From contig JAVTLE010000018.1 in NCBI GenBank assembly GCA_033439295.1, positions 744,001-808,000 of the forward strand: a stretch of DNA of 64,000 nt. The letters run 5' to 3'. The position numbers and the translations under genes are program-made. The notes under the pieces are model-generated. The model did not search any database. It saw only the letters and a list, made by a program, of their open reading frames with translations, and was not told the DNA's origin. Origin of the DNA: Deuterostichococcus epilithicus (lineage: Eukaryota > Chlorophyta > Trebouxiophyceae > Prasiolales > Stichococcaceae). Positions 1 through 64,000 of the stretch are shown here, one piece after another. The first letter of the stretch is position 1. Every line of letters begins with the position of its first letter.

Positions 1-1786
1 GTAGGTGTAGCTGCCACCTGCGAGGATCAGTGGCAGTGGCACGCAGTGAGAGCCTGCAAGGAATGATGCAGAGGGCTCCACCGCGTGCGCATGTGACGCC
101 ATGCATCATGCATTACGGCAACGCTATCAGATGCGGCCTAGAATATTTCGTGCTACTCACCCACGCACAGAGTCCGGTGCGAGCTGGCGCTGCAACGGAG
201 GCATGGCCGTGAAGGTGGCCGGGCATGCAGCGGACGGAGGGAACATGCATAGAAAGTCGAGCATGCCCTCGCTGTCGGAACGATGCATGACGATGCAGCC
301 GCGCATGAAGGGCTCCATTTGATGTGCATGCAATGGGTGTAAGGCGCAGCCAAAGGCATCCCACGCAGGGTGGCAGCATGTACAGTGCGCATGCTGCAGA
401 TGCAACTGCCGACCATTCAATTGCAGAGGAGCAAGCGCTGAATGCACCTGCCAGACGCCATGGAAGCCGGCCCTGCAATGCATATCCACATTTGCTTGGA
501 ATTCTGACGAAATCGCTGAGGTCTGACCGACTATGCATACAAAGTGTTTGCGCCGTGTGCTGTGCAATGGGTTGCAAGCATAACATGAATTTTCAAGCAC
601 GCGCAGGCACTAGGCCAAGCAGGCGACGAGCCATGGCTGAGGTATCATGCAGAACTTGCGGACAGCTGGATACTTGCGCCGCTATCATTTGATTGCACGC
701 GCCATCTGAATGTCAGCGTGTCGCCATTCATCAACGTTTCCGGCGGGCCGCCACCGGCAGCAATACCCACATTCTGCGGAGAGCATACACGACACACCTG
801 GGATCTCTCCAACCTGCTGGAAAAAGTGCATTATGTTCTTGCCTGCGGCAGCAAGGCCTTGTGCAGGCGACATTGCGCCTTTACAGTTTGTTGTTCGTGT
901 CTGGAATGCGCGCCCGGGCTACACCCCAGGGCCACTGACACCTTCTCAACGTTGTGAAGTACAACACTCGGAATGTGTACCCCTGGTGAGATAGATTTTA
1001 GCGCTGCCGTGCCACAGTACCAGCGCAACAAACGCAGCTGTACTGAGTAAGACAAATATCACAACACACGAACCAGCGCGCTGCAGCTCTCCTACCCTTC
1101 CTAGGGGCTGCTGGATCACCTTCCCAATCGAGTGGTCGCCTGCGCAGTCCTGGCTTCGATGAACATCCTGCCGCCAGTACCATGCAGAGCAGCAATCGAC
1201 AAACAGTCCGGGATCCTCCTGCCGCCATGTCGATGACCTTCGGCTAGTACCTGGAAAGAAGTGGAAGTATTTGTGTGCGTGGACAGGCAGCTTGCAAATG
1301 ACGTGTCGAAGTTCAACTCAAAGGGTTATTTTGTCCCAGGAAATCAAATGCGCACGTGGACACCTGCATATGGCCTGTATGTCGGATCGGCCGAGTTGAG
1401 ATTACAACTACCTTCTCTGTGCGTGACGATGCAAGCTGTCGATCGCTCCCAGATGAATGATTGCACAATCTGACAGTCATGTACAAGATGTGCGCAAAAT
1501 CTTTCTTGCCGATTGCAGCACAACAGGATTTGTGCTGTAGAACGCAGCTGTACGTCCGCAACACACCATGTCAAGCACTCGGTGCGTTCGCAGGCATCAC
1601 TCGTGTACAGATGCGCATCACATATGCAGGGGCTTTATCATATTTTGATCTCACAGTGGTTCACCAACCGCCACCTCGTGAACCTCATCTCGTCAGCATC
1701 TCGTGTTTGGTTGCGTATGCGGCCTCAGGACTTGTGAATGGAGCTGCCCAGCAGCGGCAGCAGGTCATGTCTTCTGGCGACGCTGT
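1..1786. other. No gene recognised
   Basis: Only short overlapping open frames are present on both strands, with none of the exon-like blocks bounded by good splice sites seen elsewhere in the window. TGCATGCA-like words are frequent. The stretch lies downstream of the small minus-strand gene that ends at 1787 and may include its 3' UTR. Confidence 0.5.
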
Positions 1787-3323
1787 TCATTGGCAGGTGA
1801 TCTCCTGACGCATCCCGCCTGCGGGCGCGCCACCAGCAAGGCATGCACGCTCAAGAGCTGCAGCATGTTGTGTCAGTTGGGTGGGTCACTCGATTACTGC
1901 ATCTGGAGTTGAAGTCGGCGTCACACACCCGCACCGCTCACTGCACATGCAGCTGCGTTGGCGCTTGCTGAAGCATGCAGCCATCACGACTGCGTGGTGC
2001 CTACCGGATGCGCAGTGGAGATCGACTGGACAGGCGAGCCAGGTCTGCAAGTCACGAAGGCGATACGAGCTTGCGAGGAGAACACAGTACAAGCTGGCAC
2101 TTCCCGCAGGAGGTGCAGCATGGACCGGAGGCCCGGAGAGCAGCGTGCGTCTGCATGGCCTGGCAGCACACCAGTTTCACATCCTGATGACTGTAGGACG
2201 CGACTTCCTTCCGAAAGGAAAGCCTCACCGTTTGGCCAGTGTTTGTGGCGTTGCAGGTGAACGAGCCGCCGGTGACGGGTTCTACCAGTGGGACCTGGTT
2301 GGGCGCAGGGACGAATGCTGCGGGGCAGGTGCCGGGCACGGGGATCTGCACTCTCCTCGGGTAACATGCCAGCCATCAGTTCATCGACAAGTTGCTAGCA
2401 GCTGCCACGATGTTCTCTGTTACTGTGTGAACCTCGCTCAACCATCATCAAGGACAAACACGACAAGCAAAGGGTGCGTGATTGAACGAGCTGGAGCCAG
2501 CAGGTGACACTTTAATGGCCTTGAAAGACAGTGAACATTTGCTGGGAGCACATCATGGTTGTGCACGGACCTGCCAGACGCCATGAAACAACGTCCTGCA
2601 CAGCAGTCACAGACCCAGGTTACTACAACTAGATGGATTTCCACACATGAAAATCGTTGAACGTCTGTGCACATGTCCGGTCTGTAATGTTTATCTCATA
2701 CAACAACCGTTGATCTCAATACTGGTAACCAAGCACAAGCAGTGCACGAGCATGATCAATATGATGAGCGACCTCCACGAGGACCGCACCAGAACAGCGT
2801 CAGGCTGCCACCCGTGGGCAGCGTCACCGGCGGGTACTGGTCTGGGAACTGTCCCAGCTGCACGCACGCAAGTTGCCGCACGCATATAATCTTTACAAAG
2901 AATGAACCTCAGCTTTCTTGCCTCGTTTGCAAGTAATCGCAAAAATAAGGAGTCCCGCGAGAAAGGTGCCGCCTGGCCTTGCTTCGTGCGGCGCACACAG
3001 AGAGTGCCCAGAAAAAACCGCCGGTTGAGACGCCAGCTTCATGCAGAATTGGAGCATCCTAGGTCTTTCGACCGTCGATGCAGCATTGCTTGCCATCATG
3101 AAGATCCAGCCACCAAGTTCAATTCTGCTTGGGGCTAGTATGCACTGGGAACGTCAAGGTGATGAACGACATGACATCGGTTGCTTCACGCTCTTTTCCT
3201 GCCAAATTCAAGAGCAACGAACAGAGCACATACCGCCCAGAGTCGCCGCTCCTGTCCCTCGGCACCGCCCATTGCCAGGCACACTATAATGGCGGTCACC
3301 AGCAGCGGGTCCACAAGCTTCAT
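1787..3323 (-). CDS. Small predicted secreted cupredoxin-like protein (tentative)
   Basis: Five minus-strand exons join in phase: 3323-3285, 2857-2773, 2317-2229, 2044-2005 and 1818-1787 (TGA). The first begins with ATG and a hydrophobic run (MKLVDPLLVTAII), as in a signal peptide. The second and third each carry a TGGS(L/F)T strand. The fourth and fifth give C-P-V-D-L-H-C-A-S-G-G-M, which resembles the C...HC..GM copper-binding end of plant phytocyanins. If it is a type 1 copper protein it would act in electron transfer or surface redox chemistry outside the cell. The product is short, about 95 residues, against roughly 100 or more for a phytocyanin domain. No N-terminal His copper ligand was seen, so an exon between 2858 and 3284 may be missing. 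The exon phases are strong evidence for a gene. The copper assignment is inference from one motif. Confidence 0.45.
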
Positions 3324-5264
3324 TCAGAAACACTACTCGTGCTCAGACGGTCGAGGGCACCCTGACAAGACACAAGTACGCGCCTGTAATGGCTGTTTAG
3401 CAATTGATTGCACTGTTGACAAATTATCATCCAAACATTGGACGCTACCTGCCAAGAAGCCACACCTGGATCAATACACTGCGCAATCATGTTTACTTAC
3501 AGTGGGTGCCGTCGTCGTCACATTGTGTGTAGCTCACAATCTTGAACGAGGATCCTCACCGAACTCAGACTCAGGTCGTTTCAATTGTGCGCAACTGTGT
3601 GATCATTGCGAGGCAGCTGATGTGAGCTGGACCCCATGTCGTTCATTATGCCCTCATGGAAGCGACGGCCGCCGAGGCAGCATTCACTTCAGATTCATTC
3701 GTACTAAAGTTGTTTCGTGAAAGCGAATGATGCAGCATACAAGTAGTTGCCGTGAACAGAGACCAGCTCAAGCAAACATGACAAACCTAAGATGGCTTGC
3801 CCATCGACAGTGCGCACTGCGTGCGGACCCACATGTCGCTGATACAGTGAGAGCTCGAGCAGCCAGCCGCTGAAAGGCGCTTCCAGTTGCAGCCTTTCGT
3901 TCCTTGTGCCACGGTGGTATGTAAACTTGGACCTGGCGTCTCCCTGCTTCCTCCGAGCGAGTACGAACGCGGGGGTCTGCCGCTCACAATGGGCGCCGCC
4001 GCACTATAGCGCATTGTCACCGATCACGGCGGCGGCACACACGAAACTTTGCAGTTGTCGCCCTCCGCCAGCTGATGAGATCAATGCGTGACGACGCCCA
4101 AAGGTGCCGCCTTGCCGGAAGCCGGCGCCTGCACCTGATGACATGGACATGGAGAACATCACTGCGTGAGCAATACATGTGAAGCTGCACTAGCATCAGG
4201 TGTCAGCGATAGATGGACATCCGAATTTGAACAGCCCCGTCCAGTAGAGGACATGAACTCCAGTATGGTACTGCCTCATGCTGAAGCGCGCATTGTCCAA
4301 CAGTGGCACTAAGTACGTTCCGCCTCCCGACCAACCTCTCTATGTGCTCCGTTCTCCCCTCAACGCCGACACCTGGAACGATTGAGAAGCCTGCCTGCTT
4401 CATGGTGATATCATGTTGTCGGTGGTGCAGATATGTACTGGAGTCCCACCTGCTGGCACATGCGCGCCTGCCTGTCCGCACCTGAGGGAGAGCCTCAGAA
4501 AATCTTACGGCAGGCAGTCATCCTCCGGCTAGAAGTCAGCCTTCATATATCATCAAGTCTGATCCTGTCTTGAGTGGGAAGCATGATAGCAAAAACAACA
4601 CACCATCGATCGCTGCAGCGATGCCAGTCATCGAGCGCGTCTCTGCCTTGGACGGCTTGCGTCCTTTTCGATGTCAGGTTTCAGAGGGACTGAAGTCTTT
4701 AAACCGAGCTCGCTATGCCCACGCTGCTGTGAAACTTGACATCACGAGAATTACAACTATTGCTGCAGCAGATGTCCAAGCCACCACCTCGCGCAGCGTG
4801 CACTCCATGTAGCTTCAATCGAAAATTGTTCACGAAAATGTAGTGATAGATGTACGGTCCACAGACAGCATGTGGTGACATTGAAAGTGGAAAAAATGAA
4901 CCATCTAGGAGGGTCCGCTGCCCATCGCATCTAGTCAGCAGCTTCCCTGGGCTCCCTGCTTTCAGTAAGACCTTGTACAAGTCACTCGGACCAATCCGTG
5001 ACACAATCCTCTCTTTATAGGCGGCATTCAGTTCGAACCTGAATGGCAGAGGCAAAGCCTGGTGTCCTGAACTTGTGCGGCAACTCCACTGCCGCTTCGA
5101 CTGCAGCAAGCGGTCATCTGCTGACCAGGCATCGCACGCAGATTGCCGAGGTTCCCAACAAACCAATCTCAAAAGGAGCAGGGGTTGCCGAGCGCGTGCT
5201 ACCGGCCCGCACGCCTGCCGAAAATTCCCCTCCCGTGCCAGCCAATTCAATCGGAATCGGGACC
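3324..5264. other. Intergenic; no gene recognised
   Basis: This separates the 5' end of the cupredoxin-like gene from the 3' end of the transporter gene, both on the minus strand. Open frames are short and none shows motifs or exon-type boundaries that I trust. A TGTAA word on the minus strand lies near 4753, about 0.5 kb beyond the transporter stop. It could be a polyadenylation signal of the type used by green algae, but its distance makes this weak. Confidence 0.4.
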
Positions 5265-8200
5265 TCAGGCGGCCTTCTGCTTGGCCTGCGCCTGGGGGTC
5301 CTGTCCCAGGGAGCCAAAGCGCCAGAAGAGGATGATGAGCAGGGCGGCGAGCAGCGCTGCCCCGCCGCCGCCGTAGAAGCAGCCCACATTGCCCATGCCG
5401 CGCTGCACGCTGATGTCCGACAGCTGCCCCGCGAAGCGGTTGCTGTAAGCCAGCGCGAAGCCTGCAATGAATGTGCTCGTGTTGTTTGTCAGCCGGGAGT
5501 CTAGAAGCTAGCGGTGGCCATAGCGGCGCCAGTCCGCGCCATCAACGCATCGCAGCTTGAGCTCGAGAGATGCGTCAGCGGTCACTCAGCAGACAAGTAC
5601 CAAGCACAGGACAATCAAGGCAGACAGCAAACAAAACAGAAGCAGGCATGACTAAACTTCGTGCGTTTCCAGCCCTGAACCCTCGCCCAGCACGAGGCCG
5701 ATTAAGTCAAAACAGCAAACAAGGCAGAAGTAGGGGGTGGCTGACACTTGAAGTGTCACGAACTCAAGCGCGACATCAGGCTTCAACCTCGGGACTCACC
5801 CAGCACGAGGTCCGTGAAGGACCAGGCTGTGCCCGACACGCGGCCAAGGCCGGGGACGGTGCCGGCCGGGATGGCGGAGCTCATCATGCCCAGCGTGATG
5901 CCGTGCGTCGCCGCCATGTGCAGCCCCACCAGCAGTGCTCCGGCCGCCATGCCTGCGGGTGAGGCGGCCTGACGCTGCGTCAGAGCGGCTCCCGCAGCAT
6001 GGGCAGCTTGTGGGCCCTGAGAGCTCGTGGGCTGCGAGCGGCAGCGGCACAGAGGCGCATGTCGGCATGAAGTGCACGCAACAGGGCGTCGGTGACACCG
6101 GCGCGCCCCTTGCCTCAGATCCGAGCCGGGGTGGTGTGTCCTCTTGTGCAGCCATTGACGATCGACATGGCAGGCACAGGGGTTTCGACTGCTGCTGACC
6201 GGCCGCGGAGGAGGCAGTCGCGAAGATGGCGTTGGCGGCGATCATGGGCGCGAGGCCCGCCAGCAGCATGCGGTTGCGGGTGCGCACTGAGGTCTTGGCG
6301 ATGCGGCTCAGCGGCGGCGCCGCCACCGTCTGCACCAGCATCGTGCACATCATGAGGCCCGCCAGCTGGCTCTTGGGCATCACCTGCGGGGGCGGCCAGG
6401 AAGGGGGTGAGGGACCGCGAAACCGGCAGGCGTCAAGAGAGCCTGTGTTCATTGCGCAGTCGTCCAAGGCTCCCAAGGATGGCTGGTACAGAAGCGAGCG
6501 GCGCAAGTGCAACTAGCTGCAGAGCGACCTGATCTCGGATCTTTTCCCTCTTGTTGCCTTTGCAAAAGGGTCTTTTCCCTCGTGTTCCCTGTGCAAAAGG
6601 AGAACTGTAGAACAAATGAAAATCCTGGAAACCTCCAGCACGCACCTGCTTGGCGCGCAGGATGACGAAGGACCAGTCGAACCGCGCAAAGTACAGCACG
6701 CAGACCACCATGAGCGCCTGCCAGTACGCCGGCTTTAGCACCCCTGCAAACGCCTTCGCCTGCGGCGGACCCAGTTGTTGCGTGTGTCACACATGATGTG
6801 TTCACGTATGTCACATCTCGTATGCGCAGTCTCGCACGGGCGGCCGTGCTGGTAACCGTCGCAGAACAGCACGCAGCGACGGGCGCTGCCGTGAGCGGCG
6901 GCAGCAGCATGCGGCGGCGGTTGCTTATTGCGGCGGTCCCTGCCTGCAGGATGCACCTTTTTGTCCGTGTTTTCCAGTCCGGCTTGCCTTTTGCAGCAGC
7001 GTCAGCTGCAGGTCGTCGGGGCTGCGCGCCGCCTTGTCCGCCGCGCGCTTGGCCTTCTTTGCCGCGCCCACCGTCTTCGCCTCGTCGGCAAACGCCTGCG
7101 CGGACGCGCGCCCAGCAGCGGTCAGCCATGCGGCTCACGGCTGGCACCTTGCTGGCTTGACCAGGCGGTGTGAGGAAGCTGTCATCACTGCGCAACCCGG
7201 AGCCAGCAGGCACGTCGTGGCGGGTGTCCGTGCAGCAGATGAATTGCCGCATGTCTTCAGTCATGGGCATTGAGCGGTGCGCACCACTGTGACGACCACC
7301 AGCGCGACGGCGGCGGGAATGGCGGACAGTGCAAAGGTCGCGATGTAGTTGCTGCCCGACAGTCGGAAGGTGGCGGCCGCGATCGAGGCGCCCACCATCG
7401 CGCCAAAGGTCTGCGCGCTCTGCCGCAGGCCTGGGCGCACACAGCGGCAGGGGCTGGGGTCAGTCATGGATTGAATGCGTGCGGTGCAGCTGGTGCTGGA
7501 GACAGCCTGCTCCGAGTTGCTGGCAGGCTGCTCCGCATGTGACGAAACCCCTCGCGAGGCCCTACCGACACTAAAAGACATCGCCAGGGCACCTGCTTCG
7601 ATTGCCTGCACAAGCCGGGGGCGCCTCCGACCGACAGGGTAACGCTGTCCTAGACACGCCGCTTCACGGCAACCTATGTGAACCCTCGAGGACCTGCCGC
7701 CGTGCAGGAGGCACGCACCGAAGGCCTGCTCAGGGCGGTCGCCGGACTTGACGGCCAGCTCCCCCATGAGCGCCTTGGTGGGCGCCTCCCTGATGCCCTT
7801 GCTCATGCGGTCCGCCACCTGTGCGCCAGAGTGTAGATGGGGTTGTTCTGCACCGGTCGAGTCTGGTCCTGTCGTGTGTGAGACCCGCTCAGGCTTCATG
7901 TTCTGGGTGGTGCAGACGGGCCGCGCCTGCTTGTGAAGCCTGCGCCGGCATCAACGCGATGCCACTGATCCGGCAGTCCGCTGCCCGCGGCGCGATGAGG
8001 ACTCGAATGCTGCAGCCTGGCCGACATCGAGCTGCTGTTCTGTGCGCTAAGACCCCCAGCGCAGCGCCACAAGCGTCTCGCATTCTCCTTTGGCCTTCTT
8101 CAGGCGTCACGCCATGGCAACAGAACCTGGATCGCCTGCGAGCGCGCCAGTCGCAAGGATGCCGGCCAAAGCCCGCGCTTGAACCCAGGCCCCTGCTTGC

Positions 8201-9909
8201 GGATCAACCGGTTACCTTTGCGGGGATTGCCCAGTAGGCGGTGTCGGCGGTGCCGTAGCAGAGCCGTGAAGCCCCCGCGGACCCATCAGCGCACGGAGGC
8301 CGGCCGGCGGCACCAACGAAGCCACCTAGGATTGAAAACCTTAACTCGTCCATGGACGTTGTGAAGGTTCCTGACCTTTGCGGAGGTGACCCAGTAGGCG
8401 GTGCCGACGGTGCCGCTCCAGGCGAACACCCAGCCGCTGGCCGCGAACATGGGCTTGTTCAGCGTCGTCAGCAGCGTGCCGAAGATGACCATGCGGGCCG
8501 GCGACAGCAGGTCGCCCAGCGTCCCGCTCAGCGACTTGGTCATGTTGCTGAGGAACTGCGCGATCGCCTGCAGGTTGCCAATCTGCAGACGCAGAAACAC
8601 AGGGTTTGGGGCGTGGGGGACGACAGGCCGCCCAGCATTCTGCCCAGCAAGCTGGTGGGGTTGGGTGGCAGCTGCGCAACCGCCTGCAGGTCGCCAATCT
8701 GCAGGGGCGGTAGTTTGAGGCGCGGCACTTGGCTGATGAGCACCCAGCATCGAAATGTTGAAATATGCTGCAGCATTTGGGCTGAATCCTCCGCCATCAC
8801 CTGCACGCTGCCGACCTGCGATAGCAGATTGCAATGCAGTGTGCAGAGTTCTACCAGCTCCCAATCTGCCACCAAGCACGTTCTCTGCATTGCGCTGCTC
8901 CCGCTCCATGCAGGTGCTGCCCCTCCTGCCTCCAGCAAGCACGGTGCAGCTCTGCATCCTGCAGCCCTATTCACCTGCAGCACTCGAATCGTACCCTGCA
9001 TCCAGATCCTACTCCCAACTTCTCAAACTTGCCTTGGTGTTGGATAGGCCCAGCACGTCCTGCAGGTACAGGGGGAGGTAGGTGTCGTGGATGAGCGTCG
9101 CGATGGACGACAGCATGCCAGCGCCGCACAGCGCCAGCAGCTTGGCGTTGCACTCCGGGTCCTGCGCCAGGAAAGAGCATGTTGATACATCGCCAGAGGA
9201 GACGCGGGCGCATCAGGCCTCGGAATGGGCCGACACGGCAGAGCTGAGTGCGGCATGCCCGCGCCGCACAGCACAAGCAGCTTGGCGTTACACTCTTCCA
9301 GGTCATGCACCTCAACGAAACAAAAGCAAGGAACGATCCGCTTCATGACTGTCAGAGGCATGTGAGAACTTGAAAGGCGTTCAGAGCAAGGGTCTCAGGC
9401 GGGGAGGCAGCGCCGCAGTGGGCTTCGTAATGACGGGATCGATGCAGGAATGACTGCAGCACACATGTGCCGTACAGCGCCGGGAGTGTGGTTCTGCACC
9501 CTGGCATCCTGAGGCCGCTCTTGCGGCTGCGAAGGCACCGAGGCAGCCTTCAAAGGCGCGGGCCCTGGCACGCTGCCACGCATGCACCGGCACCGGCTTG
9601 CATTGTGCATGCCCGATCGGACAGGGATAGGTATCGAGGGTCTGTGCAATTCTCCAAGCCGACTCGTTGCATTGGCCCCTACTGTTGGCGCAGGCGCTGA
9701 CGGGCCTCCACGCACAGCCATGTACGTGTTGCCACGCCTTGCCGTTGCCCGCAAGGCCGCAACCGGAGCCAACCCCACCTTGTAGGGCGTCAGCAGCTGC
9801 TTCCAGTAGGACCGAGGCTCCGCCAGAGCCCCCTGCGCTGACTGCGGGTCCGTCGCCGCCGCCGCCCCCTGCAGCCGCCGTTCCTCGGCCGCTCGCGCCG
9901 CATCATCGC
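5265..9909 (-). CDS. Major facilitator superfamily transporter
   Basis: Ten exons join in phase on the minus strand: 9909-9779, 9161-9033, 8582-8376, 7818-7719, 7430-7285, 7095-6988, 6759-6646, 6383-6200, 5952-5800 and 5461-5265 (TGA). They give about 490 residues, normal for MFS. Diagnostic parts are the cytoplasmic loop RMSKGIREAPTKALM after TM4, the TM5 motif LRQSAQTFGAMVGA, and repeated hydrophobic helices up to a final GGAALLAALLIILFWRF segment. The substrate cannot be told; the protein should lie in a membrane. Two introns, after 9033 and after 6988, use GC donors (AAG|GCAAG). The true start codon is not resolved: the exon at 9909 begins at an acceptor, so at least one exon lies upstream. 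Introns beside the exons at 9161-9033 and 8582-8376 contain diverged copies of those exons' edges. Confidence 0.88.
8214..8262 (-). repeat. Intronic copy of an exon 3' edge with don​or (MFS gene)
   Basis: This segment resembles the 3' edge of the transporter exon 8582-8376 (plus-strand 8374-8422), including the AAAG|GT donor and a reading that matches TAYW..(S/P)AK. It lies about 160 bp away in the following intron, in the same orientation. It is a partial tandem duplicate that keeps a usable-looking donor. Confidence 0.75.
8618..8709 (-). repeat. Intronic copy of an exon 5' edge with acceptor (MFS gene)
   Basis: Read on the minus strand this gives QIGDLQAVAQ...LLG.MLGGL, against QIGNLQAIAQ...LSGTLGDL at the start of the real exon (8582). 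It therefore copies about 90 bp of exon plus the CTGCAG acceptor. A weaker third copy lies near 8755-8825 (QVGSVQVMAEDS). The starts at about 8582, 8699 and 8817 are near 117 bp apart, as expected of tandem duplication. Confidence 0.75.
9251..9304 (-). repeat. Intronic copy of an exon 5' edge (MFS gene)
   Basis: This reads EECNAKLLVLCGAGMP on the minus strand, against PECNAKLLALCGAGML at the start of exon 9161-9033. The copy sits about 140 bp upstream in the preceding intron, and its acceptor CTGC has become ATGC. Confidence 0.78.
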
Positions 9910-11007
9910 CTGCGGTGGCAGAGGATGAACTCTACATGACACCTGTAAACTATCTGTAACACTAGGTACAGCTGCATTCTGACGGAGATGCAGCCGGCGG
10001 TGAAGGCCGCTGCCGTGTCCTCTGGCAAAACCATTGCGCTGCGGCTGCCAACAGATAAAGAGTCTACCGTTGTATCACAATCGATAACCTAGTGCAGTGG
10101 CAGGCCAGAAGCGCAGCGATTGCGAGCCAGGCTGCGGACCCTAGACTGCGACAGCCATGCGAACTCCAGCATGCGCTCTGTTTCGCCTCTTCTGCACTGC
10201 GCCACCAGTGCTGCTGCCGGGCGTGGGCCGCAATGTGGCCTACCGAGTCCGCCATGCAAGAGGGTTATTACAGTCCATGTACAAATGTATGTGCGCTCTG
10301 ATCGCGACAATGACTCGGGACGGCTCGCTAGGAGCATGGCAGTACGACCGTTCGAGTTGGCAGGCAGCCATCTCTGGCTGGTGGCTCATTTCAACAACGT
10401 AAGACCTTCGACATGGTCTGCAAAAACGTTGAGAACACTCAGATTGCACTGCCAGTACCCCACCTGGCGTTCGATCTGCAGGCACTGCTCCTGATTGTGC
10501 TCGCACGCAAAGCCGCTGCCTCCTGCATAGTGTCGCGGCTTCCCGGCGATCCAAGGCCGGCAAAGATATATGTCTACTCTGCTGCGCGTGCAGGTTGTGG
10601 CGTCGCGGCCAGATCCCCGCTGGCTGACTATGCTGTCGACGCTGTCCACCGAGTAATTGTGGTCCTCTGAGCGTGTGCGTCATGGTATGCTTCATGATGA
10701 CACCGAAAGAACGGTTTGCCGTCCCAGCACCCAGCTGATGGCAAGCTGAGCGTGGGAAACGGCGTAGAGTTGTGACTCCGGGCTTGAATTTGGATGGTCA
10801 AGCATCGCTTTTCAGCAAAGTGGGTATTCCAAGGCAGGGAATGGGAGAAAAGAAGCTGAAGGCGCCTGCCAATCGATGCCTTTCGAACAGGCATGACACT
10901 TGATATGTATGTGGACTGAGTTGCAAAGGCCTGACTAATCGGGATCAATGCGCTACCGCCCTATATGGCACACAAGCTGCCCGAACCTGCACTACCGCCA
11001 AGCCCGC
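9910..11007. other. Unresolved 5' part of the MFS gene and intergenic space
   Basis: The first coding exon of the transporter should lie here or slightly beyond, but no ATG exon in the right phase stood out. The rest separates the transporter 5' end from the kinesin stop codon at 11008. No other gene was recognised. Confidence 0.35.
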
Positions 11008-14000
11008 CTACACGTCGTTATCGTCCATGAACACGGCGCTGCCGCCCGGCAGCATGATTGGCTGCCACTGCTTGGCCGCCAGTGCTGCCGCTGGCTTCCG
11101 CCGCATGAGGCTTCTCTCGCTGCGCTCCGCCAGCCCCAAAAAGTCTGTTGCCGCACCGCAATGGTCGCGACCTCCCAGTGGCGCTGGGCATGGCGGCCGA
11201 GCACACTGTTTGTTTGCCGCCGCCGCCGCCGCCGATCTTGTGTCCCCAGCCAGAGCCGGCTGGTCCTGGCAGCCGCCACTTACACTGGTGTTGAAGATTG
11301 TGCCGGCCGCCGATGCCGCATGCTCCAGCCCCTCGGCACTTTCGCCATTGCCGCCGTGCGCGCTGCCGCTGCGAGCGGCCGCATAGCCTGTCACGGCCGG
11401 GCCAGCCGACGGCAGTACTGGGTTCTTGGCGACTGGCACGCTGGGCTTGCTGCTTCCAATTGCGCCGTCGTCGCAGCCGCCGGCGGGGCGGCAGTCTGCT
11501 GTTTTGCCACCATGGTGGGAGTGGCTCGTGTTGGCCGGCCGCTGAGCCCCGCCTTTGCTCTCGCTGCCGATGCTGGAGGAGGAAGACGACAGCAGCTGCA
11601 CGGTTGCCAGGCTGGCGCCGCTTGCAGGCGATTCACGTGCCGAGGCGGACCCTGCGCCCCTTGAACCGAGCCCATCATCTGCTGCGGCCGCATGTGCGGC
11701 CGCCCGCATGTCGGACAGCTGGCTGCCGAAGCTGTCGATGCGGCGCAGCTCGTGAACCGGATCTGGGAGCACCGCCGCGAAATCGGTCCATGTTGCGCCG
11801 CGCTCAGGCTCTGCGCCGCCTGCGCTGCGCCATGCTCCGCCTATGGGCAGCGGCAGCCGCGGCACCACCGGCCGTCGGGCTGCTGCGCCAGGCTGCGGCG
11901 TGCCGGGCCGCTCCGCTGCGGCGTCGCTGTAGTCAGAGTCAGTGCCTTCTGCCGCTCCTGCTGCGGCACCAGGCTGCCCAGCCGACGCTATTGACGCATC
12001 CGGCCTGTGTGGCACAGCTTGCGAGTCGACTGATCGCAGCCGCGGCGTGCTGCGACGGAGGGAGACGCGGAGCTCCGCCTGCTGCCTGGACCTGTGGGAA
12101 CTGCGGGCGCCAATGTTTGCACACAGAGACCTCTGGTGATCAGACGAAGGGGGCGAGCTATGCTGTTGGCTGCAGCAGGCTGGCCTTTACAGAATGTGTG
12201 CGGTCGGTCGCCAGCAGGCTCCACGGACCGCAGCACGCAGAGCCGGAACATTGGTCAAGACTGGCTCCTATCGGGGTTAATAGCTCTGCACCTGTCTGCT
12301 GTCGTATCTGGCGCTGGGAAGCTGAAATCAGCAGCGGCCTCCTCCTCGACCTCGCCCGCGGCTGCTGCGCCGCCCGCCGCTGCTGCGCCGCCAGAGTCAC
12401 CCGCCGTGGCGCCGCCTCCGCCGCCTCCGCCGCCGCCCCGCGGAGTCCATATGGAGGCGCCGCCCGCGCTGCTGCTGGAGACGCCCAGGCGGCGCGCCAC
12501 CGCCGCCAGCAGCGTGCCGGTGGGCGACACCAGGCCCGGCGGCTGATGCGGCGCGTCTGTAGTGCTGCGCCTGCGGTCGTTGGTGGAGAGGCATGAGAGC
12601 CAAGAGGTTGAAGTTCGCGAATTAAAGCTTCGTGCTCACCTTCATGTGTTAGTACAGAGGCCCAGCCTGGGGGAGCGCCAAAGCGGAACGCGGTATGTGT
12701 CTGCCGCGCGCAGCCGAGGAAACACACAGATTTGTCAGCGCCGCACCAACCTGTGGGTGCCTCTGCTGAATCACGTTCCGCGAATTATATCAGCACAGCT
12801 CGCCTGGCATCGGCAGCGGAGGTGCTCGGCGCGTACGGCTGCGGCTCCGCCGCCCAGCGGATGCTGCTGCTGATGACGTCGAAGATACGCTGGTCTTTGC
12901 GGAGCCTGTCCTGCGTCAGTGCCTCGGCCGCCTTTGCCATAGCCAGCTGCTGCGCCGCCTCCTCCCACTCCTGCCGCAAGGCACGGGCAGACAGTGAACC
13001 TGCCTGGTGCTTACCTGGTTCTGACCCGCTGTTCTTTTTGGTCTTCCTGGCACCTTGCACGGTGTCAAGTCCTGCACAGCTATTCCGCTGGCACCCAGCA
13101 GCTCCCGGTGAGGCCGATCGTAAGGGCGGGCATTCAGGCTCGGCGCGTGTGCCGGAGCCTGGGTTCTACTCTCTGCACAGCCCGCATGGCGGGCTCTGGC
13201 CCCCTCCAGATGTCTTTGAGTGAGATGTCTAAGACCGTTGCCGCTTCAGGTTGACATGACGTTTCGGTGGCGGTCCATGCCTGGGGGCTTGTCCCGCACC
13301 TGGCGGTAGCGCAGCGCGCGGTGGCGCCAGTGCAGCGCCTGGTGCCGCAGCGCCATTGCGTGGCCGCTCGCCGCATCAGCAGCTGCCCGTGCCTCCTGGT
13401 TCGCCTGTCCGTCAGAAACGAACAGCGGTTTCCTCACGCCTAAGTGTTAGGGAACGCCGCTGGGTGCTCCCAGCTGGCGCGCGACGCGGAGTAGGGAGCC
13501 TGCATGCCACAGCGTGAGCTTCAATTGATCGGGGAAATAGAGTGGATTTCGAGTGTGACGAGACATGTCGGGCAGTGCGCATCCGCGTGCAGCTGTACAT
13601 GGCGGCCTGCAGCCAGGCGGGCTTGCTGGTGCGGTCGCTGGCCAGACACTTTTCACTATGGTCAACCTGCTGCAGCGCGTCCATGGCGGCCGCGTGACGC
13701 TGTGCCTCGCCGAGTGCCACCGCGTGGGCCGCCACCGCCTCCGCTTCCAGCTGCACCACGCGGCAGTGGGACGCGCGGGCGAGGGCCTCCAGCTCTGCGA
13801 GCTCCGCGCCCAGCCGCGCTGCCTCCGTCTCCGCCTGCAGGCGGCGGCGACTCGACTGAGGCACCAGACCACAGAGGAGGACATATTCAGATGGAAGCAG
13901 CATCTGTTGCAGCGGGGCGATATAGCCGGCATAAAAAGGTAATAAAATTCAGTGTGGGAATGTGCGAGCCGCTGCCGAGGCCAGGCCGGCGCCAGCTCAA

Positions 14001-17000
14001 TCGCTTGGTCTCTGCCAGCCCTCTGTGCGCCTGCACTGCTGTTTGTGTCCTGCGCTTCGACAGCGGCTGCGCCCAGCTTGTCCGTCGGCCGCTGCCTAAA
14101 GACTGCTCGTCGCCTGAACTACGTCATCTTACAACCAGACAGACACCAACCACGCAAGCCCGGAGCATACACCTGGCTAGCTCCTGCTTGCTATAAATAC
14201 CTGCGCACGGGCGCGCTGCTCGATGGCGAGCTGCGCCGCCATGGCGGCCGCGTCGGCGCGCGNCGNCCGCGCCGCCTCCCGCTCAGTGTCCGCCTCGGCG
14301 GCCGCGTCCAGTACCGTGTCAGCGTCCGCAACGGCCTGACGGCTGGCCGCCGCCTCCGCAGCCGCGGCCTTGGCGTCCACCAGCAGCAGCGCGCCGTCGG
14401 AGGCAGCCCGGCTGTCATTTCAGGAGGAGGTTGAGCGTTCAGTGACCGTCAAGACTCAAGAGGCCTCAGAGTGCCTTTTGGCGGCCGCGCTCAGGCGGGC
14501 GGCCGTCAGCAACACAGCCCACAGCCGTATGCTGTGCTGTCAGAGGCGGCCCTGTGCTCAAGCTGGTTTGCAGCTGCTGCAAGCCTGGACTTCACAGCGC
14601 TGCGCCAGTATGTGCAGACAGCTGTGCCGCTCATGCCACAGCAGCGGCCACGCTTGTACACTCGCTGCTGTCTCTGTCCGCCAAATTGCAGCTGGATTGT
14701 AGGGTCTTCCTGCAGCCCCGCACTGAGCTTTCGGGTCGCACCTGCAAATCTCGTCAGTCGGACCTAGCGCTGCCGCCTCCCGCGCCCGCAGCGCGCGCTC
14801 CAGCTCGGCGATGACGCCGGCGCAGCGACCCAGCTCCCGCTGCAGGGCCTCCACATCGCCCCTCGTGTCCTCGTTCACCACCGCCTAGATTCATGGCACA
14901 GGACGGCGGTGCATGAGTTGTGTCGCTCTGGGATATCTGTGGCACAGAGCAGCTGCCAGCAGTAGTATCGGGGGCTGACACGATCTTAGCCAAGCCGCAC
15001 GCGATGCATGGCCACAAGAACGCTGTCCTCTGTGTCGTCGTACAGCACGGACGGCAGCACGACCAGCCCGAGCGATCGCCAAGGGCACGACTAGTGCCAG
15101 CGCTGTGCCATTGTGCTTTTTACCGGTAGCTGCAGGATTCGCCTCGGCAATGCACTCATGGTGCGCTGCACCACTCTGAAGCATCGGACCAGACCGAGCA
15201 CCACAATCGAGTCTGGCAATCGGGGCTAATACACACACCTTGTTGCGCACGCGCTTGGCCAGCTGCGCAAACTCCAGGGTGTGAAAGGTGTGTGCCACGG
15301 CCGAGGAGGCGCCGCTGACGTTGGCGATCACGAAGGTCTTGGCATTGCCGCCCAGCGACTCCTGTCGCGAGCAACTTCACACACTCTCAAAGTTGAAAAG
15401 GCAAAGTCTGGGTGAACTGCAACCCAAACCTTTCACTCATTTCATTCGACATGTGTCTTCTGTACGGCACCTGCGGCACCTGCGGCCTCGGCCGCTGATA
15501 CCTTCTGCCGCGCACCTGCCTATGCTTCCACCTTCAGCCTCTGGCGGCCTAGACTGCAGCTTCTGCGGTCGTGCAAGGCGTTAGGTGCAGCAGCAACTAC
15601 AGCATACGCAGGGGATAACAAGTCCAATGTGTGTCGTGGGGTGCACCACCTCCAGCAGGAAGGTCAGGCGGCTGTCGCGGTAGGGCACGTGTGCCGCCTC
15701 CCCCCGGGCGGCTGCCCGTGGCGTGCGCGTCAGCGCGGTGATGACCCGCTCCAGCACCGACAGCGAGGTGTTGATATGCCACGCCTCCGTCGCCTGCGCC
15801 CGGCTGCCGGGTGCAGACGTGCTGTCCGCGCGCTTGGAGCCTGCGCACATGCGGGAAAGTACACCCTCATATATGTGATGATATGAATGGGGAAAACCCT
15901 TGTCGGGCACCTTGTGCGCTAGTCAAGAAGACATGCAGCGCTGCCGGATGTTGACTGGTGCCCTGGCAGGGTGTCCTGGCAGAACGACTTCGGTCTGTGT
16001 GATCCGGCATGCTCGCGCTGCCGGGCAGCTGAACGATTGCTCGTCATGCCACATCCCTGCTGATGCCAATGCGAGCAGGTTTCGTCATCCCGTCACTGCG
16101 ACGGTCCGTACCCCAGGGTCGACAGTCTCTGGGGACCTGGTCCTGCGTGTGCTTGCCGCAGCTGCAAGCAGGAGAGGTCTGCCTGCCAGGTCGACCAAGT
16201 TGAGGCGGGAGAAGCGGATTCGCGTCAGGCCGTCAGGCGCGGTGGAGTGTGCCTCGACGTCGGGGGCAAAGACGGCATGCGAGCGGCTGGACTGCGCATT
16301 GGCGGCGGTCGCGGCAGTCGCCCGTCGCGCCTGCCCCGCTGCCAGCAGCTGCATCACCTCCTCCGCTGCGGAAACAGGGGGACTCGACTCTGGAATCCAG
16401 GCAGCTCAGGAAGCTGGTGCCACTGAGCCATTCAGCGCCATGCTCAGCACGTGTGGCAACGGCTGCCTAGACGTACTCACCTGCTGGATTGCTTGTTCGA
16501 CGAAGTTGTCGGCATGACTGCACTGCTGCAGCACTGCCTTGGTGCTCTTTCGTACGCTTAGCCTTGACGGAGATGCTGGACGTCAATTAACCGGCATGCA
16601 GGAGGGAGCGCGAAACAGGCGCACCGCTGTGAACATCCGTGCTGGACAGCCCCTTGACGAAGCAGCCGTGCCGCTGCCGGTCGTAGCCCAGCCTGAGGGA
16701 ACTCTGCCCCTCTGTCAGCGCGGCGGGCGCCAGCAAGTCAGAGATGCATTCGGCGTAAATCTCTAGGAAGGTGCACTGCACTCGGAACTTGACATCCTGC
16801 ATGGCATGAGGCGGCACACCAATGCTCTTCTGCATCCATCTGCGGCGGCTCGTTTGTATTTGTTTACGAATTTTTTATTTGTTTTTATTTTGAATATAAT
16901 AATAAATTTCTTTTATAAAGAATAAAAAATAAAAAAATAACAAATCAATTAGAAAAGAAAACCTCCCAGCAGTGCACTTGGATACCACACTTCGTACCCG

Positions 17001-18557
17001 GGACAACTCCTGAATGCCGATGCGCTCGAAGAGGCGCTCGAAAATGCGCGGGGCAAGGCCGCGGCCAGCGGTGTCAGCGCCGCCCAGCTCGCCGACCATC
17101 GTGTATGTCTTGCCTGATGGGCGGATACACAGTTTAGCTTGGACGCCACGGAACGCATAGTGTGGGCATGGCTGGTGTTGAGCCCTCGGGTCTGCTAACA
17201 CCGCAGAGCCTGGCAGCAGATAGCTCTCAGTTTGGGAACTGTGCAAATGATTCAGCCTTTCTGGATCTCGCAGACGGCAACAGTAGCACGGATCCATCAT
17301 CGGCATGAGTCCAGCTGGCATCGTTTTGAGGACTAATGCAACGGCCCTACGATGCTGAGCAACTGGCTGGCGAGCAGCTTGCTGCCAGCAGGTCGGCACG
17401 CACCTGTGCCGGTCTGGCCGTAGGCCAGGATGCAGGAGTTGTAGCCCTCCAGGCAGTGCTCCACCACCGGCTGGCCCACCACTGCAGCGGGGGCCAGCGT
17501 CGTCAATCTGAAACACCACCAAGGCTGGTCATGCAGCATAGGTAAACCTCATTCGATTGCTGCTGCACCGCTGTATATATTGCTCGTGCATGAACTTGGA
17601 GTGGGCACGAATGCAGGTAGAGTGCAGGACTTGTGCGGCTTGACAAGTCCTTTGGTGGGCACTGCTGAACGAGGCCTGCTGTGTGCGCACTTACGCGTGC
17701 CCCTGGCCGCAATCTTTCGTGCCACAAATGACATGTTTGGCCCTGGAGTTGCATCTCAAAATGTGGACAGCACTGTGCCTGGCGAGATAAAGCACTACTG
17801 CGTCAGGCGAGACGTGTGTGCTGATGTCGGTGCCTGGCATGACGCACTTGCAAATGCCAGCTCCTGGCTGGCGTCGCCGCTTAGTACAACGTCAAACCCG
17901 AAGGTGCGGCGCTGCGGCTGCGTGCACTTCACCGCTCTGCCGGCCACAACCGAGATGGGTGGCGCGCCTGCATGCATTGAACGTGGCGATCTATGCTCTG
18001 GCAGTCAAGACAAGTACGTCTGTCCTGGTGACCCCCCCCTTCNGGTTGATGATGAGTTGTGCCCACAGGTGCAGGTCTGATGTCATCACGCACAGCACTC
18101 AACAAGCGTGCACACATCGCTGTTTCGTGCCAGCAATGCTGCGTTCAGCATTGCGCATTACTGCACACCTTTGGCAGCAGCGGCATCGCTCTGCATGGGC
18201 GGCCGAATCCGAACGACCACCTGCGGCAGGGTGAAATGTCGTCACAGCAAGGGCCAGCCATGGTCGCAGGTTTCTATGTGGCAGCTGCTATAATGCGGCA
18301 CCCTGCGCTGCAAGACCCTGCATACACAACACGAAATGCGAGCCGCACAAGTGTCACAGATTGCCGAGTGCTGATCTGCTGCGCTGGACTTGAATGTGTG
18401 GCTATTCTGGACACACCTTGATACGTTCGGCTGACGCCTCAGCCTCGCTGCCCACCAGGCTGCTGGTGTCATCGAAGGCCAGGTCGCGAGCGAGCGAGCA
18501 GGGCGGCGAGACGACACCATCGGGGCTCTGCTGGCGGCTGCGGGTCGGTGCAGCCAT
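11008..18557 (-). CDS. Kinesin motor protein, kinesin-12-like
   Basis: Exons on the minus strand, in phase from the second onward: 18557-18417, 17967(or 17917)-17848, 17481-17404, 17113-16998, 16796-16625, 16365-16183, 15840-15650, 15361-15239, 14884-14742, 14411-14201, 13855-13667, 13404-13300, 12970-12804, 12570-12292 and 12091-11008 (TAG). The product is about 1,100 residues. The motor shows the P-loop GQTGTGKT (split by an intron), switch I NAQSSRSH, switch II LVDLAGS, and HVPYRDSRLT. The neck reads KNKAVVNEDTRGDV, typical of kinesin-12 (KIF15/PAKRP/POK). Those kinesins act at spindle or division-plane microtubules by ATP-driven movement. Ala/Glu-rich coiled-coil exons follow, then a long disordered Ser/Ala/Gly tail of about 360 residues. 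The VRVRP strand at the motor N-terminus was not found. It probably lies in an exon between 17968 and 18416, where there is an ambiguous base at 18043. The introns after 16183 and 12804 use GC donors. Confidence 0.85.
16851..16965. other. AT-rich island in a kinesin intron, possibly organellar DNA
   Basis: About 115 bp of almost pure A+T, with runs such as ATAAAAAATAAAAAAATAAC, sits inside the intron between kinesin exons 17113-16998 and 16796-16625. The flanks return to GC-rich sequence at once. The composition matches green-algal organelle spacer DNA, so a nuclear insert of plastid or mitochondrial origin is plausible. Origin is not shown by the sequence. Confidence 0.5.
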
Positions 18558-19934
18558 CGGCCGGACGCCGCCGCCGCCGCTAACGCCGCCGCCGCCCTGC
18601 CCAGATCTGTCCAAAACCTTCGCTAACAGGCAGCCTGTCGTACTGCTGCTCCAGCCAAATGACTTGAGAGAAGACTGAGTTGCACGTTGGACCCTGTCCC
18701 ATGGTTATCCGTCATCACGGTCACTTCTCGGCTGGGCTGTGGGCTTGTACTGCAGCCACCTGTCAGCAATAATTGCGTCATACCTGTCTGTATGCATGTT
18801 CTGCAATTTTGTTGGTTTGATGCTGTGTCTGCGCATGGCGGGCGGGCGCCATTGTCCCGGCGGCGCTTCAGAGAAGAGCTCCCGGGTAACGCCTGTGTTG
18901 ATGGAGCTTACCGCCGGCTCGAAGGAGGCGCATGTGCCGCTGTGCCACATCAACGGCGACGGCTCCACTGGCGCCCAAGGCAAACGTGAGTGTCTGCCGT
19001 CAGCAGCGGCCAGTGCGCCCAGCCGGCCGTGCGACGTTGAGGGTGCCTCGAGCAGCGCAGTGTCACCTGCAGGTTTATGGCTCAATTCAAGCCTCAAGCT
19101 CGGACCGGCAGGATTCGGAGCGTGCAAAACTCATCCCAGAACGCTGCAAACGAAACTTTCGCTATTGGTGCTCAGCTGCCAGATTTAGCACGGATGCAAC
19201 ATCTGAAGCTTGTTAAAACACTCCTTTTAGCTGCGTGTGGTGGTTCACTGCTCCGCATCTGTGGAAACACTTGCACAGAATAGGCCGTTCCGGAACTCCA
19301 CAGACGACATACAGTGAGACCCGGCCACGGCGCCGCACAGTGGCGCAATGGTTGCAAGGATGTGCTCTGGACTCAGGATGGCACTCAACGCAGCAGTCTT
19401 GCCAGTGAGGGCGACAGCTTCCAGCTGTGGCTTCATGCATTCATGCACCGAAATTGCGTAACTCTGAGGGTTTTCAATGGGCGCAGGTGACCCTGCTGGC
19501 CAAGCGCTGCAGCATCGCAGCATTCTTTCACTATCAGCAACAGGCAAGCAAGCTAAAGCGCAGCCTGCAACCCCCACGAGGCCGCATTGACAACCTCATC
19601 TTTCTGGTGCATGATCTGCATCTGAGAGTCGTCCACACTCACGGGCTGATGGCAGCCTTGGGAAACGCCCATCTGCTTAGACCGTGCGTCTGCCATCCAA
19701 AATGCTCAGGCCGCCGCCCATTCCGGGTCAGCAGCACCGAACGCTGTACAGGCAGCCGGCGCGCGTGGGCGTCATGCAGACAGCAATGCGTTCAGGCCTC
19801 AACTCGAAGCAAAAATGACGCTGGTGAGAGTTGATGTTAACTGGGCTGAGTACAGCGTGTCGCTCTCTTCCGAGAAGTTGAGGTGAGGGCCATCTCCTAT
19901 TGGTCTCATCGGCTCTGTGTAATTGCGCTGCAGG
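18558..19934. other. Divergent spacer; candidate first exon of the peroxidase gene
   Basis: This lies between the divergent kinesin and peroxidase genes. The peroxidase exon near 19935 starts at an acceptor and needs an upstream exon ending in phase 1. A plus-strand open stretch at 18837-18987 begins MAGGRHCPGG and ends at C|GTGAGT in phase 1, so it fits mechanically, but it does not look like a transit peptide. Nothing else was recognised. Confidence 0.25.
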
Positions 19935-22037
19935 GTGCACCCAACAGCCGCAGGCTGCTCAGCCAGAGCACGTGCCACAGCCGCAGCCCGTGCCCGTCAG
20001 GAGACAGCTGCTGCTGTCGGCGGCGGCAGTCCTGTGTGCCGCGCCGCTCTGGCAGCTCGACGCTGGGTCCGCGGCGGCGACGGCGCCGGGCAGCGGCGCC
20101 AGCGGCGGGCTGCGGCCGCTGCGGGGCGCTGAGAAGGGGGCGGTCGACAAGGCCCTCGCCAAGGCCATGGACAAGGCCAAGGTGTGCCGCTTCCTCGCTT
20201 CCACATGCGGATGACCGTGAATCTCGCATGCAGTCAACATGCGACAACCGTCCAGAGCTTGCAAAGTCACATGTGTCGGTGGTCTGATACAGCCTGCATT
20301 GCATGCAGCCCCCGGCGCCGCAGCAGGCGCCAGCAGCTGCACACTGACTCCCCCATGGGATCAAACTGGCGCACCATGCGCATCAAAGCCGCAACCACAG
20401 CACGCAATACAGAAAGCAGGCGACACATAATATGCGCGATTCACAGCACGGATCACACCTGTGCAGGCACCGGTCATGCTGCGGCTAGTGTTCCACGACG
20501 CCGCAACCTTCGACGCGTCCGCGGGCGACGGCGGCGCGGATGCCTCCGTGCGCTTCGAGCTTGACCGCGCGGAAAACTTCGGGCTCAAGCGCGGCTGGCG
20601 CGTCATTGAGGCGGCGCAAAAGGCGTTGGAGGGCGGCCCGGCGGCTGGCGTGGTGTCGGCGGCCGACCTGATAGCGCTGGCGGGCGCGCGGGCGGTCCGC
20701 ATCACCGGCGGCCCCGACATCGATGTGCCCATAGGTGATCTGGCAGACTCTACAGCCGAGATCGATTTGCCTATCGGCAAGGCAGGACACAGCTACAAAA
20801 GGATTGCATCTGCAGGCCATCACCGGCGGCGCGACATCGATGTACCCACACGAGAGGCAACCTGAATACGCCCATAGGTGAATGGATGGCACTGTCATGG
20901 GAGGATGGCATCTGCAGCTGCAGGCCGTTGCTGGCGCGACGAACCTTGTGCTGCAGGTACATACCGCACGATGCTCCTGGGCCGTCGTTCAGCTGAGCAT
21001 CCTCCCTCTTCATGCACGGCTTCTCACGCCCTGCTGCCGGCGCCCCGTGCAGGCAGGCGGGACGCAATGGCGGCGGGCCCGACGGACCGCCTGCCAGCAG
21101 AGACCATGGGCGCCGCGGAGCAGCGGGCAGCGTTCGCCGCCAAGACCATCAGCACGCAGGACATGGTCGCGCTGCTGGGCGCGCACACGGTGAGTGCCCT
21201 GCCGAGCCGGGGACTCAAACTCTGGACTGAAGAAGCTCCAGGCGGGTGGGAGAGGAGGAGAGCGAGCGGCTTGTGCAGGGCAACGCAAGGCGTGCGGGCA
21301 CCTGCATGCTCTGCAGCGGCTGCCCTGCATGAGGGGCGCGGTCCACCGGAGCCTCAAAGCACGGCCTCACCAATCATGGCCCACGACCACTGCGTCCATT
21401 CAAGGTAATGCAATGCGCAGCCGGGTTTTGATGGCATGGCACGGCCTTGCGCAGCTGCAGCAGGACCACCTTCACCAGCGCCGCAGTGGCATGGGCCGGA
21501 CGAGTCTGGTCTGAGGCTGCCCTTGTGTGTGCACCGCAGCTGGGCAACAAGGGTTTTGGCGACCCAGTGACATTCGACAATGCGTACTACACAGCGCTGC
21601 AGTCCAAGCCCTGGGCGGGGGCGCCGGCAGACTCCATGGCCGCCATGATCGGCCTGCCCTCCGACAAGGTCGATTCGTGACCCTCGATGCGACATCACCA
21701 CTTGTGTGCACCTGCATTTTGTACTGATGTGCTTTGCTGATCCCCGCGCCTCAAGGCAGGAGCTTCACATGCTGCTGAGCTGGCCCTGTGGGTCTCTCGA
21801 CCTTGGATAGGTGCCCTGCTGAAACAGACGCCATGCTGGACGGTCGCTTGCTGCATTGTATAGCGGGCCCTCAACACGAGACTCAGAGGCTCACGCAAGT
21901 TCTGCATGCAGGTTATTGCTGACGACCCGGAGTGCCGCCCGTACATTGACGGCTATGCAAAGGACCAGCAGCGATTCTTCACCGAATTTGCGGCGGCGTA
22001 TGTGAAGCTGACGACGCTTGGGGCCATACCGGCATGA
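19935..22037 (+). CDS. Class I haem peroxidase (ascorbate peroxidase type), predicted thylakoid-lumen targeted
   Basis: Exons about 19935-20181, 20467-20734, 21053-21189, 21540-21668 and 21912-22037 (TGA) give about 300 residues after an unresolved first exon. Distal site: MLRLVFHDAATF, with Arg and His spaced as in class I peroxidases. Then ITGGPDIDVPIGRRDA, as in APX. Proximal site: QDMVALLGAHT with the haem-ligand His. Then GFGDPVTFDNAYY and LPSDK. Both catalytic His and the Arg are kept, so activity (H2O2 reduction, probably with ascorbate) is likely. Before the domain, RRQLLLSAAAVLCAAPLW looks like a twin-arginine thylakoid signal, placing it in the lumen like plant TL29/APX4. The intron after 20734 holds repeated copies of the exon's 3' edge. 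The gene is convergent with the phosphatase gene. Confidence 0.85.
20757..20880 (+). repeat. Intronic copies of an exon 3' edge (peroxidase gene)
   Basis: The real exon ends ACATCGATGTGCCCATAG|GTGA at 20734. Related strings follow in the intron: AGATCGATTTGCCTATCGG at 20760, CATCACCGGCGG...GACATCGATGTACCCA at 20820-20850, and GCCCATAG|GTGAATGG at 20869. At least two copies keep part of the donor. Confidence 0.72.
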
Positions 22038-22433
22038 GGCCGCCCACATAGCCTTGTCCTTGTGCTGGCACGGATGCTGCGGCAACGGGACTTGATCCGT
22101 GATCCACACCTCGGGCAGTCGTCATATCCATGAATTTCACCAACTGCAGTGAATTGAGTTGCAATGCCAGCAGGCTGCCGTCCCACACGTCATCCCATCA
22201 CATTGCACCGCTCTTGGCTGCACGTAGACCAACATTTAATGCACTGCTGTTACCAGAATGTCTGGCGGCTCAAGCTGCAGGATCAATATGACCCGTCAAA
22301 GAATACGAAATCGCACACCGCAATCAAGGCTGCGCTGCCAGAGTACTGTGAACCCCGCCGCCCAGTGGAACATTTTCGACGTCGTCCTGGCCGTCGCTTC
22401 CGGGGCAGCTTCACTGCCGGCGCTGCCCCAGCG
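22038..22433. other. Convergent intergenic spacer
   Basis: The 3' ends of the peroxidase (+) and phosphatase (-) genes face each other across about 400 bp. No gene and no clear polyadenylation signal were seen. Confidence 0.5.
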
Positions 22434-24388
22434 CTACCAGTGCCCGCCCCACTCGTCGCCTGAGTCGTCAGCCGCGGCGGCGAAATTGTCGGAACGGCGC
22501 CCGCCGCCCTCAAACCACTGCGCCGCCGCCTTAGCGTACTTGTTCAGCCCCTCCTCCCAGACCTCTGCCGTCATGCCTGTAAGGCACAAGGCGCACCGCT
22601 CGACGAACAGGGTGTCAGGGGTCCGCTTGACGAACAGGGCGTCAGAGCCATAAGATTTGACGCTTTTTGTGAGAAGATTGCTGCGCAGACTGCAGCCCCC
22701 GCTGACGCGCCTCCGCCATCTTGACTGCAGCTGTTGAAGGCCAGTGCAAGCCCCAGCAGGCCAGTGCAACATACAGGGCTTGCGAGCGACAGTGCAGCGA
22801 AGGTTCTTCGTTGACAGGACCGGCACGCTGCCGCGCGGCCAGCACAGGTGCTGCGCCATCAGCGCAGAAGACGCGGTCTGCAGATAAATGGATGTAGGTG
22901 TCATAAATGCCGCGATGGTGCACCTGGAATCTTACCGTCTGGGGTGTAGACGCACGTCACGCCAAGGGCCTGCACGTCCCGGCAGTTGCGCATCTCGTTG
23001 TCGAAGAATATCATCTCCCGATATGGGATGCCGCTATCCTTGTGTATTTGCCTGCAATCATTCTATCGAATGCCTTCTCAGGCAATTCTTCATCCCACAC
23101 TAGCATGGACATCACAGGTTATTGTGCAGATGATATAAACGATGCTGCCTGCGGCTGGTGGCTGCTTGCCTGAAGTGCCGCGTTTTGTTGCCTGGGTAAA
23201 TCTCCTGCTCGGGACACCAAGCACTCGTCAGCAAAGTGGTGCCTTGCATGACGCCACCTGATGGTTTGCCCCGCCGGCTTACCGCTTGAGGCTTCCAGGA
23301 CCCGCAGAGGTGCTGAAAACTGCTCATGTTCCTGAGGCTGTATCCCGGAGACCCAGAGGCTAGTGCTGCGCACCGAGAAGTCTGCTGCGTCTGCGAGCGT
23401 GACACCAGGCGCTGCCTCGAAGAGCCTCAGGCACTCGTCTGCCCACGGCGGGTAGTCGCAGCGCGAGACATATGCCTGGAGCATGTGAGACACGGCACAG
23501 GTCATGTGCATGCACCCCGAGAGGTTTGACAAAATGAGGCCGCCACTTCGGGACGGGTGCCTCTTGACGGTACAGGAATCCTAAATTTGATGAATGCCTC
23601 ACGGTAGGCTGAGAGCCACCATCCACAGGCGGCAGCGGCACCAGCTGGGCAAAGCATCTATGTTACACTGCCAATTGCAGACGCCTCCAGGCACAGCCGT
23701 CCTCGCTGAAGCCGCAAGGCTCACCACTTTGGAGCCGCGGAAGTGGTCTGTGGTGACCAGCTCGTGCAGGATGTCGTGGCTGGCGCCCATGAGGCGGACT
23801 GCCTCCCCGCGACGATCCGTCACGAGGCGCCCCTCCCGGTCCTGCCGCTTGAAGGGGCTTCCCGACAGCATGTACATCTCCGGCCACCTGCGCCAAACAT
23901 GCAATGACTTCTGATGCCCCTGGCAGTCGCCGGCAGCTGTATGCGTCCCTGCAGAGCACGAGTCCTTGTGTGCATCCAGGCTGCGCCAGAGGGAGGGTGT
24001 TTGCATGCATGTCACATTTGCAACAATAAAAGCCGCTGCCTCGTTTTGAAAGAGGTGGCTAGTGGAGAACGCACCAGAGGGTGCCGTCGAGGTCAAAAGC
24101 CAGAAGTTTGGGAAGCGTGGCCATGGCGCGGCTGTCATGCGTGCTCAGGGCCGCCTGAGCGCCGCTTGACAACAGTTCGCTGCTGTCGTTCGTGTTCTGC
24201 AGCGCCGCCGCCTTGGCTTTCTTTGTGGACCCTTTAGCCATAGCGAGGAAAGTCGCCGCCGCCACTGCTGCGGCCGCAAACCTGCGGGACAGCGCGGCCT
24301 GTGGCGCGACCGCCGCCCCGCCACGCGACGCCGCTGCCCCTCTGTGTGCCACAGACGTGTGTTGGACCGTTTTGCAGCCGATGTACAT
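22434..24388 (-). CDS. Magnesium-dependent phosphatase-1 (HAD superfamily)
   Basis: Six exons join in phase: 24388-24075, 23887-23725, 23475-23374, 23204-23170, 23033-22936 and 22576-22434 (TAG). HAD motif I is FDLDGT with the nucleophile Asp. Then VSRCDYP..ADECLRLF (the MDP-1 'ASRT' region), EIYPGNKTRHF, and motif III as IFFDNEMRNCRDVQALGVTC, all in MDP-1 order. Family members are Mg-dependent phosphatases acting on phosphotyrosine and some sugar or metabolite phosphates. The N-terminal extension is Ala/Arg-rich ([13 protein letters not shown]) and could be a transit peptide. I chose the ATG at 24388; the ATG at 24241 (MAKGSTKK) is an alternative without it. The intron after 23170 uses a GC donor. 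An Asp/Gly-rich tail ends the protein. Confidence 0.85.
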
Positions 24389-24779
24389 CCGATTGCTGCT
24401 GAAACTGCGCGTTGTCAGATGTGCCAGAATGTAGGCCTTGATATCGTCACGCAAGACTTCGGCCACTGCTACCGAATTGTGAATGACTTCACTAATGTGA
24501 AACTTGAGTAGCAAGCGCTATTCCCGCAATGCACGATGCATCATGCGCGCAGCGTAACACGGCTGGTGTGCGTAGGTCAGCTGTTGACCCGGAGATTGGG
24601 AACGAGGGCGCGGAGAGTGGAGAGTCTCTCATCGGTTTGGTCCTCACGACGTGTTCAACAAATCTCGCCAAACTCGCAGCGCCACCAGCCACCCACGCCG
24701 TGACCCCAACAGCAAATCGATCGTTTGCCATTTTTTCACGCGCCTACTGTGTGAATAGGACGCTGGTGGCTTGAAGTGC
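24389..24779. promoter_or_regulatory. Putative bidirectional promoter region
   Basis: The start codons of the phosphatase (-, 24388) and the DEAD-box helicase (+, 24780) are about 390 bp apart and divergent. Both promoters and 5' UTRs must lie here unless an undetected 5' exon exists. No TATA-like or other element is called. Confidence 0.5.
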
Positions 24780-27700
24780 ATGCAGCAGAGGTCTGCTTTG
24801 AGGGCCGTCTTGAAGGGAGCAGCTGCTATGGCGGCCTTCGCCTCTTCAGGCGCGGCGGCCTCCGGTGTCGCACGGTCGACACAGCGTTCCGCACTCGTCC
24901 TGCAGCGGCTGCTGCCGCAGATCGGCGAGGCGACGCCGCGGCTGCCATGCCTGCAGACAGGGCGCCTGGGTTTTACGACAGCCACCGCCTCCCGCCGGCA
25001 ATTATGCTGCGCGCAGGCGGCGCAGAGCCGGCGTGACATGTCGGCACACGCTGCTGCGGTGAGAGCCCGGCTCCACTGGAAGTACTTGCTGTAAATATCA
25101 CCGTGTCGGAACTGCGCAGTCCCGCCGCCGAGCGTTGCGTGCTCCTAGCGCGGCCGGATCCGTGGCCGCCTGGCGGTACAACACGACTGGGATCACGTCC
25201 TGATATCTGCACGGCCAACGGCACGCAGCGCCCTGCTGGCCCTGCAATCTGGCACCCCAAAACGGGACAGCAAGCCAGCGCGGATGTCTGGTGCAGCTGC
25301 GATCCGCGACTTGCTTGAAGTTCTGCTGCCGTCTCTATCGTGACTCATCCATTGCACGTAGCCTGTCTGTTGCGCTAGCATGCACGCAGCATGCCTGCTG
25401 AGGCTGGTGCCGTGCGCCGTGGCGGGGGTTGCAAACTGCCAATCACTTGTTGCTCTAGTATGCCACAGCCATCAAACGTCAAAGCATATGAGATACTCCT
25501 TCGTTGCATGAGGTGTTGCAGCAGGGTGTGTTGCCCGTCTTACCAGCAGACTCGTGGTGGTTTGGCTTGTCGCCGCCCCTCCGGGGGGCATCGTGTTTTG
25601 TAAACACGCGGCTGCGCGGCTGCTCGAGCCGCTGCTCGAGCCGACCTGTTTCCCACAGAAGGCCTTGCTGCTCTCACTGCAAACCACCTCGACTGTCTGT
25701 CGTGACTAGCCTCTTGAACACAGGTTAATGTCATATGTGCAGCTTGAGGATGAGCTGGATGTGGAGTCCCCAGAGGCAGACCTCGAAGCCTCCCTGGAGG
25801 CAGAGTTCGAGGCGGCTCGCGCAAAGGTCGCCGATACGCCCGCCAGCCTGTCGTCGCTTTTTGAAGACGACGAGGTGGTGGAGGTAGATGCCACCATCCA
25901 GGACGAGACGCTGCTGGTGCGCTCGCGGCCGCAAGGCATTGATTGCTGGCTGGTGGCCCAGCGCCAAGCAGCATGCGGACTTGCGGGCGATTCAACCAAG
26001 CATCCCAATGCGGCGCAACAGCAAGCTTGACTCGCAGCATTCATGCAGGGCCTTGCATGCGCTGGCGTTTGGCTGCCCAGCGAGTGTGCCGTGATGAATT
26101 GACTGACATGACAATACAATACAATACAATTCAATATATTACAATATTACTCTGAGCAGCTTGGGTTGACGCCGCTCTTGCCGCCCTTGCAGCTGGCAAA
26201 TTGCGGGCTGTCGGACGCCACCGTCAAGGGCCTGGAGAAGCGGGGCATCGCCTCCCTGTTCCCCATCCAGAAGCACGTCTTTGAGCCGGCCATGGCTGGC
26301 CGCGACCTCATCGGCCGCGCCCGTACCGGCTCCGGCAAGACGCTTGCCTTTGCGCTGCCCGTCATCGAGAGCCTGGTTAAGGTGGGCCCGGTCACAGTGC
26401 GGAACATGCTTTGTTGAGCGTGCGCGAGAGAGCTCACAGGGGTTTTAGCTCCTGGCTTGCAGCAGGTTCCACATGCTATAACCTCTTACCCTATTGCGCT
26501 CGTGCAGATGCGTTCTCTCGGTCAGCCAATGTCCCGGCTGCTCCACGAGTCTGACAGGCAGCCATTGGCAAACCGTTGCAGGAAGACGAGGACGCCGGCG
26601 GCAGGAAGCGCGCCGGCCGGCCGCCGCGCTGCATCGTGCTGGTGCCCACGCGCGAGCTGGCGCAGCAGGTGCAGCGAGAGTTTGCAGAGTCCGCGCCCAC
26701 CCTCAGCGTTGGCGTCTTCTACGGCGGTGCGCGCTCTGCTGTGGAAGTCAGGCTGTGTTTTGGCACGGCCTGTCGGTTCTAGGATTTCAGGGTGGTTTTC
26801 CTTTCGCTGCCGCGGTTAGACTGTTGCGCTGCGCAGATTGACTGCACTTGTGTACCGGATCATAAGCGATTTGCATCTGCGTCTCGCACCAGGCGCCGCC
26901 TGGTGCGGAGGCACAGTGCTACATCTGAGCCGGGATGAAGTGGTACAAGCAAACGCCATCGTCGGATGGCCTCAACTGATGTGTGACCCCCATGTCGTGG
27001 ACCGCAGGCGCGCCCATCCAGAACCAGAAGCAGCTGCTGCGGCGGGGCGTGGACGTGGCCGTCGGCACCCCCGGTCGCATCATCGACCTCATTGAGACCA
27101 GCGGCTCCCTGGACCTGTCGCAGATCCGGTGCGAGCTTGCCGCCTGACCCGCCAGTGTGTGGCAGCTGTGCCCCTGCGCCGGTCTGACAAATGCCCAGCG
27201 TTCTGCCCTTTGCTGGACCAGCAACGAGGAGGCACATAGCACACGTTCGTAGTGCTTTGCCCACTTGGCATTCCGCTCTGTTTCCGAGAGTCAATACAGC
27301 GTTTCATCTCGCATACTCGTCTCCCGCCCCTGGACCCTGATGGCTCCCATGCCCGGAACCTGAGGCCGCCAATGCGCTGCGGCTCAGCGTTGCCGCACAG
27401 AGCAGACTGCATGCTGTCCCCCTGGCTTCGAGGAGCACGTGAGACTTATCACTCGCGATTGGAGATTTGATGGGTTTGACGGACTTCCAGCCGTGTCGCC
27501 GAAATGTCAGTCGTACCTGTCCTGCCGCAGCTTCGCCATCCTGGACGAGGCGGACCGCATGCTGTCCATCGGCTTCGAGGAGGACGTGGAGCGCATCCTG
27601 GAGAACGCGCCCAAGGAGCGCCAGACGCTGCTGTTCTCCGCGACCATGCCCACCTGGGTCAAGAAGCTGACGCGCCGCTTCCAGAACCAGCCCATCACCG

Positions 27701-30700
27701 TGGACCTGGTCGGCGATGAGGAGGCCGGCAAGATGGCGGAGACCATCAGGTGGGGTTGGGGTTTAGGGTCTGTCCGGCGGCGTGTTGGTGGTGCGGCTTG
27801 CCGCGCCATGCCGCGCCGTGCTTCCCCTTTGCTCCCGCCTTGTGCAGCCCAGTGCAGGCATGCTGCTGATGCAGCAGTGCTTGGCTGTGGCTGTGGCTGT
27901 GGCTGTGGCTGTCGTCGTGTCTCCTGGCTTACAGCTCCAGTGGCCGTGTTTGTAGGCTGCAGCAGACTCGTGCTTCATTGATAACAATCTTCCTCAGGGA
28001 ACGGTCGAAGCCTGACTGCGCGCCTCAGGTCCGCCAGAGCCAGAGAGCTCACCCTCACCGGCCTCTCCGTCGCAGGCTGCTGGCGGTGCAGATCCACCCG
28101 GACGCGCGGCGCAGTGTGCTGGTTGACCTGCTGACGGTGTACGGCGCCGGCGGCAAGGCCATCGTGTTCACGTCCACCAAGCGCGATGCCGACGAGGTGT
28201 CCGCTGCCATCGCCAGCAGCATGCCCACCGAGGTGCGCGTCTCCTGCTGTGTTTGTCACCCTCCCAAACACATCGCAATCTGGAGTGTAACCAGTGGAGC
28301 CTCGAGCCCGAAAGAGCAGGTGTATGTCACCCGTGCACTCGTGTCCGCCGCCGTTGCCAGCAGCATGCCTTCCGCGGTTCTGCGCAGCTTTGCTCTGATT
28401 GCAGTTTGGAACCAAGCGGAACTGGATGGGAGCAGGGACAGATGATCTAGCCGCAGCAGCTTGATCAGCAACGATGGGCCCCACCGAAGTGTCGGTCTGC
28501 ACACCTTGGCCTCTCAAACCCTGTCTGCACGCCAGGCAAGGTTGGCACTGAAGGTTCACATCGAGGCGGGGCCACATTGCGAGGCCACACGGCAGCGTCC
28601 TGCGGTGCGGCACACCTTGCAGCCCTGCGGCAGGGTCGGCGCCCTGCGGTTGAGCCCACAATCGGTACGGAGGGATGAACCACAGTCCATGCCACACTCC
28701 GCAGGCGCTGCACGGCGACATCGCACAGAGCAGCCGTGAGCGCGTGCTCAAGCGCTTCCGGGAGGGCAAGACGCTGGTGCTGGTGGCCACAGACGTCGCG
28801 GCGCGCGGCCTCGACATCCCCAACGTCGACCTCGTCGTCCACTACGAGCTGCCAAATGTGCGCCCACCCACTGCCTTCGGGGCTTGTGGCGGCAGCTCGT
28901 TCCTGATGGAGGGCAGGCTGGGCGGAAGGGAGACGGCCCTGGTTGGCATGAGCCAGGAGACCAGTCGTGCAGAGCATGCCGCCAAGTGTACACATCACTC
29001 ACCGCTTGAGCTGTCTGCGCTCTGTGTGTCAGAGGCTGCAGGTTGACTGGCTGGCGATCTGTGGCGATGCCTCACCCCATCCCCCGGCGCCTGTCGCAGG
29101 AGATCGAGTCGTTCCTGCATCGCTCGGGGCGCACGGGACGCGCCAACCGCACCGGCACGGCGGTGGCGATGTACACCGCCAAGGAGGGGCGCTACCTCAA
29201 CCGCATCCTGAAGGAGACCTCCATCACTAACTGTGAGGTGGTGCCGCCGCCGCAGCCCAAGCAGGTCATGGACTCGTCCGCCAAGGCGGTGAGTGCCCCG
29301 CCTTAACTTCGCAATTGTTCTCGGAATGCCCGCACACCCCCTCAAACCTGCCGCTTATGCTTGCAGGGGCTGTACCAGAGTATCTGTTGCGCCAGTTGCA
29401 GTCGCTGTGTGCACCTGCTTCCGGCGCCGCCATCAGCAAAGTGCAGAACCCTCTATACCTGCTCTGTTATCCGTCGACCGCAAGAGCAGATTGCCCCGGA
29501 CGAGTGAGCCCACATCAAAAATTCCGATCCCAACAACAGGTGGTTGGCCGCCTGGACATGGTGGACCCCAAGTTGCTGAGCTTCTTCCAGCCGGCGGCGG
29601 AGAAGGTGATGAGCTCCGCCGACCCGACCGCTGCGATGGCCGCCGCGCTCGCCGCGCTGTCTGGCATCAAGGAGATCCCCAAGCCGCGCTCCCTGCTTGC
29701 TCAGGTGCGCCGCAGTCTTTATATCCGGTATCTTGTCTGACATAAAACACAATGGCATGCCAATCATGCGGGAGCGCACGAACACACGAGCCAGCGTGGT
29801 GCGCACCTCCGCCGAGTGTGAATGGGACCGACCCGGCTGTTGCGCTGTTGCTGCAGCACCATTAACAGGCGCACTGCGCCAGTTCGTCGTCAAGCGCCCC
29901 CCCTGATGCTGGCCTGCCCTTGCGACCCCAACAGGAGGAGGGCCAGGTGACGATGCGCATGATGGCGCGCCCTGGCCGCATCAGGGGTGTCGGCTCCGTG
30001 TTTGGCGTGCTGCGCAATGCGCTGTCGGACGAGCGCGCCAACAGCGTCGGCAAGATCAGGCTGCTCGTTGGCCAGCCCGAGGGCGACGGTGCGTTCTCAT
30101 CCAGGCGAATTTTGATGCCCCGCAATCCGGCTCCTCCGCGCTGGCCTGCCTCATGTCACAAGTCGGGGCTGGTCCGGTGGCCCTCGTCTCGTCTGAACCC
30201 TCGCTTTGCGCGCGACGCCTGCTTGCAACACAGCTGGGCGTTTTCCACTCTGGAGCTTGCTGCTGGGCTGCCGCGTAAGAACGTGCGCGGAGCATCGACA
30301 TGCGCCTGCTGGCGTTGACGCCGCGCTGGGCGCGCTTCATGCAGGCACATTCTCACACCCTAAATCCTGTATGCAGGCGCGGCCTTCGACCTGCCAGAGG
30401 ACGTGGCGGCAGAGCTCATGGCGGCGTCCGAGGAGCTGACCACACGCGGCATCACACTGGACCAGCCGACCAGCCTGCCGGCTGAGCAGATGGTGGACGA
30501 CGGCTACGCGCCGCGCGGCGGCCGCGACCGGTATGGCGGCGGCGGCGGCGGCGGCGGCTTCCGTGGCGGCAGCCGTGGCGGCGGNGGGGGNGGGTACAAC
30601 CGCGACAGCCGCGGCGGCGGCAGTCGCGGCGGCGGCGGCGGCTACGGCTGCGCTGCGACGGCGGCAGCCGCGGCGGCGGCGGCAGTTACNGATCGCGCGA

Positions 30701-31143
30701 TGGCGCGCCCCGCGGCGGCGGCGGCGCCANTGGCTGGGGCGAGCGGCGGTCGGGCGGCGGCCGCGGCGGCGGCGGCCGTGGTGGCGGCGGAAGCTTTGGC
30801 GACAGGTGACTCTTTGGCCCACCACCCGTGGTCTGCGTCAGGGATTGTACAATGAAGCATGCTGCGGCAAGCATGACACTGTGGGCAGACACATAGCGCC
30901 GACCTTTCCTCTTCAGTTGTTATGGGGCGGGCTGTTGCGGTAGACACCTCAGTGCTGCTGCTGGTTCGACCTTGCGAGTTGGCCCTGATGAGCTTCGTCT
31001 TATCGTGCAGGACTGGCGGCGGCCGGTCATACGGCAGCAGCAGCTACAGCGGCGGCGGCGCGGGCCGCGGCGCCCGCACGCCTGCTCCCCAACCCTGGGA
31101 CTTTGGTGGCAAGTCTGCCGGCGGCAATGCGACAGAGTGGTAG
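24780..31143 (+). CDS. DEAD-box RNA helicase, organelle-targeted RH3-like
   Basis: Thirteen exons: 24780-25058, 25743-25916, 26193-26381, 26582-26726, 27008-27128, 27531-27749, 28076-28232, 28705-28857, 29100-29288, 29540-29704, 29935-30088, 30377-30805 and 31011-31143 (TAG). Exon 1 encodes an Arg/Ala/Ser-rich transit peptide, exon 2 an acidic linker. Core motifs: Q-motif [38 protein letters not shown] and HRSGRTGR. After the core comes a GUCT-like region ([11 protein letters not shown]), then a Gly/Arg-rich RGG tail. The region around [11 protein letters not shown] and TKRDADEV matches plant RH3, a plastid helicase in intron splicing and ribosome assembly; mitochondrial RH9/RH53 are alternatives. 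Exon 12 changes frame once, near 30650, between ambiguous bases at 30585, 30591, 30690 and 30730, so a sequencing indel in the GGC-rich run is likely. Confidence 0.9.
26111..26148. repeat. (ACAAT)n microsatellite
   Basis: Four perfect ACAAT units, then degenerate copies, lie in intron 2 of the helicase, just before the acceptor at 26192. Confidence 0.9.
27883..27912. repeat. (GGCTGT)5 microsatellite
   Basis: Five perfect units in helicase intron 6. Confidence 0.95.
28343..28383 (+). repeat. Intronic copy of an exon 3' edge (helicase gene)
   Basis: This reads [12 protein letters not shown] in the intron after exon 28076-28232, whose end reads [11 protein letters not shown]. It is a same-orientation copy about 144 bp downstream, with its donor decayed from GAG|GTGCGC to GCG|GTTCTG. 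Confidence 0.78.
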
Positions 31144-32253
31144 ACTGCACGTCACCAATGGCGACAGATAAGCAGAGCATCTGGGCTCTGCCTGAGGACC
31201 AGTGGCTTGGTGTCGCAGCTGGCACTGTGGCAGCTGCAATGTGGCGGCCTGATGCGGGTCGGAGGGACAGTAAGAGGCCACGGCGCACAGGGCGTGCAGA
31301 CGCGGTCCCTGACACAGTCGTGCAGCGCGCGAGGCCATTTGCAATGGCTGACTTTCAAAGCAGCAGCCCGTGCAAAGGCCCTACTTCCACCTGCATGCAA
31401 GTTCATCCGTGCGTAAAAGAGGCGCGCTTGGACAGAGACGCAGGAATATGACACGTCAGACTTGCAAAAGCCGTTGGGCGTGAGGGAAGCGCCATCCACC
31501 AGCCTTCAGAGGAAACACCGTGTTCTTTGAGCTGCTATCTTGTTGCCGTTCCGATATGAATCCTTCTGTAGAGTTTCATCAAAGATGATTGATGCGTTGC
31601 TCTTTCCGCAGCAAACCTTCAACCCACAGTGTGACAGACCATCCACAGAAACGCCAAGGTTCCAATGTGTCGGAAACAGCCGACATGCAAATGATACTGT
31701 CCCTTAGTCGGTGGGGCTGAGTGGTGGCCTGTTGAGTGCCATTTGAAGGTGAAACACCATTCCTGTATCACCTTCACTTCCGCTGTAATCCCGCAGACCA
31801 AACTGTTCCCCATTGTTGACTATTTGCATGCGCAATCGGCTTTGTCGTATATCGATTGGCTGTAGTGGCGACATTTGCTGAAAGCACAGAAGACCTGTCA
31901 TGCTGACTGCCTGTTCCATTCTGTGTGGAAGGCAAAGCAGGCTGACAGTCCCGCTGAACACTGCTGACTGGGGGCATCCGGTCAGCTCGACACAAGGCGA
32001 CAGGCATCGCCAAGCAAACGCACCTTACGGGGCGAGTGGTGCCCCTGCCAGCCCAGAATAATCATGCTAGGTGCTCATGAACCGGTGACCAGAGCTTGAC
32101 CTGCAGCAAGACAATACAGTGCATGAACATCGGCTCTCAGACAGCATTATTGCTTGCAGTCTTGTAGTCAAGACAGGATGTGCATGGCTGTTTTCCAGAG
32201 CTGCTCACCTGCTGCCAGCGCGACATCCCAGAAGACGCCGCGATGCCGGAGTG
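31144..32253. other. Intergenic; no gene recognised
   Basis: This holds the helicase 3' UTR and the space before the stop of the next, minus-strand gene. Open frames are short, and no repeats or RNA genes were seen. Confidence 0.45.
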
Positions 32254-32795
32254 TCATTTCGCAGGCTTGGTCAGCTGCCGCTCCTTTGACTGCCCGCTGG
32301 AGTACCTGGAACCTGGATCGCCAGCTGGTGCAAAAGCCCAGACGAGCATGCCGCACACGACCGCCGCCGCCAGGCCAGAGTTGGCGTAAGGGTGCTTTGC
32401 GTAGGCCTGCAGCATCAGCAGCGCCTCTTGAATGGTTTATGTAGCTTTACACGGCTTATCAGCTTAGCTCAAGAAGTGAGCTAGACCTGCGACGGGGCTG
32501 CAGTGCCTCTACATCAGTCCTGTGATGCCAGTTTTGTATCAAGGCTGACGTGCAGACATGCGGCTCAAGATCGCATCAAACTCAAAACAACAGACTCACA
32601 TAGCGCCACTGCTCGCCGAGCGTGGGGGGCTTGAAGCCCTTCGGAGTCGTGAAAGGCTTTGGCACCCCCTCTTTGGATCCATTGCCTTCCGACATCAAGC
32701 TAAACTCTGGCGTGGGAATCCAGATGCCAATGATATTGGACTCGATTGAACTCGAGCCCGCAGTTGTGCGGATGTACAAACGCCCGCCCGCCACG
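32254..32795 (-). CDS. Unrecognised small protein with one probable membrane segment
   Basis: Two exons join in phase 0: an upstream one ending at 32600 (..TLGEQWRY|GTGAGT) and a terminal one 32424-32254 (TGA). The first reads GIWIPTPEF, then EGNGSKEGVPKPF, then GFKPPTLGEQW. The second has ALLMLQAYAKHPYANSG, then a hydrophobic run LAAAVVCGMLVWAFAPA, then a basic tail ending LTKPAK. This layout suits a small single-span organellar membrane subunit, but I do not recognise the family. No in-frame ATG opens the first exon, so at least one 5' exon is missing; its acceptor may be anywhere from about 32720 to 32795. The gene is divergent from the P5C dehydrogenase gene. Confidence 0.55.
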
Positions 32796-33238
32796 TATCA
32801 CATCGAACTAGAATGTGTCGACCAGTTACCGGCCAATTGTGGGCTCGCTCACACTCAGTAGACACGAGCAATTTTTTTGTTTTTGTCTGGAAAGAGGCAG
32901 TTTCACACAGACTGGCACAGTCCACAGCGGGCAGAGCAGGAGGTGCAAATTGCTGGTGGAATCTTGTGCAATCGCAGTCCCCAGTTTCCCGCTGGCGCTG
33001 GTGATCACGTGCCGCGCTCAGCGAGCTTGTGAACGAAAGCAGAGCCGCTCTGAAGAGGAGTTTCCTAGCGTAGAGTGACCTGATCCAATCGCTTGAAACT
33101 GTCAACGTGCCAGCCGCGCCAACGTAGCAGCTGTGCTGGCGGCTCAGCTGAGAGTCGAGTGCTAGTCCAGCCGGGTGCCAGTCGATTACCTGGCAAATCA
33201 GGAACGTATTCTATTGCGGACCACTGCAGAGGGCGGCC
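32796..33238. other. Divergent spacer
   Basis: This lies between the unrecognised minus-strand gene and the P5C dehydrogenase start. It probably holds the missing 5' exon of the former and both promoters. No element is called. Confidence 0.4.
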
Positions 33239-36200
33239 ATGCAAGTGGGTCTGAGAAGAGCAGCCGGACCGCTCGCTGGCCGGCTGTTTGGGACGTCGGG
33301 CATCAGATGCGCAGGGGCCTGGGCCACCGTCGATCCGGGGGCGCTGTCTGGCTCGAAGCCCGGCAAGGCCTACAATTGCGGTGAGCAGCCAGATTGCAGC
33401 TTGCGAACGGTCCGGTGACCGCCATCTCGTCCGCGTGCAACAATTACTCATGCACCGTAACTCAGCACTCGACCCACCTAGCTGCGAGCTGTTGGTCGGC
33501 ATGTGTCAGAATCACTGACATGAATCACGTCTCACGTGAATGGGGTGACCCATGCATACGGGCCGAAGGGTCACCGTTGTACCTGCGCTGCGCGTAGTTG
33601 ACGGCGTGTGGGTCCGCGCCAACGAGGACAGGACGGTTCCGGACCCGCTGAACGGGGAGCCCTTCATCTCGTACCCCAACATCAGCACGTCCGAGGCGCA
33701 GCCGTTCATTGACAGCCTGCGCAGGGTGCCCAAGACGGGGCTGCACAACCCACTCAAGAACCCAGAGCGCTACCTGCTGTATGGCGCCATCTCCGCACGC
33801 ATGGCGGAGGAGATGCGCAAGCCCGAGGTGGGCTGAGCGCATCCGAAGATGGCAGCATGTGTGCGATGGCAGTGAGCCGGCGCGACAGTCGTGAGCACGC
33901 TTGTTGCTCGCTGTGCTGCTGCTACACAGTGTCAATAGGCGGTGATACGGCTGATGAGGGCGCATGCGCAGCATCCCAGATGTCACGTTGGTCGCTGGAC
34001 TGTTATGTGAAGCGCCGCCTGGTGCTGCTGCCGCCTGCCCTGAATTGCCGCACACCGTGACCGCAGCCTGATGCAGTTACCGCGGCCCGGTACATGCTGG
34101 CGCCAGCACCTGACGCGCTGCAAATGTGACTTTCACTCAAAAACTAATCTCTTTGTCTTTTTCTTCTGTCCAGGTGGCGGACTTTTTCGCGCGGCTGGTG
34201 CAGCGGGTGGCGCCCAAGCACTACGCACAGGCGATGGCGGAGGTCACCGTCACACGCCTGTTCCTGGAAAACTTTTCCGGCGACCAGGTGCGTACGCTGG
34301 CTGCAATTCGACACATGATGAGCGGGAAACATGATGAACATTTGCGCTTGCCCATGTCGCTGCCGCATGGTGCGCAGCCCCGCATAGAACCTGGCAAATT
34401 TCGGTGACCAGGCTCGTCGGGTGACGGACTGCGTGCATGGCCACACCATCATCACTTGGTGTGCAGCCCAGGTTGGCAGCAGCAGCAGCGTCACCAGGAC
34501 GGACAGCTTCATTCTGCCCAGCACTGCTGGCATTGCTGGCATGGCTGGTTGCGGGAGCCTCCAGCAGCTGACAGCAGCGAATGCGGGGGCATCAGGAAGG
34601 GCATCAATGTGCTTCATGTCTCCCCCTCGCAGGTGCGCTTCATGGCGCGCTCGTTCGGCGTTTCGGGTGACCACGCGGGCCAGACCAGCCAAGGTTACCG
34701 CTGGCCTTTCGGCCCGGTGGGCATCATCACGCCTTTCAACTTCCCGCTGGAGATCCCTGCGCTGCAGCTCATGGGCGCGCTGTACATGGGCAACAAGCCG
34801 CTGCTGCACGTGGACCGCAGGTGGGTTTTGAGGTTTAGAGTCCTTTGAGTCCAGGTTGTTTTGGATCGTCAAGTACGGCGCTGATGCTGCGCATGGGCAC
34901 AAGGCCACGGCTGCGCACACGGACTCCAGGCGCGGCAGGGTTTTTGGTTGTCCCGCATTTGCCCTAGAAGGGCTGCTGGAGAGCTGCCAGGGGGCTGGAC
35001 TGCGTGGAAAACCGCTCAGCTTGCAGCAGCAGCGAGGATGGCTCGGTTCCCGCACCCTGGGGTGAACATTGCATCTGCTCGGTGCCGTGCGGCTGCGTGC
35101 TGGCGCCCCGGCAGCATGCTGGCGCGGCCTCGGCAGGTGTAGAGCGCTGCGGCTCGGACAGAGGAGACCGTCCGGCCTGTGGCCTGGCCACCGGCTGCGG
35201 GTCGCTGGAAGTCATGGACGCCGCACAGCCTGCAGAGGGGCCGCCCGCTAGTGCGCAGAGGCCAACATAGCAACCTTGTCGTCACTGACTGCAAGCCTTC
35301 TTCTATCACCCCAGGGTGTCCATCGTGGCGGAGCACTTCGTGCGCCTGCTGCAGCACTGCGGCATGCCGGAGGCGGACGTGGACTTCGTGCACGGCGACG
35401 GCAAAGTCGTGGGCCATGTCCTGAAGACGGCGCCGGTCCGCTCCACGCTATTCACCGGGAGCCAGGCTGTCGCGGAGCATCTGGTCGTCGACCTCAAGGG
35501 CAAGGTGCGAGCACCAAAAAAACCTGCCACGATCTCCGCCCAGCCGTGCAGCGAGCTCGGGCTTCTGCTTGACAAGGCAGCACCAGTGCGCCGCTCCGAT
35601 CACATCATGGGCAGCGGTGGCGGCAACATGCCCATGCAAGACCCGGGAATCGCTTGAGTACAGGGTTTCGCCCCTCTGGCACAGTGCCCTGGGCGGCGCA
35701 GCTGCGCGCATCGCCCTGGCTGCCAAGATGGCCCCCACTTGTGGCTTGCCGAGTGCTGCCGGGCTGCCCAGCAGTGTCGCCGGCTCGTGGCAACCACCCT
35801 TCCGCCGCCGGCGACCCTCCATGCCGCCTTTCGATCTGCTTCCCGCTCCCTGTTCTCGCCTGTGTTCCTGGAGGTTGTGGGGCTTCGACTGCAAGGTGCT
35901 GGGGGCCTTGTGCCCCCGCCGCTGTTCGTACCGCGTTCCCAACCATATTCATCTTTCCGCTGCCGCGCGTGTTTTTGGAGGACGTGGGCTCTGTTTGGGA
36001 GGTGCCAGGACCCTCGATTCCCGCCGCCAGTCCTGCTCAGCTGCTTCCTGCTTCCACCGCACAGGTGTTCCTGGAGGACGCGGGCTTCGTCTGGGAGGTG
36101 CCAGCATCCGCGATTCCCGCCGCCGGTCCTGCTCAGCCGCTCCCTGCTTCCGCTGTGCAGGTGTTCCTGGAGGACGCGGGCTTCGACTGGAAGGTGCTGG

Positions 36201-38637
36201 GCCCCGACGTCAGCAACGAGGCGTACGTGGCGTGGCAGTGCGACCAGGACGCCTACGCCTGCTCCGGGCAGAAGTGTTCCGCGACGTCGCTGCTGTTCAT
36301 GCACGCCAACTGGGTGCAGGCCGGTGCGTGAGCTGGCTCGTGAAAGACGCATTCCAGTGCCAGTCGCTGCTGTTCATGCACGCCGCCCGAGCGCAGGCCG
36401 GGACGCCTTGCCGCTTGTCCCGACTGCGCAGCAGCACGCTGTCCATTGTCTGATGGCCGACCACTGTGCAGTGCAGCACAGTCCCCACGCAGGTGCATCC
36501 GTCAGTACCTCGCTTGTCCACGGCGCCGGCAACTGTCGTGATGGTGCCGGCGTTCTCCGTTCACGTGCCTGGCGTGCAGGATTGTCCTCGCTACCCTGGC
36601 ACAGGCCGTTTATCACACAAGCCATTGCAGAAAGTCGCTCAGAACTCTGGCATCATGCAAGCCAGGGACTCCATGACGAGCTGCTCGGGCTTGTGCCAGG
36701 GGGGTCGGGCTTGTGCCAGGGGGGTCAAGTTCCCAGTGCAGCCTCCCGGGTCCTGCAAACAGGCTCGGAGAAGCAGCTTCAGCAGAGCGCTGGAGGCAAC
36801 GCAGGCCCCGAAACAGACAGTTCTGCACTCTGCGCATGCTGCGGCTCGTGCTGGGGTCTCTGAGTCGCATTCGGCGCCACAATGCGACAGGCCTGGAGAA
36901 GCGGCTGGCGGAGCGTGCAGGACGGCGCAAGTTGGAGGACCTGAGCATCGGGCCGGTGCTGTCGTGGACCACGGAGCGCATGCTCCAGCACGTCGATGCG
37001 CTGCTGAAGATCCCGGGTGCGCCACCTGCTTCCCAGAACCTTGTTTTCGCTGCTTTCGGGTGGATTTGCGCAGCTGTGGCTGTGCAGACGGCGGTGGCGC
37101 TGCCGTGAAGCTCGGCGGCATGAGCGATAGCGCGTCCCTGAGAGTGCAGGCTGCCACAGCTGCGCTGAGGTCTCAGATGGCTGATGGGCAGCGCTGATTG
37201 CAGCCGCTGCAGCCCGGGGTCGCGGCATTGTCGCAGGAGCCCAAGCCTTGCTCAGCCTCCCTCGAAGCTTAGCCTTCCAAGCAGGTCGCCCTGTGGCGCG
37301 CCCGTGTCGACATCGATGCCCATGTGTTGACACCGGCGGCCTGACCGCAGGCGCGCGGCTGGCCTGGGGCGGCAAGCCGCTGGAGGGGCACTCCATCCCG
37401 GAGGTGTACGGCGCCATCCAGCCAACAGCGGTGTACGTCCCGCTGGACCAGATCCTGGCCTCCGACGCGAACTGGGAGCTGGTCAACACCGAGCTGTTCG
37501 GCCCCTTCCAGGTGATGGGGTTTCTTTGGTTGGGCAGCAGTATCAGGAGTATTCTCAGCAGGGATCCGTCGGGCTGTGGCCTGGTCCGCGGCAGGGCGGC
37601 GTGCACTGCAAGCACTGGTTTCTTGCCTTGCTTGAGAGCGCAACAGACGTGCAGCCAGGTGGCTCCGCAGCGCTATGCATCCGCAGCATGGAAGACTGAA
37701 GCTGCTGTCGTGGCCACTGCCGCTACTGTCTCTCGAGGCAGCCTACTACCTAACTGACATGGGCTGCTGTTTCCATTTGTCCAGCCCATGGGTCTGGCCA
37801 AAGTTGGCCATAAGCAACGCGCTCCTACTTCTGACCTCCATCTGCATTGCCTCCCCAGGTGCTGACAGAGTACAACGACGAGACGCTGCCGGCGGTGCTG
37901 GGCGCCCTGGAGCGCATGAGCCAGCACCTCACCGCCGCCGTCGTCTCCAACGACCGCCTGTTCCAGCAGAAGGTGGGCTGCCCATCCGCAGTCCAGTCTG
38001 AGGATGCATCTCCAGCCGAGGCTTGCGGCACCACTGTCAGCAGCACCAGTGATTACGTTTCTCAACTGCCCTTGGAGCTTGGCGTGTTGGTGGTATTGAC
38101 AGCGGCTTTGAGGTTTGCCCACGGGTGCAGAACGCCGCCCTGTCCCCGCTGCGCAGGTGCTGGCCAACACCGTCAACGGGACGAGCTACACGGGCATCAG
38201 GGGCCGCACGACCGGCGCGCCGCAGAACCACTGGTTCGGCCCCTCCGGTGACCCGCGCGGCGCCGGCATCGGCACGCCCGAGGCGCGCTGCTGGCTGCCT
38301 TGTCACATGTGGAGCCCATTGGACGGGCGCGGGGCTATGCAGAAGCCCACCCCAACTTGCGGCTTCAGCCATGCGATTTGTGCGGCTGTCTTGCAGACAG
38401 GCAGCCTTGCGGCAGGGGGTGCACCACCTTGAAATAGCATTGCTGGTGCTCAGCCATGTCAGTTGCCGCTTCCGCAACCTCAACCGTGCCCCAGGGCGAC
38501 GACGTGAACGTGTTGAAACACAGCTGACGGTCCCGCTTCCTCCGCAGGCCATCCGGCTGGTGTGGTCTGCGCACCGGGAGATTGTGACAGACGAGGGCCC
38601 GGTGCCCACCGACGAGTCGCTGCTGGTCACCACCTGA
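33239..38637 (+). CDS. Delta-1-pyrroline-5-carboxylate dehydrogenase, mitochondrial (ALDH12 family)
   Basis: Eleven exons join in phase: 33239-33380, 33598-33827, 34174-34287, 34633-34820, 35315-35504, 36161-36323, 36891-37016, 37351-37511, 37859-37972, 38157-38282 and 38548-38637 (TGA), about 547 residues (plant ALDH12A1 is about 556). It oxidises P5C/glutamate semialdehyde to glutamate with NAD+, the second step of proline breakdown. The N-terminus is an Arg-rich mitochondrial presequence (MQVGLRRAAGPLAGRLF), then ATVDPGALSGS as in plant P5CDH. Further matches are DPLNGEPF, GYRWPFGPVGIITPFNFP, LEDAGFDWKVLGPD, the catalytic Cys in SGQKCSA, ELFGPFQ, and GRTTGAPQNHWFGPSGD. The intron after 38282 uses a GC donor (GAG|GCGCGC). 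The intron before exon 36161 holds tandem acceptor-bearing copies of that exon's 5' edge. Confidence 0.95.
35862..36190 (+). repeat. Tandem exon-edge units before P5CDH exon 6
   Basis: GTGTTCCTGGAGG-type strings begin at 35862, 35969, 36065 and 36161 (the real exon). The last two intervals are exactly 96 bp. Each unit is about 30-40 bp of exon (VFLED.G..WEV) plus a pyrimidine-rich intron end, and the later units carry their own CAG acceptor. The frame stays open across the 96-bp units into the true exon. Confidence 0.88.
36354..36420 (+). repeat. Intronic copy of P5CDH exon 6 3' edge
   Basis: CAGTCGCTGCTGTTCATGCA at 36361 repeats the end of exon 36161-36323 (TSLLFMHANWVQA) as QSLLFMHAARAQA, 77 bp downstream. 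The donor, CCG|GTGCGT in the exon, has become CCGGGACG. Confidence 0.82.
36685..36724 (+). repeat. 20-bp tandem duplication
   Basis: TCGGGCTTGTGCCAGGGGGG occurs twice in direct succession in a P5CDH intron. Confidence 0.9.
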
Positions 38638-40120
38638 GGCGCGTAAGGGCGCTGGCTGGCGGCGTGCTCAACGGGGAGAGGCTCATTGGGGAGAGGCGTA
38701 CGGCGCGTAACCAGCATGCAGGTCTGCAACCCCTGGACTGGCGCCTGCTCACAGTGGCAGCCGCTTGCCAGTGTCGACAACTGTTCTTGACGCTGCTGGC
38801 GCTGCCAACCGTCTCGACGCGGCACGCCGCTGGGTTGCCGGCGCCGCTAGCGCAGTGACAGCAGAGCGAGCCGGGCCATATCTGCTCAGCTCGTCAAAAC
38901 TGCGGCAGGCAGGTTCTGCCTGCTATTGGCGATACTCATAAATGACGGACCAGATTGTCCGAGCAGCAGCAGGGGCTTTGCATCTACGTACTGCGGCTTG
39001 CATATTCGATTTTAGAAGAAGGGCTAGAGAAGCATGCATCAAGATTGAAGAGGGCGACTCCCCCTGATGCACATGGAGGGGTGATGAAGACGGCGACTGG
39101 TTGAACCGGTGCAGAGCCAGGATTCGGCAATTATTTGTGCACTGTCTTGATGCATATGGTTGTTCAAACTCGGACGGCAAGGACTTTATGCACGTTTACC
39201 GTGCACCGCCCACTGTATGCTATAAGAGAGGTCCAACCTGCGCCAGAGACCAGGAGAACTGCACCACACACGCACTTTAGAAAGCTTTCTTTTCCGCGGC
39301 AACGCTCAACTTGTGCTTTGTGATCGGTGTGCCGTGGTCATGCCTTATACGGGCCACGCTTGCGGCGCGCCAGGTGCAAAAGCGCCAAAGCAGGTGGTTG
39401 CGCTGCTGGCGTCCAAGTTTTGACACCATGATCAGGCTCTTCAGACTCGTTCTCTCACGCTCAGAAACAGTAGCAGCGGGTACATCGCGTTTCTTGCTGA
39501 CCTGCCTCCGCCCGGCTCCGGCATGATTGTTCCGGAAGCAAGGGTCGACGAGTGACCCAGCCTGGTTAAGTGTTTCAGCTTGTGCATATTACTGCATCTC
39601 GCTGCAAAACCTCCGACCTGCTGTTTCAAAAGTCATTGATTGCACGTTCGTACTCACCAGATCTCATGTTAGCGTCCTGGGAATGCTAGATCATTTGTGA
39701 ATGCTTGGCTTTGGCTCAGTGAGCTACTGCGGCCGTCACCTGTTTCTCACCCTCCATGCACGCCCATAGGCGGCAAGCAGCCAAACTAACCGCGAGCTGC
39801 AGAACCCTGAGGTAAACGCCCAACACCAGAGGGGCCGGGTGCGAGGAGCGAGCAGCGGTGCTTGCTGCAGTGCACGGGCACAATGCAGCCTAATTCTTCT
39901 CAGTCGGCCAACCAGACTTGATACTTGCTGAACACTTGGTGCAACTAACACAGCGTTTCGTTGCGTGTAACGACGACCAGGCTGGTGTCCTAGTTTCGAT
40001 TCCCTACACCTGCTATGAAGTGACTAATCTGGATGAGCCAGGGGATGTACTTGTTGCCGCGACACTGCGGGCGTGCTGGCGGTACAAGTCAGCGGGCAGC
40101 TGTAAAGCTGCCAGGAGGTA
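38638..40120. other. Intergenic; no gene recognised
   Basis: This is the convergent space between the P5C dehydrogenase (+) and coiled-coil (-) genes. Open frames are short, and no repeat or RNA gene was seen. Confidence 0.45.
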
Positions 40121-41188
40121 CTAGCCACGCTTGGACGCCCGCTTCTGCACCCGGCCGCTGCCTGTGAGCGTGACGTCCGCCACAGGTCTCGTGTTTGACT
40201 TCAATCCACACGAGCGCTGACCTCGACGCAGGCGCTTTCGCAATCCTGCACGGATTTCCTGCAGGTCGCAGCAGTCTTCCTCAGAAGAGCCAGTGTCAGT
40301 CTGCAACGATGCACCAATCATTGGCGTCAGCGCAGCTGCTTGAACTGCAGCTCAGGCACATGATGTTGCTGATGTACAGCCCGACGCAAAGCCGCATGCA
40401 AGCTGAGCACTTCACCTGCACGAGGTCGAGCCGCTTCCCCACCACAGCGAGGTGCTTCGCATTCGCCACCCATTGCTCCCGGATGACACGCTGGTACTGT
40501 AACAGAATTTTCGGTTGCTCAGAAAGTCTGCGGCTTTGACGACCTGTTGCAGCAAATAGGGCATGCAGGCAGCATCTTACTGGGGCTTCTGTCCATCGCC
40601 CTACAGCGGGAGCCAACCTAACTCTGCAGCTTTAGACCCTGTGCCGCGCTTCCCAGGCTACTTGGTCTACAGCATGTTGCCATCTGGCCAACATGCTGCG
40701 AGCAGAAACAGCGGAATGCTACAGCGAGGATACATCAGCAGCATGAGACGACTCACATCCGCCAGCAGGTCAACCATCTTGCCGCGGACGTCCTGCTGGT
40801 GCTGGCATCCTTTTGTCGCTGCGCATGCGGCAGGGAGCTCGGCCTCGATACGAGATTCCGCTGCCTGCAGCTCGTCTGCCTGGCTTCGCAGCTGGCGTTC
40901 CTGCTTGATATACGCCGCCATCTGACGTTGCTGCTGGGTTGTGGCTGCTGCCTCCGTCTGCGGGATGTGGGCGGCAGTTTCCTTTGCAGTGTCGTCCGCA
41001 GCCGTCATCGAAGCCATCAGTTTGGTTGCCTCTTCCTCTTCCTCTGTTTGCCTCTGCGCCGCGTATTGCTGGCGAGCTGCCGCTTCCACCAGCCTCTGTG
41101 CAGCCGACACGCACAGCGTCCCGTCCGCAATCTCCAAAGCAACTCTGACGCTCAGCGGACCGGCTTCAAGCAGGGGATACTCTGACAT
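40121..41188 (-). CDS. Coiled-coil protein of unknown function
   Basis: Three exons join in phase 0: 41188-40757 (ATG), 40517-40416 and 40258-40121 (TAG), giving 223 residues. The N-terminus MSEYPLLEAGPLSVRVALEIADG is followed by about 110 residues rich in Gln, Glu, Ala and Lys with heptad-like spacing (RLVEAAARQQYAAQRQ; QLRSQADELQAAESRI). A helical exon QYQRVIREQWVANAKH follows, then a basic C-terminus (RAGLRKRLRRGQR; RVQKRASKRG). The form suits a structural or scaffold protein, perhaps cytoskeletal or kinetochore, but I do not recognise a family. The downstream boundary is supported by good donors (GAT|GTGAGT) and by the phases. A hAT-like transposon lies about 430 bp upstream of the start. 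Confidence 0.72.
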
Positions 41189-41618
41189 GGTTCCTGCTGA
41201 TGGAAGCAAGACACCACCCGTTGGGTTATTTGGCGACTTTGAAGCAAAAAGGATTCGCAAACATGACTGGGCTTGTGAACACTATGCAGCGGAGGCACAC
41301 CTGCTTGCTGCCACACAGCAGTGCAGCGACAGCGCCTCGGGCGCGGCTTCGCTAGTGCCGCAGGATTTAGTTTCCGCTGTGCCACGCAAGCGCAGGAACA
41401 GTTGACAGTACTCGTACTGGCTAGGTGTCAAGTGCGACAGCGCAACACATCACGTCTGCTGATGCTCAACAGGACGCTTTGACGAGTTCGGCCAGTACAT
41501 AACAACAAAATGTAAATTACAGCCGCATGAGCAGGACAGCTTCACTGGGCGGCCATGCAGCATGAGTGATGTTGTAAAGAAGGGTCGACAACCAGGCGTA
41601 GAATCGATCGCGCTGCAC

Positions 41619-42190
41619 TAGATTTGCCCGGCTCGGCAGTAACCGGATGTTGGGACCGGTTACGGTTACCGGTTACGGTTACCACGGTTACTAACCGGTT
41701 TCTGCCGGTTACCTCGCCCTTTTTGCCCAAACTCATCGGAGACTGACTTGTCTCACCTCGCTGATCATTACTGTCTGGTTTTCGAGCCTCTGAGACAAAA
41801 TTGCATGATGCCAAAGTTTCGTGCAATTCGACATCGAATGGCGTGGACCTGACAGTAATGGACCCCCAGATGGACAACAAGGGTGCAGCTGGTGGTGTGT
41901 AACCGTTTGGGGGGTGAAGAAAATTGTTTCGGGAAGTGTTGCCGCTGTTTAGTGGCACAGAAAGCCCATTTCCCTCCGCCACTCCCCCGAGCCGCCGCCA
42001 TACCCCCTGGCGGTAGCTAGAATCCACATAAGTTAGAATGGGGAACGGCTGGTAACCGGGAGGTAACCGGATTTCCGGCCCAATTTCATTTACACTTAAA
42101 AATTTTGCAAAATTATATTTCGGTTACCGGTTGGTAACCCCGGTTACCCGGTTAGGACCAACCCCGGTTACCGGTTGGCTGCCAACCCTA
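41619..42190. mobile_element. Non-autonomous hAT-type DNA transposon
   Basis: This 572-bp element is flanked by the exact 8-bp direct repeat CGCTGCAC (41611-41618 and 42191-42198), the target-site length of hAT elements. The ends are imperfect inverted repeats beginning TAGATTTG on the left and TAGGGTTG on the right (reverse strand). Inside each end are clusters of GGTTACCGG/CCGGTAACC words (41640-41720 and 42040-42180), which look like subterminal transposase-binding repeats. No transposase domain is visible in the interior, so it would have to be moved in trans. The intact target duplication suggests a fairly recent insertion. Confidence 0.85.
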
Positions 42191-42198
42191 CGCTGCAC

Positions 42199-43025
42199 AC
42201 TGACCTTGACGCCAGTCAAAGTCAGTCGAGAATGAACAATCTCGAGCCTAGCCCCATTTGGCGCCTCCTGTGATCGGATCTTCCGCAGAACACCACGGGC
42301 TTGATGTCACTCTCTGACACCGCTTTTGCTTGCGAACGCACGCCACGTCGCTGTGATCTGCTGGGCCGAACAGACTGCAGTTCAATGGCAATATTGCACC
42401 CGAATCAGCCAGCACTGCTGGCAAGTGGCCAGCATAGGGGGTGCCAGATGGGTGGCGCTGCGGCAAACAGGCATCATGGTATGCGGCCCTCCCAAACTCA
42501 GACTCTGCGTCTCCGAGTGTCCGCGATGAATCAACGGCCTAGACTTGTCTGTTTTCTGTTGTAAGTTCATCTTGCTTGTCAACCTTCGCACCTGCCCACT
42601 GTATCTGTTCCCAACTGCAGCTTGTGCCGCACAGAGGTGCCGCCACTCATCGCGACGCGTGGTCAAGGGGACGCGCCGCCGAAGGACACGGCCGCCTTGT
42701 GCTCGGTTGCCTGGTGAAGAAAACCAACAATCACCCGGCATTAAGCATGGCATTGCTGCTTTGTGGACTGAGAAACTTACGAAAGTGCTGATCGACTGGC
42801 CAGGAGCGCAGCCAAGCCAGCGGGCCGCGCTGTAACTTGTGCACGAGAATCTGTGCCGCTCACAGGGCTGCATCACCTCGAAAGGCACTCCAACCAAGGA
42901 CCTCCTGCCTGAAATAGTCTGCAAATACAGCAGGAGAGAGGCTTACAGTGCAGGCAGCACGCTATTCCCATATAGCACTCCAGGGCGTGCCCGTTCGACC
43001 TCCTTCGGTTCGTGTCTCTGCGCAG
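42199..43025. other. No gene assigned
   Basis: This probably holds the promoter and 5' exons of the unrecognised plus-strand gene that follows. A few open frames exist but none shows a convincing exon boundary in phase. Confidence 0.35.
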
Positions 43026-44947
43026 GCGTTCGAGACTTGCGTGCAGAAGACGATGAAGCGGATGGAGGAGAAGACCATGGTGCGGCTGCTCTCACGCAGT
43101 GCACTGCCCTCGCCTGGCCTCCGGCCTGTGCGTTGTGTGGCTCGTCATGAGGGCTTGGCTGCAGACTCTGGCAGCAGCTGCAAGCTACACCAGTGTGTTT
43201 GGTTTCAGCGCTGAGCTTTGATATAGCGCTTGACTCGCCATGCGGGCAAAGGTGCTGCTGAGTGAAGCCTGAAACCCTTCTGTCGACACTGTTTTGTCAT
43301 TGGCTGTCCCTGCATGCAAGGTGCTTGTTTAGCAGCTAGTGGCCACCGCCTTGGCGCGGCTTGCGGCGTCTCACGGCTCAGACCAGTGCGCGTCCGCCGG
43401 TTCTGTCTGCAGCCATTTTACTGGCCGGTCTTGGCTGGGTGGAGGCGTGGGTTTTTCCTGCATCCCTGCATGCACAGCACAAGCCGAGAAGTCACCATAA
43501 TTCTGCCTAACTGAGCAGGGAAGGCAGCTGTGCAATGCATGCGGCGTCAAGTACTAGCGCCGCATGCAGAAGGTGGCAGCGGCCTCTGCAACAGCAGCAG
43601 CAGCGACGATGTTGCTGAAAGCTGCAGCCGCCTCGACAGCACGACCAGCGGCGCGCTGCGGCCGGCGCACAAGGTCGGCGGTGCCGTCGGTGGCCCGCCC
43701 ATGCTTGCCCGCCGCAGCTGCAATCGAACGGACGGTGCGCCCGCCGCGGCGGACGAGCCCGCAGCTTATGCCGCTGCTGGTGCACTGCCGTCAGAGCCTG
43801 CCGGCACGCAACGCCCGGCCCTAGCAGAGGCAAAGGTCCGCAAGGCCCGCCGCCTGGCGGACCCGTCGCCTGGCGGACCCGCCGCCTGGCGGACCCACCG
43901 GCCCGCCGTTTGCAGTTGCTGCAGGCGGGCTCTGCGCTGACAAGCTTCAAAGCCGGCGGCGGCGACACCCCTGCGGCGGACGACGGTCCCGCCACATCTG
44001 CACTTCCGCTCGGCGACTCGGCAGCGGCGCTGCCCGGCAGCAGCATGACGCGCCTGGACTGGCTGCGGATGCAGGTGGCGGGCCGCGGCGGCATGCCAAT
44101 CACCATTCCACATGTGACCGTGCTGCTGCAGCCGGTCACGAGCGCACAGGCGCTGTGGACCGGCAACTTCAGCCGCACGACATCCATTGCGCTGTGCGTG
44201 CTCTATCACCTACCTTGGATTGCGTCCTTGTGCCCCTTCTTCTGGTGTGGTGCACCTTGTGTGTCGCAACTGGCCTTCAGTTCCTGTTGTCCGACAAGCC
44301 TACAGGCGCTACTGCATCCTTGCTGTGGCCTCACGGCTATACAGTAGCTGCATTCCTGCCTGGGCTCTGGGCGGGGGATCATGCACAGGCTTGCAGTTGC
44401 CACTTCTTCCTGCATCCCTCAGTCGATGAGTCTATGTCGGAGTCTGGCCGATGCAGGTGCGCATATGACAGCAGCGGGAGCTTCCTAGAGGCGGCGCCCA
44501 GCATCTTGGATGCGGCATCAGCCTGGTCCTTCCCTACCCAGACCTCAGCCGCCTGGGACTCGGGGCACTCCTGGGCGCTGTTGTTCACAGCGCAGGTCCA
44601 GCACGAGGCGTTCAGAGGTGTGTGTCTGTGTGGCACTTGGCTGCATTGCTTCGCCAGTCAAAAGTCTGCTCAAACTGCTCAAATACGCTTAGCTTGCTTG
44701 AATCGACAGCACGCTAGTCAGCTCACAGGGTCTGATCTGAGATTCTGGGGCCTGCCATTGTCTCCCGTCCTGAGCAGGGGTCGCATGTCCTCCAATGTTA
44801 TCCAATTTTTAAAGAGCCTCCTCTGATGCGTACTCTGCTCTTGCTGCCGCAGCCCTGCTGGTGGAATGGCAGGCGGCAACAAAGGCGTGCCAGTCGCTGA
44901 GCGTTGACGGCAAGTCGTCCAGTGAGGACTGCCTCAGCTGGGACTGA
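43026..44947 (+). CDS. Unrecognised protein, partly resolved
   Basis: Plausible exons: 43026-43079 (AFETCVQKTMKRMEEKTM, phase 0); a Ser/Ala-rich exon ending near 43835; 43916-44197; 44596-44617; and 44853-44947 (TGA). The last three fit in phase and give TRLDWLRMQVAGRGGMP, then VQHEAFR joined to ALLVEWQAATKACQSL, ending EDCLSWD. A 16-bp tandem repeat at 43851-43898 lies in the proposed intron before 43916. The start codon and 5' exons were not found, and the link between the first two exons is not in phase as traced, so an exon is missing. No family is recognised; it could be a regulatory protein with a disordered middle. Confidence 0.45.
43851..43898. repeat. 16-bp tandem repeat, three copies
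   Basis: Three successive copies of CGCCTGGCGGACCCGT, differing at the last one or two bases. Confidence 0.9.
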
Positions 44948-45142
44948 CACCTCCCGGGTCTGTTAGGCACGCCTCTAGACAGTCGCAAAGCAGAATGTCA
45001 CGTTCTGTGTGCATCTGAGTGCATCTGCTTTTGGACTCTGCCCCGAATGTGCGGAGCTCAAACGGCCCTTCTCAGAAGGGATGTGGCACATGCCAGCTGC
45101 TGGCGATTGTCCGGGCTGACTCGGGCACCTTGCCTCCTTGCA

Positions 45143-46668
45143 GGCGGGCGCCTTGACGCTGCCTGCCAAGCCGCACGCAGCCTCGGCCGGCGCCTCGCGC
45201 AAATGCACCGTCAACTGCATCCGTGCGGTGTCGGACGCTTGCGGCATCCGCGACAGCGCCCGCGGCGCCCGCTCGACGGCGCTGGCCGACGGCAACGACG
45301 GCAGGCTGGCCGCTCCCACGTGCGCGCCTGCAGCCTCAGCCGCAGCGCCAGCCGCGGGCGCCTTGCCAACTGGCGACAACCGCAGCAGGCCGGCAATGCG
45401 GTGCCGCTGTTGTCGCTGCCACCGATGTAGCCGTCCGCCACCGCCTGTCAGCCAGCTTCACCGACTCGCCTGCACTGCCGGGAGACTCTGCGCCCAGCGG
45501 CGCTGGCGCTGGCGGCGGCCTTGGCCGTGTGGCCGAAGACCGCGAGTGCCTGACGCCGGTGGAGACAGAGATGGCCACAACCATCGGCAGTTGACAGGTC
45601 ACAGGCGGCGGTCACTTTACCGGCGGCCACTGTGCTAGTGAGGCCTCTGTGCCCTCGCATCAGTCACTCCTCCATCGGCCTGCGCAGCAGCGGCATGCGG
45701 TGCACGGCTTCAGCGCGTCTTCCCCGATGCCGCTGTCGACCGACAACCCCGGCCGCGTTGACGCCGTGTCGCCGCCGCCGCCAATGTGAAGTGGCGGCCG
45801 GCTACGCCAATGGCGGCGCATTACGCACATGGTGTCCCTTGGCAGCACCGACGACGGCGCCCCCAACTTCGGCAGCCTGGGCAGCGCCTCCGACGTCAGC
45901 ATCCGCAACCGGCTACACCACCCTCATCCGCTGCTTCGGATCCATGCACGTCACCAGCGACTCGCTGAGCGACCTGGCCTATAGCCGCGCCTCGGCCGGC
46001 GGCCACTTCACTGGCGGCTTATCATGCTACAAGGAACATGAGCAAGCAGGTCATTGGTGTCGAGGCGCTGCCCTGCAGGCTTTGGGCAGCAGGCCGGCGA
46101 TGGCAGCGTGCACCCCTCAAATGGCTGTCACCCATACACTGGCGGCTTCCGCATGGAGGCACCGCAGCTGCCGGAAAGTCCGGTGCTGGCCAGAACGTCC
46201 GTCGAGGACTGGCTGCTGCCGGAGGCGTCTGCGCCGCTGTCGGCGGCGGTGGACTACTTCCTGGAGCCTCCCGCCGTTCAGTTCCAACAGGCCGGCAGCA
46301 GGCGTCGGTGCCGCCGCAGCACCAGCACCACCAACAGCAGCCATTATAGCAGGCTAATTTTGGGCACGGTGCGCACTTTTTTGAGCAGCAGGGTGTGGTC
46401 GAAATGCAGTCAGCACCGCAGCAGCAGCAGCAACAGGACGGCCAGCAGCAGTAGGCACAACAGCAGCAACCGCAGCAACAGGTCGCGAAGGCCGTCAAGG
46501 CGTCGCGGTCGCTGCAGGCGTCTTCAGCGCCGCCGCCTCCTATAAAGCAGCAGTAGTAGCAGCAGCAGCAAACAGAGAGCATCTTCGGTGACGACCTTAC
46601 GATCGCAGACCTGCTCAGCTGCGACTGGCTGCTGGATGCAAAGGCGTGCCTTCCGTGGGCACCGTGAA
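45143..46668 (+). other. Coding-like Ser/Ala- and Gln-rich stretch, frame not resolved
   Basis: Plus-strand blocks here look translated but lie in different frames: CGIRDSARGARSTAL (45240), DSPALPGDSAPSGAG (45470), APNFGSLGSASDVSIRN (45860), SDSLSDLAYSRASAGGHFTGG (45957), SVEDWLLPEASAPLSAAVD (46200), and a C-terminal IADLLSCDWLLDAKACLPWAP ending at TGA 46668. The phrase GGHFTGG, or a near copy, recurs at about 45610, 45993 and 46125. A CAG/CAA-rich tract runs 46314-46570. I could not join these with believable introns. It may be the 3' part of a gene for a low-complexity transcriptional regulator, a decayed gene, or a region with indel errors. Confidence 0.4.
46314..46570 (+). repeat. CAG/CAA (Gln) repeat tract
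   Basis: Interrupted runs of CAG, CAA and CAC triplets encode a Gln/His tract in one frame. TAG triplets occur in that same frame at several places among the CAGs. Confidence 0.85.
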
Positions 46669-47379
46669 GTGCTGAGACAACAATAAGCGAACGAGGGGCA
46701 GTCAGTTTTGACGCCGGCCTCCCCAGTGCTTCGAGCTGCCAGGCGCAGCCTGCTGCGGGGCGCTGCACATTCATTTATCTCCGGATTGGGCATATGGAAT
46801 GTGGTTTGGAATTTTGGACCGACGGTCAGCTTTGGTACAATTTGCTTGGCAGTTTGGGGAGACCGCATGTTGTTCATGATTCATTTCTGGGTGCATATAT
46901 GAGGACTTGTAGGTGCGATTGTTTTACAAACGTACAAACTCTCAGCCAAAAGTGAATCTCCAGGTGCCAAAACCATGGCATGTGTCTAATAGATGGAAGA
47001 TGTAACTGCCCAAAACAGCTGATTCGCTGAAACCGTCTCACTGAGTGGTTGTCTACACAGAAGATATCTGAACAACAGGCAACCTGCGATCATGCTGATA
47101 TTGTGATTGAAATGCAGCCTCGCCGGGTGGCTGCCAGATCTCACCTTCTGAGTGGTTGTCCGTCGCTCTCCACCAGCCCTGGGGCGTGGCTGGGCTGGGC
47201 GTGCAAAACTAGAATCAGGCCCGCTGTTGCACAGGCACACTGAGTTCACTGACGGCAGCAAGAGCATTCCGTCATTGCTGGCTGGAATCAGTCAAACTTT
47301 TCGAAAGGAGAGTCATCAATGAAACTCCAACTTGAGTGCCAAAGCTGAGCTTAGCTGTCAGGGCACACCCACATGACCG
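46669..47379. other. Intergenic; no gene recognised
   Basis: This is the convergent space between the Gln-rich stretch (+) and the small coiled-coil gene (-). It is less GC-rich than its surroundings and has no convincing exon. Confidence 0.45.
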
Positions 47380-48041
47380 TCATTCGCTTTCATCAGCTAA
47401 ACTGAAGTCGTCGCAACTGCCGAAGAACCTGCAGGCACCCAGGCCAATGCAGTCACATGAAGGCCGCACCTCCTTGACCTCTTCGTCGATGGCTGCAAAC
47501 TCTTCCGTCAGCTCCTGCAGCTCCGCCTTAAGTGCCCGAACACAGGCGTCGTAAAGGTCCTGGAAGGCGTTTTGGCGGTTCGCCCGCACCGCGTTGCGCA
47601 TGTAGGTGTTCATGTCGTCCACCTTGAGAATCGCCTCCCGGACCTGAAAATCATTCCTGGTGCTCGGGCCGAGCCCTTCATGTTGGATCGCGTGGCGTTC
47701 CGCTGCTGCGTTGTGTATGGCACATGCGAACAGCAAGCGGCTAATAAAGCACCGCCTTGAGTGCGTCACTGAACGATGGCGTGCACTTTGCTGGTGGCAC
47801 CAACGGCTGCAGACTCACAAGTGAAGCACTTGACGACCCCAGCATTAGCATGCATCAGACCAGATCAGAAGGTGCGGTATCTTACGCGGACGATGCTTGC
47901 AGCCTTGCGCCGGCAGTCTTTTACGTCCTCGTCGTCGTCCTCGAAGATGATGCCGCCAGCCCCGCCGCCGCCCTCATGCGAGCCTTGGCTGCTCACCTCT
48001 GGAATCTCGAGAGACAGGCGCGACCTGTCGGGGATCGACAT
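47380..48041 (-). CDS. Small acidic coiled-coil protein of unknown function
   Basis: Exon 1 is 48041-47886: ATG, MSIPDRSRLSLEIPEV, a Gly-rich stretch, then the acidic IIFEDDDEDVKDCRRKAASIVR. It joins in phase 0 to an exon starting at 47643: VREAILKVDDMNTYMRNAVR, then QDLYDACVRALKAELQELTEEFAAIDEEV, a clear amphipathic helix or coiled coil. After KE at 47470 there is a good donor (GAG|GTGCGG), in which case a further exon was missed. Without splicing the frame continues to a stop at 47380 (..DFSLADESE), giving 139 residues. The form resembles small axonemal or intraflagellar transport proteins, but no family is recognised. Confidence 0.6.
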
Positions 48042-49205
48042 GGCTGCTTCTGTGTTTCGTGCGTGTGTGTTCGCAGAGAGGATAGGTTGCACGATTGTGC
48101 AACAGCACTTCACCAACAACAACCTCGTTTGACTTGAAACGGGATTGCACTCTAGCCGGCTGAAAACGCGCGCACTTCTAGACGTGAAGGCGGACGTTTG
48201 GACGACTTTTGTTCCCCTGCTGAGTCGACACTGTTTGTTCCTCCGTCTGAGTTGGCGGACCGCCGGACCCTTGCACGGCGGATATAGGGTAGATGACACC
48301 GATTGCGCACTCGAATTTGACCGTTTTAACTCTTTGAATGTGTGAACCATACATGATGGCCGAGATCCAGCACTGCGAATTTGTGCATTTCAGATTTCAG
48401 AGGAAACGCTGTACACAGATAAATGCAAGCATCAAGTTTGACGATAGGCCCTATCGTCAACCTTGATGCTTGCATTTAGCGCCCGCGCGGGGCGCCCCGC
48501 CGCGCCAATGCGACTTGAGGGGTGTTGAGGCCGGTAGCTGATGAACTTGTGAAGGGCCATGGAGCATCAACCTGCTTCACTGCCTTTGTGCACATGCTTG
48601 TGCCATCTGAAGGGACGCAGTCTGTGCACGCTTTCTGCGCCCGGTGCAGCATGCTGCTCTGGTCATGCATTAGAATGCAGGTAAGCGCGCCATGTGCAAA
48701 TGTGCAGAAACAGGTGGCCGCGTCAGCGTCCTGGTTGTACCACCATGATCAGGCGCTCCACAGCCGTTCTTTCACAGCCCCAAACCACCAGCAGAGGGTG
48801 TGTTGCCTTTCTTTCTTTGCTGACCATAAATTGCCTAAAGCCGCCACCATTGGTAAGAGTGGCCGTTGCCCCAGCAGCATCGCTGCAGGGTTTGCTGCTG
48901 CAGGGTTTGCTGCTGCACCTTCACGGTTTAACAAATGCAGCAGTACCTAGTACTATTGTGTGCGCCTCTGCGGGCATGCAGCCTCTCAACGGCAGGCCAG
49001 CAACATCGCGACCACATTCCGGCTGGAGCGGCAACAACTGCCTTTTGGACTCGGCTTCGCATACGCCGCTGCAGTGCGGGACTCCGCCGCAGCGAGTTTC
49101 TGCTGCCAGGCTGTCTCGGAGAGGAGAGCAGCCAGCGCTTGCCAGCAGGTAGACCCCGTCACAGGTTGAAGCCATGGCCGCCCGGCGGCTTCGTGGTTAG
49201 ATCCA
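48042..49205. other. Intergenic region containing a hairpin
   Basis: This lies upstream of the small coiled-coil gene and downstream of RPF1, both on the minus strand. Apart from the inverted repeat at 48421-48477, and GC-rich palindromic sequence just after it, nothing was recognised. Confidence 0.45.
48421..48477. repeat. Near-perfect 28-bp inverted repeat (hairpin)
   Basis: The left arm, 48421-48448, starts AAATGCAAGCATCAAG; the right arm, 48450-48477, ends CTTGATGCTTGCATTT. A single base separates them, and 27 of 28 positions pair. This is far beyond chance. It could be a folded small-RNA precursor, a remnant of a transposon's ends, or a fold-back artefact of cloning or assembly. Confidence 0.95.
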
Positions 49206-52200
49206 TCACAGGCTGAAGCGTCGTCGAGTGGCGGCCTTGTCCTTCTTGGGTTCCCACTCGAACTCGCCGCCCTTGGAGTCAAAGGTGCCCTTCTGCAGGC
49301 TGTTCAGCCGCAGCGCAAAGCGCGGTCCCAGCTCCTGCGCACAAGGCACAGGGCGTGCCGTGTTGTCGTCCGAGCCCGGGCAGCAAGCAGTGGCTGCTGC
49401 GGGGGACCATCCCGGCGTGCAGTGCCACAGCAAGGGCCGAAGCCTAGCGAATAGGACCGATCTCTGGCTGTGCCCGTGCAGAACACATGCAGGTCGAACA
49501 TGTCCTCAAAGGGATTCTTCCGACACACGGTTGACCAGGTGGCATGTTCCGCCATGTTCAGGAAGGGTGCGTGAGGGCGGGCGCAAGTAAGATTGCAAGT
49601 GGGAAACCCTAACCCCTCAAACCAAGGCAGTGCGGACCTGGAGGCGGGCGATGACGCGCTTCTTCTTCGTCTTCTCGCCCGCCTTGCGCTGCTCCTTCTC
49701 CTCGAAGATGTACCGGTGATGCCTGCGGGCGGCGGCAGCATCAGCGGGTCGCCAGTGGACACTGCCACACCCTGCCCGGCAGTCTTCAGCATGGCATCGG
49801 CCTCATTTGCAGAGGCGCATGCCCAGGGGGACCTCAGGAACACATCCTTCGAAAAGCCGTCCTGTCAAAGTGGTGCGGCCCAAAAGCCACCAAGTACACC
49901 CTGCACCCTTCGGTGTGCATGAAGGCGCCCCACCTGAAGAAGATGAAGTCCCGCTGGTTGTGGAACGTCACCGCACGACGCCCCCGGTACGCCGGGTCCT
50001 GCATCATGGACAGGCAGGGTTACTGCATAGTATTCTGCGAAATCATACTGTGCAACCCCTCTGTCGGGTAGAGTCTGACGTGTTTGACTGAGACCTCGAT
50101 CGCACAGCAATTTTGGTTACAACAGCAACAAGGCAACCCCCCAAACCACGCCGCCTGTGGCGCCCGGCCTGGCTGCCGACCTGCGCATGCCTCCGTCACG
50201 CGCCGCACTCAGCAGCGCGTGTCGAAAGCATGTCGAAAGCAAGCGCGCAGAGCAGCAGGCCTCCTGGTCTCATTGCTGGCTCAGCGGGTGCAGCAGCTTG
50301 TCCAGCAGGTCTGATACAAGCGACCGCCGTCAGTGGTTTTGTGGCACACCTGGGCAAACAGCGCCGCGAACAGGCGGCTGACACGGTGCCCGAGCCGCGT
50401 GCCGAAGCCCGACAGGATGACCTCCGGCTTGTGCAGCGTCGGCCGCCCATGCCCCTGCACCACCAGAGCTCCCGCGCAGTCAGCACGAGCAGGCACGCCC
50501 GGCCATGTGCTGCTGTCTCCAGTAAAAAGAACCCTTGCTTATGTTGAGCGGACGAGGCAAATCGATCAAAGGCTGTATGAGGAGACGCCTCACTTTAAGG
50601 TCCTTCGACAGCACCAGCTTGGACAGCCGGAAGTGCGCCGTGGGGCCCCCCGGCAGGTGCACCACCAGCAGCCCGTTCACGGACTTGCGGTCCTCGTTGA
50701 TCACCACCAGGTCGGTGAAGCCGCGCGCGGAGGCGTAGGCGACGACCTTCTTGAGCGGGAATCCGGCGCGCTTGTAGTACTGCGCGCTCGGCAGCACCTG
50801 CGGATGCGCGCAGGGTTCAATGCGCTTCACACTTTCAGTGGGTTCGTTGAGGACTTGACGAGGGCTGCAGCAGCCTGTAGCACCTGCGCCTGCTGGGGCG
50901 GAGAATTTCCGGCACCAATTTTCATCAGTATTCTCTGGTTCCAGCCGATTGGCGGAGCCTTAGGAGCCTTAAAAAACTACCCAAAGCAGGCCCATTACAG
51001 CATGCGCAAGGCATGCTGGTACGCTGGTGGAGACGTCCACTGCACTGAGATGCGGCCCTGGCAGGCGAGCCGGCTGGGGGCGGGGCAGCAAAGGTGAATG
51101 ACGTGAACGCACGCCGCCAGGCGCGCGAGGTGGCAGAGGGTCAGGTTTGTTGTCCGCCTGCTGACACTCAAGGATTGCATGCCCTCCTGCATGACAATGC
51201 CTCGTCCAGGCAGCTGCACCCTGTTTCGCGCTGGCGCATCAGTCCCCCCATTGAGCACGACCCCTTGAAGCATCCTCCGCACCTCCAGCAGGTCGGCGAT
51301 GAAGTGGAACATGACCTTCGACGGCTTGTACGCCGTGGTCAGCAGCACGCTCGGGGGCCGCTCCTGCGTGCGGACAGGATTGATCGGATTGCTGCGCACC
51401 AACAGCACAGCCTACACGCTGGAGCAGGTCGGGCGGCGCTGCTCGAGTGCGTCTCAGCCTGCAGCGCCAGCCATCGTGCAGCCGGCCAGGCCGCGGTGAG
51501 GGCACTGCAGTGCGTCGGCAGCTGCTGTTTCGGGGTGCACCTGTGCGAAGTGGGGCGCAAACTCGTCCTGCGCCTGCTCCTCTGCGAGTGCCGGGTCGTC
51601 CGCCGCTATCCGCGTGTCGCCCCAGTCGCGCGTGTTCTCGATGGTCTGTCACCAACGGAGAGGGAACCGGAGTCAGGGCTGTAAGCCACGCACTTTGATG
51701 CCTTCCGTAGGAGCCAATGCGCCTGCATCAGGGACTGCAGCATGTGCAGCCGCTCTGCCGGCTGCGTATCGCCAGCTGGGACGCAGCCGCCAGCTTTTTA
51801 GTGACGCGCTAGATCCTCTCCGCATGAATGCAGGCAAGGCCGCAAAAATTCTCTCGTGTACGGATGCAATGGATCAGGGTCAGCTCCGGCGTCCCAGCCC
51901 CCAAACAATATGACTGTAGGCATGCCTCGCGGTCATGCACCCAGCTCGACAGCTACGTCGAGTGCGGCCTGCTGCGCAGCAGTCCTGGACTTGCGGCCTG
52001 GTGACAAGTTTTGCAGCAGCAAGTGCCCGACCTTCGGCTCCGGCTTTGGCACAGGCTCAAGGCCCGCCTTGATGGCCTTCTCAGCATCTTTGGCTGTCTT
52101 CTCCCGCCGTAGCCGCTTTTCTTTCTGCATACCGGCAGCAGTCGAGAGCTGGCGAAGATGTACTTTAAAGCCACAGGAACTCCGCACGCATGGCCACCAT

Positions 52201-52462
52201 CGTCGTCGAGCAGGCAACCCAGGCTGCATGTGCATGACGGCTGCACATGCTGACGGCTGCGTCGCTGCGGCACCGCCGTCTCATGCAGTGAGAGGAGCAC
52301 AGTGTCACAGCTGGCGAGCACCTTCTTCTTGTGCTTGAGCTTTCCGTAGGCCTCTTCCCGCTTCTGCTTATTCCTGATATGGCTCGTGAGCTGACCAATG
52401 CTCTTGGCCTCTGCCACAGGCGTCGGCTGCTTGCTGCTGCCAGGCGCCCCGCGCTTCTGCAT
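49206..52462 (-). CDS. Ribosome biogenesis factor RPF1 (Brix domain)
   Basis: Nine exons join in phase: 52462-52322 (ATG), 52124-52032, 51645-51541, 51363-51283, 50797-50594, 50454-50350, 49998-49934, 49722-49638 and 49334-49206 (TGA), 335 residues, close to the 349 of human RPF1. It should act in the nucleolus in pre-60S maturation. The N-terminus has [20 protein letters not shown] and a basic stretch, then KPEPKTIENTR, as in RPF1. The Brix domain follows: [51 protein letters not shown] and [19 protein letters not shown]. The C-terminus [20 protein letters not shown] is the RPF1 signature that separates it from IMP4, BRX1 and RPF2. All splice junctions fall on conserved sequence. Confidence 0.95.
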
Positions 52463-53520
52463 AGCCCCTGTGACCCTCTGAGAAAGATTTGCTAGACTCA
52501 AAAACTATGTGACATCTGTCAGCCGGCTGTGCTTGCTGTTGAAAACCCCGATGCTGCGCCTTGCCAGATGAAAAAGGCACGTACAAGGTAGCGGCAGGTG
52601 CTCTGATTCACTATATTCCAATTTGCAGGTTTATGAACCTCTCAACGAAGACAAAACGGCAAACTGGGCGTTGAAGAGAGAATATTGCTGCCCACTTTTG
52701 TGGCGCAGGGCGGGCGAAAGCGATACTTGTCGAGGGAGGAACCGCCATCAACCAAGGCGGTGGCACGCAGCATTCATGACCCGTTGTTTCTGGCTTCCGC
52801 AAGCTGGAGTGGAGAGCGCCAGTCAGCAGTCGAACTGGGCGCAAACTGACACCAACTGTCTCTTGGGGTCAAGCAATGCCGAATGGTCGGCGGGTGCGCA
52901 GCCGGGACCCTGTAGGTACAACCGCATGTCTTTACATCCTGATGATCGCTGGTGCGATTGCATCGCAAAATCCACTGACATCAGAAGTACATTCAAACGA
53001 CATTAGAGTAGGACGCACTCACAACTCGCAACGGGAGCAAGTGCGGCTGCGGTGCGCCCCATTTCTCCAGGGAACTCAGCTGGCTAGTCGAAGCAGCTGG
53101 CTTCAGTAAGATCCAGAAAGAATGTGGGCCAGGCATCTGGATACCCGGTTATGAATAGCAAGCGCCAACAGGGAAAATAGGAGGGTTCTGAGTTGCGCCG
53201 GCTGTGCCCAGCGCCAGGGGGCGCTGCCAGCGGGGCATAAATATGTATTGTATGTCACCGATGCCCACTCAGTGTGTGCTGTTCTGCCAGTCGCTGCTCG
53301 CCGCTGCGCTTCAGCCGCACTACCCCAGCTCTTACGCTTCAGTGTTGCAGAATCGTTCTTCTGATGTGTCAGAGTCTACACCCCCCAGGTCGGCGCGGTC
53401 ATTGCGCCATGTGTCCTGCGGCTGAACCCCGCAACTAGTCGCTATTCGGCATTTGCCTGCGGCCAAGAAGTAAGTCTGTTCTGTATGGGCCGCAGAGGCA
53501 GCCACACCCCCCCCGCCGCC
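52463..53520. other. Intergenic; no gene recognised
   Basis: This is the upstream region of RPF1 and the downstream region of the kinase gene (head-to-tail, minus strand). Only short open frames were seen, and no repeats. Confidence 0.5.
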
Positions 53521-56500
53521 TCAGTGGGNGTGCACNTTCAGGCGCGGCGGCGACCAGGGCAGGTCGCTCGCGGGCGGCCCCGCGGCGGCGGCCTCCACGA
53601 GCGCCACTAGCTGCGCAATGCTCTGCCGGTTGCAGCCGTCCACGCCCCGCGAGCGCCACACCTCCTCCGGGCTCATGGACTGCGGGCAGGCAGGTTGTGG
53701 AGTCGTCTGTGCTGTGACTGCGTCTTGCAGACAGCTCCGATACGGCGGCGCCGGGGCTGCACAGGCGCTGCATCTGCCACAGCAACCCGGAACCCGGCTC
53801 GTCTCTGGCATCTGGTCACTCTGTGCACACTCAGCTGCGAGCTGCTGCATGCTGGCCTGACCAGGACGTCGCCCGTGTGAGGCAACCCTCCCAACCCACG
53901 CACACACAGGTTGCACAGGCCGACAGCATCAGTCGCCACTACTCCAAAACCTCAGCGAATGTGTTAGCAGCACTCACCGGCGCGCCAGCGGAGCTGGCAT
54001 CATAGGCGTCCACCTCGGCGGCGGCCGCGGTCGCCAGCAGCGTCTCATTCAGCTCCGTCACTCCCGCTGGCAGGTCCGTCATGAACCAGGGGTGCGCCAT
54101 GATCTCCGGCACCGTGATGCGGTCCTTGGGCTCCGGGTTGAGCATGCGGTGTATGATGTCCCGCACCTCCGCCGACGCCTGCACGCGAGGGACCATGCAG
54201 AGTGAAAGCGACTCCAAGGCGCCCTCTGCGCACCTGCGCCGGTCCCACTGCGCGGCGCGTCTGCTCTCCCACTGCGCCTGCTTAGCACAGCTGCTGCACC
54301 ATCGCAGGAGCCAGCCCAAGAGCTGTACCAGAAGCTTGCAGACGCAGCAGATGCGACGGAAGCGCTGAAGCAGCTGTGCGGAGGCAGCTGCAAGGGTGCA
54401 AAGCGGGAGTCGTAAGGACAGAGGTTTGCGACAGCAGGTCTGCTGTCGCAGGATTCGCAAAAGGGGGATCCAATTACACCCCTTGGTTTCGGAGGAGCGC
54501 AAGCTCAGAAACCCATATGGCATGCACCTCGGGGCGCAGCGGGTTGTACTGGCCGGCCACCAGGCGCGGGAACATGGCCTGCATGCGCTTAATGGGCGTC
54601 TGCGCCTGGTTGTGGCCCGGTGTGCGGAAGGGGTAGTCGCCGCACAGCAGGATGTACAAGCTGCAGCCGCAGGACCAGACGTCGACCGCCTTGCCGTCGT
54701 ACGCCTCCCCCTTGAGCACCTGCACTGGCATTGCAGCGCGAAGCTCAGAGTCCGACGCGGCCCGGCAGGGGTTCGATGTCAAGTCGATCCGAGCGGAGGT
54801 CGGATGCCTGCGGTGCTGCCGCGAGCCGCGCTGGCGCCCGACGGCGGCCGCGGGCACAACTGCTCTCTGCTGCGTGCAGCTCTGCGCAGGCAAGCACGGC
54901 ACGATATGGCGGACCTAAGCTGCAGGGCATGTGCTGCCGACAACGCTGCGAGATCTGGACCCCGGGCGTGAACGGCAATGAGAGGTCCCTAAAAGCTCGG
55001 CGGCTGTGTGATTTTGCGACAGCCGACACAGGAACAGGGCGACCCTGGACACCCACCTCTGGTGCCATGTACTCTGGCGTGCCGCAAGCGGTTTTGCAGT
55101 CCGACTCCGTCTCACCGTCCTTTGAGTACCCAAAGTCGCAGAGCTTCAGGATCGCCGGCGCATCCCCGTGCAACAGGATGTTGTCCAGCTGCGACGCGGT
55201 GTGCAAGAGTAGTGTGTCAGCCCGCTGGCGCCGGAATGACGTCACGATCACCTACCGTCCAGGAATCGAGACCAGATTGTCTAGCTCCGCGGCTGCGGCA
55301 TGCCAGACGAGCCGCCTTTGTCAAACACACGCAACAGCAGCGGCGACGAGCGGCAGCCATGATTGGCTTGCGCCTTCAGGAAGAGCAGCCCTTAGAAATA
55401 ACATGCATCCCGACACTGGAAAGACATCCACGAACTCATGCACACACCTTGATGTCGCGGTTGGCGATGCCCAACCGATGGCAGTAGTCCACTGCCACGA
55501 TGAGCTGCTGGAACAGCAGTCGTGCATCTGCCTCCGGCACCATCATGCCCTGCAGTGCGCAGGTCAGCATGTGAGCAGGCAGTCGTGCGAGGCGGGGTGG
55601 CTGCAAGATTCAATGTGGCACCGCAAATGGGTTTCGCCCGAAACCCTCCAGCAGCTGCGAGGACACTGCGGCAAATGCACAGTGCCAGTGCGGTTCCTGT
55701 GTTGCACCCTGCGGCCTGGCGCCCCAAGCTGCCTCGCAACGACAGTCCTGCTACTGCCAAAGTGCGCTGTCGCAAAATTCATTCTTCACGCAAGCTCGTC
55801 GGCATAATCCCAGGCTACCGCAGGCGGCGGCGGGGGCAAGGCTCAGCACGGCTCAGCAGCAACAGGAGACTCACGTGCGCCATGTGCGCCTCCACGTAGT
55901 CGAGCAGGTCTCCAGAGGTGGCATACTCCATGGAGATGCCCAGGTGGCCGGGCGTCAGGAACGCCTCGCGCAGGTGCACGATGTGCGGGTGCTGGGCGCA
56001 CAGCCGCTGGTTGAGTAGCTCCCTGCAGGGGGCGGGCACAAGGCGGCTGTCAGCGTGTGGCACCAGAGTTGATCGGAGAACGTGGGCGCAGGCGCTCACA
56101 GGGTGGGGCCTTGACATTGCGCTGGTGGAGTCGGGCGGGCCGGCAGGACAGGGGCGCAGCCTGCTGCTTGTGGGCGAGCGCCCTTCATTGACCTCAGTTG
56201 ATGTCCGTGTGTGGATGCAGAGAGGAGCCGCACCGCAGTATGTGCTTCGTCTTCATTTTGCCGACGCTGCGGTCGAGGAACTTGATGGCCACCTGCTCCC
56301 CGGTCTTCATGTCCAGCGCAAGCTGCACAAAGCCGTGCGCGCCCCTGCGCACATACACTAATAAATGTTGCCACCCTGCACTTGTTTCCATGCGCGGGCT
56401 TCCTGCTGCCGCCAGCGCATGCATGCGGCTTGCCAACACACATGCTGCCCTGCCCGGGATAGGCATGTGAAGCGCCTTGACAGCTGCTCGCACCTGTTCA

Positions 56501-57162
56501 GGTCGCGCAGCTTGTAGTAGCGCTCATGGTTTGCCAGCGGCTCGTTGCTCTGGTATCCATAGCCCGACCCGAACGCGGGGTAAGGAGCAGGCGCCTTGTA
56601 CTGCTGCTGTGGCTGCTGCCGTTGCTGCAGCTGCTGCTGCGCCGTCCTCGAGCTGGATGCCTATGGCAGGCAGTGCAGCGCGCGCAATTAGCCCTCAACC
56701 GAAAATTTTGGAGGTAGCATGAGCCCACAGACGCCGAACATGGCTGACTAGATTACAATTATGCAGGCGTGTCTCGACGAATGTTTCCGCCCAGCAACAA
56801 CGGCACACCTGCTGTGACACGGGTGTCGGGTGCTCGTCAGATGGCTCCCTTGCCCGGCCGTGACGCGCGTCCGGCGAGGATCCGAGCGCGTGGACGCTGT
56901 CCGTGGGCGAGCACGCCGGCCTACTTTGCGGGCCAAGGGCCGGCGTGCCCGGCTGCGTTGACGGGGGCTGGCCCTTCGCCAGCCCCGCTGCGAGTGATGC
57001 CTCCGCTGAGGGCTGGATCTCCGAGGTGATGCACGATCCGCTGCTGGTCGCCGAGCCAGAGGCTGTGCATGTCATGTCATCCGGCCTGTCGAACTCGTCG
57101 AAGGCGGAGTCGGATCTGTGGCCAGCAGCGATCAGTCTCAGCATCAGCACAGGAGTCAGCAT
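53521..57162 (-). CDS. SnRK2-like serine/threonine protein kinase
   Basis: Nine exons join in phase: 57162-56809 (ATG), 56660-56494, 56344-56234, 56022-55875, 55549-55448, 55188-55057, 54719-54528, 54178-53978 and 53679-53521 (TGA), about 520 residues. An N-terminal extension of about 170 residues is Ser/Thr/Pro-rich, then Gln-rich (QQQLQQRQQPQQQ). The kinase begins YYKLRDLNRGAHGFVQLA and has VAIK (catalytic Lys), HPHIVHLREAFLTPGHL, DFGYSKDG, GTPEYMAPEVL, YDGKAVDVWSCG and NPEPKDRITVPEI. The DFGYSK and LTP.HL....EYA phrases are typical of SnRK2, the stress and ABA-pathway kinases, related to algal SAC3-type regulators of sulfur starvation. The catalytic loop reads ANRDIKLDN: the usual His of HRD is Asn, while the catalytic Asp is kept. 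Ambiguous bases at 53529 and 53536 fall in the last codons. Confidence 0.92.
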
Positions 57163-59425
57163 CTCTAGGTGCTGACTGACAAAATCATGCGTCCTTCATC
57201 GGAGACGCGGGCCCTGCGGGCTCGAGCAGGTCGGCGCCCTTTGATCACAGTCGAGGTTCAGCCAGTGCGGTGCGTCCCGCCTTCCCGACAGCGGGGCCGT
57301 GGCTGAACCGCCGAAACTGTACCGGAAAAACCGCGCCGTGCACAGGGACTTTGCAGCGGGGGCAGAGATTGCGAGCGCGTCACAGGCTGCCCTTACTTGC
57401 CTGCCTAGGCTGCGATCTGTGAGCATCTGCTCAGATGGCGCAGCCGCCATCGAAAACCCCAAGGAGACGTCACTGGACTGGAGGGACAACCGCGGGTGCA
57501 AGGCTGCAGGGCCGACCCGACAGCACGGCGGCGGATTCAGCACCCGGCAGCTGCAAAGGAATGCCGGCCGCTTATCAGCGCTGACGCTGACGCCTCAGGC
57601 TGGCAAATCACATTCGTCCCTGCTAGGTGTATCGAGTTACATACACAGCCACAGGGCAACCACGACTACCGCTCTCAACTGCCGTTCACGCTCGGCATTC
57701 GTGGAGGCGATTTGGAAAGGCGGTACTGCAGCCAGTTGGTCCCGACGCAGAATCTCCAATTGCGTGGACGCAAATACGCTTATTTGAGCGTTCGGAGAAA
57801 GTGTGTGGTGATCACGATGTACTGCTGCCCTTGACGTCGCCTGCGCAGATCTTGCGTGGGGCAATGGGCCCAACAGCATGTTCTGTTTGAGCACAGCATC
57901 TCCCAGCGTTGCCCACCAGAACGGGATGCCCGCACATGCATAGAGGAGCATGTGCGTCAGCGCACTGATGTCAGAGATGACCTGGACGCACAGAAGCCAT
58001 GTTGGCATGATCTGCGAGCACTGCATTCCGGCTTCTGGCGGTGCACAGGCTAGGCTCGCCATGGCTATTGGCTGTCAGAGCCGTGTGATGCGAGCGCGCC
58101 CCACAGTTGACCAGGCAGGCAGGCAGGCGTGCGCCAGCCAGCATGCCGTCGTGGCCAGCGGTCACTATCAAACCCTCAAAACCAACGTTTTACGTGCAGA
58201 CAGCCTCTGCTACCTGCCTGAACTTGAAGAGCCGTACATGGTTGAGCCAAGTTAAACTTCCCTGCCGATGACATGACGCGGGCTGCCAGCCACCGATGCT
58301 TGCCGCACCCTCTTCTGGAGAAAACCCTAGACTGCTTGGTGGACGCAGCAGCGCCATGAGGACCAGCTCTGGCCCATGACCGGCTTCACATGATGAACTG
58401 CTGGTGCCAAAGCAATTTCTCATCTTTCCGCTTGACCATCAGGCCCTGATGGACCGGGACTGCCATCCCTGATTTGGCTTCACCGAGAGGAAGGAGGGCA
58501 AGGAATCAGTTTGATCGTCCTGTTTGACGATTGCGGTGATGCACCGAGAGCTCGATGACTCCCAAGGGCGTGATGCCGGTGGGTACGCAGCGCACGCTTC
58601 CCAGTGGCGTGCTGCAGAGCCGGCTCAGCAGCGGTGCACCAGCGCAGTTGCCAGGGAGGCAGTCGCAGGCGGCCAAAACGCCTGTTAACTTTCACGGCAA
58701 CTCCTGTAGCCCAGGCTGCACTTTGATATTTTGGGGCGAGAGTTGCCGGAGCCATTCGTGAATGCTCGCCTGTGGTCCATGTGCTCGTCGGTGTCAATGT
58801 GCTGGTCGAAGCTGGCCAAGCCGCCCCCGCCATACCGCGTTGCTGCCGATCCTGAGCTGGCCTCCCGTATGCTGGCAACGCTGCTCGCTTTCGCCCCTGA
58901 CCCGGTCGTCCGGCAGCTCAGTTGCGCTAACCGACCGAAGCCGAAGAAGGCCATGCCAGAGCAGATCAAGGCACCGGGGCATCAAATATTGCACACAGGG
59001 GTGGCCGGTACAACGAGCAGAAGCTCGGCCCTCAGAGGAAGACACGGGCACGTGTGCGGTACCCGCCGAGGTGCTGCAACGTACACTCAAATGGACCCTT
59101 GGCCCGTAACAACCCGAGCAAGCAGAAGATGCCTTTTCGAAAGAACAGTGTGACGCTGCCAAGGGAAGGCAACGGGGAGAAGGTCATACGTTCACCTTCA
59201 AGGGCAGCTTCTGATTGCGTCATCTGTTTGATTTTTATTAGCAACGCTCGCACATGCCTAGCTTCCTCACAATGTGGGATGCTAGCCAGAGTGACCCCGA
59301 GCAGGCAGCAGCAGCCGCATTGTTTCTTACGGTGGACCCTGATTTGTTGACGTCCCACTGAACCGACATCACTGAAACGTTACCAGCCCCGGTCTTGCCT
59401 GCGCTGTGCCAACCGCTGTGACGTG
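57163..59425. other. Divergent spacer with two possible minus-strand exons
   Basis: This lies between the divergent kinase (-) and DapF (+) genes. Two minus-strand open stretches look somewhat coding. One starts at the ATG at 58954 (MAFFGFGRLAQLSC.., then DQHIDTDEHMDHRRAF, to about 58700). The other, about 57995-57840, is hydrophobic (ISALTHMLLYACAGIPFWW). They could be exons of one small membrane or organellar protein, but I found no in-phase chain joining them. Nothing else was recognised. Confidence 0.3.
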
Positions 59426-62217
59426 ATGCTGCAGCGCAGCGTGGGGGAGTGCGTCCTCAGCGGCCACGCAGCACGAGGGCTATCTGCCCATCTGTGCTTT
59501 CGTAGCAGCTTCGGCCACAGACGCAGCCACGGCATGCGGCATGCAGCGGGCAGGCAGCCCATGATTGCCGCTGCGGCGGCCACAGTGGACTTTGCCAAGT
59601 ACCAGGGCCTGGGCAATGACTTCATTCTGGTGCGTCTTTGAAGCCGTCTTTGAAGCCATTCTGCACACATGTACCGCTGGTGGCTGTCCGCCGTTGGATG
59701 GAGCCGCTGGCGGCATGCCATGTCACGCCGCTGGCTGCACACCCACCATTCGAGCTGCTGGCGGCAGGCTGTCGTCCTGTGCCGCGCAACCGAGGTGCCT
59801 CGCCTCCCGCCGCAGGTCGACAACAGGTCGCACCGGGAGCCGCTGGTGACCGCGGAGCAGGCGGTGGCGCTGTGTGACCGCAATTTTGGCATCGGCGCCG
59901 ATGGGGTGAGGTCTTGCTTGTGAGCCGTCTCGCCATGCTGCATGTGTCTTTTGGGATGAAGCTCTGGCTCCCAGGGTGGCGCGTGATGCTAACTGAGACG
60001 GCAGCTGCCTCGGCTGCGCTGGCGGAGCCGCAGCATGCACACTATCATTGTGCCCCCGGTAACACAGCACTGCCAGCCATAAACACTCGTTCAACCCTGA
60101 AACTCTAATGTGAAGGTTACTGGAAAGATCACGCTACTCGCACGTCGCAGGTCATCTTTGCGCTGCCGGCAGAGGGCGACGCCGACTACAGCATGCGCAT
60201 CTTCAACTCGGACGGCTCGGAGCCAGAGATGTGCGGCAACGGCATCCGGTGCCTCGCGCGCTTCATTGCGCAGCGCGACGGCGGCAACGGCACCGCCGCG
60301 CACCGCGTGCACACGCTCGCAGGTGCCTGCAGCTGTGGCACGTGCACTGGAACACGCCTGCTCTGCAATGCAGGCTTGAGAGGGTCTTTTTTAAGAGAAG
60401 CCTCATCAGGCGCGCCTGCAGGCTGCTTGGTCGTGTGTCAGCAGCGGGCTGGTAAGAGCCACCCGCCAGACGTAAGCTTGGTGCATTAAAAGTCTTGTTA
60501 ATTTGCTCTGGCGCCCAACACCCACAGTTTCCCGCTGGCTGCAGGCCTCATGCAGCCGCGGCTCATGGAGGACGGCCAGGTGTGCGTCGACATGGGGCCG
60601 CCGACGCTTGCGGCGGCCGATGTGCCGACGACGCTGCCGGCAACTCGGGACGGCGCTGCGGTGGCGGCGGAGCTGGAGGTCGGCGGCCGCACGTGGACCG
60701 TGACCGCCGTCAGTATGGGCAACCCGCACGCGGTGGTGTACAACAGCTCGGATGGGCCCGTTAAGGTGCGGCGCTGGATGCGGTGCATCTACTTCAGCCA
60801 CGGAGCGTGTGCCGGGACTGGGGTGCGGTCGCATGCAGAACGCAGCCGCCTCAGCCAGCAGCACTGTCATCTGTGCACGTTTTGCAGGCGGAGGCAGCTC
60901 GCCTTTTGTCGTTCATGAAGGTTGAACGGGGGTCTCTTTGTTGGCGCCATTGCGACGTGAAAATGGGCGAGGCGTCTGCGGCTTGCGTTGTGCCCGGAGG
61001 CGCTCTGCGCCGGCTGCGCCGCCGCCCAGACACGGACCTCCACATGCTCGTTGGGTGCTGCCAGCTCGCGCTTTGTTCTCGAGCGGCTCACAACATGCTG
61101 AGTGGTCGCGCCTCTTTTTGAGCATTGTCCATCACACGGAAATTCAGTACAATTGCCGGATGGCGCGCAGATCGATGATCTGGACCTGGCCGGCGTCGGC
61201 CCAACCTTCGAGAGCAATGCAGTCTTTCCCGCAAAGACGAACACCGAGTTCGTAGAGGTACGGACCCAATAACATCACTCTGGCTGAACAGCATCTGGTG
61301 TCAGCCGGTGCTCAATCAAAGCGCTGCTGCAGTGCAGCGGCTAGCACGTAGGTGGCTTGGGGTGCGAATGCCGCGTCACGTCGCTGTCAAATTTGTGGTT
61401 GAAGAGGCCCCTGCAGGCCAGCTTTACTGTACTATGTACTTCCCAACTGATCTCCACGCGTGACTGGTCTCTTGTACTGCTTTAGTACATGAACTGCATG
61501 GGTACTTCTCCCATCCATCCCATCAGATGACCCTCAAAGGACCTACAGTCGACCACCTACTGGCAGGGGCCGACCGTCATACATCTCTCATCGGGGGCTG
61601 AGCGTGAACTGCATGTGGGACTTCCAGATCAGGGCACACCCTCGGTGCTGAGGAGGTGGAACGCTGTCCTTGCACAGCCGTGGAGAACCTGACAACCTGG
61701 TTTGAATCACCCTGTCAGCCGTCCATATCGAGTTTCACGTCTGTTTGCTTGCTGCGCCTTCCAGGTGATCAGCCGGCAACACGTGCGGATGGTAGTGTGG
61801 GAGCGGGGCGCTGGCCGCACGCTCGCCTGCGGCACCGGTGCTTTTTCTTCAAGCGCCCGCTGCCGCCCTGGCCTGATGCTGGCGGCCTGCGTGGGCCGCC
61901 CAATCCTGATCGAAATGTGCCGACACACAGCCGTGCACAGGCTGCCTTGCAACGGCCTTGCTTTCAAGCCGGCCATGCACTTGGCTCGGGCGCCGACTGG
62001 GGACGTCAAAGCTGTGCGGCCACAAGATGTGCGCGTCCGTGCACCCGCAGGCGCCTGTGCGCTTGTCGTGGCGGGCGTGCTGGAAGGCAGGATAGACCGC
62101 GACTGCCGGGTGGACCTGCCTGGCGGCCCGCTGCAGATCGAGTGGCGGGAGTCGGATGGCCACGTGTACATGACGGGCCCCGCGGAGCTGGTGTTTGCCG
62201 GCAGCGTGACGCTCTGA
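59426..62217 (+). CDS. Diaminopimelate epimerase, plastid-targeted
   Basis: Seven exons join in phase: 59426-59629, 59816-59905, 60151-60322, 60545-60765, 61171-61257, 61765-61837 and 62051-62217 (TGA). The enzyme interconverts LL- and meso-diaminopimelate, the step before decarboxylation to lysine, in the chloroplast. The first exon gives an Arg/Ser-rich transit peptide, then [13 protein letters not shown], the DapF N-terminus. The first active-site Cys is in EMCGNGIRC and the second in ACGTGACA, the latter split by an intron. GNPHAVVY and [12 protein letters not shown] also match. I chose ATG 59426 as the first in-frame Met. The stop codon lies inside a 10-bp tandem repeat (GCTCTGACCG twice, 62211-62230). 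Confidence 0.95.
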
Positions 62218-63330
62218 CCGGCTCTGACCGGCGGCCTGGAGGCTGAAGCAGCGCTGGGCGGGATTCTACAAGTTATGCAGAGCTGCGTCCGGTTAGGCGC
62301 GCCGCATTTTGGCAGCGGCTCCCGGGCGACAGGGCAAGGACCCCTGGCTGGGGCGGCTCCTGATGGAGGCCGCGCTCTCTTTGGCCCTTGGCAGAGACAA
62401 ATGTGTTGCTGCCACCGTAAGCGGTGCCGCCACTTAAGGCCGGTACCTCCTGAACCACCCGCTGGTTGTGCCGCATGATTTACGGCGCATTGCCGCAGCG
62501 GCGCCGCCATTTGCCCCAGGGGCAGTGTGTCTACCGGCGGCGGCAGCACTTGCTTGGGCGCCTGGATGCCACATGGGCACTGGACGCACGCTGGCACTGT
62601 GGTATGTCATAGACCGAGGAGGACAGTAACAATGTTGCAATTGCTTGCCACACCGCACTCGAAGTGGCCGGCGAGTGCGGGGGTCGATGATGAGGGCACT
62701 CGTCTCAGAGCAACTGAACGACTTGCGCAATAAGCGTGCTGTCAAGCAGGCCAGGTCTTCTTCTGCACTACAGTGGCCCTGCTGAAATTGGCAAGCAGTT
62801 TGGCGCAAGTTCGCACAGCGACCACGAGCTGCCCTGCGCGGCAAGGCGTTTTGAGCATACCGAGTTTCAACGCGACCTTCCGACCGCAGGCGTCCGAACT
62901 TAGTAGCCATTGATCTCAAACGCAATATTTATTGTCTGCATCATCATGTAAAGTCGAAAGAGCCCTGCCGGCCAGGCATGGCACATCGAAGGTGTGCAAT
63001 GCTTTGCAGACCCAGACGTCATTCGCACTAGAGCGGTGCACTAGAGCGGTCCACCGATAGTCTCCAAAATGCTGACCACCTCAGCTAGATATGATGCAAA
63101 TTTGCTCTATGGCACACGTGCGGTGAGCCAATGCCACAACAGCCAGCGCAGCACTTCAGCGCAAGCGGCAGCAGCGCCGCTGCCGGCAGGCTCTAGACGC
63201 AGCATGAACACGATAGCACTGGCAAAGATGCGTAACGGAAAGGGTCAAGTCCTTTCATCTGGAGTTCGCACATGCTGAGTTGTCGATCGCTTGAGTGCCG
63301 TGCGCATCTCCGGACATCCGCCGCGCCAGC
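62218..63330. other. Intergenic; no gene recognised
   Basis: This is the head-to-tail space between DapF and the hydrolase gene. A 13-bp tandem repeat (GCACTAGAGCGGT twice) lies near 63027-63052. No exon was recognised. Confidence 0.5.
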
Positions 63331-64000
63331 ATGGCAGTGCACCTGGCGGTGTGGACCGCGCTGCTGTGTTTCTCGGTGACCATCGTGCTGGAGTACGCCG
63401 GCTACGATCACCCAATCAAATGGCTGTCATTCGGACCCTTCCACAAGCTTCCGCCGCGGTCACCGCCTAATGCCGCCGCTGCCATTGCTGCGAGCGCTGC
63501 CATTGGGCCCGCCGCCGCGGCTGCTGTGGCCAGAGCCGAGGCAGTGCAGACGGGTTTCCGCCGCAAGCGCGGTGTGGCGTCGTTCCTGACCGACCCTGAC
63601 GACTTCGACACGCTGTCGCCTTCGCTGAGCTGGTGGTACAGCTGGGGCAGAAGGGTGCGGCATTTGCGTGAATGACATTGTTGCACACCTGATATCCAAA
63701 GCTGAACTGCGCAGCTGTGCGGCCTGCCGAACATTATGTGAGTGCTCCGCCACTGCGCGGCCGTTTTGCTGTTAAGCAACAGTCTTACATGCGACTCAGC
63801 CAGTTCTTGGTTCCCCACCGTCTGATGCAGATGGACAACGCCACAGCGGCGAGGGGGTCAGCAGCGGGCATGGAGTTCGTGCCCATGCAATGGGCGCAGT
63901 GGGGCCTGGCCACCCTGGACCAGACCATCGTGTCGCTGCTGGACCAGGGCCTGCGGCCCACTGCCCTGCTGGGCTTCAACGAGCCCAACATGAAGTCGCA
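63331..64000 (+). CDS. GH128-like glycoside hydrolase, 5' part
   Basis: Exon 1 is 63331-63654, beginning ATG GCA GTG. It encodes a hydrophobic signal or anchor (MAVHLAVWTALLCFSVTIVL), an Ala/Pro linker, then KRGVASFL and LSPSLSWWYSWGRR. Exon 2 starts at about 63804 in phase 0 and runs off the window: EFVPMQWAQWG, then LGFNEPN. The order KRGVA / SWWY.W / EFVPM.W / GFNEP is that of the glycosyl hydrolase catalytic core (Glyco_hydro_cc, GH128, beta-1,3-glucanase type), with the Glu of FNEP as a catalytic residue. It probably acts on beta-glucan at the cell surface or in the secretory pathway. The 3' part lies beyond 64000. Confidence 0.82.

What the first reader, a model, noticed from the sequence alone, without database searches (positions are those of the whole stretch)
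8214..36420. Recurrent intronic 'exon echoes': diverged tandem copies of exon edges with their splice sites
In four unrelated genes (MFS transporter, peroxidase, DEAD-box helicase, P5CDH) an intron carries same-orientation copies of about 35-95 bp of the adjoining exon edge, on the same side as that edge and 77-160 bp away. Many keep the acceptor or donor, and their translation is still visibly related. One case would be a chance duplication; several independent cases in 64 kb suggest an ongoing process in this genome, such as local tandem duplication across splice sites. It could seed new introns, decoy or alternative splice sites, or exon lengthening. I know of no described family of such elements, but I cannot search the literature or the genome.
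Basis: partly seen in the sequence, partly recalled or inferred. Interest (0 to 1): 0.85.

Follow-up and report, generated by a model that had tools for sequence, protein, structure and literature searches.

The report
Decayed exon-edge duplications inside introns
In this photosynthetic eukaryote's genome, short stretches of DNA spanning the border between a gene's coding part and its intron have probably been duplicated side by side; the spare copy lies inside the intron, decays there, and is found mostly in long introns.

Summary
The four genes hold 11 same-strand intronic copies of exon edges, including an older one in the MFS gene. In 294 kb of the same genome 22 of 982 exon edges have a copy in the adjoining intron; controls: 0 of 982 reverse complement, 0 of 9820 other introns, 0 of 550 far exon ends. 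Spacing is 77-183 nt in 24 of 27, median 118. Best reading: tandem duplication of units of about 80-180 bp crossing an exon-intron border; splicing removes the extra copy, which drifts. Copies concentrate in long introns (24 of 98 introns >=350 nt, 2 of 393 shorter), so such duplications probably lengthen introns. The process is known; a potato RdRp gene shows nearly the same arrangement. Unexplained: almost no young copies, few intron-only pairs, no intergenic pairs, and an intron half that often no longer matches. Age, with the exon as frozen reference, explains much of this; an edge-specific process is not excluded. 'Ongoing' is not supported. No RNA data and no related genome were available; gene models outside two hand-checked genes are unbenchmarked predictions.

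The parts
9033..9161 (-). MFS exon whose acceptor edge (match 9113-9155) was copied
   Evidence: predicted gene model; MFS_1 match of the encoded protein
9253..9295 (-). acceptor-side echo of that exon, 140 nt upstream in the 617-nt intron, 39/43 identical, AG lost
8376..8582 (-). MFS exon with both edges echoed (acceptor edge at 8582, donor GT at 8375-8374)
   Evidence: donor; the start is set by hand, since the HMM used an older echo for the first residues
8616..8704 (-). acceptor-side echo 1 of the 8582 edge, spacing 116 nt, AG kept, 83 nt of exon matched at 74%; its intron flank scores 84.8 against a null maximum of 83.8 (300 draws)
8753..8815 (-). older echo 2 of the same edge, a further 117 nt upstream, AG kept; scores 81.8 against the real edge (null maximum 79.8) but not above the null maximum against echo 1 (68.8 against 97.8)
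8214..8255 (-). donor-side echo of the exon end at 8376, 160 nt downstream, GT kept
20700..20734 (+). peroxidase exon end that was copied
20818..20851 (+). donor-side echo, spacing 117 nt, GT lost; by eye the far end of the unit also matches
27531..27749 (+). DEAD-box exon (copied part 27550-27588)
   Evidence: hand model; collinear with Nucleolar RNA helicase 2, PDB 6l5m
27402..27441 (+). acceptor-side echo, spacing 148 nt; the exon start and acceptor are deleted or diverged in the echo
28076..28232 (+). DEAD-box exon whose donor edge was copied
28341..28378 (+). donor-side echo, spacing 144 nt, GT kept
36161..36323 (+). P5CDH exon 6, both edges copied
   Evidence: hand model; collinear with ALDH12, PDB 6d97
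36065..36160 (+). tandem unit next to exon 6 (96 bp): an echo with AG and an internal GT that the HMM reads as a 33-nt in-frame exon (36065-36097)
35969..36064 (+). second 96-bp tandem unit, older, acceptor AG lost
35862..35903 (+). further echo, 299 nt from the real edge
36363..36401 (+). donor-side echo of exon 6, spacing 77 nt, GT changed to GG

Best explanation
The echoes are decayed tandem duplications. A unit of about 80-180 bp spanning an exon-intron border was duplicated head to tail. At an acceptor the downstream copy stays in use; at a donor the upstream copy does. Either way the extra exon piece and its splice site fall inside a longer intron and are spliced out. The extra copy then drifts while the used copy is held by selection on the protein, so old events stay visible at exon edges and are erased elsewhere. 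Repetition at one edge gives arrays and long introns. Shown here: local origin, direct orientation, edge anchoring, several complete or repeated units, association with long introns, no sign of selection on the echoes. Inferred: that units were contiguous where the intron half no longer aligns, that the echoes are spliced out (no RNA data), and a break-repair origin.
For: Edge test 22/982 against 0/982, 0/9820 and 0/550 in controls. Complete units still visible: P5CDH 96 bp and one on C15 with 159 bp matching at period 133. Intron halves match better than random introns as a set (31 scored, 6 with p<0.05, median p 0.24, Fisher p 1.4e-6). A second copy in the same intron for 6 of 27 echoes against 5 of 901 in a null; MFS spacing 116 and 117 nt. 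Introns with echoes: 0/266 below 250 nt, 2/127 at 250-349, 11/49 at 350-499, 11/37 at 500-799, 2/12 above; medians 521.5 and 233 nt. Introns of 350-899 nt also hold more internal direct repeats (11 of 87 at score >=30; inverted 2) than those of 200-349 nt (4 of 237; inverted 0). In the two hand-modelled genes the four echo-bearing introns are the two longest of the 10 introns modelled in each (656, 567; 472, 402). Drift: mismatches by codon position 53/378, 47/374, 64/374; AG/GT kept in 14/27 (by eye), inside the simulated range for drift (0.27-0.83 over tandem settings). The process is documented (PMC4974935, abstract and Results read; PMC8355091, passages).
Against: Simulated tandem units with exon parts <=65 nt at K 0.15-0.25 keep a detectable intron half in 0.38-0.97 (0.15 and 0.48 at K 0.3), against 6/31 seen; the test is not sharp, for the plainly tandem P5CDH unit gets p 0.17. 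Exon matches end within 63 nt of the edge in 27/27, while random unit positions put 36-50% beyond 65 nt in 13 of 14 settings and 8% in one; this is biased, since the HMM calls longer echoes exons, and 1 of 8 hand-checked window edges (MFS 8582) has 83 nt. Of the 6 second copies only two lie near a multiple (89/183, 133/266); the others are 118/210, 94/225, 116/210 and 344/130. In the MFS array echo 1 and echo 2 do not match each other above the null maximum. Young pairs are nearly absent, and intron-intron and intergenic pairs are rare (3 and 0 against 35 exon-intron or border pairs >=36 bits). A constant rate does not fit; a past burst or edge-specific retention is needed.
Confidence: 0.7

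Rival explanations
1. Short patch copying: only about 35-65 nt of exon edge plus a few intron bases were copied about 120 nt away (templated insertion during break repair, or template switching), not a contiguous tandem unit.
For: 25 of 31 echoes lack a clear intron half (p>=0.05). Ungapped identity over 23 echoes falls from 0.53 in the first 6 intron bases to 0.36 in the next 6 and 0.28-0.34 beyond, background 0.26. Simulated patches fit exon length, identity and AG/GT retention.
Against: Complete units and repeated copies exist. The intron p-values are skewed low as a set. Copies are direct, whereas end-joining patches are, as I recall, found in both orientations. Random patches would not be anchored to exon edges (22 of 27 matches start within 7 nt).
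Confidence: 0.15
2. Echoes are kept by selection as splicing decoys, enhancer copies or alternative exons.
For: Similarity covers the splice site and mostly the first 60 nt of exon, where splicing enhancers act (recalled). One P5CDH echo keeps AG, a GT and an open 33-nt frame.
Against: Mismatches nearly uniform over codon positions, spacing not biased to multiples of three, AG/GT retention 14/27 as drift gives.
Confidence: 0.07
3. Gene-model artefact: the echoes are missed real exons, or the introns are mis-called.
For: The home-made HMM is not benchmarked and itself calls some echoes exons.
Against: P5CDH and the helicase are collinear with solved homologues without the echoes, and the pattern holds in both.
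Confidence: 0.04
4. Dispersed intron-making elements (introners) that carry exon-like ends.
For: Introns with partly shared sequence in several genes.
Against: Three echo-intron queries match only their own gene in the 46.8 Mb genome; 0 of 9820 edge comparisons with other introns reach score 42.
Confidence: 0.02

Closest known systems
Tandem duplication across an intron-exon border in the potato RdRp gene (Ma, Lan and Niu 2016, PMC4974935; abstract and Results read)
   Same: Direct duplication of an intron 3' part plus an exon 5' part, copies side by side; the paper also mentions an 83-bp tandem duplication inside the first intron.
   Different: There the extra exon piece is spliced in and a new intron arises; here the extra copy lies, by gene model, inside one longer intron. 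The P5CDH 33-nt unit could be a potato-type case, by HMM prediction only. One described case there; 27 edge echoes in 294 kb here, and more diverged.
Tandem genomic duplication model of intron gain (Rogers 1989; Hellsten 2011; Gao and Lynch 2009; seen only through passages of the review PMC3443670 and through PMC4974935)
   Same: Short tandem duplications involving exon sequence and splice sites.
   Different: The model duplicates an AGGT-bearing exon piece, which makes a new intron as long as the unit; here existing introns seem extended, and in none of the 22 cases does the period equal the intron length.
Small tandem duplications from break repair (CST and Pol alpha-primase fill-in, PMC8355091; passages seen)
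   Same: Short direct duplications that do not need repeats; a plausible mutational source. [quoted passage not shown]
   Different: Shown at induced breaks in mouse and human cells, in the passages seen with overhangs of about 43-50 bp; nothing ties it to this organism.
Repair-mediated duplications by capture of proximal DNA (Pace 2009, PMC2671141; passages seen)
   Same: Local duplicates in vertebrate genomes, many in introns; 4 donors in its Table 2 are partial exon/intron.
   Different: That study excludes copies within 50 bp as tandem duplications, counts donors up to 5 kb away and shows one exon copy in opposite orientation; here the copies are direct and about 120 nt away.

Membership tests
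Tandem duplication across an exon-intron border | Copies in direct orientation at short distance | tested here: met
   22/982 direct against 0/982 reverse complement; 0 inverted pairs >=38 bits with arms 16-400 nt apart, other limits: 52 direct, 2 inverted; median spacing 118 nt
Tandem duplication across an exon-intron border | Unit contiguous: similarity fills the whole spacing | tested here: inconclusive
   complete in some pairs; significant as a set but only 6 of 31 singly
Tandem duplication across an exon-intron border | The border is part of the unit | tested here: met
   22/27 matches start within 7 nt of the edge; the two splice bases are 0.67 identical over 23 echoes; AG/GT in 14/27 (by eye)
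Tandem duplication across an exon-intron border | Absent before the event in relatives | not testable with these tools
   states that this genome has no relatives here
Intron gain by tandem duplication (Rogers type) | Intron length equals the duplication period | tested here: not met
   0 of 22 cases
Introner elements | Similar copies dispersed over many genes | tested here: not met
   three queries only
Mutually exclusive or alternative exons | Coding constraint on the second copy | tested here: not met
   mismatches nearly uniform over codon positions in 27 echoes
Mutually exclusive or alternative exons | Use in transcripts | not testable with these tools
   no RNA data

The most novel reading that the evidence does not exclude
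An edge-specific process, coupled to transcription or splicing, copies the splice site and roughly the first 35-65 nt of exon into the adjoining intron about 120 nt away and is a main source of long introns in this lineage; it acts little on intron-only or intergenic DNA.
Probability: 0.12. Interest if true: 0.85.

Novelty: new variant of a known kind. Interest (0 to 1): 0.5.

Why it matters
If the pattern holds genome-wide, exon edges act as recorders of old short duplications that vanish elsewhere, and intron length in a compact genome can be traced to a nameable mutational step: 24 of 98 introns of 350 nt or more in the sample carry a recognisable edge echo. That makes the origin of intron growth testable with this genome plus one relative. 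It also warns gene finders: the one built here called some echoes exons.

Tried and rejected
Chance or composition: rejected by reverse-complement, other-intron and far-exon controls. Dispersed element: no other copy for three queries. Constraint on echoes: no sign. Rogers-type new introns: 0 of 22. Constant-rate random tandem duplication: does not fit age, exon reach or the share of intron halves; the exon-reach misfit is weakened by HMM bias and by the 83-nt MFS case. A first flank test had 7 of 26 at p<0.05; one search replaced it with more null draws and another scoring. My first alignment display aligned most stretches to themselves and was discarded. One search stopped on a script error and was redone. 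Literature: nine searches, of which I saw the listings (titles and starts of abstracts); none of the listed papers presents such echoes as a genome-wide class. The library lacks most subscription journals, and two papers I wanted (Gao and Lynch 2009; Hellsten 2011) are not held under the ids tried.
Full report
What was given. The window is part of a 46.8 Mb, 21-contig genome, about 61% G+C, with 39 matches to chlorophyll a/b-binding proteins and intron-rich genes, so I take it to be a photosynthetic eukaryote; the species was not identified.

Check in the window. Self-comparison found the reported pairs and a P5CDH copy 299 nt from its edge; one search adds an older MFS copy, 11 copies in all. 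Gene identities were checked with Pfam. P5CDH and the helicase align with PDB 6d97 (ALDH12; query 27-541) and 6l5m (Nucleolar RNA helicase 2; query 65-428) without the extra copies, which fixes the coding copy there. The 96-bp P5CDH array is plain tandem repetition.

Genome-wide test. I took 230 kb from seven other contigs and wrote a small HMM gene finder, started from hand-made P5CDH and helicase models plus long open reading frames and then self-trained. It gives 491 introns in genes with at least 300 nt of coding sequence. It is not benchmarked and merges some neighbours (one 29-exon 'gene' covers the MFS gene and another gene). Each 60-nt exon edge was compared with its own intron: at score >=42, 22 of 982 edges matched (9 donor, 13 acceptor), against 0 of 982 for the reverse complement, 0 of 9820 for length-matched introns of other genes and 0 of 550 for the far end of the exon. 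At score >=34 the counts are 32/982, 0/982, 1/9820 and 2/550.

Anatomy. Among 27 edge echoes at score >=38 the spacing runs from 49 to 344 nt (median 118, quartiles 105.5-142, 24 of 27 within 77-183). In a slightly different run with longer queries (also 27 echoes) the match starts within 7 nt of the edge in 22 and ends within 63 nt in all 27, mean identity 0.846. That upper limit is partly an artefact: the HMM calls longer echoes exons, and the hand-set MFS edge at 8582 has 83 matching exon bases at 74%. The splice dinucleotide survives in 14 of 27 (by eye). In 6 of 27 a second copy (score >=28) lies in the same intron, null 5 of 901; two of the six are near exact multiples. P5CDH (96, 192, 299) and the MFS gene (116, 233) are further arrays, though the two MFS echoes do not match each other above the null maximum.

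Intron length. Echo introns are long: median 521.5 against 233 nt. The share with an echo is 0/78 (50-149 nt), 0/188 (150-249), 2/127 (250-349), 11/49 (350-499), 11/37 (500-799) and 2/12 (800 and more). In the two hand-modelled genes the four echo-bearing introns are the two longest of ten in each. I read this as growth by added units. A longer intron also has more room, but 335 introns below 350 nt are long enough for a 118-nt spacing and only 2 introns below 350 nt carry an echo. Introns of 350-899 nt also hold internal direct repeats (11 of 87 at score >=30, inverted 2; introns of 200-349 nt: 4 of 237, inverted 0).

Fate. Mismatches fall almost evenly on codon positions (53/378, 47/374, 64/374), and spacing is not biased to multiples of three (6, 14, 7). 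The intronic copies look free to drift; the slight third-position excess fits synonymous change in the exon.

Tandem unit or patch? Alignments of whole units show contiguous units in some cases and only the exon part in others. Scored against random introns, the intron halves match in 6 of 31 at p<0.05 (one more case was skipped as too short), with the set skewed low (median p 0.24, Fisher p 1.4e-6). The test is not sharp: the plainly tandem P5CDH unit gets p 0.17. Ungapped identity over 23 echoes falls from 0.53 in the first six intron bases to 0.28-0.36 beyond, background 0.26; exon bases left out of the detection are only 0.57-0.67 identical (19 echoes), so the true divergence is larger than 0.846 suggests. 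Simulations show that neutral tandem units of the same apparent age should keep more intron similarity unless they are old (K about 0.25-0.3) and rich in indels; patches fit these single measures but not the repeated and complete units. I favour old tandem units, with a possible patch component.

Why exon edges? Among direct pairs >=36 bits, 35 are exon-intron or involve a border stretch, 11 exon-exon, 2 exon-intergenic, 3 intron-intron and 0 intergenic; there is no inverted pair in that range, while between 24 and 36 bits there are 67 direct and 21 inverted. Rates at score >=34 are 28/823 edges, 10/954 intron stretches, 2/679 intergenic stretches and 2/136 exon stretches, with 0 in every reverse-complement and other-sequence control. 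One exon copy is frozen by selection, so old events stay visible there: at K 0.25-0.3 simulated intron-only units are found in 0-8.5% and border units in 9-42%. Age can therefore explain much of the excess. But young pairs are then too few: 0 of 27 edge echoes exceed 93% identity, where a constant rate gives about 27% (my sum over), and of 52 pairs of any class only two do (C3 40795, C1 48991, both intron-intron). Either duplications were commoner in the past, or something favours edges. This is the open part.

Distribution. Two large predicted genes hold 13 of the 22 echoes: a 31-exon gene on C15 with 7 and a 45-exon gene on C1 with 6 (gene spans). The density is uneven.

Prior work. The potato RdRp case (PMC4974935, abstract and Results read) is nearly the same configuration with a new intron as outcome. 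The review PMC3443670 (passages) calls tandem genomic duplication the only proposed intron-gain mechanism shown in vivo. PMC8355091 (passages) gives a repair route for small tandem duplications. PMC2671141 (passages) describes proximal repair duplications in vertebrates. In the listings of nine searches of an open-licence library I saw no description of exon-edge echoes as a genome-wide class.

Verdict. Real and present across the sampled genome, most likely decayed short tandem duplications tied to long introns; a known process with an unusual, countable footprint, and one unexplained skew in age and place.

Noticed in passing
window 48420-48478: A 59-bp near-perfect palindrome (94.9% self-complementary), the highest-scoring inverted match in the listing.
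   Followed up: no
window 38283: P5CDH intron 10 starts with GC rather than GT in the hand model that makes the protein collinear with ALDH12.
   Followed up: partly
window 36065-36097: A P5CDH echo keeps an acceptor, an internal GT and an open 33-nt frame, and the HMM reads it as an exon; a possible potato-type new exon and intron.
   Followed up: partly
G000 C15:303553-319978 (L024-L025): One predicted 31-exon gene carries 7 of the 22 edge echoes; echo density is uneven between genes.
   Followed up: partly
G000 C4:1011863-1014100 (L014): Larger local direct repeats with periods of 295-525 nt, mostly in predicted intron, different in scale from the echoes.
   Followed up: no
window 30535-30790: GGC-repeat (glycine-rich) tail of the helicase gene with four single N bases; the reading frame is uncertain there.
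   Followed up: no
window 16850-16965: An A+T-rich stretch in G+C-rich surroundings, inside the merged predicted gene on the minus strand that looks kinesin-like by eye (not searched).
   Followed up: no
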